Assembly: GCF_002159335.1 (NCBI RefSeq) | Contig: NZ_NFHP01000007.1 | Span: 1 to 64,000, forward strand | Length of the DNA: 64,000 nucleotides | Direction: 5' to 3' | Source: Collinsella sp. An7 | Lineage (GTDB): Bacteria; Actinomycetota; Coriobacteriia; Coriobacteriales; Coriobacteriaceae | In this document: positions 1 through 64,000 of the stretch, one piece after another | Layout: the number at the start of each line of letters is the position of its first letter | Numbering within the stretch: position 1 is the first letter of the stretch | Notes under the pieces: model-generated | What the model saw: only the letters and a program-made list of their open reading frames with translations | Told to the model about the DNA's origin: nothing | The model's database searches: none | Made by a program: the position numbers and the translations under genes

Positions 1-115
1 CGGAGAAGGGCTACTGGGACTGACGCCCGGTACCCGATAGGCGGAAGGGCGGTACCGTCTCCCCGGAGGGTCGGTACCGCCCCCGAGGAACGCCGGTACT
101 AAAAACGCGTGCTAG

Positions 116-1207
116 ACAGGCAAAACCACGGCCATCAACCAGGCCATCAAGGCAACTGGCATCCCGTATCAAGCCGAGGCAGCAGATGGAAAGCAAGACT
201 TGGGGAGCGCCTGGATAGACGTTGCATGGCGCCAGGCGCGCCAGCTCGCCAAACAACACGGCGTTGCCGCCCTCATTCTCGACGAAATCCAAAAGGTGCC
301 GGAGTGGTCCGAAACCGTAAAACGCCTCTGGGACGAGGACACATGGGAGGAGACGCCCCTTCACGTGGTGCTTTCTGGCTCGTCATCGCTTTTGCTCAAA
401 GCCGGCATCTCCGATTCGCTGGCCGGGCGCTTTGAGCTACTGCGCTCCACGCATTGGGCCTTTGCCGAGATGCAAGCCGCATTTGGCTACACGCTCGATG
501 AGTACCTGCAGTTCGGAGGCTATCCCGGTGCCGCCGCTCTGCGCCACGACAAACCGCGCTGGACAGCCTACATGCGCGACTCCATCATCGAGGCGACCAT
601 CTCGCGCGATATCCTGCAGATGGAGGAGATTCGCAAGCCGGCACTAATGCGCGCACTCTTTGAACTGGGAGCTCAGTATTCCGGACAGGAACTCTCATAT
701 CGAAAGATACTTGGTCAGCTTGACGAGCGAGGCAACACCGACACCCTCAAGCACTACCTCACGTTGCTTGATGGGGCAGGCATGCTATCTGGCCTGCAGA
801 AATATGACGACAAGCAGCTGAGAAGCCGTGCGAGCTCTCCGCGTCTCCTGGTACACGACCCATCCCTTATGACCGCCAGCTGGCACGGAACGGGCAGTCT
901 GCTGGAACAACCAGACCTGCGAGGACATCTGGTTGAATCCGCTGTCGGTGCTACGCTGCTCGCGCGGAGCAAGACGGAGGGGTTCGATCTCTATTGGTGG
1001 CGCGATGGATCGCTCGAGGTCGATTTTGTCATCAAACGGGGAGATGACCTCAGCGCCATCGAAGTCAAAAGCGGACGTATTAAGAAGAGCGGAATCGGCG
1101 CGTTCTGCCAACGACATAGCGAAGCGCTGCCCATCATCGTTGGCGGCCGGAACACACCACTCGACGCCTTCTTGCACGGAGACGTCCCCCTCTTCACGCT
1201 CTCGTAG
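116..1207 (+). pseudogene. 5'-truncated AAA-family ATPase with C-terminal DUF4143-type domain
   Basis: The frame opens directly after a TAG at 113-115 and begins T-G-K-T-T, which is the second half of a Walker A motif. The residues that should precede it (beta strand 1 and the first glycine of the loop) are missing and the upstream 115 bases do not encode them. Downstream the family pattern is intact: a Walker B-like stretch LILDEIQ, then VVLSGSSSLLL, and a C-terminal half with DLYWWRDGSLEVDFVI and AIEVKSG, the nuclease-like core of DUF4143 proteins. An in-frame TTG at 200 could initiate a shorter product, but that would lack the P-loop. I read this as a decayed or rearranged gene. An assembly join near position 110 is the alternative. 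Confidence 0.75.
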
Positions 1208-1293
1208 CCTCCAAGGTGTGAAGGACGGGCCCGCCCCCTACATGCAAGAGAGGCGGACCCGCCCTAGGCCCTCCGCCGGAGTGCTCTGCCAGG

Positions 1294-2544
1294 CTAGCGC
1301 GAAAGGTAGCGCTCCACCGCGTCGGCCACGGCGAGCTCGTCGTTGATGTCGATTGTGGGCACATCCACCCGAATGTGCATCGCGAGTGCGTCGTTGCAAG
1401 CGAGGGCGAGGGTGCGGTCATCAACGAGCTCGAGCGAGCTGGCGCCACGCATGCGGTCAACCCCGGAGCGGGCGACCACGATATTGGCGAGCCCAGCCGC
1501 CTTGTACCCCTCAACAAGCACCACGTCCACGTCTGTGTAGCGTGCGAGCATATGCTCGAGCGGCAACTCAGAGTCGGTGTCGGCGTACTCGGCATAGCGT
1601 TCGGCCGAGACGATGCCCACGTGGCGGCTCCCCGCGTGCGCATGGCGCCACGAGTCCTTGCCCGGCACGTCGATATCAAAGCCCGCGTGGCCGTGGTGCT
1701 TGATGGTGCCCACGCGGATGCCGCGACGGGTGAGCTCGGCGATGACCTTCTCCACGAGCGTGGTCTTGCCGGAGTTCTGGTAGCCCACAAAGGCCACGAC
1801 GGGCACGGGGCAGGCGGCGTCGGGGCTCGCGGGCGCGGGCCGCGGCGCGTCGGTCGCGGGCGCGGTGCCGACCGCGGAAGCCGCAATGACAGCGCCCTCG
1901 TCGACGGCACCCGCCGCATCGGCGGCGCCGCTCAGCGATATGCCCTCGCGCTCGCCCCCGGCCTCCTCGGGCGCCTCGCCCACCTCGGCAGCGCCCCGCT
2001 CCCAAAGCCCGGACCGGCCGCCCTCCTTGCGGAGCAGACGCACGTCGACGATCTCCATGCCGCGGTCGACGGCCTTGCACATGTCGTAGATGGTGAGGCA
2101 CGCGACACTCGCCGCCGTAAGCGCCTCCATCTCGATGCCCGTCACGCCCGTCACGCCGCAGGTCGTCCGCACGCGGAACCCCACGCGCCCGTCCGCCCGC
2201 GCCGAAGCCCAGCCCTCGGCGAGGCTCTCGCCCGGCGCAGCGATGGGCTCAATCTCGACCTTTGCCTTGGTAATCATGAGCGGATGGCACATGGGGATAA
2301 GCTCGCTCGTCCGCTTGGCGGCCATGATGCCGGCCACGCGCGCGCAGGCGAGCACGTCGCCCTTTTTGGCGCGATCCTCGAGAACCATCGCCTGCGTCTC
2401 GGGGTGCATGAGGATAGACCCCTCAGCGAGGGCGATGCGCTTGGTCTCCGCCTTTTCCGAGACGTCGACCATCCGCACGTCGCCGCGCTCGTCCACATGC
2501 GTGAGCTCATCGCGATAGGCGTCGCGTTTTGCCTGGTGATCCAT
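1294..2544 (-). CDS. moaC-mobB: Fused cyclic pyranopterin monophosphate synthase MoaC and MobB GTP-binding protein
   Basis: This is a 416-residue fusion of two molybdenum-cofactor proteins. Residues about 10-180 are MoaC, with the conserved IPMCHPL and [11 protein letters not shown] segments; MoaC converts the MoaA product into cyclic pyranopterin monophosphate. Residues about 180-246 are an alanine-rich linker. Residues 247-416 are MobB, with the P-loop GYQNSGKTT, the GTIKHHGH segment and VVLVEGYK; MobB is a GTPase thought to help attach the nucleotide to molybdopterin. The ATG at 2544 (MDHQAK) is preceded by GAAAGG. A longer in-frame extension exists upstream but has no ribosome binding site and reaches back to the moaA stop. 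It follows moaA on the same strand after 128 nt, so the two are probably cotranscribed. Both domains look intact. Confidence 0.93.
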
Positions 2545-2672
2545 GGTATCGACCTTTCTTGCCGTTGCGAACGAAGCTGCGTCCGGGTGGGATCGCGCGC
2601 GGAGGGGCATGGTCGTGGTGCGGAATTGTGGCGCACCGAGCCGCCCGTCATGCCCGCCAAAATGCTCCCGCA

Positions 2673-3872
2673 CTAGCCGCCTATCTGGGACATGAACCGT
2701 TCGGTCCCCTCAATGACCTCGTGCTCCTGCGGCTTGTGGACAACCGCGTCGCGCCAGATGGCGAGCACCCGGGCGTCATCGCCCGCACGGAGCGCCTCGC
2801 GCACGGGATACTCCGCGTCGGAGAAGAGGCACGGGCGGATGGAGCCGTCCGCCGTAAGGCGCATGCGGTTGCAGGAGCTGCAAAAATGGTTGGACATGGC
2901 CGAGATGAAACCGACCGTGCCCGCCGCCCCGGAAAACCGCCAGTAGGCCGCCGGGCCCGCACCGGAGGGACCGCCGTCGGCAACCGGCTCGAGCCCGCCC
3001 AGCCCCGCCGCCACACCCGCATGCGAGATGCGCTCGCAGAGCTCTGCCGAGGGGACGGTGTCGCTCGCGTCCCACGCGCTCGCATTGAGATTGCCGCCGA
3101 GGCAATGCGGATCGGGAGCTGAGTTTTTGTCCGGCTGCGGCCCACCGGGACAAATGCCGGCCACCGTGGCGGGGCCGCCCTCCTCGAGCACCGCCGGCGC
3201 GTCGGCTTCGAACGCGGCGGCTGTGGGCGCATCCTGGGCCGCATCGTGCGCGCGATCGGTGCCAGTCTGCTCGTCGCCGATGGGCATGTACTCGATAAAG
3301 CGCACGTGCACAGGCCGCTCAACCGAGAGCTTCGCCAGCCCAAAAACATCCTGATTAAGCCGGCGCACCACCACACAGTTGACCTTGACGGGATCGAACC
3401 CCCAGGCAAGCGCCGCGTCGATGCCGCGGAGCGTCTGCTCCAAGCGGCCGAGTCGCGTGATCTGCGAAAACTGCCCAGGGTCGAGCGTGTCGAGCGAAAT
3501 GTTAACGCGGTCGAGCCCGGCCTTCTTAAGCTCCGGGGCCAGTTTGGGCAGCAGCGCACCGTTGGTAGTAAGCGAGATGTCCTCGATACCGGGAATGGCC
3601 CGCAGCTCGCGAATGAGCGGTACGATCCGATGCGAGACGAGCGGCTCGCCACCCGTCAGCCGGACGCGGCGGATGCCCTCGCCCGCCACGAGGCGAACAA
3701 AATGAGAGATCTCCTCTGCCGAGAGCAGCTCGTCGTGCGCGCGCGGCGGAACACCCTCGGCGGGCATGCAGTAGATGCAGCGGAAGTTGCATTTGTCCGT
3801 CACGGCAATCCGCAGATAGGAGATGCCGCGGCCATAGCCGTCGTGCAGCTCGTGCGGCGCGCGGTCCAGCAT
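2673..3872 (-). CDS. moaA: GTP 3',8-cyclase MoaA with an internal insertion
   Basis: This is a radical-SAM enzyme for the first step of molybdopterin synthesis, converting GTP to 3',8-cH2GTP. The N-terminal cluster motif CNFRCIYC is at residues 28-35, LTGGEPL follows, and the second [4Fe-4S] site is CSSC at 331-334 plus Cys348. The protein ends in Gly-Gly, as expected for MoaA. I chose the ATG at 3872 because GGGGAGGG lies 8 nt upstream; an ATG at 3899 is in frame but has a weak site. At 399 residues it is longer than the usual length near 330. The excess is an insertion at about residues 205-275, rich in Ala, Pro, Asp and Gly, between MPIGDE and the C-terminal cluster. It is followed by the moaC-mobB fusion. 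Confidence 0.93.
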
Positions 3873-4005
3873 ACGGCGGCCCTCCCCGTCTCCCGACATT
3901 ATTCTCTGTTGAGGATAACACGGACGACCGCGACTCGTGTCACGGGGGGATGGGTCCCCTGGAGCCATTCCAAGTGACTCATTTTGGGACGGGGTCAAAG
4001 GTACC

Positions 4006-4160
4006 CGCCACCGATTGACAAACTGCAAGGAAACCAGGGCAGCGCGGCAAGTTGTGCCGCGGATGGTCAAACGGAGAGGAGAATCGTCCCCTCGCCTTGA
4101 CAATCTGCAGCTCAATACGGATGAGCCGGTGGATTGCAACGCAGTTTGTCAATCGGGGCG
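4006..4160. repeat. Large interrupted inverted repeat between serS and moaA
   Basis: A perfect 16-bp inverted repeat (4011-4026 CCGATTGACAAACTGC, and its reverse complement at 4141-4156) encloses about 114 nt; CGCC/GGCG extends the arms. A smaller hairpin CGGCA/TGCCG lies inside at about 4045-4060. The rest of this 370-nt gap holds two half-copies of the REP-like motif: GGGACGGGG near 3987-3995 and, inverted, CCCGTCCCC near 4225-4233. No gene is visible. The overall design (about 155 nt, outer stem, internal hairpin) resembles the elements at 9923, 15852, 31224, 37647, 53612 and 57273, although the internal boxes are not shared. Confidence 0.7.
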
Positions 4161-4243
4161 TGACGCCGTGCCCTTTGTTTGACGATCAGCAGCGGAACTC
4201 GCCCGGAGCACTGAGAAAAACGCACCCGTCCCCATATTCTCGC

Positions 4244-5527
4244 CTACTCGATCACCTCGAGTCCGCCCATGTAGGGACGCAGCACCTCGGGGACGGTGAT
4301 GGTACCATCGGCGTTTTGGTAATTCTCCATGATGGCGGCCATCGTGCGGCCCGTGGGCAGACCGGAGCCGTTGAGCGTGTGCACGTAACGGCTGCCCTTG
4401 AACGCCGCCGGGTCGCGGTACTTGATGTTGGCGCGCCGCGCCTGAAAATCGCCGCAGTTGGAGCAGCTCGAGATCTCCTTGTAGGCGTTGTAGCTCGGCA
4501 GCCAGACCTCAACGTCGTAGGTCTGACGCGCCGAGAAGCCAAGGTCGCCGGTGCAGAGGCTGATCACGCGGTACGGCAACCCCAGCTGCTGGAGCAGGTA
4601 CTCGGCCTCGGCCGTCATGCTCTCGAGCTCGTCGTCCGACTCCTCCGGGCGCGCAAACTTGACCATCTCGACCTTGGTGAACTGGTGCTGGCGGATGATG
4701 CCGCGCGTGTCGCGACCGGCCGAGCCCGCCTCCTCGCGGAAGCACGGCGTGCCCGCGGTGTAGCGCAGCGGCAGGTCGGCGGCGTCGAGCACCTCACCGG
4801 CATGCAGGTTGGTGAGCGCCACCTCGGCGGTGGGGATGAGGAACTGGTCCTCGCCCGTGTGATAGGCGTCGTCCTCAAACTTGGGCAGCTGGCCCGTGCC
4901 GTACATGATCTCGCGGTTGACGATCACCGGCGGGATGAACTCCTTAAACCCGCGGGAGATGTGCGTGTTGAGGAAGAAATTCTGGAGCGCGCGGTCGAGC
5001 GCGGCGCCAGCGCCGGCGAGCACGGTAAAGCGCGCGCCGGAGAGCTTTGCGCCGCGATCGAAGTCGAGAATGCCCAGGTCGGTACCCAAATCCCAGTGCG
5101 CCTTGGGCTCAAAGCCCTCGGCGGCAAAATCGCGCGGGGTGCCCCAGCGGCGACGCTCGGGGTTCTCGGTCTCGTCCTTGCCCACCGGCGTGGCCGCGCA
5201 CGGGATGTTGGGCAGGTGCGCCATAAAGTCGTTGAGCTCGGCCTCGAGCGCGCTGCGGCGCTCGGCCAGACCCTCGATCTTCTCGTTAACCTCGCGCACG
5301 GCCTCCTTGGCGGCCTCGGCCTCGTCGCGTTTGCCCTCGCGCATGAGCGCGCCGATCTTCTTAGACTCGGCGTTGCGCGTGGCCTGCAATTCCTCGACCT
5401 CGGTGATCACAGAACGGCGCTCCTCGTCGAGCGCAAAGAAGCGGTCGCGGTCCCACGAGGTCTGGCGGTTTGCCATGGCCGTGTCGACGGCGTCGGGGTT
5501 CTCGCGAACAAATTTAATATCGAGCAT
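4244..5527 (-). CDS. serS: Seryl-tRNA synthetase
   Basis: This class II aminoacyl-tRNA synthetase charges tRNA-Ser (and tRNA-Sec where present). At 427 residues it has the normal length. Residues 1-110 form the N-terminal coiled-coil arm that grips the long variable arm of tRNA-Ser; it is rich in Glu, Arg and Ala heptads. Class II motif 2 appears as [15 protein letters not shown] followed by HQF. Motif 3 is [18 protein letters not shown] near the C-terminus. The ATG at 5527 has GGGAGGA a few bases upstream. A matching tRNA-Ser(UGA) gene is at 53270. No T-box leader is visible in the short upstream region. Confidence 0.97.
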
Positions 5528-5648
5528 GATTCCTCCCGGTCATATGCTCCTACGGGCGGTGCCGGTACGGACCGTACGCGCCCCGTGCTCTGGCAAGTAT
5601 ATACTTATTGCATCCTGACCCCGATGAAGAAGGCGAGAAGCCACCGGT

Positions 5649-5819
5649 ATGGAAGCGTTTTTTACTTTTCTGTTTAGCACGCGCGCGGGGCTTGCGGTGC
5701 TCTTTTTTGGAGGCATCGCCGTCATTGCGATCATTGCCGCAGTGACCGAGCGCCGCACGCACCAGATCTACGTCGACCGCGGCCCCACCAGCGAGGACGA
5801 GGACGGCTGGACGCTCTAG
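5649..5819 (+). CDS. Small single-pass membrane protein, 56 residues
   Basis: A short ORF encoding MEAFFTFLFSTRAG at its start, one hydrophobic helix at about residues 14-32, then TERRTHQIYVDRG and an acidic tail SEDEDGWTL. The predicted topology is N-out or membrane-embedded with a cytoplasmic C-terminus, by the positive-inside rule. It resembles the small, widely conserved coriobacterial membrane proteins annotated only as a DUF (possibly DUF6724). That assignment comes from recall and is not proven. The gene is divergent from serS. The spacer holds the palindrome AAGTATATACTT at 5595-5606, which contains a TATACT box. Purine-rich sequence GAAGAAGGCGAG precedes the ATG. Confidence 0.6.
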   Translation: MEAFFTFLFSTRAGLAVLFFGGIAVIAIIAAVTERRTHQIYVDRGPTSEDEDGWTL

Positions 5820-6116
5820 GGAACCACCGATTTGGGGCTTTCGCGCAGCACGCCGTCGTGATGAGGCGGGCAGACCAAAGGCAAGGCGAGCGCAGTGGAG
5901 CTGCGCCGACGCCGACTCAGCCTGAGACCGCAAGCGCCCGTCACCGCAGCACCGGGCGCGAAATGCTCTGACCGGCTTTTCCCTAGCAGCGTTGGCCGGA
6001 GCGGAACGGCAGCCAGGCCGATCGCCCAGCCATAGGCGACTGAGGCCTTCCGCGCCAACCCCACCCCACCCCCGCTGACTCCGCTCATCCGCACCCGCTC
6101 GTAAGAAGGTGACCCC

Positions 6117-7412
6117 ATGGCCTGGAAACCGCGCTCCCGCAGCACCGAGCCCAACATCGACCCCTTTAACGCGCCCGACCCCGTTATGCCGGGCGGCGAG
6201 CCCGAGGTCACGAGCCTAGACGACCAGCAGGCCGAGGAGCCCGAGGCCGCACGCGACCGCAGCGACGGCATTGAGCGGATGATCCGCCGAAACAAGCGCA
6301 AGGAGCCCGGCCACGGTGCGCATCGTCCGCAGCGTTCGAGCCGGGCGAGCGACCTCTCCGATACGCTGGGAATACCCGGCGGCACGGGGCGAGGCTCAAG
6401 GTCGGGTCCCAGCGCCCTCACGGCAGGTCCTGCGATCGGTGATGCCAATGAGCCCGACGAGGAACCTGTCTCCCCCATCCAGGACGAAGAACCGCTCGCT
6501 GAGCGCGACAGCCAGACCGTCAACAGCGAGAACAACGGTACGGCGGGGCGTGGCAGCAGCCCATCGCACCCCGCGGGCCCACGGCACAGCTGGACGCAGC
6601 AAGCCAGCGGCACCCGCAACTCGGGCAGCACCGGCCGCCTCCAGCGAAAGCGCTCGACCCTTGGTTGCATCATCCTGGCCATCATCGGCATTACGCTTCT
6701 CAGCAACGTGGGAGCGCTCCTTGTGGGCTGCGTCGGCAGCATTGCCGAGGTTGCAGGCGATGCCTTCAGCGAGCTCGTCGATCCTCCCTTGGGCGACGTC
6801 GACGACGGTCCCACCTACGACTACAGCTACGACGCCTACGACCTTGCGCAGACCTCGCTCAAGGAGAATGTTCGCAACGCCACGACCGAGGAACTCGACC
6901 GCGCCATTGCCGGCGAGGAGGATTACGTCGCACGGATGGCCTTTGCCTTTAGCGACGCGTTCTCTATCTCCACCGGAATCGACCCCTCCGAGGTGGGCAT
7001 CGACGCAAACGAGCTCGCCCGTCAGGCGCTCACCAAGATGACCTACAACGTTGAGAGCATCTACGCCTATGGCGACGCCACGGCCGACGGTTTTGCCTTT
7101 GAGTGCAGCTCGTACTTTTATACCTACGCGCCCGACCTCCGCGACCTGGGCTACGACGCGGCCGACTACCTCTCCGACCTCACGTCCGGATCGATGCGCA
7201 TCGGCGACCTCTCAGAAGACGACCGCTCCGAGCTCAGCGCCTTTGTTGCCAGCGAGCTGGACAAGCTCGAGACAACCGAACACTACGAATACATGAAGTT
7301 TACGGCCACGGCGGATGCGGAGGGTACGGTTACCTCCGGCCCCGAGCTCGACCGCGGCGCCTGGCTGGACCAGCTTGCCGGCGATGTGGGCGCGTACGAC
7401 TATCAGGGCTAG
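6117..7412 (+). CDS. Hypothetical membrane-anchored protein with disordered N-terminus
   Basis: I do not recognise this 431-residue protein. Residues 1-180 are low-complexity and charged (Pro, Ser, Glu, Arg), ending in the basic patch RLQRKRS. Residues about 182-208 form one transmembrane helix. Residues 210-431 are an acidic, Tyr-rich extracytoplasmic domain, with YDYSYDAYD and many Asp and Glu, likely helical from about 240 onward. The ATG at 6117 has GAAGGTG upstream. The gene precedes rmuC with a 120-nt gap. The 297 bases before it (5820-6116) contain no gene that I can support, only GC-rich sequence with short imperfect repeats. The layout suggests a surface-anchored protein of unknown role. 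Confidence 0.7.
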   Translation: MAWKPRSRSTEPNIDPFNAPDPVMPGGEPEVTSLDDQQAEEPEAARDRSDGIERMIRRNKRKEPGHGAHRPQRSSRASDLSDTLGIPGGTGRGSRSGPSALTAGPAIGDANEPDEEPVSPIQDEEPLAERDSQTVNSENNGTAGRGSSPSHPAGPRHSWTQQASGTRNSGSTGRLQRKRSTLGCIILAIIGITLLSNVGALLVGCVGSIAEVAGDAFSELVDPPLGDVDDGPTYDYSYDAYDLAQTSLKENVRNATTEELDRAIAGEEDYVARMAFAFSDAFSISTGIDPSEVGIDANELARQALTKMTYNVESIYAYGDATADGFAFECSSYFYTYAPDLRDLGYDAADYLSDLTSGSMRIGDLSEDDRSELSAFVASELDKLETTEHYEYMKFTATADAEGTVTSGPELDRGAWLDQLAGDVGAYDYQG

Positions 7413-7532
7413 CGCCGACGCAGCCAGATAGCTCGCGCCTCCGAGCAAAACGACCGGCCGGCCCGCGCAAACAGCCCGGCCCCACGCAACCACATCCCGG
7501 CCCGCGCAGCCCCGCCCCACCGAAAGGACCCT

Positions 7533-8969
7533 ATGGACCCGTTTGAGATCTTTCTCGTTATCGTTATCTGCCTCTCGTGGGTGCTGCTTGCCGTGAGCAT
7601 CATCCGCCGCCGCCCAATCGAACGCGACGTAGAGACGCAGCGCGCCGAGATCGACCGCGCCTTCCGCGAGATTGGCGACAAGCTCGGCGAGCTCGAGGGC
7701 ATGCGCGGCAACCTCACCGTACTCGCCCAGCACGCCGCCACCGAGTCGGCGCTCGACCGCCAGCGCCACGACGCCCTGGTGCAGCGCCTTGCCGAGTCCG
7801 ACGAGCGCGCCGGCACCGAGCGCCGCGAGGTAACCGAGCGGCTCGATGCCAGCCGGCAAACGCTCGACACGCGCCTCTCGCAGATGACGGAGCGCATGGG
7901 CACGCAGCTCACCGAGGTGCGCGGCAGCATGGAGCGCCAGCTCACCGACATCCGCAGCGACACCAACACCCAGCTCGACCGCATGCGCGCCACAGTGGAC
8001 GAGAAGCTGCAGAAGACCCTCAACGACCGCATCACGCAGTCGTTTGCGCTGGTAAATGAAAGCCTCGACAAGGTGGGCCGGGGTCTGGGCGAGATGCAGA
8101 GCCTCGCCGCCGACGTGGGCGGACTCAAGCGGGTGCTCTCGGGGGTCAAGACGCGCGGCATGCTCGGCGAGGTGCAGCTCGGCGCTATCTTGGCCGAGAT
8201 GCTCGCGCCGGGGCAATACGACCGCGATGTGGCAACCGTCCCGGGCTCCGACCGGCGCGTAGAGTTTGCCATCAAGCTGCCGGGCGACTCCGGCGGCACC
8301 GTCTACCTGCCCATCGACGCCAAATTTCCCGGCGACGCCTACGAGCACCTGCGCGACGCAGCAGACCGAGGCGACGCAGCCGCCGTCGACGCCGCGTGGA
8401 AGATTCTCGAGCGCCGCCTTAAGGAGGAGGCCAAGGACATCCGCGACAAGTACCTCGAGCCGCCCGTGACCACGACCTTTGGCATCCTCTTTTTGCCCTT
8501 TGAGGGACTTTACGCCGAGGTGGCGGGCCGGCCGGGACTCCTCGAGGAACTCTCGCGCACCTACCGCGTGACCGTGGCGGGGCCGAGCACCATGGCCGCG
8601 CTGCTGAACAGCCTGCAGATGGGGTTTCAGACCGTTGCCATCCAGCAGCGCGCGAGCGAGATCCAAACGGTGCTCGCCGCGGTAAAGACAGAGTTTGGCA
8701 CCTATCAAAAGCTGCTGCGCCGCGCTCAAAAGCAGCTCGGCACGGTGAGCCGCACGGTCGACACACTCGTGGGCACGCGCTCGCGCGCCATGGAGCGCAA
8801 GCTCCGAAGCATCACCGAGCTGGACGACCCTGCCGAGGCCGCGCGGATTCTGGAGATTGAGGGGCTGCCCGAGGACGAGCTGCTGGAGGACGACACCGCT
8901 GACGACGCGGCGGACGAGATCGAGGCAACTGGCGCAGAAGATGCCGACGCCGGCGATACCGCTCAATAA
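7533..8969 (+). CDS. rmuC: DNA recombination protein RmuC
   Basis: RmuC-family proteins limit inversions at short inverted repeats and carry a nuclease-like core; their exact biochemistry is unsettled. The 478-residue product has an N-terminal membrane helix (residues 4-22), a long coiled coil to about residue 190, and the RmuC core with LPIDAKFPGDAYEHLRDA, FLPFEGLYAEV and NSLQMGFQTVAIQQRA. The C-terminal tail is acidic. The ATG has GAAAGGAC just upstream. A strong terminator follows. The presence of an anti-inversion factor is notable in a chromosome this rich in inverted repeats. Confidence 0.93.
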   Translation: MDPFEIFLVIVICLSWVLLAVSIIRRRPIERDVETQRAEIDRAFREIGDKLGELEGMRGNLTVLAQHAATESALDRQRHDALVQRLAESDERAGTERREVTERLDASRQTLDTRLSQMTERMGTQLTEVRGSMERQLTDIRSDTNTQLDRMRATVDEKLQKTLNDRITQSFALVNESLDKVGRGLGEMQSLAADVGGLKRVLSGVKTRGMLGEVQLGAILAEMLAPGQYDRDVATVPGSDRRVEFAIKLPGDSGGTVYLPIDAKFPGDAYEHLRDAADRGDAAAVDAAWKILERRLKEEAKDIRDKYLEPPVTTTFGILFLPFEGLYAEVAGRPGLLEELSRTYRVTVAGPSTMAALLNSLQMGFQTVAIQQRASEIQTVLAAVKTEFGTYQKLLRRAQKQLGTVSRTVDTLVGTRSRAMERKLRSITELDDPAEAARILEIEGLPEDELLEDDTADDAADEIEATGAEDADAGDTAQ

Positions 8970-9010
8970 GCAAGCTCAAACAGCACCGACCCCGCCCCAA
9001 GTGCACCCGC

Positions 9011-9047
9011 AAACGCCCGCAGCGCCTCCCCTCGCTGCGGGCGTTTT
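9011..9047 (+). terminator. Rho-independent terminator after rmuC
   Basis: A stem AACGCCCGCAGCG with its complement at 9033-9046, an 8-nt loop and TTTT at the end. It sits 42 nt after the rmuC stop. Confidence 0.9.
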
Positions 9048-9142
9048 AGGTAAAACCGCGCAGCGCGTCCCTCAGCGATGTGCCATGATGAGAGCGTATG
9101 CACCGCCGGGCCCGCAGCGCCCGGCACACAAGGAGGTCAGCC

Positions 9143-9802
9143 ATGCCCCGCGAGTCCAACGCCGTTAAGCGCGAGCGCGCGATTGAGGTCTGCGAGCGCC
9201 TGAACGCCCGCTACGGCCCCGTCGAGTGCTTCCTCGACCACGCCAACCCCTTCCGGCTCGTTATCTCGGTGCTGCTCTCGGCGCAGACCACCGACGCGCA
9301 GGTCAACAAGGTCACGCCCGAGCTCTTCCGCCGCTGGCCCACCCCCGAGGCGCTCGCTGGCGCCACCCCCACCGAGGTGGGCGAGGTCATCAAGTCGCTC
9401 GGCTTTTACAAGACCAAGGCCAAGCACGCCGTGGCGTGCGCCCAGATGATCGTGGCCGACTACGGCGGCGAGGTGCCGGCCGACATGGCGGAGCTCGTCA
9501 AACTCCCCGGCGTGGGGCGCAAGACCGCAAACATCGTGCTCAACGTGGGCTTTGGCATTGTGGAGGGCATTGCGGTGGACACGCACGTCAACCGCATCGC
9601 GCACCGGCTCATGCTCTCGCCCAAGACGCACGCCAAAGAGCCGCTCAAAACCGAGCAGGACCTGCTCAAAATCATCCCGCGCGAGTATTGGAGCCAGGTC
9701 AACCACCAGTGGATCAGCTTTGGGCGCGAGATCTGCGATGCCCGCAAGCCCCGCTGCGGCGAGTGCCCTCTCGCCGACATCTGCCCGAACGTGCGGGTGT
9801 AA
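9143..9802 (+). CDS. nth: Endonuclease III
   Basis: A bifunctional DNA glycosylase and AP lyase that removes oxidised pyrimidines. The product has 219 residues, the family size. It shows the helix-hairpin-helix LPGVGRKTANIV with the catalytic lysine, the catalytic aspartate in VDTHVNR, and the C-terminal [4Fe-4S] ligands spaced C-X6-C-X2-C-X5-C (CDARKPRC, GEC, PLADIC). The ATG at 9143 (MPRESN) is chosen because AAGGAGG lies directly upstream; an in-frame upstream start lacks a ribosome binding site. It is the canonical iron-sulfur member here, in contrast to the cluster-free MutY-like protein at 14032. Confidence 0.96.
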   Translation: MPRESNAVKRERAIEVCERLNARYGPVECFLDHANPFRLVISVLLSAQTTDAQVNKVTPELFRRWPTPEALAGATPTEVGEVIKSLGFYKTKAKHAVACAQMIVADYGGEVPADMAELVKLPGVGRKTANIVLNVGFGIVEGIAVDTHVNRIAHRLMLSPKTHAKEPLKTEQDLLKIIPREYWSQVNHQWISFGREICDARKPRCGECPLADICPNVRV

Positions 9803-9922
9803 CGAGCCGGCCTTGGGGCTGACGATGGTTGGCCTCCGCTCACGGGAGTCGCGCTCACGTGGGACCGCTGCTTGCGTGGGGCCGGCATCATCGCCCGCCG
9901 TGGCAGACCGCACCGACAAGTT

Positions 9923-10074
9923 CTGTCAACTCGGGCCGGAAAACTGTGCAAGAATCGCGCCGGACCGAGTAGCCTAAAATACGACAACGCCCCGACCTGC
10001 GCTTTTTTGCACAGGTCGGGGCGTCTACGCAACGGGTCCCGAATCTTACACAGTTTTCCGTCCTGAGTTGACAG
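9923..10074. repeat. Large inverted-repeat element with nested hairpin (family LIR)
   Basis: The arms 9923-9957 and 10040-10074 are complementary at 31 of 35 positions. Inside them is a perfect 12-bp hairpin (9988-9999 with 10012-10023, CGCCCCGACCTG) whose loop contains TTTTTT. A GAGTAG box lies at 9967-9972, 9 nt inside the left arm, as in the elements at 15852, 37647 and 57273. The element lies between the convergent nth and the membrane protein gene at 10116, so the inner hairpin may also terminate transcription. The remaining 120 nt of the gap show nothing recognisable. Confidence 0.8.
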
Positions 10075-10115
10075 TGCCTCGCCAAACCGGGCCTCGCGCG
10101 CCTTCTTTGCCGCCG

Positions 10116-10718
10116 CTATGCCAGTCCAAGCCTCCAGGAGGCAAAGGCGCACACGGCGCAGATCACGATCACGACCAGCGCGCCCGAGATGTCCACCACC
10201 ACGCCGCCCACGCCGCGGCGCTCGCGCCACTCGGTGAGCTCCCCGGCCGCCGGGCGCCACAGCCGCCACAACAGCACCGCGCACCCCGCGAGGCCCACTA
10301 CGTTCTGCAGCATCAGCTCGGCGCAGATGAGACCGATGAGGTTGCCGAGGGCATACCCTCCGTCGCCCTCGGTGTAGTGGTGGTACGCGATTCGGATGAG
10401 CCACGCAACGAACGGCTGCGCCACTGCGGCGAGAAAGCTCACCACAAAACCCGGGTCGCCGGCAAACGCCTCCTCGAGGCTCACGCCTCCCAGGCCAACG
10501 TAGCCCCACACCGCAAAAGGAAAGATGACGAGCACCACCTCAACGGTGGTAACGATGCGGCGGGTAAGCGTCTCGCGCGCACTCTCGAGGTTGCGAGCCA
10601 CCCGGTCGCGGCGCAGGACCTCGCGCCCGGGCGCCTCGCTCTGCTCCTCTGCCACCCCTGACGTGCGGCGGGCCGCCGCGCGCTCGGCCGGGGTCATGTG
10701 CTTCTTGCGCTTGCCCAT
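10116..10718 (-). CDS. Hypothetical multi-pass membrane protein
   Basis: A 200-residue protein of unknown function. The N-terminus MGKRKKHMTPAERAAARR is strongly basic and cytoplasmic. Four hydrophobic segments follow (around VVLVIFPFAVWGYVGL, VVSFLAAVAQPFVAWLI, LIGLICAELMLQNVVGLAG and VVVDISGALVVIVICAVCAF). The ATG at 10718 has AAGGAGG 5-7 nt upstream, whereas longer in-frame starts do not. It lies 95 nt downstream of the NimA-like gene on the same strand and may be cotranscribed with it. I cannot link it to a known family. Confidence 0.75.
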   Translation of the reverse strand: MGKRKKHMTPAERAAARRTSGVAEEQSEAPGREVLRRDRVARNLESARETLTRRIVTTVEVVLVIFPFAVWGYVGLGGVSLEEAFAGDPGFVVSFLAAVAQPFVAWLIRIAYHHYTEGDGGYALGNLIGLICAELMLQNVVGLAGCAVLLWRLWRPAAGELTEWRERRGVGGVVVDISGALVVIVICAVCAFASWRLGLA

Positions 10719-10813
10719 CGTATCCTCCTTGCTCGACCGCGGGCGCATCCGCGTGTCGGCACTTGCCCAAAGGACGCGGTACGTCCAAGCCGTCTGGTTT
10801 CTCAGCAGCTCCC

Positions 10814-11350
10814 TCACGCGCACGGCGCCGCGGGACCCGTCTCGGGCAGCGGCAGCCGGTGCTCGCCGGGGCGCTCGTTATCGCGGAACTTCCCCGTCAT
10901 GTGCTCCACCTTGAGGCGGTAGACCGTCGTAGCGAGAACCGACTTGGGGTTGTAGGGAAAGTCCTCTTCGTGGTAGTGGCGCATCAGAATGTCGAGGCCC
11001 ACGGCGCGCTCCTCGTCGGGCAGAACCTCAATCACCCCGCGGCCGATGACGCTCCGGTACCCCATCGTGCAGGTCATGCGCTCGTCGTAGAAGATAAAGC
11101 GATGATCGCAGTCCACCTCAAAGCTCGCCCGCGGGTCCCGGGCGATGAGCTCGAGCTTCTCGCCCCGGCGCGCACTGTGGAAGTAGAGGTAGACCGTCCC
11201 GTCTTCCTCAACGTCCACGCCAAAGTTGAGCGGCACGATGTAGGGCGCGCCCGTATCGGGATCGTTGAGTGCAATGCGGCAGACGTCGCAATCGCGCAGG
11301 ATGGCGAGCTGCTGCTCGCGGTCGGTAATCTCGCGGTCGGTGCGAATCAT
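10814..11350 (-). CDS. Pyridoxamine 5'-phosphate oxidase-fold flavoprotein, NimA-like
   Basis: A 178-residue split-barrel protein of the Pyridox_ox_2 type, the group that includes 5-nitroimidazole reductase-like Nim proteins. Visible family segments are ILRDCDVCRIALNDPDTGAPYIVPLNFGVD, seen here in pieces such as CRIALND and YIVPLNFG, then YFHSARRGEKLELI and a terminal KVEHMTGK. The usual cofactor is FMN, or haem in some members. Whether this one confers nitroimidazole tolerance cannot be read from sequence. The ATG at 11350 follows GGGGGAGGA. Its promoter region contains the palindromic repeat at 11374-11453. Confidence 0.85.
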   Translation of the reverse strand: MIRTDREITDREQQLAILRDCDVCRIALNDPDTGAPYIVPLNFGVDVEEDGTVYLYFHSARRGEKLELIARDPRASFEVDCDHRFIFYDERMTCTMGYRSVIGRGVIEVLPDEERAVGLDILMRHYHEEDFPYNPKSVLATTVYRLKVEHMTGKFRDNERPGEHRLPLPETGPAAPCA

Positions 11351-11373
11351 GGGTCCTCCCCCTCTTATCGCGT

Positions 11374-11453
11374 CACAATGGGGACGGGTACATGTTGTGC
11401 CATCCGGCGGAACGCCGTGAAAAATGGCACAACATGTACCCGTCCCCATTGTG
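11374..11453. repeat. REP-like palindrome with GGGGACGGG core
   Basis: A perfect 30-bp inverted repeat (11374-11403 and 11424-11453) with a 20-nt spacer. Each arm carries the core ATGGGGACGGG. It occupies the divergent gap between the NimA-like gene and the GntR gene. Related copies or halves are at 3987, 4225, 21446, 22873, 39571 and 41371. This design is typical of short palindromes mobilised by REP-associated tyrosine transposases, but no such transposase is in the window. Confidence 0.85.
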
Positions 11454-11536
11454 CCACGCGACACCCTGCGGCACGTACCGTGTGCCAAGATGCGCTACAC
11501 TAGTTAATAGTTGTACGAACAAGAATGAGGTATCCC

Positions 11537-12262
11537 ATGCCCAAAGCGGTCTTTCGGGACATCTACCGCGACCTTAAAGAGCGTATCGAGCGCGGTGACT
11601 ATCCCTATCAGGCATTTCTTCCCTCCGAGGCGGAACTCACCGAGGCGTACGCCTGCTCGCGGAGCTCGGTGAGGCGTGCCCTCGGCGCCCTTGCGGCTGA
11701 CGGCTACGTGCAGTCGCAGCAGGGCAAGGGCGTGCGCGTGATCCGCAACCCGCAGCTCATCGACCAAGCGGGCTACAACGGCCTCGAGACCTTCAACGAG
11801 CTCGCGGCGCGCTGCGGCTTTACCCCGCACACCCATCTCATCACCCTCGACGAGGTGGAGGCCGACGAGAAGCTCGCCGAGATCACCGGCTTTGCGCCGG
11901 GCAGCCGCCTTGCCCACATTTTGCGCTCACGCTCGGCCGACGGCCTGCGCATCTCTACCGACGAGAGCTTTTATCTGGCAAGCGAGGTTCCCGGGCTCAC
12001 CCCCGAGGCCGTGCGCAACTCGGTCTACGCCTACCTCGAGGGCACACTCGGCATGAAGATCGTAACGAGCAAGCGCACCATCACCGTAGAGCCGGCCACC
12101 GAGGCGGACCGGCGCTACATGGACCTCGGCGACTTTAACGCTGTGGGCGTGATGCGCTCGCACACCTTTGACGCCGACGGCGTGATGATCGAGTACACCG
12201 AGTCGCGCCAATGCCCGGGGTTCTTTGCCTACCACGAGACGGCCATCCGCCCCGGGCACTAA
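11537..12262 (+). CDS. GntR-family regulator with UTRA effector domain (HutC/TreR type)
   Basis: A 241-residue regulator. Residues 1-70 are a winged helix (FLPSEAELTEAYACSRSSVRRAL, seen as separate motifs PSEAELTEAY and SRSSVRRAL). Residues about 85-235 are the UTRA small-molecule domain, ending RQCPGFFAYHETAI. TreR-like members sense sugar phosphates, but no sugar genes are adjacent, so the ligand is unknown. The ATG at 11537 is preferred to the ATG at 11525 because the latter overlaps the ribosome binding site GAGGT. Upstream, GTTGTACGAAC at about 11511-11521 is a near-palindrome that could be its operator. Its TAA stop lies in TCACTAAGG-like sequence at the edge of the repeat array. Confidence 0.9.
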   Translation: MPKAVFRDIYRDLKERIERGDYPYQAFLPSEAELTEAYACSRSSVRRALGALAADGYVQSQQGKGVRVIRNPQLIDQAGYNGLETFNELAARCGFTPHTHLITLDEVEADEKLAEITGFAPGSRLAHILRSRSADGLRISTDESFYLASEVPGLTPEAVRNSVYAYLEGTLGMKIVTSKRTITVEPATEADRRYMDLGDFNAVGVMRSHTFDADGVMIEYTESRQCPGFFAYHETAIRPGH

Positions 12263-12574
12263 GGTAAAGTACGATCCGCGGCAACGGCGAAGAGGCAGTG
12301 TCGCCGTTGCCGCAAAATGTCACCTAAGGCATCTCCAGAACAGTCCTATGTGACACAGTGCGGTAACCGTGGCTCCACGTCTCGCCGTTGCCGCAGATCG
12401 TCATCTAAGAAGGCTGCGGTACGGGCTTAGGTAACAATCTGCGGCAACGGCGACCAGCCCCTCTCACGGTTACCGCAGAATGTCACGTAAAACACTCCCA
12501 GCACGACCTTAGGTGACAAAGTGCGGAAATCGCTCGCAGCCCCGTCATTGCCGCAGACAGTCATTCAGGGAATC
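12261..12574. repeat. Tandem array of 81-82 nt stem-loop units
   Basis: Three full stem-loops begin at 12301, 12382 and 12464; a fourth left arm begins near 12545, and a right arm without its partner ends at 12290. Each unit has a left arm of the form CGCCGTTGCCGCA, 3 nt, TGTCACCTAAG, a loop of about 15 nt, and a right arm CTTAGGTGACA, 3 nt, TGCGGCAACGGCG. The loops differ completely while the arms vary in a compensated way. This fills the 412-nt gap between the GntR gene and the membrane protein at 12675. It is not a CRISPR: the repeats are themselves the hairpins and there are no uniform spacers. Confidence 0.85.
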
Positions 12575-12674
12575 GGCGGGTGCCCATAGGGCCTTACGGA
12601 CTCCATCGACGTGCAGCGGGGCGCCCGGCCACACATCCGCGTTTCCCAAAGAAGCAGCCCGCTGTCTGCTTGCC

Positions 12675-13127
12675 TTATACGATGGACTGGATGAGCTCGA
12701 TGACGTTGTGCGCAAGGTCGCCCAGCAGCTCGACCACCTCTTGGGGCGTGGCGCCGTTGAGGATGCAGGTGAGGGTGTAGCTCGCCACAAAGACTACGGC
12801 AAGCACCGCGGGGACAAGCACGATTGCCGCGATTGTCCGTACCACCGCGGCAAGCTTGCGCCGGCGTGTCCGCGCCCGATCGAAGGCAAGCTCGGTCTGG
12901 TAGCTCTCCTGCTCGAGCGAGTAGGAGCCATCGGGGCGCACCTCATCCGGCGCATCCTCTCGCGCTACCACGCGCTCACGGCGCGCCGCCTCATGCTCGC
13001 GATTCGCTTGTTGCTGCTGGGAATCCGCTTCTGGCGCACTCGGTTGCCACAGGGCTGCGGAAGAGCCGCCCTCCCCTGCCGCCGTCCGCCGCGCGCGCAT
13101 CTCCGCCGTCTCGACAAAAAGGTTCAT
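12675..13127 (-). CDS. Hypothetical single-pass membrane protein
   Basis: A 150-residue protein. Residues 1-85 are hydrophilic, with a Gln-rich run (SQQQQANREH) and many Ala, Arg and Glu. A basic stretch RARTRRRK precedes one strongly hydrophobic helix at about residues 95-122, and the tail NGATPQEVVELLGDLAHNVIELIQSIV is amphipathic. The ATG at 13127 has GGGGAGG upstream; longer in-frame starts do not. It lies downstream of the rubrerythrin terminator. I do not recognise a family. Confidence 0.72.
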   Translation of the reverse strand: MNLFVETAEMRARRTAAGEGGSSAALWQPSAPEADSQQQQANREHEAARRERVVAREDAPDEVRPDGSYSLEQESYQTELAFDRARTRRRKLAAVVRTIAAIVLVPAVLAVVFVASYTLTCILNGATPQEVVELLGDLAHNVIELIQSIV

Positions 13128-13206
13128 GACAAAACCTCCCCTGATCGGGGAGTGCGGAGACGGGTCTTTAGCATGACCGCTTGCCCGGCGCTTGTCAAAC
13201 GGCACG

Positions 13207-13259
13207 AAAAAGGCCGAGGGCAAACCGACGCGCGCAAAACGGACGGCTTGTCCTCGGCC
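13207..13259 (-). terminator. Terminator after rubrerythrin
   Basis: Read on the minus strand, GGCCGAGGACAA pairs with TTGCCCTCGGCC around a long loop and is followed by TTTTTC. A second GC hairpin (13271-13304, CGGGGGCGCTGCC type) precedes it without a T run. Confidence 0.75.
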
Positions 13260-13335
13260 CCTTCATATGCAACGGGGGCGCCGCCCGCAGGCAGCGCCCC
13301 CGTCTCGTACCGTGTGGCGGATAGCCTAGAGTCGC

Positions 13336-13875
13336 CTAGTAGTTGACGACCTGCTCCTCAAAGTAGCTCTGCGGATGGTTGCAGACCGGGCACATCTGCG
13401 GAGCGGTCGGGCCAACATGCAGGTGACCGCAGTTGAGGCACTTCCACACCTTGACGCCCTCGCGATCGAAGACCTCGCCCTTCTCCACGCGCTCGGCGAG
13501 CTTGAGGTAGCGCTCCTCGTGAGCCTTCTCAACGGCGCCCACGCCGCGGAACTTAGCCGCGATCTCCTTGAAGCCCTCGGCCTCGGCGGTCTCGGCAAAC
13601 TCGGCGTACATCGTGGTCCACTCGTAGTTCTCGCCCGCGGCGGCATCCTTGAGGTTGTCGAGGGTGCCCGGCACCGCACCGCCGTGCAGGTACTTGAACC
13701 AGAGCTTGGCGTGCTCGGACTCGTTCAGAGCGGTCTCCATAAAGATGTTCTGGATCTGAACGTAGCCGTCCTTCTTGGCCTGGGAGGCATAATAGCGATA
13801 CTTGGTGTGCGCCTGCGACTCGCCGGCAAACGCGGTCTCGAGGTTCTTCTTAGTCTGGGAGTTCTCAAAGTCCAT
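13336..13875 (-). CDS. rbr: Rubrerythrin
   Basis: A non-haem diiron peroxidase that protects anaerobes from peroxide. The 179-residue product has an N-terminal four-helix diiron domain with [36 protein letters not shown] and EKAHEERY, which supply the carboxylate and histidine ligands. It ends in a rubredoxin-like domain with two Cys pairs, CLNCGHLH and CPVCNHPQ. The ATG at 13875 (MDFENSQ) has AAAGGAA upstream. It appears monocistronic, with a terminator downstream. It supports an anaerobic lifestyle. Confidence 0.97.
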
Positions 13876-14031
13876 GGGTGTTCCTTTCCCTCTGTGAGAA
13901 CGATTCCGCACCGTTGTGCGCTTGTTTTTGCTTATACCCAATCCGCTTGGCAATTCCCCCAACGTACCGCGGAAGAATCACCCATCATCATTGCTACGTA
14001 TTTGATTGCAATTTTGCATGCGTGCGCGAGG

Positions 14032-14958
14032 TTAGGCGATGAGCCAGCGACCATCCCGCTCCGCGCAGAATCCCTCGCGAGTGAGCGCCCCGAGCAGCTC
14101 CTCTACCAGGCTGCGCTCCACAGGTTCACGCCCCGCCTGATGCTCAAACGCATCCAGGCCCGCCAGCACCTCATCAAACGAGAGGCCCGCCGGCTCGGCA
14201 CCGCGCGCGGCGAGGAGCATCCGCACGACCTCGGCGCGCTTTTGGCGACGCGACCCCTCAAAGCGCGACTGGCGTACGTGCCCGGCCGAGCGACGCGACG
14301 GGTTGGGCACGGTCTTTTTGAGGTACGCCCCGCAGTCGAGGAGCGCGTAGTACCAGTTGCGCGGCGTATCCTCCGCATCCTGCGGAACGGCATAGCGGCC
14401 GGCGGAATCATCGTCCGCGTCCCCAGCATCGGCCGAGCCCGCGGGAGCCGCCGGGCAGGCGGCCTCGATAAGCGGGATGAGCTCGCGGTCGGGCACGCCC
14501 GGCACATCGGGAAAGAAGTGATGCAAAAAGACGGTGCGCACGTTGGTCTCGAGATACACGCCCGGCAGATCAAAGGCAAAGGCGCGGATTCCCTGCGCCG
14601 TGGCGGGGCCGATGCCCGGCAGCGCCCGGAGCTCGGCAGCATCGTGCGGAAACACGCCGTCGTAGCGGTCCACAATTTGACGCGCCGCCTCGTGCAGGGC
14701 GAGCGCCCGCCGATTGTAGCCCATCCCCTGCCACGCCTCGAGTACATCGGCCGCAGAGGCAGCGGCAAGCGCCTCCACGCTCGGAAAACGTTCAAGCCAC
14801 GCAGGCATGCGCTGCTCAACGCGCGGCACCTGCGTCTGCTGGAGCATAACCTCAGAGAGCCAGATCTGATACGGGTCGCGCGTGCGGCGCCAGGGCAAAT
14901 CGCGATAGAGGCGCCGCCCCTCGGCGCGCATCAGGCTGCGGAAGGAGTCGAGTTCCAT
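14032..14958 (-). CDS. MutY-like HhH-GPD DNA glycosylase without iron-sulfur cluster
   Basis: A 308-residue homologue of A/G-specific adenine glycosylase. It keeps WLSEVMLQQTQV, with the glutamate (E36) that MutY uses for catalysis, and the helix-hairpin-helix LPGIGPATAQGI at about 113-124. Two departures are clear. The second catalytic carboxylate, Asp in the usual DGNVKR motif, is Glu137 here (LETNVRTVF). The four-cysteine [4Fe-4S] loop is absent: the region after NWYYALLDCGAYLKK has no Cys cluster. There is also no C-terminal NUDIX-like domain. Cluster-free MutY relatives with an ETN motif occur in other bacteria. The ATG at 14958 is 14 nt after the Rrf2 stop, so the two genes are probably one operon. 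Confidence 0.85.
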   Translation of the reverse strand: MELDSFRSLMRAEGRRLYRDLPWRRTRDPYQIWLSEVMLQQTQVPRVEQRMPAWLERFPSVEALAAASAADVLEAWQGMGYNRRALALHEAARQIVDRYDGVFPHDAAELRALPGIGPATAQGIRAFAFDLPGVYLETNVRTVFLHHFFPDVPGVPDRELIPLIEAACPAAPAGSADAGDADDDSAGRYAVPQDAEDTPRNWYYALLDCGAYLKKTVPNPSRRSAGHVRQSRFEGSRRQKRAEVVRMLLAARGAEPAGLSFDEVLAGLDAFEHQAGREPVERSLVEELLGALTREGFCAERDGRWLIA

Positions 14959-14972
14959 GAATGCTCGCGAGG

Positions 14973-15473
14973 TTAGGCGCTCGGCTCGGCATCGAGCTGC
15001 CACGAAGGGCCGCAGCCCGCATACGAGCAGAACGAGTCTCGGTCGGCAAACTGTCCGCTCACCGCGGGGAACTTGCGACGGAGCACCACGTCCTCGAGCG
15101 TCACCGAATCGAGGTAGTCGGCCACGAGCGCCGTGAGGCCGTTCCACAGCGGATGAAAGCAGCACGTATCCATGCGGTCGCACGCGCCATCGGGCGCCGT
15201 GCAGTCGTTAAAGTAGAGCGGCCCCTGCACCGCCTCGACCACCTGGCGAATCGTAACCTCGGCCGGGTCGACCTTGAGGCGCATGCCGCCGTGAACACCG
15301 CGCAGGCTCTCGATGATCCCAGCCTGCACCAAACCGTGCTGGATGGAACGCGCAAACGAATACGGAACGTTTACCTGGTCGGCAGCCGTACGCACAGAGA
15401 GCAGGCCGTCGCCGCCCTCCACGAGCATAGAGAGAATGCGCAGCGCGTAGTCAGTCTTTCTCGAGATATCCAT
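14973..15473 (-). CDS. Rrf2-family transcriptional regulator
   Basis: A 166-residue winged-helix regulator, beginning MDISRKTDYALRIL as in IscR, NsrR and related proteins. The recognition region VPYSFARSIQHGLVQAGII and the wing RGVHGGMRL are clear. A cysteine cluster CTAPDGACDRMDTCC at about 91-105 could bind a [2Fe-2S] or [4Fe-4S] centre, and the tail adds FCSYAGCGPSW, two further cysteines. It probably senses iron-sulfur or redox status. The ATG at 15473 follows GAGGGG. It is the first gene of a two-gene unit with the cluster-free MutY-like glycosylase. Confidence 0.9.
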   Translation of the reverse strand: MDISRKTDYALRILSMLVEGGDGLLSVRTAADQVNVPYSFARSIQHGLVQAGIIESLRGVHGGMRLKVDPAEVTIRQVVEAVQGPLYFNDCTAPDGACDRMDTCCFHPLWNGLTALVADYLDSVTLEDVVLRRKFPAVSGQFADRDSFCSYAGCGPSWQLDAEPSA

Positions 15474-15851
15474 TCCGTCCCCTCGCGGCATGCTCCCGGC
15501 AAGAGACGAACTTGCGCGGTGGTAGCCATTGCATGATATCGGTAAATTGTTACACAGCAGGTACTATACCATCGACTGCATGGGCGCCCGCCGTCTGCAC
15601 GGTTTTACAACAACGCGCGATAGGGAGGCCCGGCGCAGCCCGGGACCCTAGGGTCAGGGAGGCGCCGACTAGAGCCGTTGCGCCCCGGATGGGAGCGACG
15701 AGGCGAATCGGAACGAAGACGGGACGTGCACCGATGCTCGACGCTCGAAGTGCCTTAGCCAGCATCTCCCCCAGAAGGCTTATAAAGTGCACCAACCCCA
15801 TGGTAAAGAGCAGGGTCTCGTCACACCCTAAAATCCCGATGCAAACGGCAG

Positions 15852-16030
15852 CTTAACACCATGCTCGAAAAACTTCGCGTCAATGTAAGGATGGAATCGC
15901 GTCCTGCAGAGTAGAGCCAACAAGACATGCAGAAAACCTGCTGGTAGATGCGTTATCCATTTTTGGGCTACTTGGCAAAGCCCAATTCCATCCTTACATT
16001 GACGCGAAGTTTTATGCGAAGCGTGTTAAG
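15852..16030. repeat. Large inverted-repeat element with perfect 28-bp arms (family LIR)
   Basis: Arms 15870-15897 and 15985-16012 are perfectly complementary over 28 bp. An outer 8-bp match (CTTAACAC at 15852-15859, GTGTTAAG at 16023-16030) extends them across a mismatched bulge. Inside are a GAGTAG box at 15909-15914 and a hairpin GGGCT/AGCCC near 15965-15983. It sits in the 770-nt gap between Rrf2 and tRNA-Asp. The rest of that gap (15474-15851 and 16031-16239) contains no coding region that I can support. Confidence 0.8.
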
Positions 16031-16239
16031 CGAGGGCTTAGTCCCGCCAAAAATGGAAATTTCGGCATACTGTCCACTCTCGGAAGAGCCGCCTCGAGCT
16101 TCTGAGAAATTGGGGATGCAGTGACATGGTTTTCCGACGTCTAGCTGCTCTGATAGGAGTGCATCGGGCGCACGTTCCACCCTTTAACCCGCACAACCAC
16201 GAGCATTATTGACCATCGGAAAGGGCAGCAGAAGTCTTC

Positions 16240-16288
16240 AAAAGCAAAACAGCTCACCCGGATTTACCGGATGAGCTGCTGTTTTGCA
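16240..16288 (-). terminator. Terminator after tRNA-Asp
   Basis: On the minus strand an AT- and GC-mixed stem GCAAAACAGC...GAGCTGTTTTGC closes on a CCGG TAAAT CCGG tip and is followed by TTTT. It begins 2 nt after the tRNA CCA end. The symmetry allows function in both directions. Confidence 0.85.
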
Positions 16289-16289
16289 A

Positions 16290-16367
<78 letters not shown>

Positions 16368-16388
16368 TCAGCAAATGCTGCGGTGGTA

Positions 16389-16418
16389 AGTATACACAGA
16401 ACCGCTCCGTATGCGCAA
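16389..16418 (-). promoter_or_regulatory. Promoter of tRNA-Asp
   Basis: Minus-strand TTGCGC (16413-16418), an 18-nt spacer and TATACT (16389-16394), 22 nt upstream of the tRNA 5' end. Confidence 0.6.
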
Positions 16419-16526
16419 GCCCTTTTTCAGCATTTTTTAAAAACAGGCCAAAAAAGAAGGTTTACGCAGGTCACGGGCCCACAACAAGCAGCCCGCACGC
16501 ACACCGGCGGCACGGCGCGCGCAAAA

Positions 16527-16994
16527 CTACACCCAAGCGCTCTCCAGCTTAACCAGATCGACCGAGACGACCTTGCCGTCCTCCACGAACATCCGCGCCA
16601 TGCTGGGGATCGCCGTCCCGCGCGGGCTCGTGGCAGAGCCCGGGTTTACCACAAGGCAGCGCCCCTGCTCGGCGATCCGCGCGCGATGCGTGTGGCCGCA
16701 GACGCCCACGTCGACCGCGCCCACCGGCAGGTCCTCGCGGTAGTGCGACACCGCAAACGTCAGCCCCTCATACACAAAGGTGTTAAGGCGCTCCAGCGGC
16801 GGCTCGTAGTTGTAGTAGTAGGTATCGTTGTTGCCCAGCACGCCCTCAACCGGTGCGATGGTCTGGAGCTTCTCCCAGTCGGCCTCTGAGGTGAGGTCGC
16901 CCGCGTGGATGATGAGGTCGGCGCCGGCAAGCTCCGTAAGGAGGGAGCGCGAGAGGCGGCCGTGCGTGTCGGAGATGATGTCGATGCGCTTCAT
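16527..16994 (-). CDS. YfcE/MJ0936-type metallophosphodiesterase
   Basis: A 155-residue calcineurin-like phosphoesterase. The metal-binding motifs are in order: ISDTHGR near the start, HAGDLTS, GNNDTYY, SHYR and CGHTHRA. Proteins of this size hydrolyse phosphodiesters such as bis-pNPP with Mn or Ni; physiological substrates are unclear. The ATG at 16994 has AAAGGAC upstream. It follows the tRNA-Asp promoter region and precedes the LytT-type regulator, with no evidence that they form an operon. Confidence 0.9.
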   Translation of the reverse strand: MKRIDIISDTHGRLSRSLLTELAGADLIIHAGDLTSEADWEKLQTIAPVEGVLGNNDTYYYNYEPPLERLNTFVYEGLTFAVSHYREDLPVGAVDVGVCGHTHRARIAEQGRCLVVNPGSATSPRGTAIPSMARMFVEDGKVVSVDLVKLESAWV

Positions 16995-17174
16995 GGGCAC
17001 GTGTCCTTTTGCTCGGTATCCGAGCAGGCAGTGTAGCACATCGGCCGGTCGCCCGCAGAATCTCCGCAGCTCGCAGGCCAAAATAGAGGTTGTATGGGGA
17101 GGGGGTTGCTCGTGCCCGGTAAAACCGCGGCAAAACGCCGGCGCCAAGTGGCGGCGGCAACCGCGGGAGCGCCC

Positions 17175-17891
17175 CTACAGGCTCAGCGCCTTCTTGAGCG
17201 GCACCACGCGACGGCGGCTCACGGGCACGCGCTCGTCGGTGCCGGTGATGCCCAGCTGGATGGCGCCGGAGGGCACGGTCTCCACGTCCTCCACGCAGGC
17301 GAGGTTGACGATATAACGGCGATGCACCCGGAAGAACCCGAAGTCGCCGAGCTTTGCCTCAAACTGCGCGAGCGAGGTGGTGGAGAGGAAGCGGTCGTCG
17401 TCGGTGTAGATGCAAGAGTAGTCGTCCTTGGCCATGATGTAGCGAATCTGATCGACGGGGATGAGCACCTTGCGGCCGCCCTTCTCCACGGGAATCCGCT
17501 CGATGCTCGACTTGGTCTCGGCCTGCGGCTTAACATGCGCCGCCACCTTGGCAAGCGCGCGCTCGAGACGCTCCTCCTCCACCGGCTTGAGCAGATAATC
17601 GACGGCGTCGACGTCAAACGCCTCCACGGCGTGATCGCTATAGGCGGTCACAAAGACCACCGCGGGCGGGTTCTTGAGCTTGTGCAGCGCCTCGGCCAGC
17701 TGCAAACCCGAGGCACTCGGCATCGAAATATCCAAGAAGACGACGTCGACTCGATTCTCCATGAGCTTCTCGATGGCAGAGCGCACGCTCGACGCCTCGA
17801 TGATAGAGGCAACCTTGCCCGTCTGCTCCAGCAGAAAACGCAGCTCGGAGCGAGCAGGGGCCTCATCGTCGACAATCATGGCACGCAGCAT
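17175..17891 (-). CDS. LytTR-family response regulator
   Basis: A 238-residue regulator with a receiver domain (residues 1-120) and a C-terminal LytTR DNA-binding domain (about 135-238). The acidic pocket is VDDE at 7-10, the phosphoacceptor is Asp54 in VVFLDISMP, and the conserved lysine is in DYLLKPV. The LytTR part shows RYIMAKDDYSCIYT and FFRVHRRYIVNL. It is the partner of the histidine kinase directly upstream (113-nt gap) and resembles LytS/LytT, BtsS/BtsR and YpdA/YpdB pairs, which sense cell-surface state or small carboxylates. The ATG has AAGGGA upstream. The target genes are not evident here. Confidence 0.93.
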   Translation of the reverse strand: MLRAMIVDDEAPARSELRFLLEQTGKVASIIEASSVRSAIEKLMENRVDVVFLDISMPSASGLQLAEALHKLKNPPAVVFVTAYSDHAVEAFDVDAVDYLLKPVEEERLERALAKVAAHVKPQAETKSSIERIPVEKGGRKVLIPVDQIRYIMAKDDYSCIYTDDDRFLSTTSLAQFEAKLGDFGFFRVHRRYIVNLACVEDVETVPSGAIQLGITGTDERVPVSRRRVVPLKKALSL

Positions 17892-18004
17892 AGACGCAAA
17901 TCCCTTCGAACCTGTCTCTTGTTCCCCTAGCGCCGGAGGCGAGATTCCTCATCGAACACGGGGTCATAGCGGCAACGTGCACCGCGCACGTGCGCAACGA
18001 TTAG

Positions 18005-19462
18005 TTATTTTACTCCATCCTCGCGCGCGAAGATGCTGTCGACCAAATTGAGGTGCAACGTGACCGTTGTGCCCTCGCCGGGGGCCGACTGTACGCGCGC
18101 AAACGAGTGCGGACCGTAGAAGCGGCGGATGCGCTCGGAGATGTTGTGCATGGCCACGCCCGCGCCGCTACCCTGGGGCGCGTGCACGTCGGGCTTGGGG
18201 AGCGACGCATCAAAGAGCCGCGCCGCCGTCTCCTCGTCCATGCCCACGCCGTCGTCGGAAACCTCGATGACGACGGCGTTCACCGGGGCGGCCGCATCGG
18301 CGTCATCGACGGCCGCGCCCGCCGCGGCAGCCCGGTCCACGCCCGTCGCATCGCCGCCCTCCGCGGCTCGCCCGCCCTCGTCCTCCGGGGCATCGGCGCG
18401 CACCCGCACGGCGATGTGGAGCGGCCCTTCGTCGGAAAGCGCATGCCGCACGGCGTTCTCTACCAGCGGCTGGATCAAAAACGCGGGCACGAGCGTGTCG
18501 GCCACGTCGTCGTCGACCTCAAACGTGGCCTGGATGCGGTCTTCGCCAAAGCGGGCCTGCTCAAAGGTGAGGTAGCGCCGGGTCTGCGCCACCTCGCGCT
18601 CCACGGGGATGAGCGATCCGGAGTTGTCGAGCGTGGAACGGTAGAACGCCGAGAACTCGCGCAGAAGCTCGCGGGCACGCATGGGATCGGTGCGGGTAAA
18701 CGACGCGATGGTGTTGAGCGTGTTAAAGAGAAAGTGCGGGTTGATCTGCGCCTGCAGCGCGCGGACCTCGGCGCGGGCCGTGAGCTCCTCCTGCAGCTCG
18801 AGCTCGTGGATGGCGAGCTGCGTAGAGAGCAGCTCGGCAAAGCCCGTGACCAGCGCGTACTGCGTGCGGTTGACGAGCCGCGGCGACGAGAAGTAGAACT
18901 TGAGCGCTCCCTCGGTGCGCTCCCCCACCTTGAGCGGGGCGATGATCCCCGCCGGAATCTGCCGAGGCTTGCCGTCCTCGCTCCGGGCCACCGCCCCGTG
19001 CATAAACGACTGCGCGAGCCCGTGCTCGATCACGTAGTGCGTAGCGCGCGTGTGGATGGGCGAGCCCGGCGGAAAGTCCTCCACCATGTCGCCCACGCAG
19101 GCCAGCACACGCTCGGTATCGGTGATGGCGATGGTGCTCGCGCGCGTCTGCGGCATGAGGCGCTCGCAAATGGCCGTCGCGGCCTCGGCGGTGAGGCCGT
19201 CCTTGAGGTTCTCGAGCATCTCGGAGGCAACCGAGAGCGTCTCTTCGGTATAGCGCGAGCGCAGGGTGTCGGGGTTGCGGCAAAGTCTCACAAACAGCAC
19301 GAAGAACACCGCAAAGGCCACGGTGGCGATGCCGGTGAGGGTAAACTCCACGCGCGCCACCAGCAGATAGAGCAGCGTCACGGCCACGATGAGCGCGCAG
19401 ACGACCGTCCCCGCCCAGAGCGCCACGTCGGCGGCGTGCCGCCCCCGATAGGTTGAAGCCAT
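18005..19462 (-). CDS. LytS-type sensor histidine kinase
   Basis: A 485-residue kinase of the His_kinase family typical of LytTR partners. Two membrane helices lie at about residues 14-60, followed by a GAF-like sensor domain (about 75-215). The phosphoacceptor region is QAQINPHFLFNTLNT and the ATPase has LVENAVRHAL and SDDGVGM. A roughly 50-residue Ala/Asp/Gly-rich insertion (EDEGG to AAAPVN) interrupts the ATP-binding domain before VIEVSDDGVGM. Only two helices mean it lacks the multi-pass 5TM sensor of classical LytS. The ATG at 19462 lies 3 nt after the glycosyltransferase stop, which indicates translational coupling. Confidence 0.92.
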   Translation of the reverse strand: MASTYRGRHAADVALWAGTVVCALIVAVTLLYLLVARVEFTLTGIATVAFAVFFVLFVRLCRNPDTLRSRYTEETLSVASEMLENLKDGLTAEAATAICERLMPQTRASTIAITDTERVLACVGDMVEDFPPGSPIHTRATHYVIEHGLAQSFMHGAVARSEDGKPRQIPAGIIAPLKVGERTEGALKFYFSSPRLVNRTQYALVTGFAELLSTQLAIHELELQEELTARAEVRALQAQINPHFLFNTLNTIASFTRTDPMRARELLREFSAFYRSTLDNSGSLIPVEREVAQTRRYLTFEQARFGEDRIQATFEVDDDVADTLVPAFLIQPLVENAVRHALSDEGPLHIAVRVRADAPEDEGGRAAEGGDATGVDRAAAAGAAVDDADAAAPVNAVVIEVSDDGVGMDEETAARLFDASLPKPDVHAPQGSGAGVAMHNISERIRRFYGPHSFARVQSAPGEGTTVTLHLNLVDSIFAREDGVK

Positions 19463-19465
19463 CTC

Positions 19466-20656
19466 TTACGCATCCTCCCACAGCTTGGCGAGCTCGCGGT
19501 TGTTCCACAGCCCCTCGATGATTCCTGGCCAGAAGCTCGCAAAACGCAGGTAGGCGTCTTGGTAGGCGGCGGCATAGCGCTCGGCCTCGTGGCGGCCACG
19601 GCGCCAGATACGCAGGTAGCCCAGGTGTTCGCGCGTAAAGAGCGCGCGCACGAGCGCCGTCTTGCGCACCCGGTCGTCCAGCTCCGCCGAGACCCACGGC
19701 CCCGGATAGGGCATGAGCGAGGCGGGCGTGACGGCGGTGAGGTCGTTCTGCCGGCTCGCATAGGCGAGCTTCGCCCGTTCATAGTACCAGCGATAGACGT
19801 CCTGCATAAAGCGCGGCGCGCGCTGGGTGCTTTCGGGCGGCAGGTGGCGCACGACCCACTCGTTGTCAAACCACATGTCGAGCCCCATAAGGCGCAGGTT
19901 AAAGAGGTAGTCGAGGTCCTCGCCGCGCGTAATGAACGGATCGAAGGCCACCCGGGCAAAGGCCCGCGCGTGAATGGCGAGGCAGCCGCCGCAGACGTAA
20001 TTGGAGCGCGAGATGCGCGTGCCGGAGAGGGCACGTTTCATCCAGGCGTTGAACTCCGAGCGCTTGGTCCACCAGCGATGGGTGATCCCGGCCTTGGTGG
20101 AGTCGGCATAGGGCGAGCCCGACCGGTCGAAGAAGTACCCCGACTTGGCAAGGATGGGGAGCCCTTGGCGGGTCTCGTGGCCGAGGGCGTAGAGCGCGCG
20201 GCGCATGAAGTCGGGGCCGAGCACAACCTCGTCGTCGTCCAGAAAGATCACCGCGTCGTGCGCAAAGATCGAAGCAACGGCGAGGCCCATGTTGCGGATG
20301 GCACCGTAGCCGCGCAGCGACACGCACTCCCCCGTGCCCGTGGGGGCGAGGTCGCCCACGCGGTCGGCGATGCGGGCCGCCTCGACGTTAGTGACGGTCG
20401 TTATGGTAAGGCGCGGATGGTTGCGAACGATCTCGGCCACGCGGCGCGCCACCTCCACGGTGGCGGACTTGGGACAGACCACGAGCAGGATGATGCGCGG
20501 CAGATCGCGCACCTGCTCGAGCGACGCTAGGCAGCGCTCGAGCTCGGGCCGTGCGGCACCGAGCTCGGTGGTGTGATCGTATGCTCCGGGCGACTGCAGG
20601 TTCTCGCTCCCACTCGCCCAGTATGTCGGGATGACGATCGCGGCTCTTAGTGCCAT
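19466..20656 (-). CDS. Glycosyltransferase family 2-like protein
   Basis: A 396-residue cytoplasmic GT-A-fold protein. It opens with AAIVIPTYWASGSEN and carries FLDDDEVVLGPDF, the DXD-type metal site, then YVCGGCLAIHARAF and TRGEDLDYLFNLRL, which is the ED acid/base region of GT2 enzymes. No membrane helix is present. The substrate is unknown; cell-surface glycan assembly is the usual role. The ATG at 20656 (MALRAA) is preferred to GTG at 20665 because GGGGAG is correctly spaced only for the ATG. It ends 3 nt before the histidine kinase gene, so it is probably part of that signalling operon. Confidence 0.85.
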   Translation of the reverse strand: MALRAAIVIPTYWASGSENLQSPGAYDHTTELGAARPELERCLASLEQVRDLPRIILLVVCPKSATVEVARRVAEIVRNHPRLTITTVTNVEAARIADRVGDLAPTGTGECVSLRGYGAIRNMGLAVASIFAHDAVIFLDDDEVVLGPDFMRRALYALGHETRQGLPILAKSGYFFDRSGSPYADSTKAGITHRWWTKRSEFNAWMKRALSGTRISRSNYVCGGCLAIHARAFARVAFDPFITRGEDLDYLFNLRLMGLDMWFDNEWVVRHLPPESTQRAPRFMQDVYRWYYERAKLAYASRQNDLTAVTPASLMPYPGPWVSAELDDRVRKTALVRALFTREHLGYLRIWRRGRHEAERYAAAYQDAYLRFASFWPGIIEGLWNNRELAKLWEDA

Positions 20657-20777
20657 CGTGCTCACGCTCCCCTGCCCCGGTCTGGCGGTGCCGCGCCTGC
20701 ACCGTCTGCCCTACCGTATCGCGGGTGTCTCGCACGAGCCGGCGAGCCGGGGCGGGGCGTCTAGAGGCGCGGCTCCG

Positions 20778-21365
20778 TTATGCCGCGCGACCGGCACCCG
20801 CGCCAAAGGGCGACGCGTCCTTAAAGTACGGGGCGCGGGCCAGCGAGCGCGCGAGGGGGTACCCTAGCACATACATGATAACCGCTTCGCCGGCGCCGGT
20901 GGTCACAAGGCCAAAGAGGTACATGAGGGGATAGGCCCCGTCGAGCGAGATGCTCGTAAAGGGAATGGTGTAAAAGCCCGTTGCCGTGAGGAGGATGGGC
21001 AGATACGCCGGAACGATGACGGCGTTGGCCACAACCGGGCCCAGGAGCGCCACAACCGGATGGCGGCGGAGCTTCCAGGTGATAAACGCGCCCGCGCACG
21101 TGGCGGCCGAGCCGAAGACCACGTCGAGGAGCCCCAAGGCCCCCGTGCCCGAGAGCGCGATGTTAGCGAGGTTGGCGATGGCGCAGCCGAGCGTGAGCCC
21201 GGGGATGGCGTTGGGTGTAAAGAGCGCAAGCGCGCACAGGGCCTCGGACACGCGGAACTGCACCGGGCCCCAGGCGAGGTTGCCCAAGAAGAGCATGGTC
21301 ATGAGCGTGCACGCGGCGTAGACGGCCGCGATCATGCCCGTTTGGGCGATACGATTGGATTTCAT
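20778..21365 (-). CDS. queT: QueT-family transporter (ECF S component)
   Basis: A 195-residue integral membrane protein with about six helices. It matches QueT: it opens KSNRIAQTGMIAAVYAACTL and has VQFRVSEALCALALF and GCAIANLANI. QueT proteins are the substrate-binding S components that feed queuosine precursors (preQ0/preQ1 or queuine) into energy-coupling-factor transporters. The ECF A/A'/T genes are not in the window, as is usual for group II S components. The ATG at 21365 has AAGGTGA upstream. The leader contains a hairpin, but I could not match it to a preQ1 aptamer. Confidence 0.9.
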   Translation of the reverse strand: MKSNRIAQTGMIAAVYAACTLMTMLFLGNLAWGPVQFRVSEALCALALFTPNAIPGLTLGCAIANLANIALSGTGALGLLDVVFGSAATCAGAFITWKLRRHPVVALLGPVVANAVIVPAYLPILLTATGFYTIPFTSISLDGAYPLMYLFGLVTTGAGEAVIMYVLGYPLARSLARAPYFKDASPFGAGAGRAA

Positions 21366-21390
21366 GCTGAGCGTTCACCTTCTGTTCTGT

Positions 21391-21421
21391 GGAGGGCTTT
21401 ACTGATGCCCATAAGCCCTCC
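21391..21421 (-). promoter_or_regulatory. Hairpin in the queT leader
   Basis: A 9-bp perfect stem GGAGGGCTT/AAGCCCTCC with a 13-nt loop, 26 nt upstream of the queT start. There is no T run, so it is not a classical terminator. It may be a leader structure or the trailing end of the neighbouring palindrome. Confidence 0.35.
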
Positions 21422-21445
21422 CCACCGCCGGTGAGCGCGCATCGC

Positions 21446-21528
21446 CCATGGGTCATTTGGGGACGTGTTCCATCTGACCCATTTTGCGGCAATGAGTCAG
21501 ATGGAACACGTCCCCAAATGACCCATGG
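21446..21528. repeat. REP-like palindrome with GGGGACGTG core
   Basis: A perfect 33-bp inverted repeat (21446-21478 and 21496-21528) with a 17-nt spacer. It starts 3 nt after the stop codon of the MFS gene, read on the minus strand. The arm TCAGATGGAACACGTCCCC recurs as a half-copy at about 39613-39632. Confidence 0.85.
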
Positions 21529-21531
21529 CGC

Positions 21532-22782
21532 TTAGGCGACACCCTTGATGTGGGCAAGCCTCATGAGCATGACAAGGCCCACGACCAGCAGGATCCCGAT
21601 GGAAAGCACTCCTAAAGAAGGATCGCCCGTGAGCGCTGTCACGACAGATACTAGCAGAGTTCCCATAACAGAGGCGTAGCGGCCAAAGATGTCAAAGAAC
21701 CCGTAGTACTCGTTAGCGTGGACTTTGGGGATGAGTTTGCCAAAGTAGCTGCGGCTGAGCGCCTGGATGCCGCCCTGGAACATGCCCACCAAGACGGCGA
21801 GGATCCAGAACTCAACCGCCGTCTGGAGGAAGAACGCTGCAAAGAGCACGATCGCCACGTACGCCACCACGGCCACGATGATCATGCGGAGCGTACCGAA
21901 GCGGCCGGCGAGCCTGCCGTAGGCAATCGCCGAGGGAAACGCCACGAACTGCGTGACGAGCAGCGCCAAGATGAGCTGCGTGGAGTCGATGCCGAGCGAG
22001 GTGCCATAGGTGGTGGCCATCGAGATGACCGTATGCACGCCGTCGATGTAGAAGAAGAACGCCACCATGTAAACGAGGAGCGCCCGGTTGCGCGCGATGC
22101 GGCGCATGGTCTCGGCAAGGCCACGGAAGGTCTTGGCAACCTCGCCGCCAAAGGTCTCGCCCGGCTTGAGCTCCTTGCCGTAGCGCTGGCGATAGGTGCG
22201 CACGAGCGGGATGGTAAAGGCGAGCCACCAGACGCCCGTGACCACAAACGAGAGACGCGTGGCGAGCATCATGTTGAGCCCCAAAACCGAGGGCCCGAGC
22301 ATGATGAGCGCGATGCACACGATAAACGGCACGCACGAGCCCACGTAGCCCCAGGCGTACCCCGAGCTCGAGACCGCATCCATGCGCTCGTCGGTGGTGA
22401 CATCGGGGAGCATGGCGTCGTAGAAGGTCATGGAGCTGTTGAGGCCGATGGTGCAGAGCACGTAGAGCACCAGAAACGGCATGGCGCTCATGGGGATGGC
22501 CTGCGCAAAGCAGAGCACGAGCCCCGTAAGGAAGAACCCAAGGAAGAACTTGATCTTGTTGCCGGCAAAGTCGGCGAGGGACCCCAGAATGGGCATGAGG
22601 AGCGCCACCACGAGCGAGGCGATGGTCTGGGCGTTTGCCCACGCCGTGACGAGCTCGGCCGAGTTGGCGGCGGTGTTGATGGCATCGAAGTAGATCGGAA
22701 CAACCGAGGTGTTGAGCAGCACGAGGGCCGAGTTGCCCACGTCGTACATAACCCAGTTCCGTTCGAGCTTGGTGTACTTCAT
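21532..22782 (-). CDS. MFS transporter, UMF1-like
   Basis: A 416-residue membrane protein with about 12 predicted helices. The N-terminus NWVMYDVGNSALVLLNT and the loop GSLADFAGNKIKFF match the major-facilitator subgroup related to vacuolar effluxer Atg22/UMF1 of bacteria. MFYDAMLPDVTT-type sequence (FYDAMLPDVTTDERMD) in the central loop and FQGGIQALSRSYFGKLIP in the second half support this. The substrate is unknown. The ATG at 22782 (MKYTKL) has GAGGGGAC upstream. It is flanked on both sides by REP-like palindromes. Confidence 0.85.
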   Translation of the reverse strand: MKYTKLERNWVMYDVGNSALVLLNTSVVPIYFDAINTAANSAELVTAWANAQTIASLVVALLMPILGSLADFAGNKIKFFLGFFLTGLVLCFAQAIPMSAMPFLVLYVLCTIGLNSSMTFYDAMLPDVTTDERMDAVSSSGYAWGYVGSCVPFIVCIALIMLGPSVLGLNMMLATRLSFVVTGVWWLAFTIPLVRTYRQRYGKELKPGETFGGEVAKTFRGLAETMRRIARNRALLVYMVAFFFYIDGVHTVISMATTYGTSLGIDSTQLILALLVTQFVAFPSAIAYGRLAGRFGTLRMIIVAVVAYVAIVLFAAFFLQTAVEFWILAVLVGMFQGGIQALSRSYFGKLIPKVHANEYYGFFDIFGRYASVMGTLLVSVVTALTGDPSLGVLSIGILLVVGLVMLMRLAHIKGVA

Positions 22783-22872
22783 CGCGTCCCCTCTCGTTGG
22801 TACATACCGGTTCATGGTACGTCAACAGAGGTAAAGCGCGCATCAGGTTTTGGTCAGGGAGGGCGCGGCTCA

Positions 22873-22949
22873 TTCTGGGACGGGGTTGTTTTGAGCCATG
22901 GACGGCGCCGCGGGCGCCCGCCGTGGCTCAAAACAACCCCGTCCCAGAA
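22873..22949. repeat. REP-like palindrome with GGGACGGGG core
   Basis: Arms 22873-22901 and 22921-22949 pair at 28 of 29 positions around a GC-rich tip (GGCGCC...GGCGCC type). Each arm contains GGGACGGGGTTGTTTTGAG. It lies between the MFS gene start and the stop of the phospholipase-like gene. A half-copy is at 39575-39598. Confidence 0.85.
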
Positions 22950-22956
22950 CGAACCG

Positions 22957-23901
22957 TTACTCCTCGCGGTCGAACTCCTCGCTTGCGTCGAGCACACGAC
23001 CTGAGTAGTTGATGTGGCCAGTCAGCTCGGCGAGCTCCGTGCCGTCGATAAAGCGCGCGGCAAGCTCGGCGTAATCGACCAGCGCACGCTCAAAGACCTC
23101 CGGGAAGCTCTCGTTGGACGCCTCGCGCGTAAAGGGATTCTCCCATGCCCGGTGCGCCAGGTTGCCCGCACCGGCGGGCGGCTCGGTCGTTACGCGGTGC
23201 GCGAGCGACGCCACGAGCGAGTAGTCCTTGACGAGCCCCTCGAGGGTGCCCAGCGTAAACGAGAGCGGCGAGCCCGCGGGCTCAATCAGGCGATAGGCGA
23301 GCTTCATGTCGGCCACGGCACCGCCGTACTCGGCCGCGCCCACGTGGAGGCCGTAGACGCTCGTGGCCACGTAGCTCATGAGCGCGCCGGCCACCTTGTT
23401 GATGCGCGCCGTGGTAACGAGCTCGCTCTCGGGCGGATAGTCGGCCGTGGTGGCGCCGTCGCGCTTGAGCTGGAGCATCAGCACGTCGAGATCGGCCTCG
23501 ATGATGCCGTGGATCTGCGAGCCCGCCGCGTCGAGCGAGGGGTCGACCTCCTGGATGCCCCACTGCTGCGCGTACACAAAGGGGTGCGCCACGCGGTCGA
23601 GCGCGTAGTGCGAGAGAAGGCCCAGCGCAAAGGCGCGCCCAACGCCCGCATCGTGATGGTGCAGATGACGGACGCCGTCGTGCAGCGCCTGGAACTGCCG
23701 GGTCGTGCGGCAGCGGTGCATGCTCCGACCGAGCTCCATGCAGTTCTTGGCGTTGAGCGAGCGCACGTGGAAGAAGAACGGGTCGGGGCCCTGGTTGGCA
23801 ATGAGAAACGCGGCGCGCTCGTCCTCGGAGGTGATGGTGTCGAGCGGTAGGCGATCGATGCTCTCCTCGCCAAAGAGGTGATGGGTAATCAGCGCAGGCA
23901 T
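22957..23901 (-). CDS. Zinc-dependent phospholipase C family protein
   Basis: A 314-residue all-helical protein of the Zn_dep_PLPC group. It begins MPALITHHLFGEE and contains NQGPDPFFFH, LHHHDAGVGRAFALGLLSHY and LDRVAHPFVY, so the spaced His and Asp residues typical of the trinuclear-zinc phospholipase C/P1 nuclease fold are present. No signal peptide is visible, so a cytoplasmic phosphoesterase role is likelier than a secreted toxin. The ATG at 23901 has AAAGGAC upstream. It is divergent from the C39-type peptidase gene. The substrate is unproven. Confidence 0.82.
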   Translation of the reverse strand: MPALITHHLFGEESIDRLPLDTITSEDERAAFLIANQGPDPFFFHVRSLNAKNCMELGRSMHRCRTTRQFQALHDGVRHLHHHDAGVGRAFALGLLSHYALDRVAHPFVYAQQWGIQEVDPSLDAAGSQIHGIIEADLDVLMLQLKRDGATTADYPPESELVTTARINKVAGALMSYVATSVYGLHVGAAEYGGAVADMKLAYRLIEPAGSPLSFTLGTLEGLVKDYSLVASLAHRVTTEPPAGAGNLAHRAWENPFTREASNESFPEVFERALVDYAELAARFIDGTELAELTGHINYSGRVLDASEEFDREE

Positions 23902-24176
23902 AGCGGTCCTTTCGCTCCAGGTGCCGGGCGGCGGCCCCGGGTCGTTCGTGCTTGACACCCATTATTCCCCATCGGGAGCAATCGACACAGCTATTGACGG
24001 CAGAGTACCGCATCCGGGTCGTCTGATTGCGGCGCGTGGCATCCCGGCGCGTGTCACCCCGATGCGCGCCAGCTGGCCAGACCCCGGTTAGCGAAATCTT
24101 AGGAACCCGTTCAAGCGCCGTTATGGCGAGCACCCGTATCGTGGCCCTGTACGGCAACGATACGACGGGGGCGGAC

Positions 24177-24953
24177 ATGAGCACCTACGAGACGAGCAGC
24201 TACGGCACGCGCATCTGGCGGAAGGGACGGACGACACCGAGGCGGTGCGCAACCCGACCCGACACTACGATGATCTTTGCCGCGCCGAGGCGGAGGCGGT
24301 TCCCCGCTGTGCTGGCGGTGGCAGCGCTCGGCATCGCGCTCGTTGTGGCGCTCGGAGCACCGGCAATCGCCTCGCTCGGACGACTGCTGAGTGCCGGAGC
24401 TGCGGGCGCTGCCACCGGGGCGGACTCGGGCGGTGCAGCATCGACCCCGGTCTCCGACTGGCGGCGCGGTGAGGTGCCGTTTCTCTACCAGACCGACCCC
24501 ACATGGGCGAATGAGCCGTATGCGGGCGGCACCATCCGCGAGAACGGCTGCGGCCCTACGTGCCTCGCCATGGTCTACGTGGACCTCACGGGTAAGACCG
24601 ACCACGGCCCGGCCGAGATGGCCGCACTGAGCGAGCGGGGCGGCTACACCGTGGACGGCATGACAGCCTGGGCCTTTATGACCGAAGGCGCCGCCGAGCT
24701 CGGCCTCTCCTCCTCCGAGGTCCCTGCCGACGCCGACCGCCTGCGCGCCGAGCTCGAGGCGGGCCACCCCGTCATCGCGAGCGTGCGCCCCGGCGACTTT
24801 ACGACCACGGGCCACTTTATCGTGCTCGCCGGCCTGGCCAAGAACGGCGAGCTCATCGTCCACGACCCCAACAGCCCCGAGCGGAGCGCCCAAACCTGGG
24901 ACATCGAGCGCGTACTCAGCCAATGCAACAACCTCTGGGCATTCTCGGTCTAG
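24177..24953 (+). CDS. Membrane-anchored C39-like cysteine peptidase
   Basis: A 258-residue protein: a short cytoplasmic N-terminus, a basic RRRR patch, one membrane anchor at about residues 42-65, an Ala/Gly-rich stalk, then a Peptidase_C39_2 domain. The catalytic cysteine is in ENGCGPTCLAMVYV, the histidine in TTGHFIVLAG and the Asp/Asn in VHDPNSP. Such domains cleave peptides or act in cell-wall processing outside the membrane. I chose the ATG at 24177 (MSTYETS), preceded by GGGGGCGG; upstream in-frame starts at 24027 and 24123 would add about 50 or 18 non-hydrophobic residues. There is no ABC exporter fused or adjacent on the same strand. Confidence 0.8.
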   Translation: MSTYETSSYGTRIWRKGRTTPRRCATRPDTTMIFAAPRRRRFPAVLAVAALGIALVVALGAPAIASLGRLLSAGAAGAATGADSGGAASTPVSDWRRGEVPFLYQTDPTWANEPYAGGTIRENGCGPTCLAMVYVDLTGKTDHGPAEMAALSERGGYTVDGMTAWAFMTEGAAELGLSSSEVPADADRLRAELEAGHPVIASVRPGDFTTTGHFIVLAGLAKNGELIVHDPNSPERSAQTWDIERVLSQCNNLWAFSV

Positions 24954-25026
24954 CGGGAAAGCGCGGCGCCCGGGAACGGCCCAGCCGGCCCCGCACGCTC
25001 TGCCGCCCCTCCAACCCACGGCGCGC

Positions 25027-25112
25027 AGGGGAAGCCTCGGGCGTCTCGCGGTGCGAGTCGCGAAGCGAGGCCGCAGGCCGCCGAGCGCCGAGAGACGCCC
25101 GGGGCCTCCCCT
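25027..25112. repeat. Long GC-rich inverted repeat between convergent genes
   Basis: Arms 25027-25054 and 25085-25112 pair at 24 of 28 positions, and several mismatches are G-U compatible in RNA. The core is CGGGCGTCT/AGACGCCCG. No T run follows. It lies between the C39 peptidase gene and the ABC exporter terminator. Confidence 0.65.
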
Positions 25113-25140
25113 ACGTCCGGGAACGAACACCGCGACACAA

Positions 25141-25172
25141 GAAAAGGAGGCGCCGCACAACCGTGCAGCGCC
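25141..25172 (-). terminator. Terminator of the MarR-ABC operon
   Basis: On the minus strand GGCGCTGCAC-GGTT-GTGCGGCGCC is followed by TCCTTTTC, 47 nt after the last ABC gene. Confidence 0.8.
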
Positions 25173-25218
25173 CCCGTCCACCCCGCCAGACCGCAGCCCA
25201 GCAGCATGTAGCAAGCGG

Positions 25219-27291
25219 TTACTCCAGCTCAAACGCTCCGGTGTAGAGCTGGTAGTACGTACCGCGCTTGGCGATCAGCTCGTCATGGCTGCCGCGCTCG
25301 ATAATGCGACCGTGGTCGAGCACGATGATCGCGTCAGAGTTGCGGACGGTCGAGAGTCGGTGCGCAATCACAAAAGTCGTGCGGCCGTTCATGAGGGCGT
25401 CCATACCGCGCTGCACGATGGCCTCGGTGCGCGTGTCGATGGAAGACGTCGCCTCGTCGAGGATCATGACCGGCGGGTCGGCCACCGCGGCGCGGCTGAT
25501 CGACAGCAGCTGGCGCTGGCCCTGGGAGAGGTTGGAGCCGTTGTCGGTGAGCATCGTCTGGTACCCCTCGGGCAGGCGCTCGATGAAGCCGTGCGCGCCC
25601 GCGAGCTTGGCGGCGGCGATGCACTCCTCGTCCGTAGCGTCGAGACGGCCGTAGCGGATGTTGTCCATCACGGTGCCGGTAAAGAGGTTCACGTCCTGCA
25701 GCACCATACCGAGCGAACGGCGGAGGTCATCCTTGCGGATCTTGTTGACGTTGATGCCGTCGTAGCGGATCTTGCCGTCCTGAATGTCGTAGAAGCGGTT
25801 GATGAGGTTCGTGATCGTGGTCTTGCCGGCGCCCGTCGCGCCCACGAAGGCGATCTTCTGGCCCGGCTTCGCCCAGACCGAGATGTCGTGCAGCACCGTG
25901 TGGCCCGGCTTGTAGCCAAAGTCCACGTCGTAGAGGCGCACGTCGCCCTCAAGCGGCACGAGTTCGACGGTGCCGTCGTGATGCGGCCACTTCCACGCCC
26001 AACGGCCGGTGCGCTTCGTGGTCTCCACGAGCTCGCCGTTCTGCATCTTGGTGTTGACGAGCGTAACGTAGCCCTCATCGTGCTCGGGCTCCTCGTCCAT
26101 AAGCTCAAACAGGCGCTCGGCACCCGCGAGGCCCATGACCACGGCGTTGATCTGTTGCGAGATCTGACCGATCTGGCCGGCAAACTGCTTGGTCATGTTA
26201 AGGAACGGCACCGCCACGGCGATGGTGAGCGGCAGGCCCGAAAGCGAGACGTTAGGCACCTGGTAGGCGATAAACACGCCGCCCATGAGCGCCACCACCA
26301 CATAGAGCAGGTTGCCGAGGTTCATAAGGATGGGGCCGAGCGTGTTGGTGTACATGTTTGCGGCGCGCGACGCGCGGAAGAGTGCCTCGTTGCGCACGTC
26401 AAAGTCCTCCTGCGCCGCCTGCTCGTGGCAGAAGACCTTCACGACGCGCTGGCCGTTCATGATCTCCTCGACGTGGCCCTCGACGACACCGATCTCCTTC
26501 TGCTGCGCCACAAAGTTGCGCGCAGAGCGACCGCCGAGCACCTTGGTCATGTAGGCCATGAAGAGCACGCCGGCAAACACCACCAAGAAGAGCCATAGGC
26601 TGTAGTAGACCATAACGCAGGTCACCGAGCAGATGGTGACGATGGTGAGCGTGATGTTGGGTAGCGACTGCCCGATCATCTGACGCAGCGTATCGATATC
26701 GTTGGTGTAGTGGCTCATGATATCGCCGCGCTGGTGCGTATCGAAGTAGCTGATGGGCAGGTCCTGCATATGGTCGAAGAGCCGCTCGCGGAACTTCTCG
26801 AGCGAGCCCTGCGTGATGATGGCCATCATACGGGTGTAGCTGAAGTTGAGCACGAGAATCACGCAGTACATGCCGATAAGCGTGAGCGTGAGCGTAGTAA
26901 TCTGCCCAGACACGCTCGCCCAATCGCCCGTCTGCCACACCGCGGTCACGATCTCAAGCGCACGCTGCATAAACGTGGCGGGGAGCGTCCCCAGAATACC
27001 CGAGATCACGATGCACACGAGCACGAGCGGCAGCATCTTGGGATAGAACGAGAAGAGCGTCTTGATGGTGCGCACAAGCGTCTTTAGCCGCACACCCGCG
27101 CCCTTCTTTTTGGGCATGGCGCGGCGGCCTGCGACGTTTTGACGTGTATCGTTCTCATCAATAACGCGCGGGTCGCGCTTCTGCGGCGCGGGGTAGGAGT
27201 TGTCATCGCCGCCGGAGGCTTTGCTTCCCATCGGCTCAAGCGCGGCGCGCTCCTCGGGCGTGAGCCCGGCATCCTTCCTCTTACCGCTCAT
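25219..27291 (-). CDS. ABC exporter half-transporter, catalytic subunit of a heterodimer
   Basis: A 690-residue fused permease and ATPase. A charged N-terminal extension of about 90 residues precedes six membrane helices (about 95-390). The ATPase has Walker A GATGAGKTT, signature LSQGQRQLL, Walker B VMILDEATSS with the catalytic glutamate, and the His switch IAHRLST. It overlaps the preceding ABC gene by 11 nt. With its partner at 27281, whose site is degenerate, it should form a heterodimeric exporter of the BmrCD/TM287-288 kind that pumps lipophilic drugs or lipids. The ATG at 27291 has GAAGGGGGTG upstream. The insert between helices and ATPase (about 400-440) is longer than usual. Confidence 0.93.
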   Translation of the reverse strand: MSGKRKDAGLTPEERAALEPMGSKASGGDDNSYPAPQKRDPRVIDENDTRQNVAGRRAMPKKKGAGVRLKTLVRTIKTLFSFYPKMLPLVLVCIVISGILGTLPATFMQRALEIVTAVWQTGDWASVSGQITTLTLTLIGMYCVILVLNFSYTRMMAIITQGSLEKFRERLFDHMQDLPISYFDTHQRGDIMSHYTNDIDTLRQMIGQSLPNITLTIVTICSVTCVMVYYSLWLFLVVFAGVLFMAYMTKVLGGRSARNFVAQQKEIGVVEGHVEEIMNGQRVVKVFCHEQAAQEDFDVRNEALFRASRAANMYTNTLGPILMNLGNLLYVVVALMGGVFIAYQVPNVSLSGLPLTIAVAVPFLNMTKQFAGQIGQISQQINAVVMGLAGAERLFELMDEEPEHDEGYVTLVNTKMQNGELVETTKRTGRWAWKWPHHDGTVELVPLEGDVRLYDVDFGYKPGHTVLHDISVWAKPGQKIAFVGATGAGKTTITNLINRFYDIQDGKIRYDGINVNKIRKDDLRRSLGMVLQDVNLFTGTVMDNIRYGRLDATDEECIAAAKLAGAHGFIERLPEGYQTMLTDNGSNLSQGQRQLLSISRAAVADPPVMILDEATSSIDTRTEAIVQRGMDALMNGRTTFVIAHRLSTVRNSDAIIVLDHGRIIERGSHDELIAKRGTYYQLYTGAFELE

Positions 27292-29083
27292 CGGCGACAC
27301 CCCCTTCCGTTGCCGGGACATCCAAGGCGGGCGCCTCGGTGCCCTCGATATCCTCGCTGGTGCGGTTCTGCGAGATGTAGGTCTCGCGGTAGATATCACA
27401 GCTCTCCATCAGCTCGTCGTGCGTGCCGAGACCGGCGATGCGGCCATTGTCGAGCACGAGGATGCGGTCGGCGTGCTCCACGGAGCTCGTGCGCTGCGCG
27501 ATGATGATCTTGGTGGTCTCGGGCAGGTACTGCGCCAAACCCTCGCGAATGAGCGCATCGGTCTTGGTATCGACGGCAGACGTCGAGTCGTCCAGGATGA
27601 GGACCTTGGGGTGCTTGAGCAGGGCACGCGCGATGCAGAGGCGCTGCTTCTGACCGCCGGAGACGTTGGTGCCGCCCTGCTCGATGTAGGTGTCGTACTT
27701 CTGCGGGAAGCCCTGAATGAACTCGTCTGCCTGCGCGAGCTTGCAGACCTCGACGAGCTCGTCGTAGGAGGCATCCGGGTCGCCCCAGCGCAGGTTTTCC
27801 TTAATGGTGCCCGAGAACAGTACGTTTTTCTGCAGCACGACAGCCACGTTGTTGCGCAGGAACTCGAGGTCGTAGTCGCGCACGTCCACGCCGCCCACTT
27901 TGACCGAGCCCTCGGTCACATCGTAGAGGCGGCTGATGAGGTTCACGAGCGAGGTCTTTGCCGAACCGGTTCCGCCCATGATGCCGATGGTCTCACCGCT
28001 TGCGATATGCAGGTCGATGTCGGTCAGGGCCGCGTTCTCGGCCTTCTCGGAATACTTGAAGGTCACGCCGTTGAAGTCAATGGCGCCGTCCGCCATCTCG
28101 GTGACCGGGTTCTCCGGGTTCTTGATGGTGGGCACGGTCTCGATGACCTCAACGATGCGCTCGGCGGACTCCTGCGCCATGGTGATCATGGCAAAGACCA
28201 TCGACACCATCATAAGGGCCATGAGAATCATGAAGCCGTAGGTGGTGAGCGCCGAGAACTGACCGACGTTTAGGGCCACGCCGTGCGTGGAGACGATGAG
28301 GTAGCTGCCGAACTGGATCACCACGGCGAATACGGTGAACACGGCGAGGTTCATCATGGGCGTGTTGAGAGCGAGGATCTTCTCTGCCTTGGTGAAGTCG
28401 CGGCAGACGTCCTGCGCCGCACGGCCGAACTTCTCTTTCTCAAAATCTTGGCGCACGTAGCTCTTGACGTCACGCATGCCGGTGACGTTCTCCTCGATCG
28501 ACTCGTTCAGCGCGTCGTACTTGTGGAAGACGGCGCGGAAGATCGGGTGCACGGTGCGCACGACCTTATAGAGGCCAAAGCCCAGGATCGGGACCACGAT
28601 GACGTACACGATTGCCATGGGGCCGCCCATCACAAAGCCCATGATGATGCCGGCGAGCAGCAGCATGGGGCAGCGGATAGCGGTGCGGATAATCATCATG
28701 TAGGCGAGCTGCACGTTCATGATGTCGGTTGTGAGGCGCGTCACGAGCGAAGAGCTCGAGAACTGGTCGATGTTGGCGAAGCTGAAGCGCTGGACGGCGG
28801 CGAACACGTCGTGGCGCAGGTTCTTGGCAAAGCCGCAGCTGGCCTCGGAGCAGGTCAGGCCGGCGCCGATGCCAAAGGCGAGCGACGCGAGCGCCATCGC
28901 GACGAGGATCCCCGCGTACGGAAGCATATCGGCCACCGTCGCGCCCGCCTGAATGGCGTTGATGAGCTGGGCGGTCACGAACGGGATCGCCACCTCCATG
29001 ACGACCTCGCCCGACACGATGAGCGGCGTGGCGATAGCCGCCTTCTTATACTCACGGATGCTTGCCATGAGAGTTTTAAGCAT
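27281..29083 (-). CDS. ABC exporter half-transporter with degenerate ATP site
   Basis: A 600-residue permease-ATPase. Six helices occupy about residues 15-310. In the ATPase the Walker A reads GGTGSAKTS, with Ala in place of the last glycine, and the Walker B is followed by Asp rather than Glu (VLILDDSTSAVD). The signature VSGGQKQRL is canonical. This pattern marks the non-catalytic half of heterodimeric exporters, where this subunit donates a good signature to the partner site. Its ATG overlaps the MarR gene stop as ATGCTTAA, and its end overlaps the next ABC gene. All three genes are therefore one translationally coupled operon. Confidence 0.93.
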   Translation of the reverse strand: MLKTLMASIREYKKAAIATPLIVSGEVVMEVAIPFVTAQLINAIQAGATVADMLPYAGILVAMALASLAFGIGAGLTCSEASCGFAKNLRHDVFAAVQRFSFANIDQFSSSSLVTRLTTDIMNVQLAYMMIIRTAIRCPMLLLAGIIMGFVMGGPMAIVYVIVVPILGFGLYKVVRTVHPIFRAVFHKYDALNESIEENVTGMRDVKSYVRQDFEKEKFGRAAQDVCRDFTKAEKILALNTPMMNLAVFTVFAVVIQFGSYLIVSTHGVALNVGQFSALTTYGFMILMALMMVSMVFAMITMAQESAERIVEVIETVPTIKNPENPVTEMADGAIDFNGVTFKYSEKAENAALTDIDLHIASGETIGIMGGTGSAKTSLVNLISRLYDVTEGSVKVGGVDVRDYDLEFLRNNVAVVLQKNVLFSGTIKENLRWGDPDASYDELVEVCKLAQADEFIQGFPQKYDTYIEQGGTNVSGGQKQRLCIARALLKHPKVLILDDSTSAVDTKTDALIREGLAQYLPETTKIIIAQRTSSVEHADRILVLDNGRIAGLGTHDELMESCDIYRETYISQNRTSEDIEGTEAPALDVPATEGGVADER

Positions 29084-29609
29084 CTAGTTCCTCCCATCTG
29101 GTACGAATGCGGCGGAGCATACCGAGCAACTCGAGCTTCTCGGCATCGGTCAGGCAGGTGAACGCCTCGCTCCTAAAGCGCGTACGGCTCTCCTGCTCTA
29201 AGCGCGCCTGCTCCACCCCCGCCTCGGTCAGGCGGATGGTAAGCTGCCGGCGATCCTCCGGATTGCGCTCGCGTTCGATGAGGCCAGCGACCTCCATCTT
29301 GTTGAGCACCTCCGACAGCGACCCGGGCTTGAGCTCAAAGCTCGCACCGAGCTCCTGCTGCGACACGTCCCCACCGCGCTTGGCGATGAAGCAGATGATA
29401 GGCGCTCGCCCGGACATGCCTCCGCCGTGGAAGTGCATGTAGTGTCCGCAGAAGCCGAGGCCGTGCAGCAGCTCCTTGGCGAGATCGTCCGCAGTGAGGA
29501 CGGCGTCGCTGGCGGGGGCAGCCTCGGGCGCGGCGCTGGCGTCAGCTGCGGCATCAGAAGCGCCCGCTACCTGCGACGTTTCCGGCTGATCAGCATGGGA
29601 TTCCTGCAT
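29076..29609 (-). CDS. MarR-family regulator of the ABC exporter
   Basis: A 177-residue winged-helix regulator with an Ala-rich N-terminal tail of about 45 residues. The MarR core includes VSQQELGASFELKPGSLSEVLNKM-type sequence (short motifs QQELGASF and GSLSEVLNKM) and the wing RNPEDRRQLTIRLTEAG. MarR proteins of this kind repress a neighbouring exporter until a drug-like ligand binds. The ATG at 29609 follows GAGAGGAGTG. It is the first gene of the operon with the two ABC half-transporters and overlaps the next gene by 8 nt. Confidence 0.93.
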   Translation of the reverse strand: MQESHADQPETSQVAGASDAAADASAAPEAAPASDAVLTADDLAKELLHGLGFCGHYMHFHGGGMSGRAPIICFIAKRGGDVSQQELGASFELKPGSLSEVLNKMEVAGLIERERNPEDRRQLTIRLTEAGVEQARLEQESRTRFRSEAFTCLTDAEKLELLGMLRRIRTRWEELDA

Positions 29610-29706
29610 TCGTTTCACTCCTCTCTCTCCTCCCGTTTCTCTTGAGCGAAAGCAGTCTACTCCCCTTGAGAACAAATCGCAAGGTACCAAATCATTAGGT
29701 TTTAAG

Positions 29707-29738
29707 ATTATATGGGTTCATAACAATTGACCCGTCAA
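29707..29738 (-). promoter_or_regulatory. Candidate promoter and MarR operator
   Basis: On the minus strand TTGACG (29733-29738) and TATAAT (29707-29712) are separated by 20 nt, which is long for a sigma-A-type promoter. The imperfect palindrome TTGAC-CC-GTCAA (29727-29738) covers the -35 region and is a natural candidate for autoregulation by the MarR protein. The 296 nt from here to 30034 are C-rich, low-complexity sequence in which I see no gene. Confidence 0.5.
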
Positions 29739-30034
29739 ACAATGCGCTGGGCATCGTTCTGCCACGGGCGCCGCGCCCGTCTTCCGCACCCTCCGGTGCC
29801 CCCGTCTCGCCTTCCCGTACTCTCCGCATCAACCCTCCGCCCGCGCCGCGCCAGCCCGGCGAGCACCGCTCCACCGCGCCTTCCAGTCCGCTCCGCACCA
29901 CCCCCGCCCTCCGCGCCGCGCACGTCTTCTGCGCCCCAGCTTTTTACTCCCCCACCGCTTGGCACCTGACGCCCATCAGTGCAGAATGGACCCTAACCCG
30001 CACGCGACCACAGTAATTAGTAAGGGGAGGCTCC

Positions 30035-31156
30035 ATGGACACCAGCATCGACCCCGACCTCAGCGCACCGCACGCCACGGCCATCGTGGGCGATAACGTG
30101 GCGGTGCCCGTGTACCTGGAAGAATCCCAACAGTTTGCCAACCGGCTCAAGAAGGTCGCGCGCCTGCGCCGCAAGTGGGCCGCGCGCGAGGGAGTCAGCT
30201 GCTACCGCGTCTACGACGCCGACCTCCCCGACTACGCCGCCGCCATCGACCTCTATCAGGGCGCGGGCGAGACCCCGGGCCGCTGGCTCGTTATCGCCGA
30301 GTACGCTGCGCCCAAAACCATCGACCCCCTGCTCGCGCGCGCCCGCATGGCCGACATCCTCGCCCTCGCCCCCGCCGTGCTCGACGTGCCGGCCGAGCAC
30401 GTCCACGCGCGCGAGCGGCTGCGCGCCCGCGGCGGCTCGCAGTACGCCCTCCAGGCCGCCGGCGCCGATCCGCGCCAGGGCGGCACCGGCGAGCGCGCCG
30501 GGGCGACGCGCGGCGACATCTCCGGCAACCCGCTCATCCAAGAGGGCGGCCTCACCTTTGAGGTCAACTTTGACGATTACCTCGATACCGGCATCTTTCT
30601 CGACCACCGGGTCACGCGCGGCATGGTGCGCGAGCGGGCGCGCGGTCGGCGCTGGTTTCTCAACCTCTTTGCCTACACCGGCACCGCTACCTGCTACGCC
30701 GCCGACGCCGGCGTGGAGGAGACTGTAACCGTGGACCTCTCAAACACCTACCTCGACTGGGCCGAGCGCAATATGGCGCGCAACGGCTTTACCGGGCCCG
30801 ACCACCATTTTGTGCGCGCGGACGTGATGGCCTGGATCCGTCAGCAGAAGCGGCGGCCGGCCAACCGCTGGGACCTCATCTTCTGCGACCCGCCCACGTT
30901 CTCCAACTCGTCGCGCATGTCGCGCGCGAGCTTTGACGTGCAGCGCGACCACGTGGAGCTCATCTCGGGCGTGGCAGACCTCCTCACTCCCGAGGGCGAG
31001 GCCATCTTCTCGTGCAATTTACGCTCGTTCCGCCCCGACCTGCGCGCGCTCGGCCGCGCCGGCGTGGAGCTCGAGAACATCACGGCCAAAACCATCCCCG
31101 AGGACTTTGCCCGAAACCCGCGCATCCACCAGTGCTACCTGGTGCGCCGCCGCTAG
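30035..31156 (+). CDS. RlmK-like 23S rRNA methyltransferase
   Basis: A 373-residue class I SAM methyltransferase matching the C-terminal half of enterobacterial RlmKL, which makes m7G2069 in 23S rRNA. Matching segments are FANRLKK, CYRVYDADLPDYAAAIDLY, the SAM loop NLFAYTGTAT, DLSNTYLDWAERN and the catalytic CDPPTFSNSSRMS. The RlmL (m2G2445) half and THUMP domain are absent. A roughly 50-residue Ala/Arg/Gly-rich segment (about 125-165) separates the N-terminal part from the catalytic domain. The ATG at 30035 has AGGGGAGG upstream. Standalone RlmK-like proteins are known; the target nucleotide here is an inference. Confidence 0.87.
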   Translation: MDTSIDPDLSAPHATAIVGDNVAVPVYLEESQQFANRLKKVARLRRKWAAREGVSCYRVYDADLPDYAAAIDLYQGAGETPGRWLVIAEYAAPKTIDPLLARARMADILALAPAVLDVPAEHVHARERLRARGGSQYALQAAGADPRQGGTGERAGATRGDISGNPLIQEGGLTFEVNFDDYLDTGIFLDHRVTRGMVRERARGRRWFLNLFAYTGTATCYAADAGVEETVTVDLSNTYLDWAERNMARNGFTGPDHHFVRADVMAWIRQQKRRPANRWDLIFCDPPTFSNSSRMSRASFDVQRDHVELISGVADLLTPEGEAIFSCNLRSFRPDLRALGRAGVELENITAKTIPEDFARNPRIHQCYLVRRR

Positions 31157-31223
31157 CGCGGGCCGCGGCGCAGCGCACTCCCCGCACGCGATGGCCCTGC
31201 CGCATCGCCGACAGGGGCCTGCT

Positions 31224-31383
31224 AAAACATTTCGGCCCCCGATGTGAGTGTATCTTTTAGAACTCGCGAGCACACCGACTCCAAAACGCGATTCTGGACA
31301 TCGAATCCCCAGTTGAGCGCTTTATCTAGCCAAAGTGCTACTCGCCCTCTCCAAAAGATCCACTCACATCGGGGGTTGAGTTT
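31224..31383. repeat. Large inverted-repeat element (family LIR, core subgroup)
   Basis: Core arms 31236-31261 and 31350-31375 pair at 24 of 26 positions; they carry CCCCCGATGTGAGTG. The interior holds CCAGTTGAGCGCTTTATCT at 31309-31327 and a paired inner stem (GCGAG near 31266, CTCGC near 31341). The same arms and interior occur in inverted orientation at 37647, and the interior again at 57273. It lies between the RlmK-like gene and kup. Confidence 0.85.
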
Positions 31384-31498
31384 CCCTGACGCGCCACAGC
31401 GGGCCCTGGGCGCACCCGGCAGATGCCTCCTGCGGGGCGGGCGGCCCGAGCCGGGCGCCAAACCCATAACCAGGCTATAAACCCCAAGGTAGAACCCC

Positions 31499-31527
31499 TT
31501 GCATACCGGTAGGTCTATAGCTATGAT
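31499..31527 (+). promoter_or_regulatory. Promoter of kup
   Basis: TTGCAT (31499-31504), a 17-nt spacer and TATGAT (31522-31527). It gives a leader of about 125 nt that is GC-rich and can fold, but I could not match it to the c-di-AMP (ydaO) aptamer. Confidence 0.65.
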
Positions 31528-31657
31528 GCGATGCTACTAGGCCGGGTGTTCCCGTTTGGGCGCATGCGGCCTCCTGCGTACGGAGGCGCTGCGCGGGCCG
31601 CGCGCCCGCCCGCCGCGCCGGCGCAGCGCGTATCGGCTGCTACAAGGAGTTTCTTCC

Positions 31658-33724
31658 ATGAGCACACACCAGAATGGCGAGCTATCGACCTCGGCTAAAC
31701 CGGGCGATAAAGCCGCCGGCGGGACGCACCCCGCCATCCCGGTGAGCATCGGCGCGATGCTCGTCACCCTGGGCGTTGTCTACGGAGACATCGGAACCTC
31801 GCCCATGTACGTCACCAAGGCGCTCGTGGCCGGCAACGGTGGCATCATGAGCGTCACGCAGGAGTTCGTGCTCGGCGCGCTGTCGCTCGTCATCTGGACG
31901 GTCACGCTCCTCACCACGGTCAAGTACGTCCTCATCTCGCTCAAGGCCGACAACCACGGCGAGGGCGGCATCTTCGCCCTCTACAGCATCGTGCGGCGCT
32001 TTGGCAAATGGCTCATCATCCCCGCCATGCTCGGCGGCTCGGCGCTGCTCGCCGACGGCATCCTCACCCCCGCCGTTACGGTGACCACCGCCATCGAGGG
32101 TCTGCGCACCATCCCCGAAGTCTACGGCGTCATCGGCGATAACCAGATGAACGTCGTGGCCATCACCCTTGCCATCATCTGTCTGCTCTTTGTGGTGCAG
32201 CGTGCCGGCACGAGCAAGATCGGCCGCGCCTTTGGCCCGGTCATGACGCTCTGGTTTGTCTTTCTGGGCGTCATGGGCCTTCTGCACGTGCTCGACAACC
32301 CCGTGGTCTTTCTGGCCATCAACCCCGTCTACGGCATCCAGTTTCTGCTCTCGCCCAACAACCACGCGGGCTTTATGATCCTCGGCAGCTGCTTCCTCGC
32401 CACGACGGGCGCCGAGGCCCTCTACTCAGACATGGGCCATGTGGGCCGCGGCAACATCTACGCCACCTGGCCGTTTGTTAAGGTCTGCTTGCTCTTCTCG
32501 TACCTTGGCCAGGGCGCGTGGCTGCTCGCCAACGCCGGCAATGCCGAGCTGCTCGCCGTCGACGACCTCAACCCCTTCTTCCAGATGCTCGATCCGGGGA
32601 TCCGCCCGTTTGCGGTGCTGCTCTCTACCGCCGCGGCGATCATCGCCTCGCAGGCACTCATTACCGGCGCGTTCAGCCTGGTCTCGGAGGCCATCCGCCT
32701 CGACCTCATGCCCCACATGCAGACGTTCTACCCGGCCGAGACCAAGGGCCAGCTCTATATCCCCATGGTCAACTACGTGCTGTGGATTGGCTGCGTCGTG
32801 GTGGTGCTCCTCTTCCAGAGCTCGGCGCACATGGAGGCGGCGTACGGCCTGGCCATCACCATCACTATGCTCTGCACAACGCTTCTGCTCTTCTTCTATC
32901 TGCATAAGATTCGCGGCCTGCGCGTGGCGCCCTGGATCTTTGTGACGTTCTTTGCGCTGCTCGAGGGGTCGTTCCTCGTGTCGTCGCTCACCAAGTTCTT
33001 CCACGGCGGCTACTTTACGCTGCTCATGGCCGCGCTCATTATGGCCATCATGCTCTGCTGGTACGCCGGCACCGCGGTGGAGCGCCGCCAGGCCACGCTG
33101 CTGCCCATTAAAAACTACCTGGGCCAGCTCGACCGTCTGCGCCACGACACCACCTACGACCTCGTGAGCGACAACCTCGTCTACCTCACCAACGGCACCA
33201 ACACCAACTTCCTCGACCGCGACATTCTCTACTCGATCCTCGATAAGCACCCCAAGCGCGCCAAGGCGTGGTGGTTCATCAACATCCAGACGATGGACGA
33301 GCCGCACACCTTTGCCTACTCGGTCGAGAACTTTGGGACCGACTACGTCTACCGCGTGCACCTCTACCTGGGTTACAAGGTGCCGCAGCGCGTGAACGCG
33401 TACCTGCGCCAGGTGGTGCAGGACCTCTCGGCCACGGGCGAGCTGCCGGCGCAGGTGCACGAGTACTCGGTCTACAAAAAGCCGAGCCCCGTGGGGTCGT
33501 TCCAGTTCTACATGCTGCGCAAGACCCTTTCGCCCGAGAGCGACGTGGACCATCACGAGCGCACCGCCATCGCGCTCAAGTACGCGATCCGCCGCTGGGC
33601 GGGGTCGCCGGCGCGGTGGTACGGCCTCGAGAACTCGAGCGTCTCGGTTGAGTACGTGCCGATGTTCACGAAGTTCCGCTCGGTCGGCCGCATGAAGCGC
33701 ATCGGCGTGAACGACCAGCCGTAG
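31658..33724 (+). CDS. kup: Kup-type potassium uptake protein
   Basis: A 688-residue K+/H+ symporter of the KUP/HAK/KT family. The N-terminal signature GVVYGDIGTSPMYV is followed by GEGGIFALYSIVRR. About 12 membrane helices extend to about residue 470, and a cytoplasmic C-terminal domain of about 210 residues contains VHLYLGYKVPQRVNAYL and VEYVPMFTKF. The family is usually 600-700 residues long. The ATG at 31658 has AAGGAG upstream; the in-frame stretch before it is GC-rich leader. It has its own promoter and terminator and seems monocistronic. Confidence 0.96.
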   Translation: MSTHQNGELSTSAKPGDKAAGGTHPAIPVSIGAMLVTLGVVYGDIGTSPMYVTKALVAGNGGIMSVTQEFVLGALSLVIWTVTLLTTVKYVLISLKADNHGEGGIFALYSIVRRFGKWLIIPAMLGGSALLADGILTPAVTVTTAIEGLRTIPEVYGVIGDNQMNVVAITLAIICLLFVVQRAGTSKIGRAFGPVMTLWFVFLGVMGLLHVLDNPVVFLAINPVYGIQFLLSPNNHAGFMILGSCFLATTGAEALYSDMGHVGRGNIYATWPFVKVCLLFSYLGQGAWLLANAGNAELLAVDDLNPFFQMLDPGIRPFAVLLSTAAAIIASQALITGAFSLVSEAIRLDLMPHMQTFYPAETKGQLYIPMVNYVLWIGCVVVVLLFQSSAHMEAAYGLAITITMLCTTLLLFFYLHKIRGLRVAPWIFVTFFALLEGSFLVSSLTKFFHGGYFTLLMAALIMAIMLCWYAGTAVERRQATLLPIKNYLGQLDRLRHDTTYDLVSDNLVYLTNGTNTNFLDRDILYSILDKHPKRAKAWWFINIQTMDEPHTFAYSVENFGTDYVYRVHLYLGYKVPQRVNAYLRQVVQDLSATGELPAQVHEYSVYKKPSPVGSFQFYMLRKTLSPESDVDHHERTAIALKYAIRRWAGSPARWYGLENSSVSVEYVPMFTKFRSVGRMKRIGVNDQP

Positions 33725-33801
33725 CGGCGCAGCTTGGCGGGGTGACCGGCCCGGTTTGGCTTGGCGCTGCGCCGCGCCGCGCGTTGCCTGCGCGAGTGTT
33801 G

Positions 33802-33843
33802 AGCGCCCTCCCTCGGTAGCTATGCCGAGGGAGGGCGCTTTTT
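33802..33843 (+). terminator. Terminator after kup
   Basis: A 15-bp perfect stem AGCGCCCTCCCTCGG with its complement, an 8-nt loop and TTTTT. Confidence 0.95.
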
Positions 33844-34014
33844 GTGTTGAGGGCTATGCTTGGGTGAGCGACGCGTTCCGGCGGGCGCCGCGCCCTTCGC
33901 ACGGTGCGCTCGCCGCGCGGCCGCCGTTGACCGGCAGGGTTTCCGGCGCTGACGGGCTGCACGCTCCGGGCGACTTCCACCGGCACCCGCGCCGGGGATC
34001 GCCAGGGTTTTTCT

Positions 34015-34896
34015 TTACAGCAGGTTCTGCTCGAGCCAGACCGCCACGCCGTCCTCGGTGTCGGGCGGGCAGATGTCATCGGCGATGGCCTTGATCTCGG
34101 GCGTGGCGTTGCCCATGGCCACAAAGGTGCAGGCGCTCTCGCCAAACGTGACGTCGTTGCCCGAGTCGCCAAAGGCCACCACGCGGCCCTCGTCGATCCC
34201 GAGCCGCTCGCACAGAATGGAGAGGGCCGAGCCCTTGCTCACGCCGGCGCGCGTGATCTCGAGCTCGGTGGGACCCACACAGGCGAGTTCGAGCCCACCG
34301 ACGGCATCGCTCGCGCTCAGCAGGTCGATGGCCGCCTGGGTCTGCTCGACCGTGTCGAGCATGCAGCCCACCTTGTACACATCGGTATCGAGCTCGTCGA
34401 GCGCCTCGTCGATGCTGGGGATCTCCGCCACGTCCTGACCGCCGGCGAGAGCGTTCTCCACAAAGCTGAAGTTGGTGCGGTCGCCGTCGCCCGTGCCGCG
34501 GCTGGCGAACTTCTCGCGGTTGAGCTCGCGGTCAAAACCGCTGATGTTGGGCGCAAAGAGGCTCCAGCCGCCGCGCCCCGCCGTACCGCCGAGCGAGCGC
34601 ACCGCCTCCACCACGGCGCGCACCTGCGAGACCGGCATCATGCGGGCGCTCAGCACCCGGCCGTCGCGCGCGCTGCTCACGCAGGCCCCGTTGACCGTGA
34701 TGTTCCAGTCGAGCCACGGCGCATCGACCAAACTTGCCCCGAGCATGCCGACGGGCCGGCCGCTGGCCACGGAGAGCATCACACCCGCCTCGTGGGCGGT
34801 CTCAAACGCGCGGATCACGCGGGGGCGAATGTACTTGGCGTGGTCGACGTAGACGGTGCCGTCCAGGTCGAAGGCAATGAGGTCGAATTTGGGCAT
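34015..34896 (-). CDS. Cof-type HAD-superfamily phosphatase
   Basis: A 293-residue member of the Cof/YbjI group of HAD hydrolases. Motif I is FDLDGTVYVD, motif II VASGRP, the lysine is in SKGSALSILC and motif III/IV is VVAFGDSGNDVTFG. A C2B cap lies between about residues 85 and 200. These enzymes dephosphorylate sugar phosphates or flavin and vitamin-B6 phosphates. The substrate cannot be told from sequence. The ATG at 34896 has AGGAGG upstream. Confidence 0.92.
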   Translation of the reverse strand: MPKFDLIAFDLDGTVYVDHAKYIRPRVIRAFETAHEAGVMLSVASGRPVGMLGASLVDAPWLDWNITVNGACVSSARDGRVLSARMMPVSQVRAVVEAVRSLGGTAGRGGWSLFAPNISGFDRELNREKFASRGTGDGDRTNFSFVENALAGGQDVAEIPSIDEALDELDTDVYKVGCMLDTVEQTQAAIDLLSASDAVGGLELACVGPTELEITRAGVSKGSALSILCERLGIDEGRVVAFGDSGNDVTFGESACTFVAMGNATPEIKAIADDICPPDTEDGVAVWLEQNLL

Positions 34897-35317
34897 GTAG
34901 TCCTCCTGCGCACGTGCAATATCTTGCCGCGCATCATCTTAGCCGCCCAGCGCGCGGGCGCGGCCGAGAAATGTACGGACAACCAAAGGAACCGAGAGGA
35001 CGGGGTCGCGGCCCTCCCTGGGTGTCGCGGGCATCCCCGCCACAAAGCCCCGCCCTTTTGTAGCGGTTGCGCGGGTCGCCGGCCCTCCCCGAGCGCACCG
35101 GAGCCGCCATACCCGCCGTAACAAGGCCTCCACTTCGCCCGAAATCCATCATCCTTATCAAACCCTTACGACCTTATAGCTTTTCCATACAAGCTGCAGG
35201 TCGTCGGCAGATTCTAGACAATCTGCGGCTACGATAGTGGGTTGTTGCATATCAGGGTTTCGTGAGGTGCGTGTCAAGGCAACGCAAGGCGCGCGCCACC
35301 GAGATGGAGGGTCCTCT
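34897..35317. other. Divergent intergenic region upstream of the HAD and LTA-synthase-like genes
   Basis: A 421-nt gap. The only structure I can support is a 7-bp hairpin GCAGATT/AATCTGC at 35207-35226 within AT-richer sequence than the surroundings, probably the promoter region of the gene at 35318. No coding frame has a credible start. Confidence 0.5.
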
Positions 35318-37588
35318 ATGGTCGTCGCCATCATATCGTTCATCGCCGCCGTAGCGAGCATCGCGCTCGGCGTGTTCGCCAACCGGCGCTTTGCCGCCCT
35401 GCCTGCCGAGGAGGCCGGAGCACCCGCGGGCAATGCTGACGCGCCTGCCAATCGCACCAAGGCGCTCCCCTTCCGCACGAGCGGCATCGTCTGGGGCGTC
35501 GTCTTTACCGCCCTCCAGGTCTTTATCGGTGTGTGGGCGGCACTCGGCCTTGTGCAGAACGACGTCCTCTCGTCGCTCATCATGAACCTCGTGATCACCG
35601 CCTGCGCCGTGGCCTGCTTTACCCGCCCCCACCTCACCGCGCGCCTGCGCGCCCTCACTGCGGAGGGCGGACGCTTCCCCCATCCGCTCGCAGCCAGCAT
35701 CATCGCCCTCGTGCTCGCGGGCGTCTTTGCCACGTTTGGGCTCGAGATTCCCAGCAACCACGACATCACCTGGATGTACCCACTCTGCCTGCTGCTCGAG
35801 TTTGCGCTCATCACCGTCGCGATGGCCGGGCTCTTCTTTATCTCGCAGCGCCGCGGCGGCGCGAGCGCCTTCCTCGCGCTCGCGCTCTGCATGCTCGGCA
35901 TCGCCGAGTACTTCGTGATCCTCTTCAAGTCGATGCCCATCCAGCCCGGCGACCTCTTTGCCCTCAGCACGGCCGCCGCGGTAAGCGCCGGCTACACCTA
36001 CACGCTCTCGGCCTACTGCCTCTACGGCATCGCGCTCGCCGCCGTGGCCGCGCTCCTCTGCCTCGCCGCCGGCGCGTGGCGCCCCGAGCGCGCCCAGCGC
36101 AGCCGCCGCGGCCTGGTAATCAACCTCATCGTGGGCGTGCTCTGCCTTGCGGGGATCACCGCGCACGTCACGCTCATCGACTACTACAACACCCTCGGCA
36201 TCCAGATCTACACCTGGCGCCCGCTCGAGAGCTACTACCGCCAGGGCTACCTGCCCTCGTTTATCTCGAGCGCGCAGACCATCATCCCGCCCAAGCCCAA
36301 AAACTACTCCACCGGCACCGCCGAAAAGCTGCTCGACGAGTACGTTGCCACCTACGACGAGCAGGATGCCGCCAACGAGGCGCGCACCCAGGCCACCGCG
36401 CAGTTTGACGAGGAAAAGCCCACGGTCATCGCCATCATGAACGAGACCTTCTCCGACCTCTCCATCTACCAGAACCTCCACGCCGGCTACGAGGGCCCCA
36501 CGTTCTTTAAGAGCATCTCCGACGCCGTGGCGCGCGGCACGCTCTACGTCTCGGCGTACGGCGGCGGCACGTGCAATACCGAGTTTGAGTTCCTCACCGG
36601 CAACTCCATGGCCTACCTCGGCAACGGCGTGTACCCCTACTCCACCTACAACCTCACGCAGACCAAGAACCTCGCCCAGCAGTTCAGCGACCTGGGCTAC
36701 GCCACCACGGCCATGCACCCCAACCACGGCACCAACTGGAACCGCGAGAACGTCTACCGCGACTTTGGGTTTGACAACTTCCTCACCATCAACGACTTTG
36801 CCGATGCCGACCGTCTGCGCGGCATGGTGACCGACGAGGCGACCTACGACAAAATCCTCGACCTGCTGAACGAGAACAGCGATCCGCAGTTTATCTTTGA
36901 CGTGACGATGCAGAACCACTCCGGCTACGAGACGGGGCTTCTGCCGTACGACAAGCAGGTCAACTATCTCGTCGACGGCGTGTCCGACCCCGAGGTCAAC
37001 GAGTACCTTGCGCTCATCCAGGAATCCGACCGCGCGCTCGAGGAGTTCCTGAGCAAGCTTGAGAAGCTTGACCGCAAGGTTGTGCTGGTGTTCTTTGGCG
37101 ACCACCAGCCGTTCTTCCCCGACACGTACAACGACGCCTGGTTTACCAACGAGGACGAGGCCGTGCACGCCGAGCGCCTGTGGCAGACCGACTACGTGAT
37201 CTGGGCAAACTACGACGTGGCGGGCTCGAGCCAGACGAGCGAGCAGGTCGACACCTCCACCAATTACCTCGGCTCGATGCTGCTCGAGCTCATCGGGGCG
37301 CCGCTCACCGACTACCAGAAGGCGCAGATTGCGGCACGCACGGAGATGCCGGCCATCAACACGACCGGCTACTGCGACGCCGACGGCACGTGGTTCCTCA
37401 CGGGCGAGAAGATCGATGCGCCCGAGGGCTCCGCCGCGGAGCGCGCAGCGACCACGCGCTACGACCTCTCGATGATCCAGTACTTTGAGCTCTTTGGACA
37501 CGGAGGCGGCATCTTTACCAAGCACCAGCAAGACGCCGCCAACGAGACCGACCCCAACCTCGCCCCGGGAACGACGAAGATCAAGTAA
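35318..37588 (+). CDS. LTA synthase-family phosphoglycerol transferase
   Basis: A 756-residue membrane enzyme of the alkaline-phosphatase superfamily. About seven hydrophobic segments fill the first 300 residues, and an extracellular sulfatase-like domain begins near KPTVIAIMNETFSDLSI, whose Glu and Thr would be the metal ligand and catalytic nucleophile. The Asp-His pair in FFGDHQPFFP and the NHGTN and MQNHSGYE segments complete the active site. LtaS and related proteins transfer glycerol phosphate from phosphatidylglycerol to teichoic acids or glycans. The ATG at 35318 has GGAGGG upstream. The actual polymer made here is unknown. Confidence 0.9.
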   Translation: MVVAIISFIAAVASIALGVFANRRFAALPAEEAGAPAGNADAPANRTKALPFRTSGIVWGVVFTALQVFIGVWAALGLVQNDVLSSLIMNLVITACAVACFTRPHLTARLRALTAEGGRFPHPLAASIIALVLAGVFATFGLEIPSNHDITWMYPLCLLLEFALITVAMAGLFFISQRRGGASAFLALALCMLGIAEYFVILFKSMPIQPGDLFALSTAAAVSAGYTYTLSAYCLYGIALAAVAALLCLAAGAWRPERAQRSRRGLVINLIVGVLCLAGITAHVTLIDYYNTLGIQIYTWRPLESYYRQGYLPSFISSAQTIIPPKPKNYSTGTAEKLLDEYVATYDEQDAANEARTQATAQFDEEKPTVIAIMNETFSDLSIYQNLHAGYEGPTFFKSISDAVARGTLYVSAYGGGTCNTEFEFLTGNSMAYLGNGVYPYSTYNLTQTKNLAQQFSDLGYATTAMHPNHGTNWNRENVYRDFGFDNFLTINDFADADRLRGMVTDEATYDKILDLLNENSDPQFIFDVTMQNHSGYETGLLPYDKQVNYLVDGVSDPEVNEYLALIQESDRALEEFLSKLEKLDRKVVLVFFGDHQPFFPDTYNDAWFTNEDEAVHAERLWQTDYVIWANYDVAGSSQTSEQVDTSTNYLGSMLLELIGAPLTDYQKAQIAARTEMPAINTTGYCDADGTWFLTGEKIDAPEGSAAERAATTRYDLSMIQYFELFGHGGGIFTKHQQDAANETDPNLAPGTTKIK

Positions 37589-37646
37589 GACAGCCTGTCC
37601 GGGCGCCCCTCGCGGTGGGGGCGCCCGGCCACGAGGGTCGCTGGAT

Positions 37647-37802
37647 AAACTCGACCCCCGATGTGAGCGCATCTTTTAGAATGGCTCGGTAGTACTCCAT
37701 TGAGATAAAGTGCTCAACTGGTCTTTTGCCGAGAATTTCGCGCGGATTTACCCGGTCTACTCGGGGATTCCAAAAGATGCACTCACATCGGGGGTCGAGT
37801 TT
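37647..37802. repeat. Large inverted-repeat element (family LIR, core subgroup, inverted)
   Basis: Arms 37647-37680 and 37769-37802 pair at 32 of 34 positions and share AAACTCGACCCCCGATGTGAG. Read on the minus strand the interior has GAGTAGACCGG (complement at 37757-37762 and beyond), GCAAAAG and CCAGTTGAGCACTTTATCT (37703-37721). It is a second copy of the element at 31224 in the opposite orientation, lying between convergent genes. Confidence 0.9.
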
Positions 37803-37825
37803 TTGCGCTAGGCGCGACTCCGTGG

Positions 37826-38596
37826 CTACGCCCGGCCCCGAAGTCGCGCAGCAAGTCGGTCAAGGAGAGCCGGGTCGCAGCCCGCCTGCTCCACAAGGTA
37901 GCGGCGCGCGCCGCCGTAGCGCCCGTGCAGGTGGTCGATGGTGCGCTCCATCTCGCGGGGATTCGCCTCAAAGAGGCAACGGGGCACGCGACGGCGCAGC
38001 GCCACCGACACGGCTGCGCGCTGCAGCCGCAAGAAGCCGCCCATATAGTTTTGGGTGACGGCGTAGTCGGCAACGATGTTGGCGCGCGGCACGCCGGCAA
38101 GCTCGAGCAGCAGCATGCAGATCACGCCGGTGCGGTCCTTGCCCACGCGGCAATGAAAGAGCACGCAGCCCTCCGGCACGTCGAGCGCCGCCATGACGCG
38201 GCCCACGTTTGGGGCGTCGCCGTCGAGGAGGTCGCGATAGCTTGCGAACATGCTCTCGGGCAAGAGCCCCGCAAAGCCGTTGGAGTTGAGCTGGTCCATA
38301 AGGGGGATGTGCGCGTACGACACTCCGGGGTGCGGGCGGCGGGCGTACGGGTCGGACAAAAAGCGCAGCTCAAAGTTGCTTCGCACATCGACCACCCGCA
38401 CGAGACCGTACGCCTCAAGCTCATCGCGGTCGCGCAGGGTGAGGCGGGTGAGCGAACCGGACCGGAGAAAGACGCCGCGCGCGGTGGTGCCGCTCCGCCC
38501 CTGCTCGTCCATAAAGGGAAAGCCGCCCAGGTCGCGCGTGTTGCGCACGCCGACGAGCGGCAGCGGCTGGGACGTATAGGGCTTGGGCGCGGGCAT
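37826..38596 (-). CDS. Tyrosine/serine protein phosphatase (Y_phosphatase3 family)
   Basis: A 256-residue phosphatase. It starts with VGVRNTRDLGGFPF, typical of the PtpB/LipA-like group, has VVDVRSNFE, and carries the P-loop HCRVGKDRTGV, a CX5R active site with the extra lysine and aspartate of lipid-and-protein phosphatases. Substrates in this family include phosphotyrosine, phosphoserine and phosphoinositides. The ATG at 38596 follows GGAGGGG; an in-frame ATG at 38635 with AAGG is the alternative and adds 13 residues. The 400 nt upstream to 38995 contain only GC-rich sequence with a short direct repeat (GGCGCCGCGGC, twice near 38750 and 38775). Confidence 0.87.
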   Translation of the reverse strand: MPAPKPYTSQPLPLVGVRNTRDLGGFPFMDEQGRSGTTARGVFLRSGSLTRLTLRDRDELEAYGLVRVVDVRSNFELRFLSDPYARRPHPGVSYAHIPLMDQLNSNGFAGLLPESMFASYRDLLDGDAPNVGRVMAALDVPEGCVLFHCRVGKDRTGVICMLLLELAGVPRANIVADYAVTQNYMGGFLRLQRAAVSVALRRRVPRCLFEANPREMERTIDHLHGRYGGARRYLVEQAGCDPALLDRLAARLRGRA

Positions 38597-38995
38597 GATG
38601 CGGACCCCTCCGGCGGGGGAAGTCAGGGTAACCATATGATGTACCTTACCCGATACGCCGTCCGTCTTGCCGAATGCTGACCGAACGCTTACGCAATACA
38701 TGAGCGGGGCGCCGCAGTTGGACATCGCCGGGTGGGGCCCGTTGGCCGCAAGGCGCCGCGGCTGGACATGCGCGCAGGGCGCCGCGGCCGGACGTCACCG
38801 AGATCCCGCTGGCAGCAGGGCGCTACAGCGAGGCCGATCGCCATACTGCGGGACGCCCCCACACAGCCCCGCCCGGCCATGGAGAGCCCGCGGGCCAGTG
38901 CACGGACGCGGCCCGCGGGCTCGACGCCCACATGCAACATGGGATGCACTCGGACGCATCGGCCGCTACCCTACGTGCGGGCTCGGCAGCGGCCC

Positions 38996-39517
38996 TTACG
39001 CCAGGGCCTCGCGGGCAGCTGCGACGATACGCGCCAGATCGGCCTCGTCGGGGTGCGCGAGCGCCGCGTCGAAGTTGTCGATCATACCCCGGATGCGCTC
39101 ATCGCCTGGATGCTCCGCGAGCATCGCCTCGTAGCGGGCGCGCACGCCGGCGCCCATCTTGCCTTGGCACATCGCGCCGCCCAGGTAGGTTGCGTCCTCG
39201 GGCAGGTGGGCGCGCACGCGGTCGAGAATCTGGGCAAAGTACGCCTCGCTCCCGCCAAAGCCCGCCGTGCCAAAGAGAAAGACACGCTTACCGCCGAGCC
39301 GCTCGAGCACCGCGGCAAGGTCGGGCGCACAGTCGCCCTTGTCGGTCCAGAACCCGGCGAGCACGGTGTCCGCCCCGCCGAGCTCCGTCTCGGCAACCTC
39401 CTCGGGCGCAAACGGGCCGGCCGCTGCCACGCCGGCACCGGCCAGCTCGCTCGCCAACGCATCTGCCACGAGCCGTGTGTTACCACTCTTGCTGCTCACC
39501 ACGATCAAGCACGTCAT
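38996..39517 (-). CDS. Flavodoxin-family protein, BilS-like
   Basis: A 173-residue flavodoxin with the FMN phosphate loop SSKSGNTRLVADAL. Distinctive segments are GFWTDKGDCAPDL, VFLFGTAGFGGSEAYF and AMCQGKMGAGVRARYEAML. From memory these resemble the flavodoxins called BilS that accompany bilirubin reductase (BilR) in gut bacteria. No BilR-like gene is in the window, so that role is only a suggestion. The ATG at 39517 has AGGAGG upstream. It lies downstream of the ABC permease on the same strand, separated by a chimeric palindrome remnant. Confidence 0.82.
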   Translation of the reverse strand: MTCLIVVSSKSGNTRLVADALASELAGAGVAAAGPFAPEEVAETELGGADTVLAGFWTDKGDCAPDLAAVLERLGGKRVFLFGTAGFGGSEAYFAQILDRVRAHLPEDATYLGGAMCQGKMGAGVRARYEAMLAEHPGDERIRGMIDNFDAALAHPDEADLARIVAAAREALA

Positions 39518-39570
39518 CTCTGCCTCCTGCCATTGGTATCCCCCGTCTTGTACCCAACTTGCCCCCATGC

Positions 39571-39642
39571 ATTTCGGGACGGGGTTGTTTTGAGTCATGC
39601 CGCGCAACATGGATCAGATGGAACACGTCCCCAACTGACCCA
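39571..39642. repeat. Chimeric pair of REP-like half-elements
   Basis: The left half (about 39575-39598, GGGACGGGGTTGTTTTGAG) matches one arm of the palindrome at 22873. The right half (about 39612-39640, TCAGATGGAACACGTCCCC) matches one arm of the palindrome at 21446. The halves are not complementary to each other. The element ends exactly at the stop codon of the permease gene. Confidence 0.8.
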
Positions 39643-40368
39643 TTACAGCTCGCGGCGCTCGTAGAGCTTGAGCGAGACGGCGGCCGAAATGCCGAGCACC
39701 ACGACGGCAAAGGCCACGGCGATACCGAAGCACACCGCCACACCCATCGGCGTCTCGATGAAGCCGAGGAGCCGGGTGATCGTCTCCATGTGGACGGCGC
39801 CGCTATCGAGGATGCCCGTGCCGTTGACGATGAGCATGGGCCCTACAAAGAGGAGCACCGTGATCATGGGCAGCCACTGAGTAGTCTTGTTCTGGCCAAA
39901 CCTGAAGTAGATGGGTGTCTCGATTGCGGCGATGAGCGCGCCCAGCGCCAGGCAGAACGCCGTGGCAAAGACCGCCCCCTGCAGCATCTCCTGGTCAAAG
40001 GCGATAGCTTGCGAAAGGCCAAACGGCAGGTCGACAACGCCCGAGAGCGCAAGCAGCACCGCGCAGGCGGCCCACCCTGCCACAAGCCCCACCAGACCGA
40101 GCGTCACGATAACGCCGTAGCGCCCAAGCACGATGTCGCGGCGGCTCACCGGCATGGTAAGCCTAAAGCGCCCCCAGCCGTTCTGCTCGTCGTACGCAGC
40201 CGCCGCCATGGTACCCATCATAAAGAACATCATGGTGAGGATGGCGGGCGCAGCCACGATGGAGCCCATGCCGGCGCTCACAAAGATCGCCACAAAAAAG
40301 CCGACGCCCATGAGCTGCCTGATGTAGTCGCGAAAGATCGTCAGCTCCATAAGGTATGCGCGCTTCAT
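39643..40368 (-). CDS. ABC-2-type permease
   Basis: A 241-residue permease with six predicted helices and the conserved loop AAYDEQNGWGRFRLTMPVSRRDIVLGRY, seen as motifs DEQNGWGRF and MPVSRRDIV, which identifies the ABC2_membrane_5 family. With the ATPase directly upstream (stop TAG immediately followed by ATG) and the YtrA-type GntR gene it forms a YtrA-YtrB-permease module. Such modules respond to cell-wall antibiotics or other envelope stress. Confidence 0.92.
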   Translation of the reverse strand: MKRAYLMELTIFRDYIRQLMGVGFFVAIFVSAGMGSIVAAPAILTMMFFMMGTMAAAAYDEQNGWGRFRLTMPVSRRDIVLGRYGVIVTLGLVGLVAGWAACAVLLALSGVVDLPFGLSQAIAFDQEMLQGAVFATAFCLALGALIAAIETPIYFRFGQNKTTQWLPMITVLLFVGPMLIVNGTGILDSGAVHMETITRLLGFIETPMGVAVCFGIAVAFAVVVLGISAAVSLKLYERREL

Positions 40369-41346
40369 CTATCGCACACCGCCTTTCAGGGTGAGGGTAA
40401 GGTAGTCGTCGATGGCCATACGGTCGACAGGGATCTCCGGAAAGCGCTCGGCAAACGTAAAGCGGTCGGGCACGAGCACGTCGATGCCGTAGTCGTGCTT
40501 GCGGTAGCGCAGCTCGCGCTCGGGAATGAGCCCCGAGGCCGCCACGCGCTCAAAATCTGCCACGCGGCAGCGGGCGATACCCATCTCGTCAGTGATCTCG
40601 TCTTTGGCGAGGTCAAAGACGATACGCCCCGCGTCGATGCAGAGCACGCGGTCGGCGATGCGCTCGAGGTCCGAGGTTATGTGGCTCGACATGAAGATGG
40701 CGCGGCCCGGCTCGGCCACGAAGTCGCGCAGGCGGTCCAGCAGCTCGTCGCGCGCCATGGGGTCGAGGCCAGCGGTGGCTTCGTCCAAAATGAGCACCCG
40801 GGCATCGTGCGAGAGGGCGCAGGCGAGCGAGAGCTTCATACCCATGCCACGGGAGAGGTCCTTGACCTGCTTTGACCCCGCGAGCTCGAACTCGTGCGTC
40901 AGGCGCTCGAAACCGCGCTGGTCCCACGTGCGGTAGGCGTGCGCAAAGACCCGTCCCACGTCGACCACACGCAGATGTCCGGGCATCGAGACCGTGTCGA
41001 AGACCACGCCAACCCGCTCCTTGACCTCCGCGCGCTCCGGGCGCGAGAGCGCATGGGACGGCATGCCCAGCACGCGGGCTTCGCCCCCGTCGAGCGCGAT
41101 GAGTCCGAGCAGCGCCTTGATCGTGGTGGACTTGCCGGCACCGTTCTGGCCGACGAAACCCACGATCTCGCCCTCGTCGACGGCGAAGCTCACGTCTTGG
41201 AGCGAGAAGCCGTCGTAGTGCTTGGTGATGCCGCGCGCCTCGATGATGTGCCCACGATCGCTGAGGGTAAAGCGGGATCGGCCCGAGGTTTCGGCAAGGC
41301 CCCTCGTGGCGAGGGAGTCCTTTGTATCATCGACGATAATCGCCAT
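40369..41346 (-). CDS. ABC transporter ATP-binding protein (YtrB-like)
   Basis: A 325-residue ATPase. It has Walker A GQNGAGKST, a degenerate signature LSRGMGMKL, Walker B VLILDEATAGLD and the switch SSHI. A C-terminal extension of about 90 residues follows, as in bacitracin- and YtrB-type exporters. The ATG at 41346 is chosen over GTG at 41355 because the GAAAGAGTGA site suits it better. It is the middle gene of the GntR-ATPase-permease operon. Confidence 0.93.
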   Translation of the reverse strand: MAIIVDDTKDSLATRGLAETSGRSRFTLSDRGHIIEARGITKHYDGFSLQDVSFAVDEGEIVGFVGQNGAGKSTTIKALLGLIALDGGEARVLGMPSHALSRPERAEVKERVGVVFDTVSMPGHLRVVDVGRVFAHAYRTWDQRGFERLTHEFELAGSKQVKDLSRGMGMKLSLACALSHDARVLILDEATAGLDPMARDELLDRLRDFVAEPGRAIFMSSHITSDLERIADRVLCIDAGRIVFDLAKDEITDEMGIARCRVADFERVAASGLIPERELRYRKHDYGIDVLVPDRFTFAERFPEIPVDRMAIDDYLTLTLKGGVR

Positions 41347-41370
41347 GCGAATCACTCTTTCGGTCGGATG

Positions 41371-41440
41371 GAGATGGATGGGGACAGGTTCATTTCATCC
41401 CCTGGATGGGGATGGATGGGGACGGGTTCATTCCATCCCC
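41371..41440. repeat. Tandem REP-like half-elements
   Basis: Two adjacent copies of GGATGGGGACRGGTTCATT, each ending in CATCCCC, at about 41376-41402 and 41404-41440. Each contains a short internal palindrome GGATG/CATCC. The second ends at the stop codon of the GntR gene. Confidence 0.75.
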
Positions 41441-41824
41441 TCACGGCTGCGCCCCCTCTTCGAGCGCAAATTCGAACATCTCGGTGAGCTCGGCGTCGGT
41501 GAGCCCGAGCGAGCGCCCGGCATCGATCGCCTGCCCCAGATAGCCCTCGACATGGCGGAGCTGCTCCTCGCGGATGAGTTCGGCGTTGCCGCCCGCCACG
41601 AAGCTGCCCTTTCCCTGAACCGTCTCGATGAAGCCGGCGGCCTCGAGGTCGGCGTAGGCGCGCTTGGTGGTGATGGCGCTCACGCGCAGGCTGTTAGCCA
41701 GTGCACGGATGCTCGGCAGCTGCTCGCCCTGGGTGAGTTCGCCGGTGAGGATGAGGCCCTTGATCTGACTTGTAATCTGCTCGTAGATGGGGGCCGAGCT
41801 GGAATTTGAGATGATGAGTTCCAC
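41441..41824 (-). CDS. YtrA-type GntR regulator
   Basis: A 127-residue short GntR protein with only the winged helix and a two-helix C-terminus, the YtrA subfamily. Motifs are PIYEQITSQIKGLIL, LPSIRALANSLRVS and TTKRAYADLEAAGFIETVQGKG (as TTKRAYADLE and VQGKGSFV). The start is GTG at 41824 with AAAGG 11 nt upstream; longer in-frame sequence runs through the promoter and is not coding. YtrA proteins repress their own ABC operons. The operator at 41949-41978 and the two downstream ABC genes fit that role. Confidence 0.93.
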   Translation of the reverse strand: MELIISNSSSAPIYEQITSQIKGLILTGELTQGEQLPSIRALANSLRVSAITTKRAYADLEAAGFIETVQGKGSFVAGGNAELIREEQLRHVEGYLGQAIDAGRSLGLTDAELTEMFEFALEEGAQP

Positions 41825-41948
41825 GTAATCGATATCCTTTCTGTGCGCCCGGCGGGGCGTCCCTTGCCGGGATGCCGCGCGGCGGGCGTCCCCACAGCGC
41901 GGCGCGGCGACGGCCCGACGTCTTCGACCGTCTCCGCATCGGGTACAC

Positions 41949-41996
41949 TGTATATACTCGATAAGTACAGTATATACACTCATATACACAGTGCAA
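41949..41996. promoter_or_regulatory. Operator and divergent promoter of the YtrA-type locus
   Basis: A perfect inverted repeat TGTATATACT (41949-41958) and AGTATATACA (41969-41978) with a 10-nt spacer. On the minus strand TTGCAC (41991-41996), 16 nt and TATACT (41969-41974) form a promoter for the GntR operon, so the repeat sits on its -10 region. The same site lies 67 nt upstream of the divergent permease gene at 42045, so one repressor could control both directions. Confidence 0.75.
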
Positions 41997-42044
41997 GTTC
42001 TTTTTTGGGTACGATGGAAACATCGGCACGGAGAGGGAGGGCTC

Positions 42045-43541
42045 GTGCGTCGGGTGCTTCTGAGCTTGCAGCGGGCAATCGCGCGACACCGCGCACTCGT
42101 CGCGGTGACCCTCCTTGCGGCCGCACTCGCCGCCTTGCCCGCGCTCAGACCGGTTGTCGGCTGGTCGAACGACCCCTCCGCGCAGCAGCAGGCCTTTCGC
42201 TCTGACCCCACCTTCACCGAGGCGCGCGATGCTCTTGCGTCCTATCGCGAGCTGATTGAGATGGGAGAGCGCCTGCTCGCACAAAAAGGTCCCGACCCCG
42301 CGCTTGAGCGCATGCAAGACCAGCTGGAGCGCTCCGTGGCGATTCTTGCGCGCATCGTTGAAGCACCCGACGCCTCAGCGTACTGGGGCGCCTATGCCGA
42401 ACTCCATGAGCTGAATGCCGAGGATACCAACAGCATGCGCACCTACTGGAGCGCACGGGCGTCATTTGAGCGCGCCCTTTCCGAGCTCGCGACGCCCGTG
42501 GTGTACCGGCTTCCCCAAACCATGCCCGCGCTCGTGTACCTCACTTCCGATCTCTATGTGCTCGCACCGCTCGCGCTCAGCCCTTGGGGCGCGTGGCTGC
42601 TCCCAGACGACGTGCCGGGCTACGATGGGTCGCTCGACTTTGCGGTTTGGATGATCCCCCTCGCAGCGGGCGTGCTCGCCGGGGTGGAAAGCGGCGTCGT
42701 CCGTCGGGGCAGCACCCGCGGCGGCGCCTGCGCCGCAGGTACACGGATGCGCAACGGAACCTGGGCGCGCAGCCTTGGGCACGCGTGGGTGCGGGGTACG
42801 GCGTGGGGCGCCGGTGCCGCGCTTGCAGTAACGCTCTCCGGGGCGATGGCGGCGGCGCTGCGCAACGGGGTCGGCGACCCCTCCTACCCGATCGTCTACC
42901 TCACCGGCGGAAACGCCACCGTCTCCACCACGGTGGGCGCCGTCCTTGTGGAGCGCGGCACCCTCATGCTCGGCATCGCGGCGCTTGCGTCCGCCGTCGC
43001 GGTGGCGCTTCGCACGCTCACCCGCTCGCGCATCCCCGCAGCGGCGCTCATTGCGGGCAGTATCGTCCTCGCGGCGCAATCCTGGTACTTCGCCCCGCTC
43101 AGCCCTCTGCGCGGGGTCGCTCCGCTGCTCCCCACAACGTACCTCGACCCCAGCCGTGCGACGGGAAGCGCCCAGGCCGACATGAGCGGCCTGCCAGCGG
43201 CCGGGTTCGGAGGCATCGACGCACAAACCGGGATCGCGGTCATCGCAGGCGGCGCAGCGTTTCTTTTCGCTTGCACCCTTGCCGCGGGCCTTCTCGCGCG
43301 CTCGGTCGCGCGATGGCTCGGCCGCAACGGGCGGAGGGGCGCGGCCGTGCGTCTGCCGCTGCCCTCCCGGCGCGTACTCTTTCGCATCGGCGACGCCCCA
43401 CGCGCTTGCGCTGCTCGCGCACCCGGCGATCCTCTTGCCCACGGCCCGCCAAAGCCGGTACCGGCACAGCTCAATGCGTCCCCGTACGTCGCGTGGTGTC
43501 GACTCGTCTCCCTTACGCACTCGCGCATTCCTCCCCCATAG
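42045..43541 (+). CDS. ABC-2-like permease with large extracytoplasmic domain (module type 1)
   Basis: A 498-residue membrane protein. Architecture: first helix at about residues 19-37; a helical extracytoplasmic domain of about 130 residues; a stretch PALVYLTSDLYVLAPL; then five or six helices, with the loop RNGVGDPSYPIVY between two of them. The Arg-rich, Pro-rich C-terminus after about 430 is poorly conserved-looking. The same domain order and the RNGxGDxxYP motif recur twice in the next gene. The start is GTG at 42045 after GAGGGAGG. With the next two genes it forms a divergent operon controlled from the same intergenic region as the YtrA-type operon. Function unknown; an exporter or an immunity system for a peptide is the best guess. 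Confidence 0.8.
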   Translation: MRRVLLSLQRAIARHRALVAVTLLAAALAALPALRPVVGWSNDPSAQQQAFRSDPTFTEARDALASYRELIEMGERLLAQKGPDPALERMQDQLERSVAILARIVEAPDASAYWGAYAELHELNAEDTNSMRTYWSARASFERALSELATPVVYRLPQTMPALVYLTSDLYVLAPLALSPWGAWLLPDDVPGYDGSLDFAVWMIPLAAGVLAGVESGVVRRGSTRGGACAAGTRMRNGTWARSLGHAWVRGTAWGAGAALAVTLSGAMAAALRNGVGDPSYPIVYLTGGNATVSTTVGAVLVERGTLMLGIAALASAVAVALRTLTRSRIPAAALIAGSIVLAAQSWYFAPLSPLRGVAPLLPTTYLDPSRATGSAQADMSGLPAAGFGGIDAQTGIAVIAGGAAFLFACTLAAGLLARSVARWLGRNGRRGAAVRLPLPSRRVLFRIGDAPRACAARAPGDPLAHGPPKPVPAQLNASPYVAWCRLVSLTHSRIPPP

Positions 43542-43553
43542 CCCAAGGAGCAA

Positions 43554-43580
43554 ATGATCACGAGAGCGAAAGAGAGATGA
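43554..43580 (+). CDS. Possible 8-codon leader peptide coupled to the large permease
   Basis: AAGGAG at 43545-43550 precedes ATG at 43554, which opens MITRAKER and stops at a TGA that overlaps the next ATG as ATGA (43577-43580). The large permease start itself has only a weak purine run, so translation may be coupled through this mini-frame. The 3-nt spacing from the ribosome binding site is short, which weakens the case. Confidence 0.25.
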   Translation: MITRAKER

Positions 43581-46078
43581 TTCACATGCTGAAAGTCCAT
43601 GGCGCGCATCGCCGACAAGGCACCCGTGCTACTCCGGGAGCGCTCGGCCTCACCGTGCGCTACGCGCGAGAACTCACCCGCACCACCGTCAAGAACCGCC
43701 TGCTGTGGGCCCTCGCCGCGGCCGAGGCGCTGCTCTTGTGCCTCACCCTCGCCCTACCACCGGGGCAGCTGATCCCCACTCCGTTCAACCGCGCCGATGC
43801 GACGGCGGGCGCCCGCCTCGCCCTTGAGGGCGCGCAGACGACAGAAGGGGTATTTGCCCGCATGATCGAGGCAGGGCGCCCCCTCAGCGCCGCCGACCAC
43901 CGAGCGCTCGAGGACGCACGCACAAGCGCCGCCCTAGCCGAGGACCTGCTCGCCGCCGAGGGCGACCGCGCGTTCTACACCGCCCTCGCGCGACAGCTCC
44001 GATGGTTTGAGCAGCAGACGCGCGCGGGCAACCTCTTGGGCGGCAACGCGGGCGACTACGCGCTCGAGGCTGCCTTTCTGGAGCAACTCGTCACACTCGA
44101 CGATCCGCGCGTCTTTGAGCGGACCGCCGATATGCCCCTTCTGACCCTTCTCACCGCGCACTGGCAGAGACTGGGACGCATCCCGTTCATCAGCGCGCTC
44201 ACCGACGCGCTCGTGCTCGCCAGCGGTGCGGCCGACGACCCCGCTCTGCAGCCGCCCATCGGCTATGCGGCGCATGCGCTCTTTACGATACCGCTCGTTG
44301 CCGTGGCGCTCGTAGCGACGCGCTGGCAGACCCACCGCCGCCTCGCCGCGCAGGCGCCCGTTCCGCGCGCAGGCGCGCTCGCGGCGACGCTCGTCGTCTC
44401 CACCGTGCTCACCACGGCTATGCTCGGCGCGATCATGCTGCCGACCGCCACGTTTGTGCTGCTACGCAACGGCATGGGCGACGCTGCCTACCCCGTGGCG
44501 TACTACTTTGGCACCGAGCCCGTGCTCACGACAGCGGGGCTCGCCCTTTGTGCCCTCGTCTGTCGCATCCTGCTCGTAGCGCTCTGCGTGTCCGCCCTGG
44601 CCCTTTCCGCGGCCACGATCTCGCACCGCGTGCTGCCCGGTGCAATCGTTCTGGGTGCGCTCGCCGCGCTCCCCCTCGCACCGCAATACTTCGACCATCT
44701 GGGGCCCCTCGCCGACATCGTCCCCTGGCTCCCCAGCACATACCTCTGCATACCCGAGACCATAGGAGCGGCGGAGAGCATCCCCTCGCTTACCAGCGCC
44801 ATCATGAGCCTGCCCGGGGTGAGCGTAGCGCGCGGACGGGCAGTGCTTGGCGCCACCGCCTTGGCAGCGCTCGCGCTCAGTGCGGGAATCGAGGCGCTCC
44901 GCTGGAGCACCGGCGGCTTGCGGCACGGCGCGAGAGCGGACCGAACCGGCGGTGGGGGCACCGCGCCTGGCAGCGAGGGCACCGCCCCCGGTGATCTGCC
45001 CGCGCCCAGCAGTGAGGGCGCCGCGCACGGCGATTTGCCCACATCCGGCAGCGAGGGCACCGCCCCCGGCAGCCTGCCCGCGCCCGGCCATAAGAACGTG
45101 ACAAACCGCCATCACAACGACGAGAGCGGCCCGGATGCGCGCGGGACCGAGCGTCACCGCAGCGCGCGCACGGCGGATGACAGCCGGCCAGCCGCGCGTA
45201 CGACGCGACACCTCCTTGCGAGCCTTGCCCTCACCGTCGCACACGCGCCTGTGATCGCCGTCGCCGTAGCAGCGCTCGTCATCGTCGCTACGGCGCCCGC
45301 CGCGCTGCCGCTGCGCACCGGCATGGACCCGTTCACCCAAGAGCATTATCGCGAGCGGATCCGGCAGCATCGGCAGACCCAGGACCCCCAGGCAGCCACA
45401 TTTGACGCCGCGCTCGCCACCGAGGAGCAACGCCTTGTGCACAACGCCGCCTACGCCGACGGAGACCGAGCGTTTGCCGAGGCAGCCGCCACCTACGAAA
45501 CCTGGCGCTGCGAGCTCATCGCCTCGGGCGAGCTCGTGCCGAGCGATCCCGGCGCATCCGCGGACGCCGCGCGCCGCGCCGAGCTCTACACCGCCCTCGC
45601 AGGCCTCCCCGACCCACGCGTCATCACGCTGAGCTCCGAGCTCCCCGCTGTTGCGTACCTCGCCCACCTCGCCCGTCTCGCACCCGTCCCGCTCTGGGGT
45701 ATGCCCTCCCTCGCGACAGGCGCTGTGACGGTGGCGCGCGTACGCTGCGGCATCATGCGGCAGGCGCCCGTCCCCGCGCGCGGGCGCGGTGCCGTGGCAT
45801 GCCTCGTGGCGCTTATCGCGGGAGTCATCGCCTGCGCGATCACACTCGCCGGCGCCATGGCGCTCGCATGCGCGCGCAACGGCTGGGGAGACCCGCAAAC
45901 GCCGTCCCTCGTCTCCGCGGCGGCGTTCGCCCCCGCAAGCGACGTGATCGCCCGGCAAGCGCTCTCCGTCTCCCTCGTCATCCTCGGCATCGCGCTTATC
46001 GCAGGCGTCGCCGGCGCCGCGCTCTCCCGCGATACGCGCCGCACCCTGCACCGCATCCCTTCATCACGCCATCGGTAA
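43577..46078 (+). CDS. Two-module ABC-2-like permease
   Basis: An 833-residue membrane protein made of two copies of the module in the gene before it. Module A (about 20-440): first helix, helical outer domain, MPLLTLLTAHWQRL, several helices and RNGMGDAAYPVAYYF. A low-complexity linker of about 100 residues follows, with degenerate repeats of EGTAPGxLPAPGS type. Module B (about 540-833): helix, outer domain, LPAVAYLAHLARL and RNGWGDPQTP, but it stops after fewer helices than module A. The start at ATG 43577 is uncertain; ATG 43586 is equally possible. A much longer frame open upstream is an overlap with the previous gene and is not real. The ATPase gene follows after 9 nt. Confidence 0.8.
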   Translation: MIHMLKVHGAHRRQGTRATPGALGLTVRYARELTRTTVKNRLLWALAAAEALLLCLTLALPPGQLIPTPFNRADATAGARLALEGAQTTEGVFARMIEAGRPLSAADHRALEDARTSAALAEDLLAAEGDRAFYTALARQLRWFEQQTRAGNLLGGNAGDYALEAAFLEQLVTLDDPRVFERTADMPLLTLLTAHWQRLGRIPFISALTDALVLASGAADDPALQPPIGYAAHALFTIPLVAVALVATRWQTHRRLAAQAPVPRAGALAATLVVSTVLTTAMLGAIMLPTATFVLLRNGMGDAAYPVAYYFGTEPVLTTAGLALCALVCRILLVALCVSALALSAATISHRVLPGAIVLGALAALPLAPQYFDHLGPLADIVPWLPSTYLCIPETIGAAESIPSLTSAIMSLPGVSVARGRAVLGATALAALALSAGIEALRWSTGGLRHGARADRTGGGGTAPGSEGTAPGDLPAPSSEGAAHGDLPTSGSEGTAPGSLPAPGHKNVTNRHHNDESGPDARGTERHRSARTADDSRPAARTTRHLLASLALTVAHAPVIAVAVAALVIVATAPAALPLRTGMDPFTQEHYRERIRQHRQTQDPQAATFDAALATEEQRLVHNAAYADGDRAFAEAAATYETWRCELIASGELVPSDPGASADAARRAELYTALAGLPDPRVITLSSELPAVAYLAHLARLAPVPLWGMPSLATGAVTVARVRCGIMRQAPVPARGRGAVACLVALIAGVIACAITLAGAMALACARNGWGDPQTPSLVSAAAFAPASDVIARQALSVSLVILGIALIAGVAGAALSRDTRRTLHRIPSSRHR

Positions 46079-46087
46079 GGAGGCCTC

Positions 46088-46780
46088 ATGCTCATCGCAA
46101 CCCATCTCAGCCTTGGATACGGCAGGACCGTACTTTTGGAGGACGTCTCGCTCACGCTCGAGCCGGGAACCGTCACCGGGCTCGTTGCACCCAACGGCTT
46201 TGGCAAGACCACGCTGCTGCGCGCCCTTGCGGGCATCGACGGGGCGCGGGCGCGCGGCGCGCTCGACGTCGATGGCACAGGCCCGCGCGATGGGAGCGCC
46301 CTGCGCCGCCTCGTCTTCTACGCTCCGGGCGACGCTACGCTCCTCTACCCTAACCTTACGGCGCGCGACCACCTGCGCATGGCGGCGCGGCTGTGGGCAA
46401 GCCCACTCGACCCAGACGTCGTCGCCCGGCGCACCGGCACGGACGCGTTTGCGCACAAGCGCGTCCGCGCGCTCTCGCAGGGCATGAAGCAGCAGCTCAC
46501 ACTCGCCATCGCCTATCTCACCTGCGCGCGCTACCTCCTGCTCGACGAACCCATGAACGCCCTCGACCCCACCAACGTGCAGCTGCACTCGCAGATTCTG
46601 CGCGGCATCGCGCGGCGTGGGGCCGCCGTGGTCATGAGCTCGCATATCCTGGACAACATCGACGCCATTGCGGACCGCATCGTCTTCATCAAAGACCGCG
46701 GCCTCATCGAGCACGACCCCGCGCACAGCACCGCACGGGCCCTCGAGCTTTACCGGCGCCTCTACCAGTCGTTCACGTAA
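46088..46780 (+). CDS. ABC transporter ATP-binding protein of the modular permease locus
   Basis: A 230-residue ATPase. The P-loop is APNGFGKTT, with Ala replacing the first glycine. The signature region is LSQGMKQQLTLAIAYL, Walker B is YLLLDEPMNALD and the switch is MSSHILDNID. The sequence resembles ATPases of lantibiotic-immunity and ABC-2 export systems. The ATG has AAGGAGG upstream. It is the last gene of the three-gene operon with the modular permeases. Its TAA stop lies in TTCACGTAA, which matches the inner arm of the stem-loop repeats at 12261. Confidence 0.92.
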   Translation: MLIATHLSLGYGRTVLLEDVSLTLEPGTVTGLVAPNGFGKTTLLRALAGIDGARARGALDVDGTGPRDGSALRRLVFYAPGDATLLYPNLTARDHLRMAARLWASPLDPDVVARRTGTDAFAHKRVRALSQGMKQQLTLAIAYLTCARYLLLDEPMNALDPTNVQLHSQILRGIARRGAAVVMSSHILDNIDAIADRIVFIKDRGLIEHDPAHSTARALELYRRLYQSFT

Positions 46781-46825
46781 CGGGTCGTTTGCCTGCCCTT
46801 AGACGACAATAGGCGGCAATGGTGA
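46769..46825. repeat. Stray copy of the TCACCTAAGG stem-loop unit
   Basis: TTCACGTAA, 16 nt, CCTTAGACGACAATAGGCGG and CAATGGTGA reproduce the inner left arm, loop spacing and full right arm of the units at 12301-12534. The outer left arm is missing because it would fall inside the ATPase gene. The element supplies the stop codon of that gene. Confidence 0.65.
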
Positions 46826-46835
46826 GATTCGCAGA

Positions 46836-48698
46836 TCAGGCAAACTGCGCGCGGTACAGCTCCGCGTAGGCACCGCCCGCGGCGATGAGCTCGTCGTGCG
46901 TGCCGCGCTCGATAATCCGGCCGTCGCGCATCATGAGGATGCAATCCGCCTCGCGAATCGTGCTCAGGCGGTGCGCCACCACAAAGCTCGTCCGCCCAGC
47001 CATGAGCTGGTCAAAAGCCGCCTGAACCTGCAGCTCCGTGCGGGTGTCGATCGAGCTCGTAGCCTCGTCGAGCAAAAGAATCGCTGGGTCGGTGAGCATC
47101 ACACGGGCGATGCAGAGCAGTTGCCGCTGCCCCTGAGAGAACGTCCCGCCGTCCTCACCGATCACCGTGTCATACCCCGCGGGCAGCGCCCGGATAAACG
47201 AGTCGGCGTGCGCCCGCTCGGCCGCCGCCACAATCTCCTCGCGCGTGGCATCAGGCCGCCCGTAGGCGATGTTCTCAGCCACCGTGCCCTCAAAAAGCCA
47301 TGTGTCCTGCAGCACCATGCCAAACGCTGCGCGCAGGCTCCGCCGCGTGAGCTGCCGGATGTCCACCCCGTCGAGCGCGATGCGCCCCGCGTTTACGTCG
47401 TAAAAGCGCAGCAGCAGGTTGATGAGCGTGGTCTTACCGCAGCCGGTCGGTCCCACCAGCGCAAACCGCATGCCGGGCCGCGCGTGCACGCAGATGTCGC
47501 GCAACAGCGGGCGCTCGGGCACATACGAGAAATCCACGTGCTCGATCGCCACATCGCCGCGGGGATCGACAAGCTCCACGGCATCGGGCGCGTCGGGGGC
47601 CTCCTCGGTTGCGTCGAGCAGGGCGAATATGCGCCGGGCCGAGGCAAACGCGATCTGAATCTGCGTGATTACGCTCGTGACCTCGTTAAACGGCTTGGTG
47701 TACTGGTTGGCGTAGCTCAAGAACGTCTGTACCCCGCCCACGGTGAGCGGCGCGGGCCAGCCGGTGATAACGCACACGCAGCCGAGCACGCCCACCACGG
47801 CGTAGATGATGTTGTTGATAAAGCGCGTCCCGGGGTTAGAGAGCGAGCTCAAAAACTGTGCGCGCTCGCCCGCCACGTACAGCTCGCTGTTAAGCCCCTC
47901 AAAGCGCTCCTCGGCGCGCGGCCCAAAGGCAAACGCGTCCACGAGCTTCTGCTGGCCCACGTACTCCTCCACGTGCGCACCGAGATTGCCCTGGATGCGC
48001 TGCTGCGTGGCAAAACTGCGGTTGGAGAGCTTGGCGATGAGCCAGGCCGCAAGGATGGAGAGCGGTGTGACGAGCACTACCACGATGGCCATGGGAACCG
48101 ACACCGAGAGCATAAAGACAAGCGTGCCCACAATGGTGACGACGCCGGTAAAGAGATTCGTGAAGCCCTGGAGCAGGCCGTCGCCGATCTGCTCAACGTC
48201 GTTGACCACGCGGCTGATGAGGTCGCCGTGCGGGTGCGCGTCGATAAACGAAAGCGGCATGCGACCGATCTTCTCGGACGCATCGACGCGCAGGTCGCGA
48301 ATGGCACGGAACGAGAGCCGGTTGATGCAGTAGCCCTGGACCCACTGGGTCACCGCGGCAATCGTAACCACAACGGCAAGCTGCACCGCAATCGCGCCGA
48401 GCCGTGCAAAATCGACGTTGCCCGTCCCGATGATGCAGTCGATGGCCTGGCCGACCTGAATGGGCACGTAGAGCTGGAGGATAACGGACACCGCCGCGGT
48501 GACGAACGACACCACAAAGAGTCCCGCATGCGGACGAACGTAGCGGGCGAGCCGGCGGACAACCGTTGCCGGAGAAAGTACGGGACCGCCCGCGAGCGAA
48601 CCCGGACCGCCAGGTGCGTTGGGGCCGGAGGAGGAGCCGCCGGCGATGCTCGAGGTGACGGTTGCCACCGATCCGGTCGATGCGTAGGGATTAGGCAC
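46836..48698 (-). CDS. ABC exporter half-transporter, catalytic subunit
   Basis: A 620-residue permease-ATPase. A Ser/Gly/Pro-rich N-terminus of about 40 residues precedes six helices (about 50-340). The ATPase has GPTGCGKTT, FSQGQRQLL and LLLDEATSSID with the catalytic glutamate. The start is GTG at 48698, overlapping the stop of the upstream ABC gene (GTGCCTAA), with GAGGAGGTGA upstream. It pairs with the degenerate subunit at 48691 to form a heterodimeric exporter. This is the second such pair in the window, but without an adjacent regulator. Confidence 0.93.
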   Translation of the reverse strand: MPNPYASTGSVATVTSSIAGGSSSGPNAPGGPGSLAGGPVLSPATVVRRLARYVRPHAGLFVVSFVTAAVSVILQLYVPIQVGQAIDCIIGTGNVDFARLGAIAVQLAVVVTIAAVTQWVQGYCINRLSFRAIRDLRVDASEKIGRMPLSFIDAHPHGDLISRVVNDVEQIGDGLLQGFTNLFTGVVTIVGTLVFMLSVSVPMAIVVVLVTPLSILAAWLIAKLSNRSFATQQRIQGNLGAHVEEYVGQQKLVDAFAFGPRAEERFEGLNSELYVAGERAQFLSSLSNPGTRFINNIIYAVVGVLGCVCVITGWPAPLTVGGVQTFLSYANQYTKPFNEVTSVITQIQIAFASARRIFALLDATEEAPDAPDAVELVDPRGDVAIEHVDFSYVPERPLLRDICVHARPGMRFALVGPTGCGKTTLINLLLRFYDVNAGRIALDGVDIRQLTRRSLRAAFGMVLQDTWLFEGTVAENIAYGRPDATREEIVAAAERAHADSFIRALPAGYDTVIGEDGGTFSQGQRQLLCIARVMLTDPAILLLDEATSSIDTRTELQVQAAFDQLMAGRTSFVVAHRLSTIREADCILMMRDGRIIERGTHDELIAAGGAYAELYRAQFA

Positions 48699-50715
48699 GG
48701 TCGGTCACCTCCTCGGTGGGAAGCACGGACGAGGCGGGGGCTTCCGGCGCGGACGTGGCGCCCGGCGCCGACTCGGCATTGCCCGGCACGACCTCGCCGG
48801 GCTGGACGGCGGCCGGTCCCATGCCGCCCTGCGCGCGCAGCCGCTCCTCCGCACCCGGCACCTCCTCGCCCTGGGAGGTACAAATCTCCTGGTAAATGGT
48901 GCAGCTCCGCACGAGCTCGGCGTGCGTGCCAAGCCCCACGACGCGCCCGCGGCGCATCACGCAGATCAGGCTGGCCTCGCGCACCGACGAGACGCGCTGG
49001 CTCACGATGACCGTGGTGAACGGCAGTCCGCCCTCCGCAGCGCGTGCAGCCGAGAGCTCGCGGAGTGCCCGGCGGAGCGCCGCATCGGTCTTAAAGTCGA
49101 GCGCCGAGGCGGAGTCGTCCAAGATGAGCACCGACGGCTCGCCCACCAGCGCACGGGCGATGGTGAGGCGCTGGCGCTGCCCGCCCGAGAAGTTCTTGCC
49201 GCCGGCCTCAACCGGTGCGTCGAGGCCCTGTTCGAGTGCACGGACCACGTCGGCCGCCTGCGCGACCTCAAGCGCGCGCCACAGCTCCTCGTCGGAGGCG
49301 TCAGGCCAGCGCCAGCAGAGGTTGGAGCGGATGGTCCCCGAGACGAGGCTCGCCGTCTGCGGCACCACCGCAACCTCGTGTCTGAGCTGCGCCAACGGCC
49401 AGCTGCGCACGTCGGTGCCAAAGAGCTCGACCGCGCCCTCGCTCGCATCGTAGAGACGCGGGATGAGGTTGACGAGGGTCGACTTGCCCGAACCCGTGCC
49501 GCCGATCACGCCGAGCGTCTGGCCGGGCATGAGCGAGAGATCCACTGCGTCGAGCGCCGGTGCGGAGGCACCGGGGTACGTGAAGGAGACGTCGCGGAGG
49601 CGGATGGCGGGGGCGGATCCTACGGGGTCCGCGGCGTCCTCGGCTGCAAGAGCGCTCACACCGCCAGCGGTTTCGGCCGCAAGAGCGGCCTTCAAGTTCG
49701 CTGCTTCCTCCGCCACCGCATTTGCGGCATTGGGCAGTTCCACCTTTGTGTTGCCCGTATCGATGATGCTCGGCGTACAGTCAAACACCTCGTTGATACG
49801 CCAGGCGCTCGCGCTCGCCTTGGTAAAGACGACCACGAGATTCGCCACGTACACAATGGAAAGCAGCGTCTGGGTCATGTAGTTTACAAAGGCCATGACC
49901 TCGCCCTGCGAAAGACTGCCCACGCTTACGAGCTGGCCACCCTGCCAGAGGATGGCGCACACCGCGAGGTTCATCACCAAAAAGGTCACGGGGTTGAGCA
50001 CCGCCGAGAGCTTGCCCACGGCGATCGCCACGGCCGCCTGGTCGTCCGCTGCCTTGCGGAAGCGCTTTCGCTCGTGCGCCTCGCGGGAGAAGGCGCGGAT
50101 CACGCGCACGCCCGAGAGCCCTTCGCGCGTGAGGAGGCCGATGCGGTCGAGCCGGGCCTGCACCTCGCGAAAGAACGGGACGCTGCGGGACATGACCCAC
50201 CAGAACACCGCGGCGATGATGGGCGTCGAGATGAGGAAGATGAGCCCAAGCTGCACGTTGATCAGCAACGCGGCGATCATGGAGCCCACCGCCAAAAACG
50301 GCCAGCGGATGAGCTGACGGATGGCCAGCGCCACGGCAAGCTGCACCTGGTTGACGTCGTTGGTGATGCGCGTGATGAGCGAGGGCGTGCCAAAACGGTC
50401 GAGCTCGGCGTACGAGAACTCGTTGATGTGATGGTAGAGCGCGGTGCGGATATCGGTGCCGATGCCCTGCGACGCGCGGCTCGCCATCTTTTGGCAGACG
50501 AGCGCAAAGGCAATGCCCACGAGCGCAAAGACGCCCAGCATGCCGCCGTAGTACAACACTGCCGAGAGGTCCCGGTGGGTAACGCCCTCGTCGATCATCG
50601 CCGCCACCACAAGCGGCGTGAGCACGTCAAAGACGACCTCGATGAACTTGCAGAGGGGCCCTACGATAAGGTTGACGCGAAACCGGCCAAAGAAGCGCCG
50701 GGCGATCTGGAGCAT
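48691..50715 (-). CDS. ABC exporter half-transporter with degenerate ATP site
   Basis: A 674-residue permease-ATPase. Six helices lie at about 15-310. The ATPase has Walker A GGTGSGKST, signature FSGGQRQRL and VLILDDSASALD, where Asp replaces the catalytic glutamate. An Ala-rich insertion of about 45 residues (AANLKAALAAETAGGVSAL region) lies between the membrane and ATPase domains, and an Ala/Pro tail of about 60 residues follows the ATPase. The ATG at 50715 is 6 nt after AGGAG; an ATG two codons upstream is too close to the site. Partner of the gene at 46836. Confidence 0.93.
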   Translation of the reverse strand: MLQIARRFFGRFRVNLIVGPLCKFIEVVFDVLTPLVVAAMIDEGVTHRDLSAVLYYGGMLGVFALVGIAFALVCQKMASRASQGIGTDIRTALYHHINEFSYAELDRFGTPSLITRITNDVNQVQLAVALAIRQLIRWPFLAVGSMIAALLINVQLGLIFLISTPIIAAVFWWVMSRSVPFFREVQARLDRIGLLTREGLSGVRVIRAFSREAHERKRFRKAADDQAAVAIAVGKLSAVLNPVTFLVMNLAVCAILWQGGQLVSVGSLSQGEVMAFVNYMTQTLLSIVYVANLVVVFTKASASAWRINEVFDCTPSIIDTGNTKVELPNAANAVAEEAANLKAALAAETAGGVSALAAEDAADPVGSAPAIRLRDVSFTYPGASAPALDAVDLSLMPGQTLGVIGGTGSGKSTLVNLIPRLYDASEGAVELFGTDVRSWPLAQLRHEVAVVPQTASLVSGTIRSNLCWRWPDASDEELWRALEVAQAADVVRALEQGLDAPVEAGGKNFSGGQRQRLTIARALVGEPSVLILDDSASALDFKTDAALRRALRELSAARAAEGGLPFTTVIVSQRVSSVREASLICVMRRGRVVGLGTHAELVRSCTIYQEICTSQGEEVPGAEERLRAQGGMGPAAVQPGEVVPGNAESAPGATSAPEAPASSVLPTEEVTDRA

Positions 50716-50888
50716 AGGCATCTCCTGGCGGCGCGCCTGGGAACGATGGGGCACGGCCGCGCCGCGGGCCGCACGACCTGTCTAATGATACGGCATCGGC
50801 GGGGCGCAGCTCGTTATTCCGCAGCGCCGTAACAGAAAGCTGAGGCGCGGGCGGCGGCATTGCCGGGCGGCGGGCGCAGAACGCAAAA

Positions 50889-51004
50889 CGCCCCGTGCGC
50901 TCGATGGGAACGGGTGCCCGGCAGAGGCTCCTTATGGCTGCTTCCTCCCGGACCTGACCAGGTTCGGAACATATCGTCACCCGAACCCATCGAACGCGCA
51001 GGGC
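50889..51004 (-). ncRNA. ffs: Signal recognition particle RNA, small bacterial (4.5S) type
   Basis: The minus strand contains GGTCAGGTCCGGGAGGAAGC, the apical SRP54-binding domain, followed by AGCC. The flanks pair as one long hairpin (CGCCCTGCGCG with CGCACGGGGCG, and GATGGG with CCCATC). The length of about 116 nt and the absence of an Alu domain identify the 4.5S type. The ends are set by base pairing and are approximate. Confidence 0.95.
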
Positions 51005-51014
51005 GCGTGCAGTT

Positions 51015-51043
51015 ATCTTACCCGCTCGGCAGCGACGGGGCAA
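51015..51043 (-). promoter_or_regulatory. Promoter of SRP RNA
   Basis: Minus-strand TTGCCC (51038-51043), a 17-nt spacer and TAAGAT (51015-51020). The predicted start falls 6-8 nt downstream, at the RNA 5' end. Confidence 0.65.
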
Positions 51044-51064
51044 GCCTCGCCCCGGAATCTCCCG

Positions 51065-53215
51065 TTAGCGTCCGGCGCGTAGAAGGTAGGCGCGGAGCGC
51101 AGCCTCGCCGGCGGTACGAAGATTCGCGCGCGTTTCCTCCGGGCTGAGTGCCTGCTCAAGCGGCATCGGGCGGCGCACGATGGGGAGCACGAGGTCGATG
51201 CCCGCCTGGTAAACCGCATCAAGATCGTCTGTCCGACCGCCGCAGACCGCAATGACCGGCACGCGGGGGTTGACCGCTTTGGCTCGGCGCGCAATACCCA
51301 CGGGAGCCTTGCCCGCCGCCGTCTGCGCGTCGAGCGTGCCCTCGCCGGTGATGACCAGGTCCGCCGTACGCACTGCCGCATCAAAGCCCGCAAGATCGAG
51401 CACGGCGTCGACGCCTGAGGAGAGGCGCGCACCCAACGCGAGCGCGGCAGCCGCAAGCCCGCCGGCGGCACCCGCACCCGGCACACCCGCCAAGGAACGC
51501 GGCCGTTTGCCCGGCGCCCCCACCTGCATATCGGTGCCGTCGAGGGCGTCGCGCGCCTCCGTGAGCCGCGCCGCGTAGGCAGCCGTCCAGCCATCGGCCT
51601 CGGCAAGCTCCTCCCCGTCAAGCTCTGCGAGCCCCTTTTGCGGACCGAACACGCGGACCGCACCGCGCGGGCCCACCAGCGGGTTGCGCACATCGGCCAG
51701 CACCACGAGCTCGACGCCGGCAAGCGTTCGCAGAGCCGGCGCAAGGTCGATGCGCACCACGTCGCGCAGACCAAAGAGCCCCGGCGCCACGTCATCGCCC
51801 GCCGCATCGGCTACGCGCGCACCAAGGGCTTGCAGAAAGCCCGCGCCGCCGTCGCTTGTAGCACTTCCTCCCAGGCCCAGGTAGATGCGGCGCGTGCCCT
51901 GCGCCACAGCGTCGCGCACCAACTCGCCAACGCCTCGCGTAGAGGCTGCGAGCGCCGCCTGAGCGGTGCAGGGCGAGTAGCCGATGCCCGCCGCCTCGGC
52001 CATCTCGATAACCGCCCAGGCACCCGTTGCATCGCCATCCGCCAGCTCGGACTCCCCTTGCAGGTAATGCGCACGCACCGTACGGCCAAAGGGCCCGGTC
52101 ACCTCAAGCTCCTGCAGCGTACCGCCGCAAGCCGCGCGCACCGCCTCCACGGTGCCCTCGCCGCCGTCGGCAACGGGGATGCAGCTCACCTGTGCCTCCG
52201 GCGCAGCGTGGCGGATACCCTCGGCGACCCACCGCTCTGCCTGCCCACTCGTAGCCGAACCCTTGAAGGAGTCGATAGCAACGAGCACCCGGGGCGCGCG
52301 GATCCCCGTCAGCGCAACCCGCGGCTTGCCGCCCTGCTGTGCGCAGCCAGCGGCTTCCCGAGCATCGCCCTCGCCTTTTGCCTGCGAGTTTTCCGCGCCC
52401 GCGCCGCCAGCCGCCTCTGCGCGGCCGGCGCACTGAGTGCAAGCCTCCTTAGGCTGAGCCTCTGAGCGGCGCGCGGCCCGCAGCTCGGCAAAAAACGACT
52501 GCAGCACCTCGGCGCACTCGTCCTCCAGTACGCCCGCCGTAACCGAAAAGGCATGATTAAGCCGGCTGTCGTCATTGAGCTGGTACAGGGTGCCGAGCGC
52601 CCCGCCCTTGGGGTCGGCGGCGCCGTACACGCAGCGGCTCACCCGCGCGTTGACCATAAGGCCCGCGCACATGGCGCAGGGTTCGAGCGTAACGTAGACG
52701 GTGCAGCCCGTAAGGCGCCAGCAGCCGAGTGCGCGCGCCGCGGCGAGCATGGCCGAGAACTCGGCATGCGCCGAGGGATTCTCGTCCTGCTCGCGACGGT
52801 TGTGCGCCCGTGCAATGATCTGTCCTTCGTACACCACCACGGCGCCAATGGGCACCTCGCCCTCCGCCGCCGCAGCACGCGCCTCGGCCAGCGCCTCGCG
52901 CATAAAGCGCTCGTCGTCCACCGGCGTTGGCCCCGGCTCCGGCCGGTCCCCCGTCGGCGTGTCCTCTGGCGTTGACCCCGGCTCCCGCCGGCCCCCCGTT
53001 GGAGCGTCCGCCGGCCCCTGCGCGCCATCTGTCGCCGGGACGAGCGTCGACCCCTGCACGGACTGCCCGGGAGCCGGCGCATGTTCCGCCAGAGCGGACC
53101 TCGACACAGGCAGACGGACCGTCGCTGCCGCGCGGGGCTCCTCCGCAGCACCCGCCGTCGGCATTCGCCCATCTCCACCGGCCGATGCCGCTTTATCCGT
53201 CCACGACTCGCCCAC
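51065..53215 (-). CDS. Fusion of tRNA adenosine deaminase TadA and glycerate 2-kinase
   Basis: A 716-residue protein in one unbroken frame. Residues 1-100 are a Pro/Gly/Thr-rich region with degenerate repeats. Residues about 101-248 are TadA, with HAEFSAM (His150, Glu152) and PCAMC (Cys180, Cys183), the zinc and catalytic residues for A34-to-I34 editing of tRNA-Arg(ACG). Residues 250-305 are an Ala/Gly linker. Residues about 308-716 are a GckA/GarK-type glycerate kinase (VLVAIDSFKGSATS, PVADGGEGTVEA, LGLGGSATSDGGAGFLQALG in parts, VITGEGTLD and VCGG). The start is GTG at 53215, 5 nt after GAGGAG. No internal start with a ribosome binding site was seen before the kinase. This domain combination has no obvious metabolic logic. 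Confidence 0.88.
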   Translation of the reverse strand: MGESWTDKAASAGGDGRMPTAGAAEEPRAAATVRLPVSRSALAEHAPAPGQSVQGSTLVPATDGAQGPADAPTGGRREPGSTPEDTPTGDRPEPGPTPVDDERFMREALAEARAAAAEGEVPIGAVVVYEGQIIARAHNRREQDENPSAHAEFSAMLAAARALGCWRLTGCTVYVTLEPCAMCAGLMVNARVSRCVYGAADPKGGALGTLYQLNDDSRLNHAFSVTAGVLEDECAEVLQSFFAELRAARRSEAQPKEACTQCAGRAEAAGGAGAENSQAKGEGDAREAAGCAQQGGKPRVALTGIRAPRVLVAIDSFKGSATSGQAERWVAEGIRHAAPEAQVSCIPVADGGEGTVEAVRAACGGTLQELEVTGPFGRTVRAHYLQGESELADGDATGAWAVIEMAEAAGIGYSPCTAQAALAASTRGVGELVRDAVAQGTRRIYLGLGGSATSDGGAGFLQALGARVADAAGDDVAPGLFGLRDVVRIDLAPALRTLAGVELVVLADVRNPLVGPRGAVRVFGPQKGLAELDGEELAEADGWTAAYAARLTEARDALDGTDMQVGAPGKRPRSLAGVPGAGAAGGLAAAALALGARLSSGVDAVLDLAGFDAAVRTADLVITGEGTLDAQTAAGKAPVGIARRAKAVNPRVPVIAVCGGRTDDLDAVYQAGIDLVLPIVRRPMPLEQALSPEETRANLRTAGEAALRAYLLRAGR

Positions 53216-53269
53216 AGGTGCTCCTCGCCTCGCCGCATTCGTTCATTCGATGCTATCATTACGCGTTAC

Positions 53270-53356
53270 GGAGAGATGGCAGAGCGGTTGAATGCGGCGG
53301 TCTTGAAAACCGTTAGGCGCGTGAGCGTCTCGAGGGTTCGAATCCCTCTCTCTCCG
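53270..53356 (+). tRNA. tRNA-Ser(TGA)
   Basis: 87 nt: acceptor GGAGAGA/TCTCTCC, anticodon loop CUUGAAA (anticodon UGA), a long class II variable arm, T loop TTCGAAT and discriminator G. CCA is not encoded. It lies divergently 54 nt from the TadA fusion gene. A TATCAT box at about 53253 may be its -10 element. Confidence 0.97.
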
Positions 53357-53611
53357 CCCGTTTCTTATCGCAACGCAATAGCCTGGGGCATAAGTCCCAC
53401 TTGAACGGTGCCGCCCCCACACCGCATGCCGCGAGCCGGCCGGCACCCCTGCGGCACGCCAGCACGCTGTCCCCGTCGCCCGCGGCCCAACCGAGCCATA
53501 TCCCACTCGCGACAAGGCTGCGCCGGCGTGCCCAACAAGAACCACCGCCAAACAGCCCGGGAGAGCCCGCTGCCCTGGCATCCGCAAGGCCTTTGGGCAA
53601 AACGAATTGAC

Positions 53612-53782
53612 TCTGTGGCCAAAAACGGCGTCGAAAAAGTATTTTGGTCATCCTACAGGGCCCCACCGCATGCCATCGACCATCTAAACGAGGACCCAGC
53701 GCCTCCCCAAGGCGCTAACGACCGGTCAGCCGCCGATCTTACAGGCGCATTTTACTTTTTCGAGGCCGTTTTTGGCCACAGA
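53612..53782. repeat. Large inverted-repeat element between tRNA-Ser and ilvE
   Basis: Arms 53612-53641 and 53753-53782 pair at 29 of 30 positions (TCTGTGGCCAAAAACGGC core). About 111 nt are enclosed, including a hairpin AGCGCCT/AGGCGCT near 53697-53717. It has the size and architecture of the LIR elements but lacks their GAGTAG and CCAGTTGAGC boxes. It occupies part of a 748-nt gap (53357-54104) in which I see no supported gene. Confidence 0.75.
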
Positions 53783-54104
53783 CGCCTTCTTTTTTTCCTT
53801 CGGCGTCAGCCCCGGGCTTTCAGCAAGCTGCCCAGCCCGATAAATGAGGGCCACGCCATTGCCGCAACGGCCCACCGTACCCGACCTCCGCAGCAATCTG
53901 CCGTTTGCGTCACGACCAAGCGCCCGCTCGTCATCCCGCGAACGCTCGCCACCGCTCTTTCCCCTTCCCCGTCCGCCAAAAGAGAGGAGCAGGCAGGGAG
54001 GGGTCGAGCCCGCCGCACCCCGCAGCGCGTTGTACGCAAAAAGCGGGACGCGCCTGCGCAGCACGTCCCGCTCATCAACCAATCAGCTTGTCCAAACGCC
54101 AAAC

Positions 54105-55151
54105 CTAGCAAATCTTGACGACCCAGCCCTCCGGGCCCTCGATCTCGCCGGACTGGATGCCGGTCAGGGTCTCACGGAGCTTCTGCATCACGGGGCCGAC
54201 GTGCTCCATGCCGCCCTTGCCAAAGACGATCTCCTCGTCGCCCTTGACGACCTTGCCCACCGGGCTGATAACCGCCGCGGTGCCGCACATGCCGCACTCG
54301 ACAAACTCGTGCATCTCGACCTCCGAGAACGGCACGGGGCGCTCCACGACCTTCATGCCGAGCATGTGCTCGGCCACGTACACCAGGCTGCGGCGCGTGA
54401 TCGACGGCAGGATGGAGTCGGTGTGCGACTTGGGCACCACGAGCGTGCCCTCGTGGTCGACAAACAGGAAGTTCGCCCCGCCGGACTCCTCAACGTAGGT
54501 GTGGGTCTCGGGGTCGAGAAACATGTTGTCGGCAAAGCCCTCGGCGTGCGCCTGCACGCTCGGGTAGAGGCTCATGGCGTAGTTGAGGCCGGCCTTGATG
54601 TTGCCAGTGCCGTGCGGTGCAGCACGGTCGAACTCGGGAACCTTCACCGCCACGGGCTTAACGCCGCCCGAGTAGTACGGGCCCACAGGCGTCACGAGGA
54701 TGCGGAACTGGTACTCGTCGGCCGGGGCAACGCCGATGACCTCGCCGGTTGCCACCATAAAGGGGCGCACGTAGAGCGTGGCGCCCGAGCCAAACGGCGG
54801 CACCCAGGCCTCGTTGGCCTTGACGACCATCTTAACGGCCTCGATGAACTTGTCCTCAGGGAAGGGCGGCATCACGATGCGGCGCGCGGAGTCGGCCATG
54901 CGGCTGGCGTTGAGGTCGGGGCGGAAGCAGACAATGTCGCCCGACTCGGTGGTGTAGGCCTTGAGGCCCTCAAAGACCTCCTGGCAGTAATGGAAGATGC
55001 CGGCGCACTCGGAGAGCGTGAGGGTGTGGTCGGTCGTGAGGCCGCCCTCCTCCCAAGCGCCGTTCTTGTAGTTGCAGACGTAGCTGTAATCGGTCGGCTG
55101 ATAGGCAAACCCGAGGTTGCCCCAATCGATATCCTTCTTCTCCACTGCCAT
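54105..55151 (-). CDS. ilvE: Branched-chain amino acid aminotransferase
   Basis: A 348-residue fold-type IV PLP enzyme that interconverts Val, Leu and Ile with their 2-oxo acids. The PLP lysine is in GTGNIKAGLNYA. Other markers are CQEVFEGLKAY, RPDLNASRM, EESGGANFLFV and ECGMCGTAAVISPVG. The length fits the BCAT-II group. The ATG at 55151 has AAAGGAG upstream; longer in-frame starts are unsupported. The 325-nt upstream gap contains a TACAAT box at about 55236 on the minus strand and GC-rich hairpins, but no clear attenuator or T-box. Confidence 0.96.
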   Translation of the reverse strand: MAVEKKDIDWGNLGFAYQPTDYSYVCNYKNGAWEEGGLTTDHTLTLSECAGIFHYCQEVFEGLKAYTTESGDIVCFRPDLNASRMADSARRIVMPPFPEDKFIEAVKMVVKANEAWVPPFGSGATLYVRPFMVATGEVIGVAPADEYQFRILVTPVGPYYSGGVKPVAVKVPEFDRAAPHGTGNIKAGLNYAMSLYPSVQAHAEGFADNMFLDPETHTYVEESGGANFLFVDHEGTLVVPKSHTDSILPSITRRSLVYVAEHMLGMKVVERPVPFSEVEMHEFVECGMCGTAAVISPVGKVVKGDEEIVFGKGGMEHVGPVMQKLRETLTGIQSGEIEGPEGWVVKIC

Positions 55152-55476
55152 GACGTGCTCCTTTGCAAGCCGAAAACACACGTTGCACGCCGTCCGGGGC
55201 CGTACCCCGCGGGGTGCGCGTATAACCTGCGTCCGATTGTACCCCCGGGCGGCAAAGACCGGGGCAATGTAACCGCAGCGTAACGTTTTGTGGGCGGGCG
55301 AGGGTAGGCTTGCGTCGTGGCTGGGCGACGGTGGGGCGTGGCCTGCCGCGCGGCCGCATGCTTGGGCGACGGTGGCGAGCCCGGAGTCGCCGAAAGGCGA
55401 CATACTCGAGCAACGGTGCCGGGCCAGAGGGCCGGCGCCACCGGAACGATCGCCGCTACTTGCTGGGGCCTACGCC

Positions 55477-57066
55477 CTACCCCACTGCCTCGAGCGTTGC
55501 CAAAAGCGCCTGGTGGTCGGTGCCCGAGATGGTCGCCGTGGCGAGCTCGCTCACCACGATGCCCGAGTCCTTGGCGTAGACGATATGATCGATCTCGACC
55601 AGCGGCGGAATCACGGTGTTGGACGGATAGGTCATGTGAAAGCCCTCGCCCGCCGTGGCACCGGCGTCCACAAACGCCGAGCCCAGCAGCTCGCGGAAGC
55701 GCGCATGGTCCCACGTGGAGTTAAAGTCGCCCATGATGAGGTAGGTATGGTCGTAGCCCGAGAGCGACCCGATGGTCGAGAGCCCCTCCTCCCACAGGTC
55801 TTGCGCGCCGCGCACCGGCGAGTTGGGGTGAACGCTCACTACGCGGACGGTCGCGCTGCCCACCTGGATGGTCGCGGCGGGCATGGAGCTCGTCTCGATG
55901 GGCAACAGATTCTGCGAGATGTTGCTCATGGGGGCGAGCGTCCAGATGCCGTTGCGGCCGCCGTTGTTGACGCCCGAGGCCCGGTCGGAGATCACGTGGT
56001 AGGGCAACAGTTCATCGATACCCGCCGCCGAGAGCTCCGAGGCAAAGCTGTCCGAGAGCTCCTGCAGGCAGAGCACCTCCACGTGCTGCTCGCGCACAAG
56101 CTGCACGATCTCAGCCGCAGAGGCGCGGCCGGCGAGCGTGTTGAGCGTCATGATGCGCGCCGCCCCGTCATCGACGGAGGCGGTGGCAACGGCCGTCTGG
56201 GCCGCGGCGGAGACCCCGGCGGTGGGCAAGAAATACCCCGCGTGCCACCAACCCATAAGACCGAGTGCGGCAACGGTGAACACGAGCAGCACCCGGCGGC
56301 GCCATAGGAAGGCGAGCACCAGGCACACAACCAGCGGGATAAAGAGCAGCGGCACAAAGGAGACGAGCTCGGGCACCGCGCGCCCGTTGGCGAGGCTCGC
56401 CGGCAGGCAGCGGAGCGCCATGAACCCGGCGCACACGATGAGCGCAAGCCACAGGAACATGCTGAGGCAGCCGTGCTTGGCAGGCTTTGGCGCACGCGGG
56501 GCGCGCTCGCGCCGGGAACGCGGCGGCGTGCCGTCTCCGCCGCCGGCGGAAGCGGTTGACGGGACTGCCGAAGTTGCCGCTCCCCGCGCGCCGGAGCGCC
56601 TAAACGCGCTCCCGCGCGACTGCCGGGCGGCGGTGACGCCATAGCTGGGCACCGTGGAGCCTGCGGGAGTGCGAGCACGCTCGGCACTTCGGGCAGAGCC
56701 GGCCCACGCCATAGGGCGCATGACCGTCTGATCGGATGCCGCACGGTCGGTTACCGGCCGGTACGCCGGCGGTTCGGGAGCGGCAGACCCCGCAAAGGGA
56801 TCGTGCGGCTGCGCTGCCCGACCGCCCGCCGGCGCGCCATCCTGCGGTCCTGCCGCAGGGACATACCCCGCCGGCACACCGGAGCGTCGGGCATCCGGCC
56901 GTGCCGCGCGGGGCGCGGCATACGCCGGTGCCGCATGCTGCCCACCAGCCTGTGCTGCCACGTCCCCCACACCAGCCGGGTCATTCTGGGCTCGCCACGC
57001 ATCGTCGGAGAGGGGTTCCCACTGCGCGTTGTTATACGAGGGGTCGTTATACTCCCGCTGCGCCAT
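55477..57066 (-). CDS. Membrane-anchored endonuclease/exonuclease/phosphatase-family protein
   Basis: A 529-residue protein. Residues 1-200 are a disordered Pro/Ala/Arg region. Three helices follow (about 205-290). Residues about 295-529 are a DNase-I-fold domain outside the membrane. Its catalytic motifs are IMTLNTLAG, LCLQELSD, SVHPNSP, MGDFNSTW and SGTDHQALL. Proteins with this layout are called endonucleases but could hydrolyse nucleic acids or phospholipids. The ATG at 57066 has AAAGGAGG upstream. It seems monocistronic. Confidence 0.88.
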   Translation of the reverse strand: MAQREYNDPSYNNAQWEPLSDDAWRAQNDPAGVGDVAAQAGGQHAAPAYAAPRAARPDARRSGVPAGYVPAAGPQDGAPAGGRAAQPHDPFAGSAAPEPPAYRPVTDRAASDQTVMRPMAWAGSARSAERARTPAGSTVPSYGVTAARQSRGSAFRRSGARGAATSAVPSTASAGGGDGTPPRSRRERAPRAPKPAKHGCLSMFLWLALIVCAGFMALRCLPASLANGRAVPELVSFVPLLFIPLVVCLVLAFLWRRRVLLVFTVAALGLMGWWHAGYFLPTAGVSAAAQTAVATASVDDGAARIMTLNTLAGRASAAEIVQLVREQHVEVLCLQELSDSFASELSAAGIDELLPYHVISDRASGVNNGGRNGIWTLAPMSNISQNLLPIETSSMPAATIQVGSATVRVVSVHPNSPVRGAQDLWEEGLSTIGSLSGYDHTYLIMGDFNSTWDHARFRELLGSAFVDAGATAGEGFHMTYPSNTVIPPLVEIDHIVYAKDSGIVVSELATATISGTDHQALLATLEAVG

Positions 57067-57272
57067 GGCCCCTCCTTTCCGTCGCTGCTCGGGCCTGGCA
57101 AGGTCTCCATCGTACCCAACCCGTCGCACCTCCACGGCAACCCGACACCTTCGACACAAGGGCTCAACGCGATATGAGGCCGTGGTAGAGACCGCGTGAA
57201 TACGGCGGCTGCACGCCGGCCCGTCGCGGGAGGCCGTCGGGGGCCCAGCCCGTGGGTTTCCCGCACCAGATT

Positions 57273-57431
57273 GAAAACTCGACCCCTAAGTGAGAGCCTT
57301 ATTTTGGAAATGGCGAGTAGACCGCCGAAATCAGCCCCAAAACCTCAGCAAAAGGCCAGTTGAGCACTTTAGTATGATACAGTGTACTCGACAGGCTCAA
57401 AAACAGGCTCTCACTTAAGGGTCGAGTTTTC
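57273..57431. repeat. Large inverted-repeat element (family LIR, core interior with diverged arms)
   Basis: Arms 57273-57299 and 57405-57431 pair at 26 of 27 positions. Only the outer AAACTCGACCCC is shared with the elements at 31224 and 37647; the inner arm is different (TAAGTGAGAGCC) yet still self-complementary. The interior is conserved: GAGTAGACCG at 57315, GCAAAAG, CCAGTTGAGCACTTTA from 57356, and TACTCG at about 57385 pairing with CGAGTA. Confidence 0.9.
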
Positions 57432-57497
57432 TATGGCCCCCAAAGAGATGCCGATTAAGGGCTTTCGCGCCCCGCAGCGACGGGGCGGATGGCTTGC

Positions 57498-57573
57498 CGA
57501 ATTGGATGCAAATTGGTCCATGATGAGGCTGAATTCGGCCCCATGATGGACCAATTTGCATCCATCCAATTCG
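57498..57573. repeat. Palindrome downstream of ftsH
   Basis: GAATTGGATGCAAATTGGTC (from 57499) is repeated inverted from 57547, with a 4-nt CATC duplication in the right arm, around a spacer of about 20 nt. It resembles the REP-like palindromes in size but has a different core. Confidence 0.7.
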
Positions 57574-57642
57574 TGGGACCGGGATGGAACGCGGGAGAAT
57601 GGGACTGAGGCGGGACGGGGGGCGCAACGCGGTGCCCCGTAC

Positions 57643-57673
57643 CAAAACGGCCCCGCGCAGAACGCAGGGCCGT
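57643..57673 (-). terminator. Terminator after ftsH
   Basis: On the minus strand ACGGCCCTGCG pairs with CGCGGGGCCGT and is followed by TTTTGG, 30 nt after the ftsH stop. Confidence 0.8.
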
Positions 57674-57703
57674 CCCATCACAATCTCAGAGGCGCACAGG
57701 CCG

Positions 57704-60103
57704 TCAGTCCGACGCGCCGTCCGCGCTGGCGTCGCCGCCCTCGGCCGCATCCGGCCCGGCGCCGCCGGTCCCGTCAGCCTCGCTGCCCTCTTCTGCCTGT
57801 TCGCGCAGCTCCGCTGCCTCGGCAGCAATGGCAGCCTCGGCATAGCGCGCCGCGTCGTCCTCAAGCTCCTCCTGGGTCATGCGCGACTGCTTCTTGGAGC
57901 CCGCGGCCTCGCGCTGCAGGTACGTATCCCACTCGTTGTCGAGCAGGGCCTCCACGGCCTCGCCCTCCACGGTCTCGCGCTCCAGCAGCACCTCCGCCAT
58001 GAGGTCGAGCTGGTCGCGCCGCGCGGAGAGGATGGCCTCAGCCCGACGATGCGCCTCGCGCATGATGCGCTGCACCTCCGCGTCAATCCGGCGCGCCGTC
58101 TCCTCTGAGTAATCCTGATGGTCGGCGTAGTCGCGTCCCAAAAAGACCTGGTGCTGCGCCTCGCCAAAGACCTGCGTCCCCAGCTCCTCGCTCATGCCCA
58201 GACGCGTCACCATCTCGCGCGCCATCTTGGTCGCGCGCTCGAGGTCGTTGGACGCGCCAGACGTAATGTCGTCGCACATGAGCTCCTCGGCCACGCGCCC
58301 GCCCAAGAACACGGCAAGCTCGTCGAGCATCTCGTTGCGCGTCTTGAGGAAATGGTCCTCCGTGGGCAGCTGCATGGTGTAGCCGAGCGCCTGCCCGCGC
58401 GAGATGATCGAGATCTTGTGCACCGGGTCGGAGTGCTCGAGGATATGCCCCACGAGCGCGTGCCCGCTCTCGTGGTAGGCGATGGTGGTGCGCTCGCGCT
58501 CGCTCATCACGCGGGCCTTCTTGGCCGGTCCGGCGATCACGCGCTCCATCGACTCCTCGATCTCGTCCATCGAGATGCGGCGCTTCTGCCGGCGCGCCGC
58601 CAAGAGTGCCGCCTCGTTCATGAGGTTGGCGAGGTCCGCGCCCGTAAAGCCCACCGTGAGCTGGGCAAGCTTCTCAAAGCTCACGTCATCGGTGAGCGGC
58701 TTGTTGGCACCGTGCACGCGCAGGATCTGCTCGCGGCCCTTTACGTCGGGCCGGTCGACCGTCACCTGGCGGTCAAAGCGGCCGGGGCGCAGCAGGGCCG
58801 GATCGAGGATGTCGGGGCGGTTGGTGGCCGCGATGAGGATCACGCTCTCGCTCTCCTCAAAGCCGTCCATCTCGACGAGTAGCTGGTTGAGCGTCTGCTC
58901 GCGCTCGTCGTGCCCGCCGCCCAGGCCGGCGCCGCGCTGGCGACCCACCGCGTCGATCTCGTCGATGAAGATGATCGAGGGCGCCTGCTCCTTGGCCTTC
59001 TTAAAGAGGTCGCGCACGCGGGAAGCGCCCACACCCACAAACATCTCCACAAAGTCCGAGCCCGAGATAGAGAAGAACGGCACGCCCGCCTCGCCGGCAA
59101 CCGCCTTGGCAAGGAGCGTCTTGCCCGTGCCCGGCGGGCCCACCAGCAGCACGCCGCGCGGGATCTTAGCGCCGAGCTTGCGGTAGCGCTCGGGCTCGGC
59201 CAGAAAATCGCGGACCTCCTCAAGCTCCTCGACCGCCTCGTCGATACCCGCCACGTCCTTGAAGGTGACCTTGGGCCGCGTGGCCTCGTTGGTCTTGGCG
59301 TCGGTCTTGCCAAACTGCATGGCGCGACCGTTGGCGCCGATCATCTGCCGCATAAAGTAGAACATGAGCGCCACGAGTAGAATCGTGGGCACCACCTGCA
59401 CCAAGAAGTCCGACCACGCGTTGGGGTCGGTCGTGTCGATGGTGTAGGTGACCTCCGGGTGCGCCGCCATGAGCTCGTCGAGCGAGTCGGAGCCGACGTA
59501 GGTCGAGCTGTAGCGCTCGAGCTTGTCGGTATCGCCCACGCTCTCCTTGTCCTCCCAGTAGGTGCCGTCCACGGTGCCGGCCACCACGGTGTAGGCGAGC
59601 TCGTGCACGCGGCCGTCGTTGACCGCCGCCACCAGCTCGCTCGTGGGGATGGTCTGGGCCTGCGGCTTGCCGCCGCCCTGGTTGAACATGGTAAAGAGCA
59701 GGTAGACCACGAGCGCCACGGCCACGAGTCCGTAGATGATGTTGGGGCGGGGGCCGCCGCCGCGCTTGCGGCCGCTGCCGTCATCGCCGCCCGAGTCGCC
59801 GTTCGTCTCGTCGGGGAAGAGCCGATCGAAGAAGTCGTCGGCCGAGCTGCCTGGACGGTCGGCGGAGCGACCAGGGCGCTCGTCGCCGCCGGCGGGACGG
59901 CCGGCGTCGCGACCGTCGCGGCCGCCGTTCTCGCGGGGCTCGCCGCGATCGTGGCCGGCGTCGCTTGTGGGCGCAGCGGCGCCGTCGGCGCCCGAAGGCG
60001 CGCCCGACGGGCGGCTGGCGTCCTCGGTATGGTTATCGGCGCTGCGGCCGCTTGCCAGGGCAAACGGCCGCAGTTCGTTCTCTGCTACAGTGTTCAGCTT
60101 CAC
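57704..60103 (-). CDS. ftsH: ATP-dependent zinc metalloprotease FtsH
   Basis: A 799-residue AAA protease that degrades membrane and regulatory proteins. It has an unusually long disordered N-terminus of about 118 residues, TM1 at about 120-140, an extracytoplasmic domain, TM2 near 237-252, then the AAA module (Walker [17 protein letters not shown], the second region [17 protein letters not shown] in part) and the zinc site HESGHA with the distal Asp in [12 protein letters not shown]. The C-terminus is Ala/Glu-rich. The start is GTG at 60103 directly after the hpt stop, with GGAGG inside hpt. The gene order tilS-hpt-ftsH is conserved in many Gram-positives. Confidence 0.97.
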
Positions 60104-60652
60104 TTACGCGTAAACCTCCGGTTTGAGAATGCCCACGTAGGGCAGGTTGCGGTAGTGCTCGGCGTAGTCGAGACCGTAGCCCACCACAAAGGCGTCCGGG
60201 CAATGGGTGCCCACGTACTTGGGGTTGATGGCGGCCTGCTTGCCCTCAACGTCCTTCCAAAGGAAGGTCGCGACCTCGAGCGACGCCGGCCCGCGGTTGG
60301 ACAGGTTCTGCATGAGGTACTTGAGCGTGAGGCCCGAGTCGAGGATGTCCTCGACGATGAGCACGTCGCGGCCCTTGATGTCCATATCAAGGTCCTTGAC
60401 GATACGCACGATGCCCGAGCTCTTGGCGTTGGCGCCGTAGCTCGAGACCGCCATGAAATCGATGGCAAGCGGGCAGTCGATGGCGCGCATGAGGTCGCCC
60501 ATAAACACCACGGCGCCGCGGAGCACCGCAATGAGGACGAGGTCCTTGCCCGCATAGTCAGCCGAGATCTGGGCACCGAGGCGCTTCACGATCTGGGCGA
60601 TGTCCTCCTCGCTAAAGAGAACGGATTCGACGTCGGGATGAAGCGCGCTCAT
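60104..60652 (-). CDS. hpt: Hypoxanthine phosphoribosyltransferase
   Basis: A 182-residue type I PRTase that salvages hypoxanthine and guanine. The PRPP loop is VLIVEDILDSGLTL, the catalytic loop region is SSYGANAKSSG and the purine-binding end is FVVGYGLDYAEHYRNLPYVG. The ATG at 60652 has AAAGGAAG upstream. It is followed without a gap by ftsH and preceded by tilS on the same strand after about 230 nt of GC-rich sequence without a clear signal. Confidence 0.97.
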   Translation of the reverse strand: MSALHPDVESVLFSEEDIAQIVKRLGAQISADYAGKDLVLIAVLRGAVVFMGDLMRAIDCPLAIDFMAVSSYGANAKSSGIVRIVKDLDMDIKGRDVLIVEDILDSGLTLKYLMQNLSNRGPASLEVATFLWKDVEGKQAAINPKYVGTHCPDAFVVGYGLDYAEHYRNLPYVGILKPEVYA

Positions 60653-60886
60653 AGGGCTTCCTTTCTGCTGCAATCGGCCGTGTGCTTATCTTAGCAGCCC
60701 TGTCGGGCGCGTGCACCGCGTGGCGGCAAAACCAGCGAGTCGGAAATCACCGCCTGGGCCGGGACACGTCTTCTGCCGCCCCGGGCAAGGCGGCCGCGCG
60801 GGCGATGCGGCCGCCCCGGACAACCCCGTCGGCGGCCCCGCGGGCAACGCCGCCGGCGACTCCACAAGCAACCTCGCCGGCGACCG

Positions 60887-62479
60887 CTACCACGCGCGCT
60901 CGAGCGTGAGCTTGACGGCGATTCGCGTAGAGGCCGTGCACTTAAAGCGGTCGTCGAGCCGCACGCCCGCCGCCCACACGATCGCGCCGCCGGGCGCCGT
61001 GCGCACCACGGGCACGAGTGGCCGCTCCGCCACGGGCACGCGCTCCTCGCCCAGCAGGTCGGAGAGTTTCTTGCTGCGCCCCTGCATGCCGAGGGGGCAC
61101 ATGAGATCGCCGGGGGCGGGCGCGTCCACCCACAGGCGCGCGCCCCGGACCTCGGCGGGGAGCCCCTGGCCTGCTTCTTTAAGGCGGATGAGATCGCGCT
61201 CCGCATAGCCGAGCGCCGCTGCGTCGATGAGCGCCACCGACCGCCGCGCCGGGCTGTGCCCTCCTTCGGCTGCAGAGCCGCTCTGCCCGGGTGCCTCGGG
61301 CGCCCCGGGCGCCAAGGCCGCCTCGCGCGCCAGCGCCACGGCGTCCGTGCCGGCCGGCACGCGCACCACCTCGGCGGCGAGCACCATCTCGTTGGCAAGC
61401 GCCATGCGCCCGGGCACCACGAGCCATCCGGCCGCAAGCGCCTCGCGGCCGCCCGCCGTCCTCAGCGTGAGCGTGCCAAACTCCATGCGTGCATCGATGC
61501 CGTCCGGGAGGGTGAGCGATCCCTCCCCCGCCGCCACGCAGGCGAGCACGGCCTCGACGTGGCGCATCTCGAGTCGCGCGCCAGCGTCGAGCGCGCGCAC
61601 GGCCAGGCGCACCATGCGCCGCGCGATGGCAACCTCCGCCGCCGCGAGCCGCGCACCGTCGAGCACTACGAGCCCCTCCTCCTCGCGCCGGGTGCAGGCG
61701 CGCAGGGCCGTTGCCGCCAGGTGGGTGAGAAACGCGTCCTCGTCGCCCAATATGTCGCAGGTGGCGCCCACCGTCCGTGCAAGGTTGCCGTTGCGCTCGG
61801 CCGCGAGCGGCATAACCTCATGCCGCACAAAGTTGCGCAGGTAGGAGGTATCGCGGTTGCTCTCGTCCTCGCGCCAGGAGATGCCCGCCACCGCAAGGTA
61901 GCGGCAGAGCTCGTCGTGTGTGGCGTCGATGAGCGGGCGGACGATGATGTTTCGCCGCCGCGGGATGCTCGAGAGGCCGGCCGGCCCCGCCCCGCGGATC
62001 GCGTTCATAAAGAAGGTCTCGGCCCGGTCGCTCGCCGTATGCGCCGTGAGGATGCGCGCGGCCGAGCGCGGACAGCCCGCCTCGCGGCAGAGCTCGTGCA
62101 CGTAGCGGCGGGCGGCACGATAGCGCACCTCGCGCGCCGCCGCCTCGAGGTTCTGGCCGCCCAGCTCGGTAAAGCTCGCATGCTCCACGCAGAGCGGCAA
62201 GCCATAGCGCTCGCATAGGCTGCGCACAAACGCCTCGTCGCCATCGGAGGCGTCGCCACGCAGGTGATGATTAACATGGAGCACGTGCAGACGTTCGCGG
62301 GCGATTCGCGCCGGTCCGCGGCCGTCGGCAATGTCGAGAGTACCGGTGCAGGCCATAACGAGCAGCGCGGTTGAGTCCGCACCACCTGATACCATGAGGA
62401 CCACCGGAGCCGAGCCAGCGCCGTCCACCTGCGTCGCGGCTCCCCCGCGCTTGCCAAAATGCTGTGATACCGTTGGCAC
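60887..62479 (-). CDS. tilS: tRNA(Ile)-lysidine synthetase
   Basis: A 530-residue N-type ATP pyrophosphatase that modifies C34 of tRNA-Ile(CAU) to lysidine. The P-loop is SGGADSTAL, followed by HVNHHLRGDASDGDEAF and TAHTASDRAETF. The C-terminal TilS domain includes GRSKKLSDLLGEERVP. The start is uncertain: GTG at 62479 has AGGAGG 4 nt upstream, while ATG at 62506 has a weaker GAGGGG. It is the first gene of tilS-hpt-ftsH and is divergent from the metallohydrolase gene. Confidence 0.93.
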   Translation of the reverse strand: MPTVSQHFGKRGGAATQVDGAGSAPVVLMVSGGADSTALLVMACTGTLDIADGRGPARIARERLHVLHVNHHLRGDASDGDEAFVRSLCERYGLPLCVEHASFTELGGQNLEAAAREVRYRAARRYVHELCREAGCPRSAARILTAHTASDRAETFFMNAIRGAGPAGLSSIPRRRNIIVRPLIDATHDELCRYLAVAGISWREDESNRDTSYLRNFVRHEVMPLAAERNGNLARTVGATCDILGDEDAFLTHLAATALRACTRREEEGLVVLDGARLAAAEVAIARRMVRLAVRALDAGARLEMRHVEAVLACVAAGEGSLTLPDGIDARMEFGTLTLRTAGGREALAAGWLVVPGRMALANEMVLAAEVVRVPAGTDAVALAREAALAPGAPEAPGQSGSAAEGGHSPARRSVALIDAAALGYAERDLIRLKEAGQGLPAEVRGARLWVDAPAPGDLMCPLGMQGRSKKLSDLLGEERVPVAERPLVPVVRTAPGGAIVWAAGVRLDDRFKCTASTRIAVKLTLERAW

Positions 62480-62527
62480 GTGCCCTCCTAACCCCGGCAC
62501 CATCATACCCCTCGTCGGAAGGCCCAG

Positions 62528-63433
62528 ATGATACCCGATACTCTCGAGCCCCATACCCCGCTCGCCGCGTCAGGCGGTGTGGACGGCGCCGCCACCGGCG
62601 GCGCCCCGAGTCAGCGGCTCCACCTGCACATCCTCGGCAGCGGCTCCAAGGGCAACTGCGCCCTCGTAGAGGGCCCCGAGGGGCTCATCATGATCGATGA
62701 CGGCTTCTCACGGCGCGAGACCATCTCCCGCATGCACGAGCTCGACCTCGACGAGGGCCGCGTACGCGCGCTCATCCTCACCCACGAGCACTCCGACCAC
62801 GTGAGCGGGGTCTCGGTGTGGTGCCGGCGCTTTGAGGGCGAGCTCTTTGCGAGCCGCGGCACCGCCGACGCGCGGCACTACCTCGCCTGCCTGCCGTTTG
62901 AGGAGTTCATGCCCGGCGACACGCTGCATATCGCCGGCATCTGCGTTACGACCTTCCCCACTTCGCACGATGTGGTGAACCCGGTGGGCTTTCGCTTCTC
63001 GGTCGGCGGCGCACGGGAGGGTGACGCCATCGGCTACGCCACCGACACGGGCATCCTCACGCCCGGGGCGATGCGCGCGCTCGCGGGGGCGCGCATCCTC
63101 GCGCTCGAGAGCAACCACGACGTGCCGATGCTGCGCACCGGCTCCTATCCGCGCTACCTGCAGGATCGCATCTTGAGCGAGCGCGGCCACCTCTCCAACG
63201 CGCAGGCCGCCGAGGCCGTGCGCGAGCTGGTGACCGAGCGGACCGAGGAGCTCATTGCCATGCACATCTCGCAGGAGAACAACCGCCCGAGCCTCGCCGT
63301 GCGGGCACTCGCCGAGGCGCTCGGCGCCACGCTCGACAACGAGCTCGGCAGCTCCGCCACGCTTGAACGCCCGGACGGCCCGACGCTACATATCCGCTCC
63401 GCCGGCCAGAACCGACCCATCAGCATCTGGTAG
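62528..63433 (+). CDS. Metallo-beta-lactamase-fold hydrolase, WalJ/YycJ type
   Basis: A 301-residue protein with a 30-residue low-complexity N-terminus and then the fold HILGSGSKGNCALVEG, the metal motif THEHSDH, TFPTSHDV, GYATDTG and ESNHD. The ending AMHISQENNRP is typical of YycJ/WalJ proteins, which have 5'-3' exonuclease activity linked to mismatch repair. No walR/walK genes are adjacent. The ATG at 62528 has GGAAGG upstream. Confidence 0.92.
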   Translation: MIPDTLEPHTPLAASGGVDGAATGGAPSQRLHLHILGSGSKGNCALVEGPEGLIMIDDGFSRRETISRMHELDLDEGRVRALILTHEHSDHVSGVSVWCRRFEGELFASRGTADARHYLACLPFEEFMPGDTLHIAGICVTTFPTSHDVVNPVGFRFSVGGAREGDAIGYATDTGILTPGAMRALAGARILALESNHDVPMLRTGSYPRYLQDRILSERGHLSNAQAAEAVRELVTERTEELIAMHISQENNRPSLAVRALAEALGATLDNELGSSATLERPDGPTLHIRSAGQNRPISIW

Positions 63434-63606
63434 CAGCAGTCGACTCGTGATGACCGGACGTCGCGCGATCCAGCCCGCCGCGGGGCGCCCAACTCGCCGG
63501 CTGCGACACTCCGACGTGCACCTACCCGCTTTTCCCATCTCGACAACGTGCGCGCAGCTCAACACCGCACGGGATGGGCGCAGCGCTCCGCGCGCAGTTC
63601 CGCACA

Positions 63607-63636
63607 CAAAGGAGGCCCCGGTGGGGCCTCCGTCTT
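63607..63636. terminator. Bidirectional terminator
   Basis: A 9-bp perfect stem GGAGGCCCC/GGGGCCTCC with a 3-nt loop, followed by GTCTT on the plus strand and TTTGTG on the minus strand. It lies between the convergent metallohydrolase and hsp20 genes. Confidence 0.8.
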
Positions 63637-63677
63637 GCACCATCTTTGTTTTTCCTCAGCTCGACGCCGTACGCGCA

Positions 63678-63762
63678 GGGGGAGGCCGACGGCTTCCCTA
63701 AGCGAACATTCCGCAGGCGCACAGCGCCGAGGACGTTCGCGTGGGAACCGCCGGCCTCCCCC
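63678..63762. repeat. Branched inverted repeat downstream of hsp20
   Basis: Outer arms 63678-63698 and 63743-63762 (GGGGGAGGCCG type) enclose a second pair (GCGAAC near 63702, GTTCGC near 63735) and an inner CGC/GCG tip. No T run follows on the minus strand, so it may be an mRNA-end structure working with the terminator at 63607. Confidence 0.6.
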
Positions 63763-63772
63763 GCCGGGAGCG

Positions 63773-64000
63773 TTAGTCGATCGCGATCTTGGTTACGTTC
63801 TTCTTCTCGACGATCTTGGGAACGGTGACGGTCAGCACGCCGTCGGCGTACTTGGCCGAGAGGCCCTCGCTCGCTGCGTCCTTGAGGTAGACGCCGCGGG
63901 TCGCGCTGTAGGCGCTGAACTCCTTCTGCAGGTAGTTCTTACCCTTGTCCTCCTCCTTCTCCTCAACGTTCACCGAGATGGAGAGGCGGCCCTCGTTAAG
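63773..64000 (-). CDS. Hsp20/alpha-crystallin small heat-shock protein (C-terminal part)
   Basis: The frame is open from the window edge (it starts within the gene at 64000) to the TAA at 63773, giving the last 75 residues. The alpha-crystallin domain shows LNEGRLSISV, FSAYSATRGVYL, KYADGVLTVTVPK and the final KIAID, where GVLTVTVPK is the conserved A-x-x-x-n-G-v-L core. These chaperones hold unfolded proteins. The start lies outside the window. Confidence 0.93.
   Translation of the reverse strand, partial: LNEGRLSISVNVEEKEEDKGKNYLQKEFSAYSATRGVYLKDAASEGLSAKYADGVLTVTVPKIVEKKNVTKIAID

Follow-up and report, generated by a model that had tools for sequence, protein, structure and literature searches.

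Intergenic palindromes of 100–160 bp that occur in many copies are familiar from the MITE-like Correia elements (NEMIS), ERIC and RUP. A shorter form is the REP sequence, a palindrome of 20–40 bp (PMC3733652) that has been associated with a Y1/HuH transposase (PMC8266576), and in the BIME-2 repeats of E. coli gyrase sites are described as over-represented (PMC6379681). The latter source also describes a gyrase motif composed of a 36-bp centre and two 47-bp regions with a 10.75-bp G+C period, and a G+C periodicity of 10–11 bp is given for the gyrases of three species (PMC12324340). The strong gyrase site of phage Mu is presented as DNA that is phased for gyrase wrapping (PMC11626157).

The window, i.e., the whole stretch of 64,000 nucleotides (64 kb) analyzed here from Collinsella sp. 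An7, contains members of a repeat family that resembles REP and BIME (E. coli BIME-2) in being dispersed, intergenic, palindromic and different between lineages. Unlike REP, the An7 elements are ~155 bp in length, with arms of 26–31 bp and a conserved core, and Y1 was not found in several element-rich genomes. They also differ from the REPtron hairpin, which measures 20–40 nt and is preceded by GTAG. DNA phased for wrapping is also described for the Mu strong gyrase site, but the latter is a single viral site. Unlike the Correia, ERIC and RUP palindromes, the arms vary here by lineage around one conserved core, and phased flanks are not known to have been described for those or similar MITE-like repeats.

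Two models were used to define the family: a covariance model (R1), built from an alignment of the 27 host-genome copies, and a second, broader model (R2) for relatives in other genomes. The reference copy (37647–37802, plus strand; R2 E-value 1.9e-39) is a full element, in which the left arm (AAACTCGACCCCCGATGTGAGCGCATCTTTT) occupies positions 37647–37677 and the right arm positions 37772–37802, both on the plus strand. Its core (37688–37728, plus strand), with inverted CTyyA/TAAAG boxes, GCTCAACTGG and CTTTTG, is kept across arm types and species. The inner spacer (37720–37765, plus strand) ends in the GGTCTACTC box, and a CTACTC box at 37757–37762 (plus strand) is the partner of the GAGTAG-type box. 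Phased G+C in this spacer and in the left (37587–37641) and right (37808–37862) outer flanks is a family-level pattern, not one established for the single copy; likewise, the symmetry centre of the pattern, estimated to lie between 37787 and 37788, is derived from the family.

Two other full elements, at 31228–31383 (R2 E-value 3.4e-33) and 57275–57429 (2.1e-34), lie on the minus strand, i.e., opposite to the copy at 37647, in agreement with the original prediction. The CCAGTTGAGC-A/G-CTTTA core and the GAGTAG-type boxes attributed to these three elements were found in all of them. The arm at 57275 had been reported as changed yet still matching, and this stands; it belongs, however, to the AAGTGAGAGCC arm subtype of four of the 27 copies (L015, L024, L034 and L035) and is not a lone compensated case. 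Inverted-repeat arms were found at all five predicted sites (at 9923, 15851, 31236, 37647 and 57270), although a family of five members was only partly upheld. The sequence at 9927–10070 (plus strand) is a diverged relative, detected by R2 (6.3e-8) and missed by R1 at E≤10, that has the arms together with GAGTAG and GTCTAC boxes, and a terminator-like hairpin where the core would be. The palindrome at 15852–16030, with GAGTAG/CTACTT boxes inside long arms, had no match to R1 or R2 at E≤10 and resembles the family in layout only; its membership is thus not supported.

The repeat family is real. The host genome contains 27 close copies of ~156 bp and three variants, and relatives occur in genomes of the same taxonomic family. 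All 27 copies, which are the model's own training set, scored with R1 at E≤1.2e-27 as expected, and the three variants scored lower. In BLASTN with the 37647 copy as query, 21 matches (itself counted) extended across nearly the whole query, and the others were partial. R2 detected such relatives in 49 of the 65 genomes examined from this taxonomic family (41 of 56 outside the genus), as well as in five genomes from other parts of the order; no R2 match at E≤1e-4 was found in the remaining 16 of the 65, G006 included. In terms of element plan, the core is common to lineages, while the arms of ~26–31 bp, separated by about 84–120 nt, are lineage-specific, and the An7 arm type was not found in 39 relatives. 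Variable AGTA(G) boxes lie inside the arms, ahead of an imperfect hairpin. A single arm without a partner was observed once in the host genome (L031); the other arm matches fall in pairs of ~156 bp.

Possible partner genes were also considered. The Y1 transposase (RAYT) was rejected, since its distribution does not fit that of the carriers: PF01797 has matches at E≤1e-5 in 52 of the 64 genomes searched, was not found in the carriers G060, G062, G056, G001 and G008 (the last a fragmented draft), and was present in G006, G013 and G024, where R2 finds no match. A recurring neighbour gene, looked for in a set of 289 predicted proteins from the retrieved loci, was likewise rejected, since none of the clusters listed was general. 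The largest cluster, the longest member of which is presumably an ABC ATPase, covered eight loci, representing five independent places after orthologues were merged; ten of the clusters listed covered three loci each. No plasmid match to window positions 36000–39000 was found, nor was the core pattern found in viral contigs.

A further feature of the elements is helical phasing of their composition. G+C oscillates every ~10.8–11 bp in fixed register with the arms; the phased stretches, of ~50 bp, lie on the outer side of both arms and on the inner side of the right arm. In the host flanks (52 flanks from 26 of the 27 copies) the power was 0.310 at a period of 10.8, versus a maximum of 0.055 in 1000 nulls, and 48 of the 52 flanks were in phase (the phase having been fitted on those same flanks), versus 20 of 52 further out. 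Other species, which carry other arms, gave a period of 10.9 (124 flanks, 64 loci), or 11.0 without G060 and G055 (85 flanks, 42 loci), reached by none of 2000 nulls in either set, orthologous copies being included in both. On the inner side of the right arm the period was 10.8 in the host (16 sites) and 11.0 in the others (59 sites), with 0 of 1000 nulls each. On the inner side of the left arm the best period was 8.8–8.9, and the power at 10.75 bp was small, namely 0.050 in the host (reached by 61 of 1000 nulls) and 0.064 in the others (reached by none). The outer and inner patterns are mirror-symmetric around a single centre, located within the right arm (79 sites, r 0.82), and the outer amplitude peaks 22–59 bp from that centre. 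A limit at 47 bp is not sharp: no end of the inner phased stretch is seen ahead of the core, and on the outer side weak phasing persists as far as about 107 bp. Phasing was far lower at 34 simple hairpins from these sequences (power 0.012, null maximum 0.025).

Orthologous copies differ between species by 3.6% in the arms, 6.2% in the core, 11.8% in the inner spacers and about 10% in the flanks. Phased and far flanks differ alike (10.2% and 10.0%), and selection on S/W class in the phased flanks was not seen, S/W changes accounting for 0.91 and 0.85 of the differences, with no depletion. We infer that the elements are fixed in place, duplex and protein-bound, and that the DNA is wrapped by protein.

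Gyrase is a candidate for the wrapping protein because the period, the arm-centred symmetry and the rough extent agree with it. Two phased regions of ~47 bp around a 36-bp centre occur, approximately, at the right arm only, with just the outer half present at the left arm; the centre of this gyrase-like pattern is fixed arm sequence, and the extents are not sharply bounded. The pattern was cross-checked on phage Mu and pSC101. In the Mu scan the top sites were away from the annotated cut; near the cut, z was 2.2–2.8 at 17877, where the phase agrees only with a minus-strand reading of the annotated cut, and the opposite phase (z 3.3 at 17882) agrees no less well with a cut on the plus strand. 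Convergent genes flank the host copies in 13 of 21 cases versus 24 of 89 background pairs, the background being small and partly repeated, and this enrichment was absent in other species (14 of 42, p 0.29). The reading we consider most likely, at a probability of roughly 0.45, is that the element is a long-lived, intergenic, protein-bound stretch of duplex DNA that serves as a gyrase dock.

The same phasing would fit a duplex element wrapped by a complex of the HU, Lrp or recombinase type, with a lineage-specific protein on the arms and core. The central preferences of gyrase (-4G, -2A, +1G) are missing at the arm centre (score -0.10 in the host and -0.07 in the others, with the best offset 7 bp away), and the sequence specificity of the arms goes far beyond the needs of gyrase, both of which favour such a wrapper; we regard it as improbable, given the match of period, symmetry and rough extent to gyrase and the lack of any gene recurring beside most elements. 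An origin as non-autonomous MITE-like elements, in which the arms would be terminal repeats whose transposase is lost or unseen, the core a site for transposase or host factor, and the phasing a product of the transposition complex and its target preference, is a somewhat unlikely account that draws on the inverted arms, the many copies and an arm type not found in 39 relatives. Moreover, in eight sister genomes the stretches matching the 37647 locus, and in seven of these eight also those matching the 31228 locus, contain no R2-detectable element; the flanks there are not alignable, the intergenic DNA is too diverged for empty sites to be recognized, and no clean empty site was found for L042, L011 or L119, some of the loci being judged from match tables. 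Two recent duplications (L009/L011, 250 bp common at 98%, and L118/L119, 213 bp common at 92%) also fit mobility, but the limits of the duplicated units are unequal, with about 0+91 and 44+14 bp of flank. The mapping of target-site duplications proposed in the original prediction gave none that was clear: the best of 7436 combinations of length and offset was of 2 bases, with an identity of 0.50 versus 0.23. The transposase-end search covered draft genomes, and the arm scan the An7 arm type; the latter gave one match in the genome contig collection, a Treponema record, taken as chance, and the genome's own records may be absent from that collection. Against such an origin, no longer element bearing these ends was found in the host genome, the arms and core keep their sequence at orthologous positions in different species, the internal core is kept across arm types, and the inner spacers are phased as well as the flanks, whose phasing could reflect a target preference. 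The original view that the elements are not simply a decaying transposon is thus borne out.

The proposal in the original prediction that pairing itself is conserved, as RNA, a cruciform or single-stranded DNA, is not supported. The arms do pair at most positions and covary strongly between arm types, with changes on both sides in 24 of 29 arm pairs, but the two arms of any one type have the same sequence. Among the 22 of 27 host copies with the main arm type, 8 pairing double changes were observed versus 6.5 expected, a count of 8 being reached in 574 of 2000 shuffles, while pairs are broken by 40 one-sided changes. When all 27 host rows, arm subtype included, were taken together, covariation was slightly in excess (0.111 versus 0.092; 2 of 500 shuffles), and one orthologous copy (L056 versus L043/L055) has a matching change in both arms. 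The core hairpin is frequently mismatched, and the predicted inner GAGTA/TACTC stem is not supported as a stem, with 61% of cells paired and both-side change in one of six pairs. Rfam gave 13 matches at E≤1, all of them clear of the five elements, and an RNA would have no use for phased duplex composition beyond the arms. Selection for pairing, having no support from the main arm type, was therefore rejected, and a structured RNA or DNA hairpin is very improbable. The weight of evidence favours duplex DNA that is read by sequence and wrapped by protein.

In the gyrase-dock reading, the inverted arms would be read by sequence and the core by a second factor, while about 50 bp on each side of the right arm, together with the DNA outside the left arm, would be helically phased for wrapping, most likely by DNA gyrase. 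The element would then act as an intergenic, chromosomal dock for gyrase and control local supercoiling, a role comparable to that of E. coli BIME-2 or the phage Mu strong gyrase site. Gyrase as the wrapper, separate binders for arm and core, and the local effect on supercoiling are all putative. More tentatively, and at clearly less than even odds, the elements may represent an order-wide class of dedicated gyrase docks, with a conserved core read by some factor, lineage-changing inverted arms and phased sides, that set supercoiling between transcription units.

If so, hard-wired, repeated gyrase sites would exist in bacteria outside the Enterobacteriaceae, and the placement of gyrase on their chromosomes would become a testable question. 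Even if something other than gyrase does the wrapping, helically phased composition is an unusual hallmark for a repeat family, and one that would escape ordinary motif searches. Since a changing arm is combined with a slower core, a protein that binds the arm and co-evolves with it is to be expected and can be looked for.

The elements form a genuine family of intergenic DNA elements. All five palindromes of the original prediction are present in the window, and their grouping as one family held for those starting at 31228, 37647 and 57275; the palindrome at 9927 is only a diverged relative (E 6.3e-8 by R2, a general covariance model built from 35 elements of several species), and that at 15852 was undetected by R2. 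In BLASTN searches of the An7 genome (18 contigs), the copy at 37647..37802 yielded 21 near-full-query matches, one of them itself and 20 at 70-79% identity, as well as partial matches elsewhere. In total, 27 An7 copies were aligned over ~156 bp, all of which scored at E 1.2e-27 or better with R1, a covariance model trained on these same copies, as would be expected. Three lower-scoring R1 variants were located at C12:76887 (E 9.5e-18), C1:289966 (E 4.3e-7) and C14:124729 (E 5.2e-4), and a lone left arm at C1:382988. At several individual loci (L041, L049 and L050 at 1200-1353, L087 at 1243-1399, L100 at 1322-1463), a second, weaker model match lies ~40-150 bp from another element, and the elements may be paired at some sites.

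In the consensus of the An7 copies, from which individual copies deviate, the arm reads AAACTCGACCCCCGATGTGAGTGyATCTTTT. Across a variable spacer, the left arm is followed by AGTA(G)CACTyyAnTnnnnTAAAGyGCTCAACTGG and nnTTTTG and, beyond another variable spacer (~24 nt), by CGGTCTACTC; a short spacer separates this box from the inverted arm. Mean pairwise identity among these copies is highest in the arms (0.86-0.88), lower in the CGGTCTACTC box (0.72) and the core (0.66), and lowest in the spacers (0.37-0.38), which thus retain almost no sequence memory and are nearly constant in length. Four An7 copies, including that at 57275, carry the arm subtype CTCGACCCTTAAGTGAGAGCCT in both arms.

Neither an An7 copy (by BLASTN) nor its arm type was matched among 39 relatives, and the arm type gave a single match, in Treponema, within a genome contig collection from which the An7 records are possibly absent. 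R1 searches revealed elements in 7 of the genus's 8 other species; these share the core but have different arms. At E<=1e-4, R2 matched 49 of 65 genomes of the taxonomic family; eight of the 49 are genus genomes, all of which contributed sequences to R2, such that the independent finds comprise 41 of 56 family genomes in other genera. Across the order, 44 of 247 genomes had a match at E<=1e-6, including five from beyond the family. Loci taken from four of these five genomes (five loci; G036 left out) re-scored at E 8.7e-11 or better with the same model, which is no independent proof; among the four extra-family loci whose alignment was inspected, three contain the GAGTAG box and all four differ in the arms. 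Overall, the elements are frequent in a single taxonomic family and occur sporadically elsewhere in the order. No description of such elements in this group was found in the open-access literature covered, on repeats in Collinsella, MITEs in Coriobacteriia, and MITEs, gyrase and palindromic elements in general; the tables of PMC8040213, which describes 250 candidate RNAs of palindromic type in human microbiomes, and of PMC12306157, a survey of REP repeats, might include them.

The most informative feature of the family is a helical phasing locked to the arms, which was not visible in the original prediction. Beyond both arms, the flanks of most copies have no sequence in common, yet G+C-rich and A+T-rich stretches alternate every 10.8 bp. 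For 52 An7 flanks (26 of the 27 copies, L011 dropped), the power was 0.310 (left 0.331, right 0.292) versus a maximum of 0.055 in 1000 nulls, and 48 of 52 projected positively on the fitted phase near the arm versus 20 of 52 at -260 to -206. In species with other arms, phasing occurs at the same distance from the arm position equivalent to GTGAG, with a period of 10.9 (124 flanks, 64 loci), or of 11.0 without genomes G060 and G055 (85 flanks, 42 loci); 0 of 2000 nulls reached either signal, in sets that include orthologous copies and hence flanks that are not all independent. Single species were noisier, with best periods near the arm and farther out of 10.9 and 10.1 in G055, and 9.0 and 10.5 in G060. 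Simple hairpins of the same sequences have hardly any such phasing, with a power of 0.012 (34 hairpins, 66 flanks; null mean 0.004, maximum 0.025).

On the inner side of the right arm, the same phasing extends back toward the core, at a level that none of 1000 nulls reached in either set (16 An7 sites, 59 other sites). The TTTTG and GGTCTACTC boxes, which are conserved, contribute part of this signal, but the non-conserved positions between them are also phased. The outer pattern is a mirror image of the inner one (79 sites, r 0.82) about a single point in the right arm, whose 95% range over 200 bootstraps spans just one step of 0.5 bp. From this point, the outer amplitude peaks at 22-59 bp, is down by over half at 54-75 bp and remains weak to ~107 bp, and the inner amplitude is undiminished up to 72 bp, where it meets the core. 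On the inner side of the left arm the best period was 8.8-8.9, and the 10.75-bp power was small: it was reached by 61 of 1000 nulls for the An7 copies, and by none for other species (0.064 versus a null maximum of 0.040).

It had been proposed that pairing itself is conserved. Between arm types, 24 of 29 arm pairs have changes on both sides, and whole-structure covariation is 0.355 versus 0.155 when shuffled, but such covariation would also arise from any inverted pair of binding sites with differing arm types. Within the main An7 arm type (22 of 27 rows, without four subtype copies and the near-duplicate L011), 594 of 637 cells are paired versus 589 in shuffles (146 of 2000 reach 594). Pairing double changes number 8 versus 6.5 expected (574 of 2000 reach 8), and one-sided changes keep pairing in 20 cases and break it in 40, figures that lend the proposal no support. 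All 27 rows show a small excess in covariation (0.111 versus 0.092; 2 of 500 shuffles) and in paired cells (82.6% versus 81.3%; 1 of 500), with 15 pairs changed on both sides versus 15.1 in shuffles. In one orthologous copy, L056, the two arms carry matching changes, and the middle positions of the core hairpin are mispaired in 16 and 11 of 35 sequences. These alignments lead us to conclude that conservation lies in the arm sequence more than in pairing as such.

Simple transposon decay was weighed using nine groups of orthologous copies from sister species, each member being compared with the first of its group. Differences affected 24 of 676 sites in the arms and 27 of 433 in the core, versus 98 of 831 in the inner spacers, and 16 of 128 at the edges. 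The phased flanks did not evolve measurably more slowly (145 of 1425 sites at 5-60 bp) than those farther out (156 of 1557, partly coding). The low divergence of arms and core indicates that both are maintained in place, which does not fit dead transposon remnants and upholds the original prediction in this respect.

Several observations bear on mobility. On stretches matching the 37647 locus, R2 (E<=10) detected no element in eight sister genomes, and on those matching the 31228 locus none in seven of the eight, so that the copies have probably multiplied in the An7 lineage. Recent duplicates with unequal flanks share 250 bp at 98% (L009/L011) and 213 bp at 92% (L118/L119); in the right flanks of the former, a terminator-like hairpin lies outside the arm, and the duplicated unit stops just past it. 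Palindromes with quite different arms, unrecognised by R2, are present at the 37647 locus in G007 and G004, and in L124 and L126, from the same intergenic place in sister species and likewise missed by R2, the unrelated arms are TCAGTTATTCAACAATCTA and GCCGCCCTCGTTTCCCTCG. Past the gene upstream of L042 (genome G002), genome G003 bears an element with other arms, L129, in the same place, with no homology to L042 found beyond the element. No neighbouring gene general to the elements was found, nor, in the An7 genome, a longer element bounded by the ends of the An7 copies.

A RAYT, the Y1 transposase tied to REP repeats, was considered as partner and not found as such. The window also holds short, tight palindromes at 11369-11458, 21446-21528, 22866-22956 and 57503-57564; several have arms resembling GGGGACGTGTTC or GGGACGGG, and they are possibly REP-type repeats of the lone Y1 transposase match at G000:C12:176535 in the An7 genome. 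A large palindrome at 53612-53782 (30-bp arms 111 nt apart, ~250 bp from a tRNA-Ser gene) was undetected by R2, and a nested pair of inverted repeats, with 25-bp and 28-bp arms, lies at 12347-12489.

A location bias toward convergent genes is suggested for the An7 genome only: 13 of 21 callable copies versus 24 of 89 background gene pairs (p 0.003), a small, non-independent background drawn from the window and eight part-matching stretches of relatives. The proportion in other species, with orthologous repeats dropped, was 14 of 42 (p 0.29). With the simple gene caller used, 6 An7 and 13 other loci were uncallable or within a predicted gene; under laxer settings the counts were 13 of 24 An7 copies versus 8 of 44 window pairs.

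According to PMC6379681, the E. coli gyrase motif comprises a 36-bp centre flanked by two 47-bp regions with 10.75-bp G+C periodicity, and gyrase sites cluster downstream of transcribed operons, with an excess in BIME-2. In three species, gyrases are reported to show a periodicity of 10-11 bp (PMC12324340), and PMC12393610 and PMC11626157 link the periodic pattern to DNA wrapping around the C-terminal domains of GyrA. The elements agree with the E. coli motif in period, in being symmetric about a centre, and approximately in extent; in contrast, the central preferences of gyrase (-4G, -2A, +1G) are unmet at the element centre, the best offset being 7 bp away. When the G+C template of the elements was scanned over phage Mu, the annotated gyrase cut (17879/17880) was not among the top sites. 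A minus-strand location of the annotated cut would put position 17877 (z 2.2-2.8, depending on the template) in phase, and with a plus-strand location position 17882, of opposite phase (z 3.3), fits about equally; minus is only slightly favoured by a consensus (10/13 versus 9/13) and by published preferences (3/6 versus 2/6). Scanning of pSC101 gave no clear answer. The elements are best read as wrapped, protein-bound duplex DNA, and gyrase would be the likeliest wrapper, a reading to which we assign a probability of roughly 0.45.

Follow-up and report, generated by a model that had tools for sequence, protein, structure and literature searches.

The window analysed here, a stretch of 64,000 nucleotides from Collinsella sp. 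An7, contains at positions 42045-46780 a three-gene operon that encodes three copies of one permease module (X1, X2a and X2b) and one ABC ATPase. Gene 1 (42045-43541, forward strand) specifies a protein of 498 residues made up of a single six-helix module, X1 (42072-43283, forward strand), and a cytoplasmic tail; its GTG start agrees with a relative from the genus, G050, which has ATG at the matching position. Gene 2 (43577-46078, forward strand) encodes two modules in one chain of 833 residues, and gene 3 (46088-46780, forward strand) encodes the ATPase of 230 residues. Gene 1 is related to both halves of gene 2 (BLASTP, E 7e-13 and 7e-7), and with an iterated module profile of about 377 positions all three copies are recognised as members, X1 scoring 391, X2a 398 and X2b 208 bits. 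An initial annotation made from the sequence alone had proposed three module copies in two genes with a dedicated ATPase, and gene calls, BLASTP and the profile bear this out. The three motifs it had singled out also lie where it had placed them: RNGVGDPSYP of X1 (42861-42890, forward strand) at the predicted extracytoplasmic end of TM3, with the topology taken from the model of gene 2, RNGMGDAAYP of X2a (44465-44494, forward strand) between TM3 and a beta-hairpin, and RNGWGDPQTP of X2b (45875-45904, forward strand) as a pattern match. The underlying pattern RNGxGDxxxP did not occur once in 2000 shuffles. In the tail of X1, the motif PGDPLAHGPP (43422-43451, forward strand) is kept at the protein level in most X1 proteins while the rest of the cytoplasmic tail varies; an RNA element at this motif was ruled out, since synonymous sites vary.

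Within gene 2, module X2a (43679-44881, forward strand) is a full six-helix ABC-2 domain according to the profile, the AlphaFold model and structural alignment. It is followed by a low-complexity linker (44912-45187, forward strand) that is predicted to be disordered and unconstrained and that contains a 39-bp tandem repeat in 3.3 copies (44961-45088); the linker sequence is very different in G050 and is the sole part without sign of constraint when the two operons are compared. Module X2b (45236-46060, forward strand) keeps TM1, the extracytoplasmic domain (about 45305-45700, forward strand, in the AlphaFold model) and TM2-TM4 and lacks TM5-TM6, its match stopping at profile position 297 of 377, so that the shortened last copy and the repeat linker reported earlier are both real.

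The model of gene 2 (24 aligned rows, mean pLDDT 80, pTM 0.76) orders X2a as TM1, a helical outer domain, TM2, TM3, the motif with the beta-hairpin, TM4, TM5, a short outer part and TM6, and lets X2b end after TM4. The helical extracytoplasmic domain of about 130 residues is inserted after TM1 (about 43754-44263, forward strand, in X2a), and RNGxGDxxYP is placed outside TM3. In VIA-align comparisons, X2a matched PmtCD best (Z 16.7, 3.7 Å over 237 residues, at 9% identity and with an aligned part that omits the inserted outer domain), followed by NosY (Z 15.8) and by ABCA and ABCG chains at about 13-15, the range over the PmtCD, NosY, ABCG and ABCA chains being Z 16.7 to about 12.4; Foldseek on its own was weak, giving no E-value below 0.1. 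As modelled, the membrane part is an ordinary ABC-2/type V six-helix domain and not an unknown fold, and the same operon encodes an ATPase with Walker A, signature, Walker B and H-loop. The earlier statement that the system cannot be assigned to a described one thus stands at the level of the family, for which there is no Pfam or NCBIfam match, but not at the level of the fold, where the structure prediction suggested as a check returned the known ABC-2 architecture rather than a new one. The outer domain had no match when X2a was aligned as a whole module, and weak matches to a Tom20-like domain (E 0.023 and E 1e-4) were taken as matches of helical composition.

The ATPase carries the Walker A variant APNGFGKTT and the signature LSQGM. 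The replacement of the first Walker A glycine by alanine, one of two alterations pointed out in the initial annotation, is real and common to the whole family, Firmicutes members included, but the other, LSQGMKQQL, is presumably an ordinary signature variant among BcrA/DrrA-type ATPases. The ATPase looks active, for the H-loop and Walker B, including the glutamate of the latter, are intact. Its best NCBIfam match is the lantibiotic-protection subfamily TIGR03740, with 115.4 bits below the cut-off of 309.75, and the PmtC and PmtA equivalog models were likewise matched below their cut-offs (80.5 against 375 and 74.7 against 350 bits), while the best PDB matches of the ATPase profile by sequence are ABCA lipid transporters. 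A role in anti-phage defence was considered and rejected, as the permeases had no PADLOC match and the ATPase matched generic ATPase models only (best mad3, 74 bits).

Divergent from the operon lies a regulator gene (41441-41818, reverse strand) that had been described as YtrA-type. The orientation is divergent and the regulator is GntR-type, with its best match to the PmtR model, below the cut-off (116 against 200 bits). The gene is part of a cassette (39643-41824, reverse strand) of a PmtR-like regulator, a PmtA-like ATPase and an ABC2_membrane_5 permease, which is specific to the window genome at this site, is missing from the same site in the two relatives G050 and Collinsella sp. An268, and is probably a recent insertion or duplication. 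The regulator also has a 77% identical paralog in the window genome, of a type found throughout the genus. A YtrABCDEF-type operon with the GntR protein as its own regulator was therefore rejected for want of a conserved link, and the proposed coupling of regulator and operon does not hold as an ancestral one. The divergent genes are separated by AT-rich operator-like repeats upstream of gene 1 (41944-41993; TACACTGTATATACT / AGTACAGTATATACA / ATATACACAGTG), through which, judging from their position, the regulator may act on the operon now. Just downstream of the operon are two large ABC genes (46836-50715, reverse strand; 620 and about 674 residues), probably a heterodimeric exporter; a pair of this type is also found downstream of the operon in several relatives.

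No family in Pfam or NCBIfam covers the module, and its relatives had no Pfam match either. A first scan of named genomes with gene 2 as query and without a profile found no match. More than 100 copies were identified with the profile; Coriobacteriaceae and Atopobiaceae account for nearly all of them, Firmicutes for a few. At the search threshold the module is present in 53 of 248 genomes of the class, a few of these matches being weak, and strong matches come exclusively from two families of the order, that of the window and one other; in a search of 396 phylum genomes, the matches outside those families were all weak and partial and concerned other permeases. Named records with the module belong to Collinsella, Enorma and Candidatus Coprousia in the Coriobacteriaceae and to Olsenella, Atopobium and Parafannyhessea in the Atopobiaceae. 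Single modules occur in records of Pilibacter, Trichococcus and Sedimentibacter (E 1e-23 to 1e-30) and on plasmids of Enterococcus casseliflavus and Jeotgalibaca. The family comprises a single module with an ATPase, a module fused to the ATPase (about 604-620 residues), a double module with an ATPase and the three-module form of the window, and its presence within the genus is patchy. By these sequence comparisons, the modules appear to make up an undescribed pump family.

In a tree of 59 modules, X1, X2a and X2b are each recovered as a single, fully supported clade; those of X1 and X2a fall with the first module of two-module relatives (99/99), and that of X2b falls with the second (94/92). 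The simplest history suggested by this tree would be duplication of the first module of a two-module permease to give a gene of its own, followed by loss of TM5-6 from the second module. The X1 gene of another genome (G046, locus L037, 5265-7535) encodes further membrane helices beyond the module that may be the remains of a second one, which suggests that the whole two-module gene may have been doubled. Comparison of the window with G050 gave dN/dS values of 0.28 for gene 1 and 0.29 for the X1 module, 0.24 for X2a, 0.30 for X2b and 0.16 for the ATPase. All three modules are under purifying selection, and the value for X2b means that the truncated copy is in use. A frameshift behind the short third copy was ruled out, the truncation being common to all three-module relatives. 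The operon is nonetheless dispensable, since in the close relative Collinsella sp. An268 it has been lost, the 5' end of gene 1 being fused there to the ATPase gene, of which the last three quarters remain (L089, 7974-8531).

A survey of small genes near the modules brought up a family of proteins of 104-127 residues with a signal-peptide-like start, a conserved V.DTY segment and, in most cases, an aromatic C-terminus. Their N-termini have AxA ends, the signal peptides being assigned by simple rules. The peptide gene either follows the gene for the ATPase or the fusion protein or precedes that for the permease. Four members were scanned against Pfam and NCBIfam and fitted no family, and no description of the peptides was found in the literature, mostly in its freely accessible part. 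A peptide profile gave 30 strong matches in the 248 genomes of the class, 25 of them within 2 kb of a module, and four of the five located elsewhere lie at contig ends; the chance expectation is about 0.3% per match, and since related genomes do not count as independent, a binomial value serves only as a guide. Pumps of the single-module, double-module and ATPase-fused kinds all show the pairing, which extends over two phyla, having been seen in Collinsella, Enorma and Atopobiaceae, on a Trichococcus contig, on an Enterococcus plasmid, where the peptide gene is divergent from the ATPase-permease pair, and on a Collinsella aerofaciens plasmid, where it comes after a fused-type ATP-binding-cassette gene (L189, pair at 3682-5370 and 5372-5716). 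Peptide and module are not invariably linked, as a weaker group of paralogs occurs in tandem pairs away from modules (L190, L191, L192, L193). In two Collinsella-type loci the peptide is followed by a second small protein of 142-143 residues with a signal-like start (L109, 9106-9537; L111, 2766-3194).

The mature peptide is predicted to form four long beta strands (AlphaFold, pLDDT 93.6); none of the solved chains aligned reached Z of at least 5, and lactococcin 972 was not among the matches listed. From size, signal peptide, plasmid carriage and pairing we infer that the peptide is a bacteriocin. In another Trichococcus relative, the module pump is part of a class IIb bacteriocin locus (L119, 2371-9806) that encodes several double-glycine peptides, one of them above the TIGR03949 cut-off, together with a probable kinase and a probable regulator. 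The neighbourhood search for bacteriocin genes proposed in the initial annotation was productive beside relatives, whereas the peptide gene (A4/A5 profile) is absent near the window operon and from its genome, as well as from nine other genomes with the three-module form or the peptide-less two-module form. The window operon is a peptide-less branch of the family.

With about even confidence, the operon can be regarded as an ABC-2 (type V) pump of the peptide-protection or bacteriocin-immunity type, and we infer a protective role in the window itself by analogy with relatives. The earlier guess of a self-immunity pump gains support from this family context, in which relatives pair with a secreted small protein or a bacteriocin locus. 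Since apparent Sec signal peptides are present on the paired peptides, the other guess, a peptide exporter, is the less likely one. It belongs to a broader alternative, which we consider unlikely, that the operon is a secretion pump for its own peptide or a lipid and that the paired small proteins are accessory or cargo. True exporters do exist among ABC-2 folds, and PmtCD, the closest neighbour by structure, is an ABC exporter according to its title; however, signal-peptide-like N-termini with AxA ends would make a dedicated exporter unneeded, and the window has no cargo gene of the paired-peptide family.

Handling of membrane or cell-envelope lipids or of cell-wall precursors, with peptide resistance a side effect or absent in the window branch, is quite improbable in our judgement, even if the ATPase profile is closest by sequence to ABCA lipid transporters in the PDB, the outer domain follows TM1 as in ABCA proteins, and a nearby gene (35318-37588) is by eye what we take to be LtaS-like. 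The peptide link of the wider family would be hard to account for in that case, and a housekeeping role in lipid handling fits poorly with the patchy presence within the genus. In several Atopobiaceae loci (L172, L173, L175, L177, L181) the pump (and peptide) is followed by genes for a probable response regulator and a probable kinase. These would suit a peptide sensor-transporter that feeds a two-component system and protects indirectly, but no such genes are found beside the window operon or at most Collinsella loci, and we give this explanation very little weight.

If protection is the function, the ancestral pumps would have shielded producers from their own secreted peptide, the outer domain catching the peptide and ATP driving its expulsion from the membrane or cell surface in a LanFEG-like manner. 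In the window branch, a permease gene with two modules, A-B, would then have grown into (A)(A-B). The two complete A-type modules, X1 and X2a, would probably pair as the membrane dimer, bound to two ATPase copies, and X2b, which has lost TM5-6 yet is selected, might serve as an accessory or substrate-catching part. The window operon is probably an orphan protection pump, and since it has no peptide gene of its own, its present role would likely be protection against related peptides from neighbours. More tentatively, and at somewhat less than even confidence, peptides and pumps can be proposed to represent a new bacteriocin class, in which a beta-sheet peptide secreted by Sec has an ABC-2 immunity pump dedicated to it whose outer domain catches the peptide. 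The class would be widespread in gut Collinsella and Atopobiaceae, plasmid-mobile and also present in enterococci, with the window as its three-module, peptide-free protection branch containing a half-lost, still used third module. This provides a testable identity for permeases left unnamed by databases and draws attention to small secreted proteins of common human gut bacteria, a family without a name whose members may be bacteriocins. The odd architecture of three membrane modules, one truncated, per ATPase gene would moreover show how ABC-2 transporters gain or lose half a membrane domain.

Among known systems, LanFEG expels lantibiotics from the membrane of the producer (PMC5786555). Like the window system, LanFEG/NisFEG consists of one ATPase of about 225-230 residues and two six-helix membrane parts, and it is paired with a toxic peptide in producers. 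However, LanE and LanG, each of about 24-28 kDa, are made as individual proteins, whereas here two modules share one chain and the third is truncated; the modules are about 400 residues long with a 130-residue outer domain, in contrast to the small six-helix LanFEG permeases, and the window ATPase stays under the TIGR03740 cut-off. Lactococcin 972 is a secreted bacteriocin encoded on a plasmid together with ABC genes thought to confer immunity (PMC4055356, PMC11796350), and its group resembles the module family in combining a small Sec-secreted beta-rich protein, plasmid-borne in the type case, with a following two-gene ABC transporter. The paired peptides, however, fall outside Pfam PF09683, which had no match in the window genome and one, in G058, among 67 genomes of the family. 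The permease, too, differs in being ABC-2 and without match to the NCBIfam bacteriocin-associated membrane families, the model giving none for P0001, P0003 or two Firmicutes relatives. By the criteria tested, the module family belongs to neither the LanFEG nor the lactococcin 972 group. The phenol-soluble modulin exporter PmtCD is the closest solved fold of the membrane domain, the likeness being one of fold only. As for ABCA-type lipid transporters, the ATPase is separate here and the membrane part has no detected sequence relation to theirs, but ABCA proteins have two ABC-2 domains in one chain and an outer domain after TM1, a plan that the module family shares.
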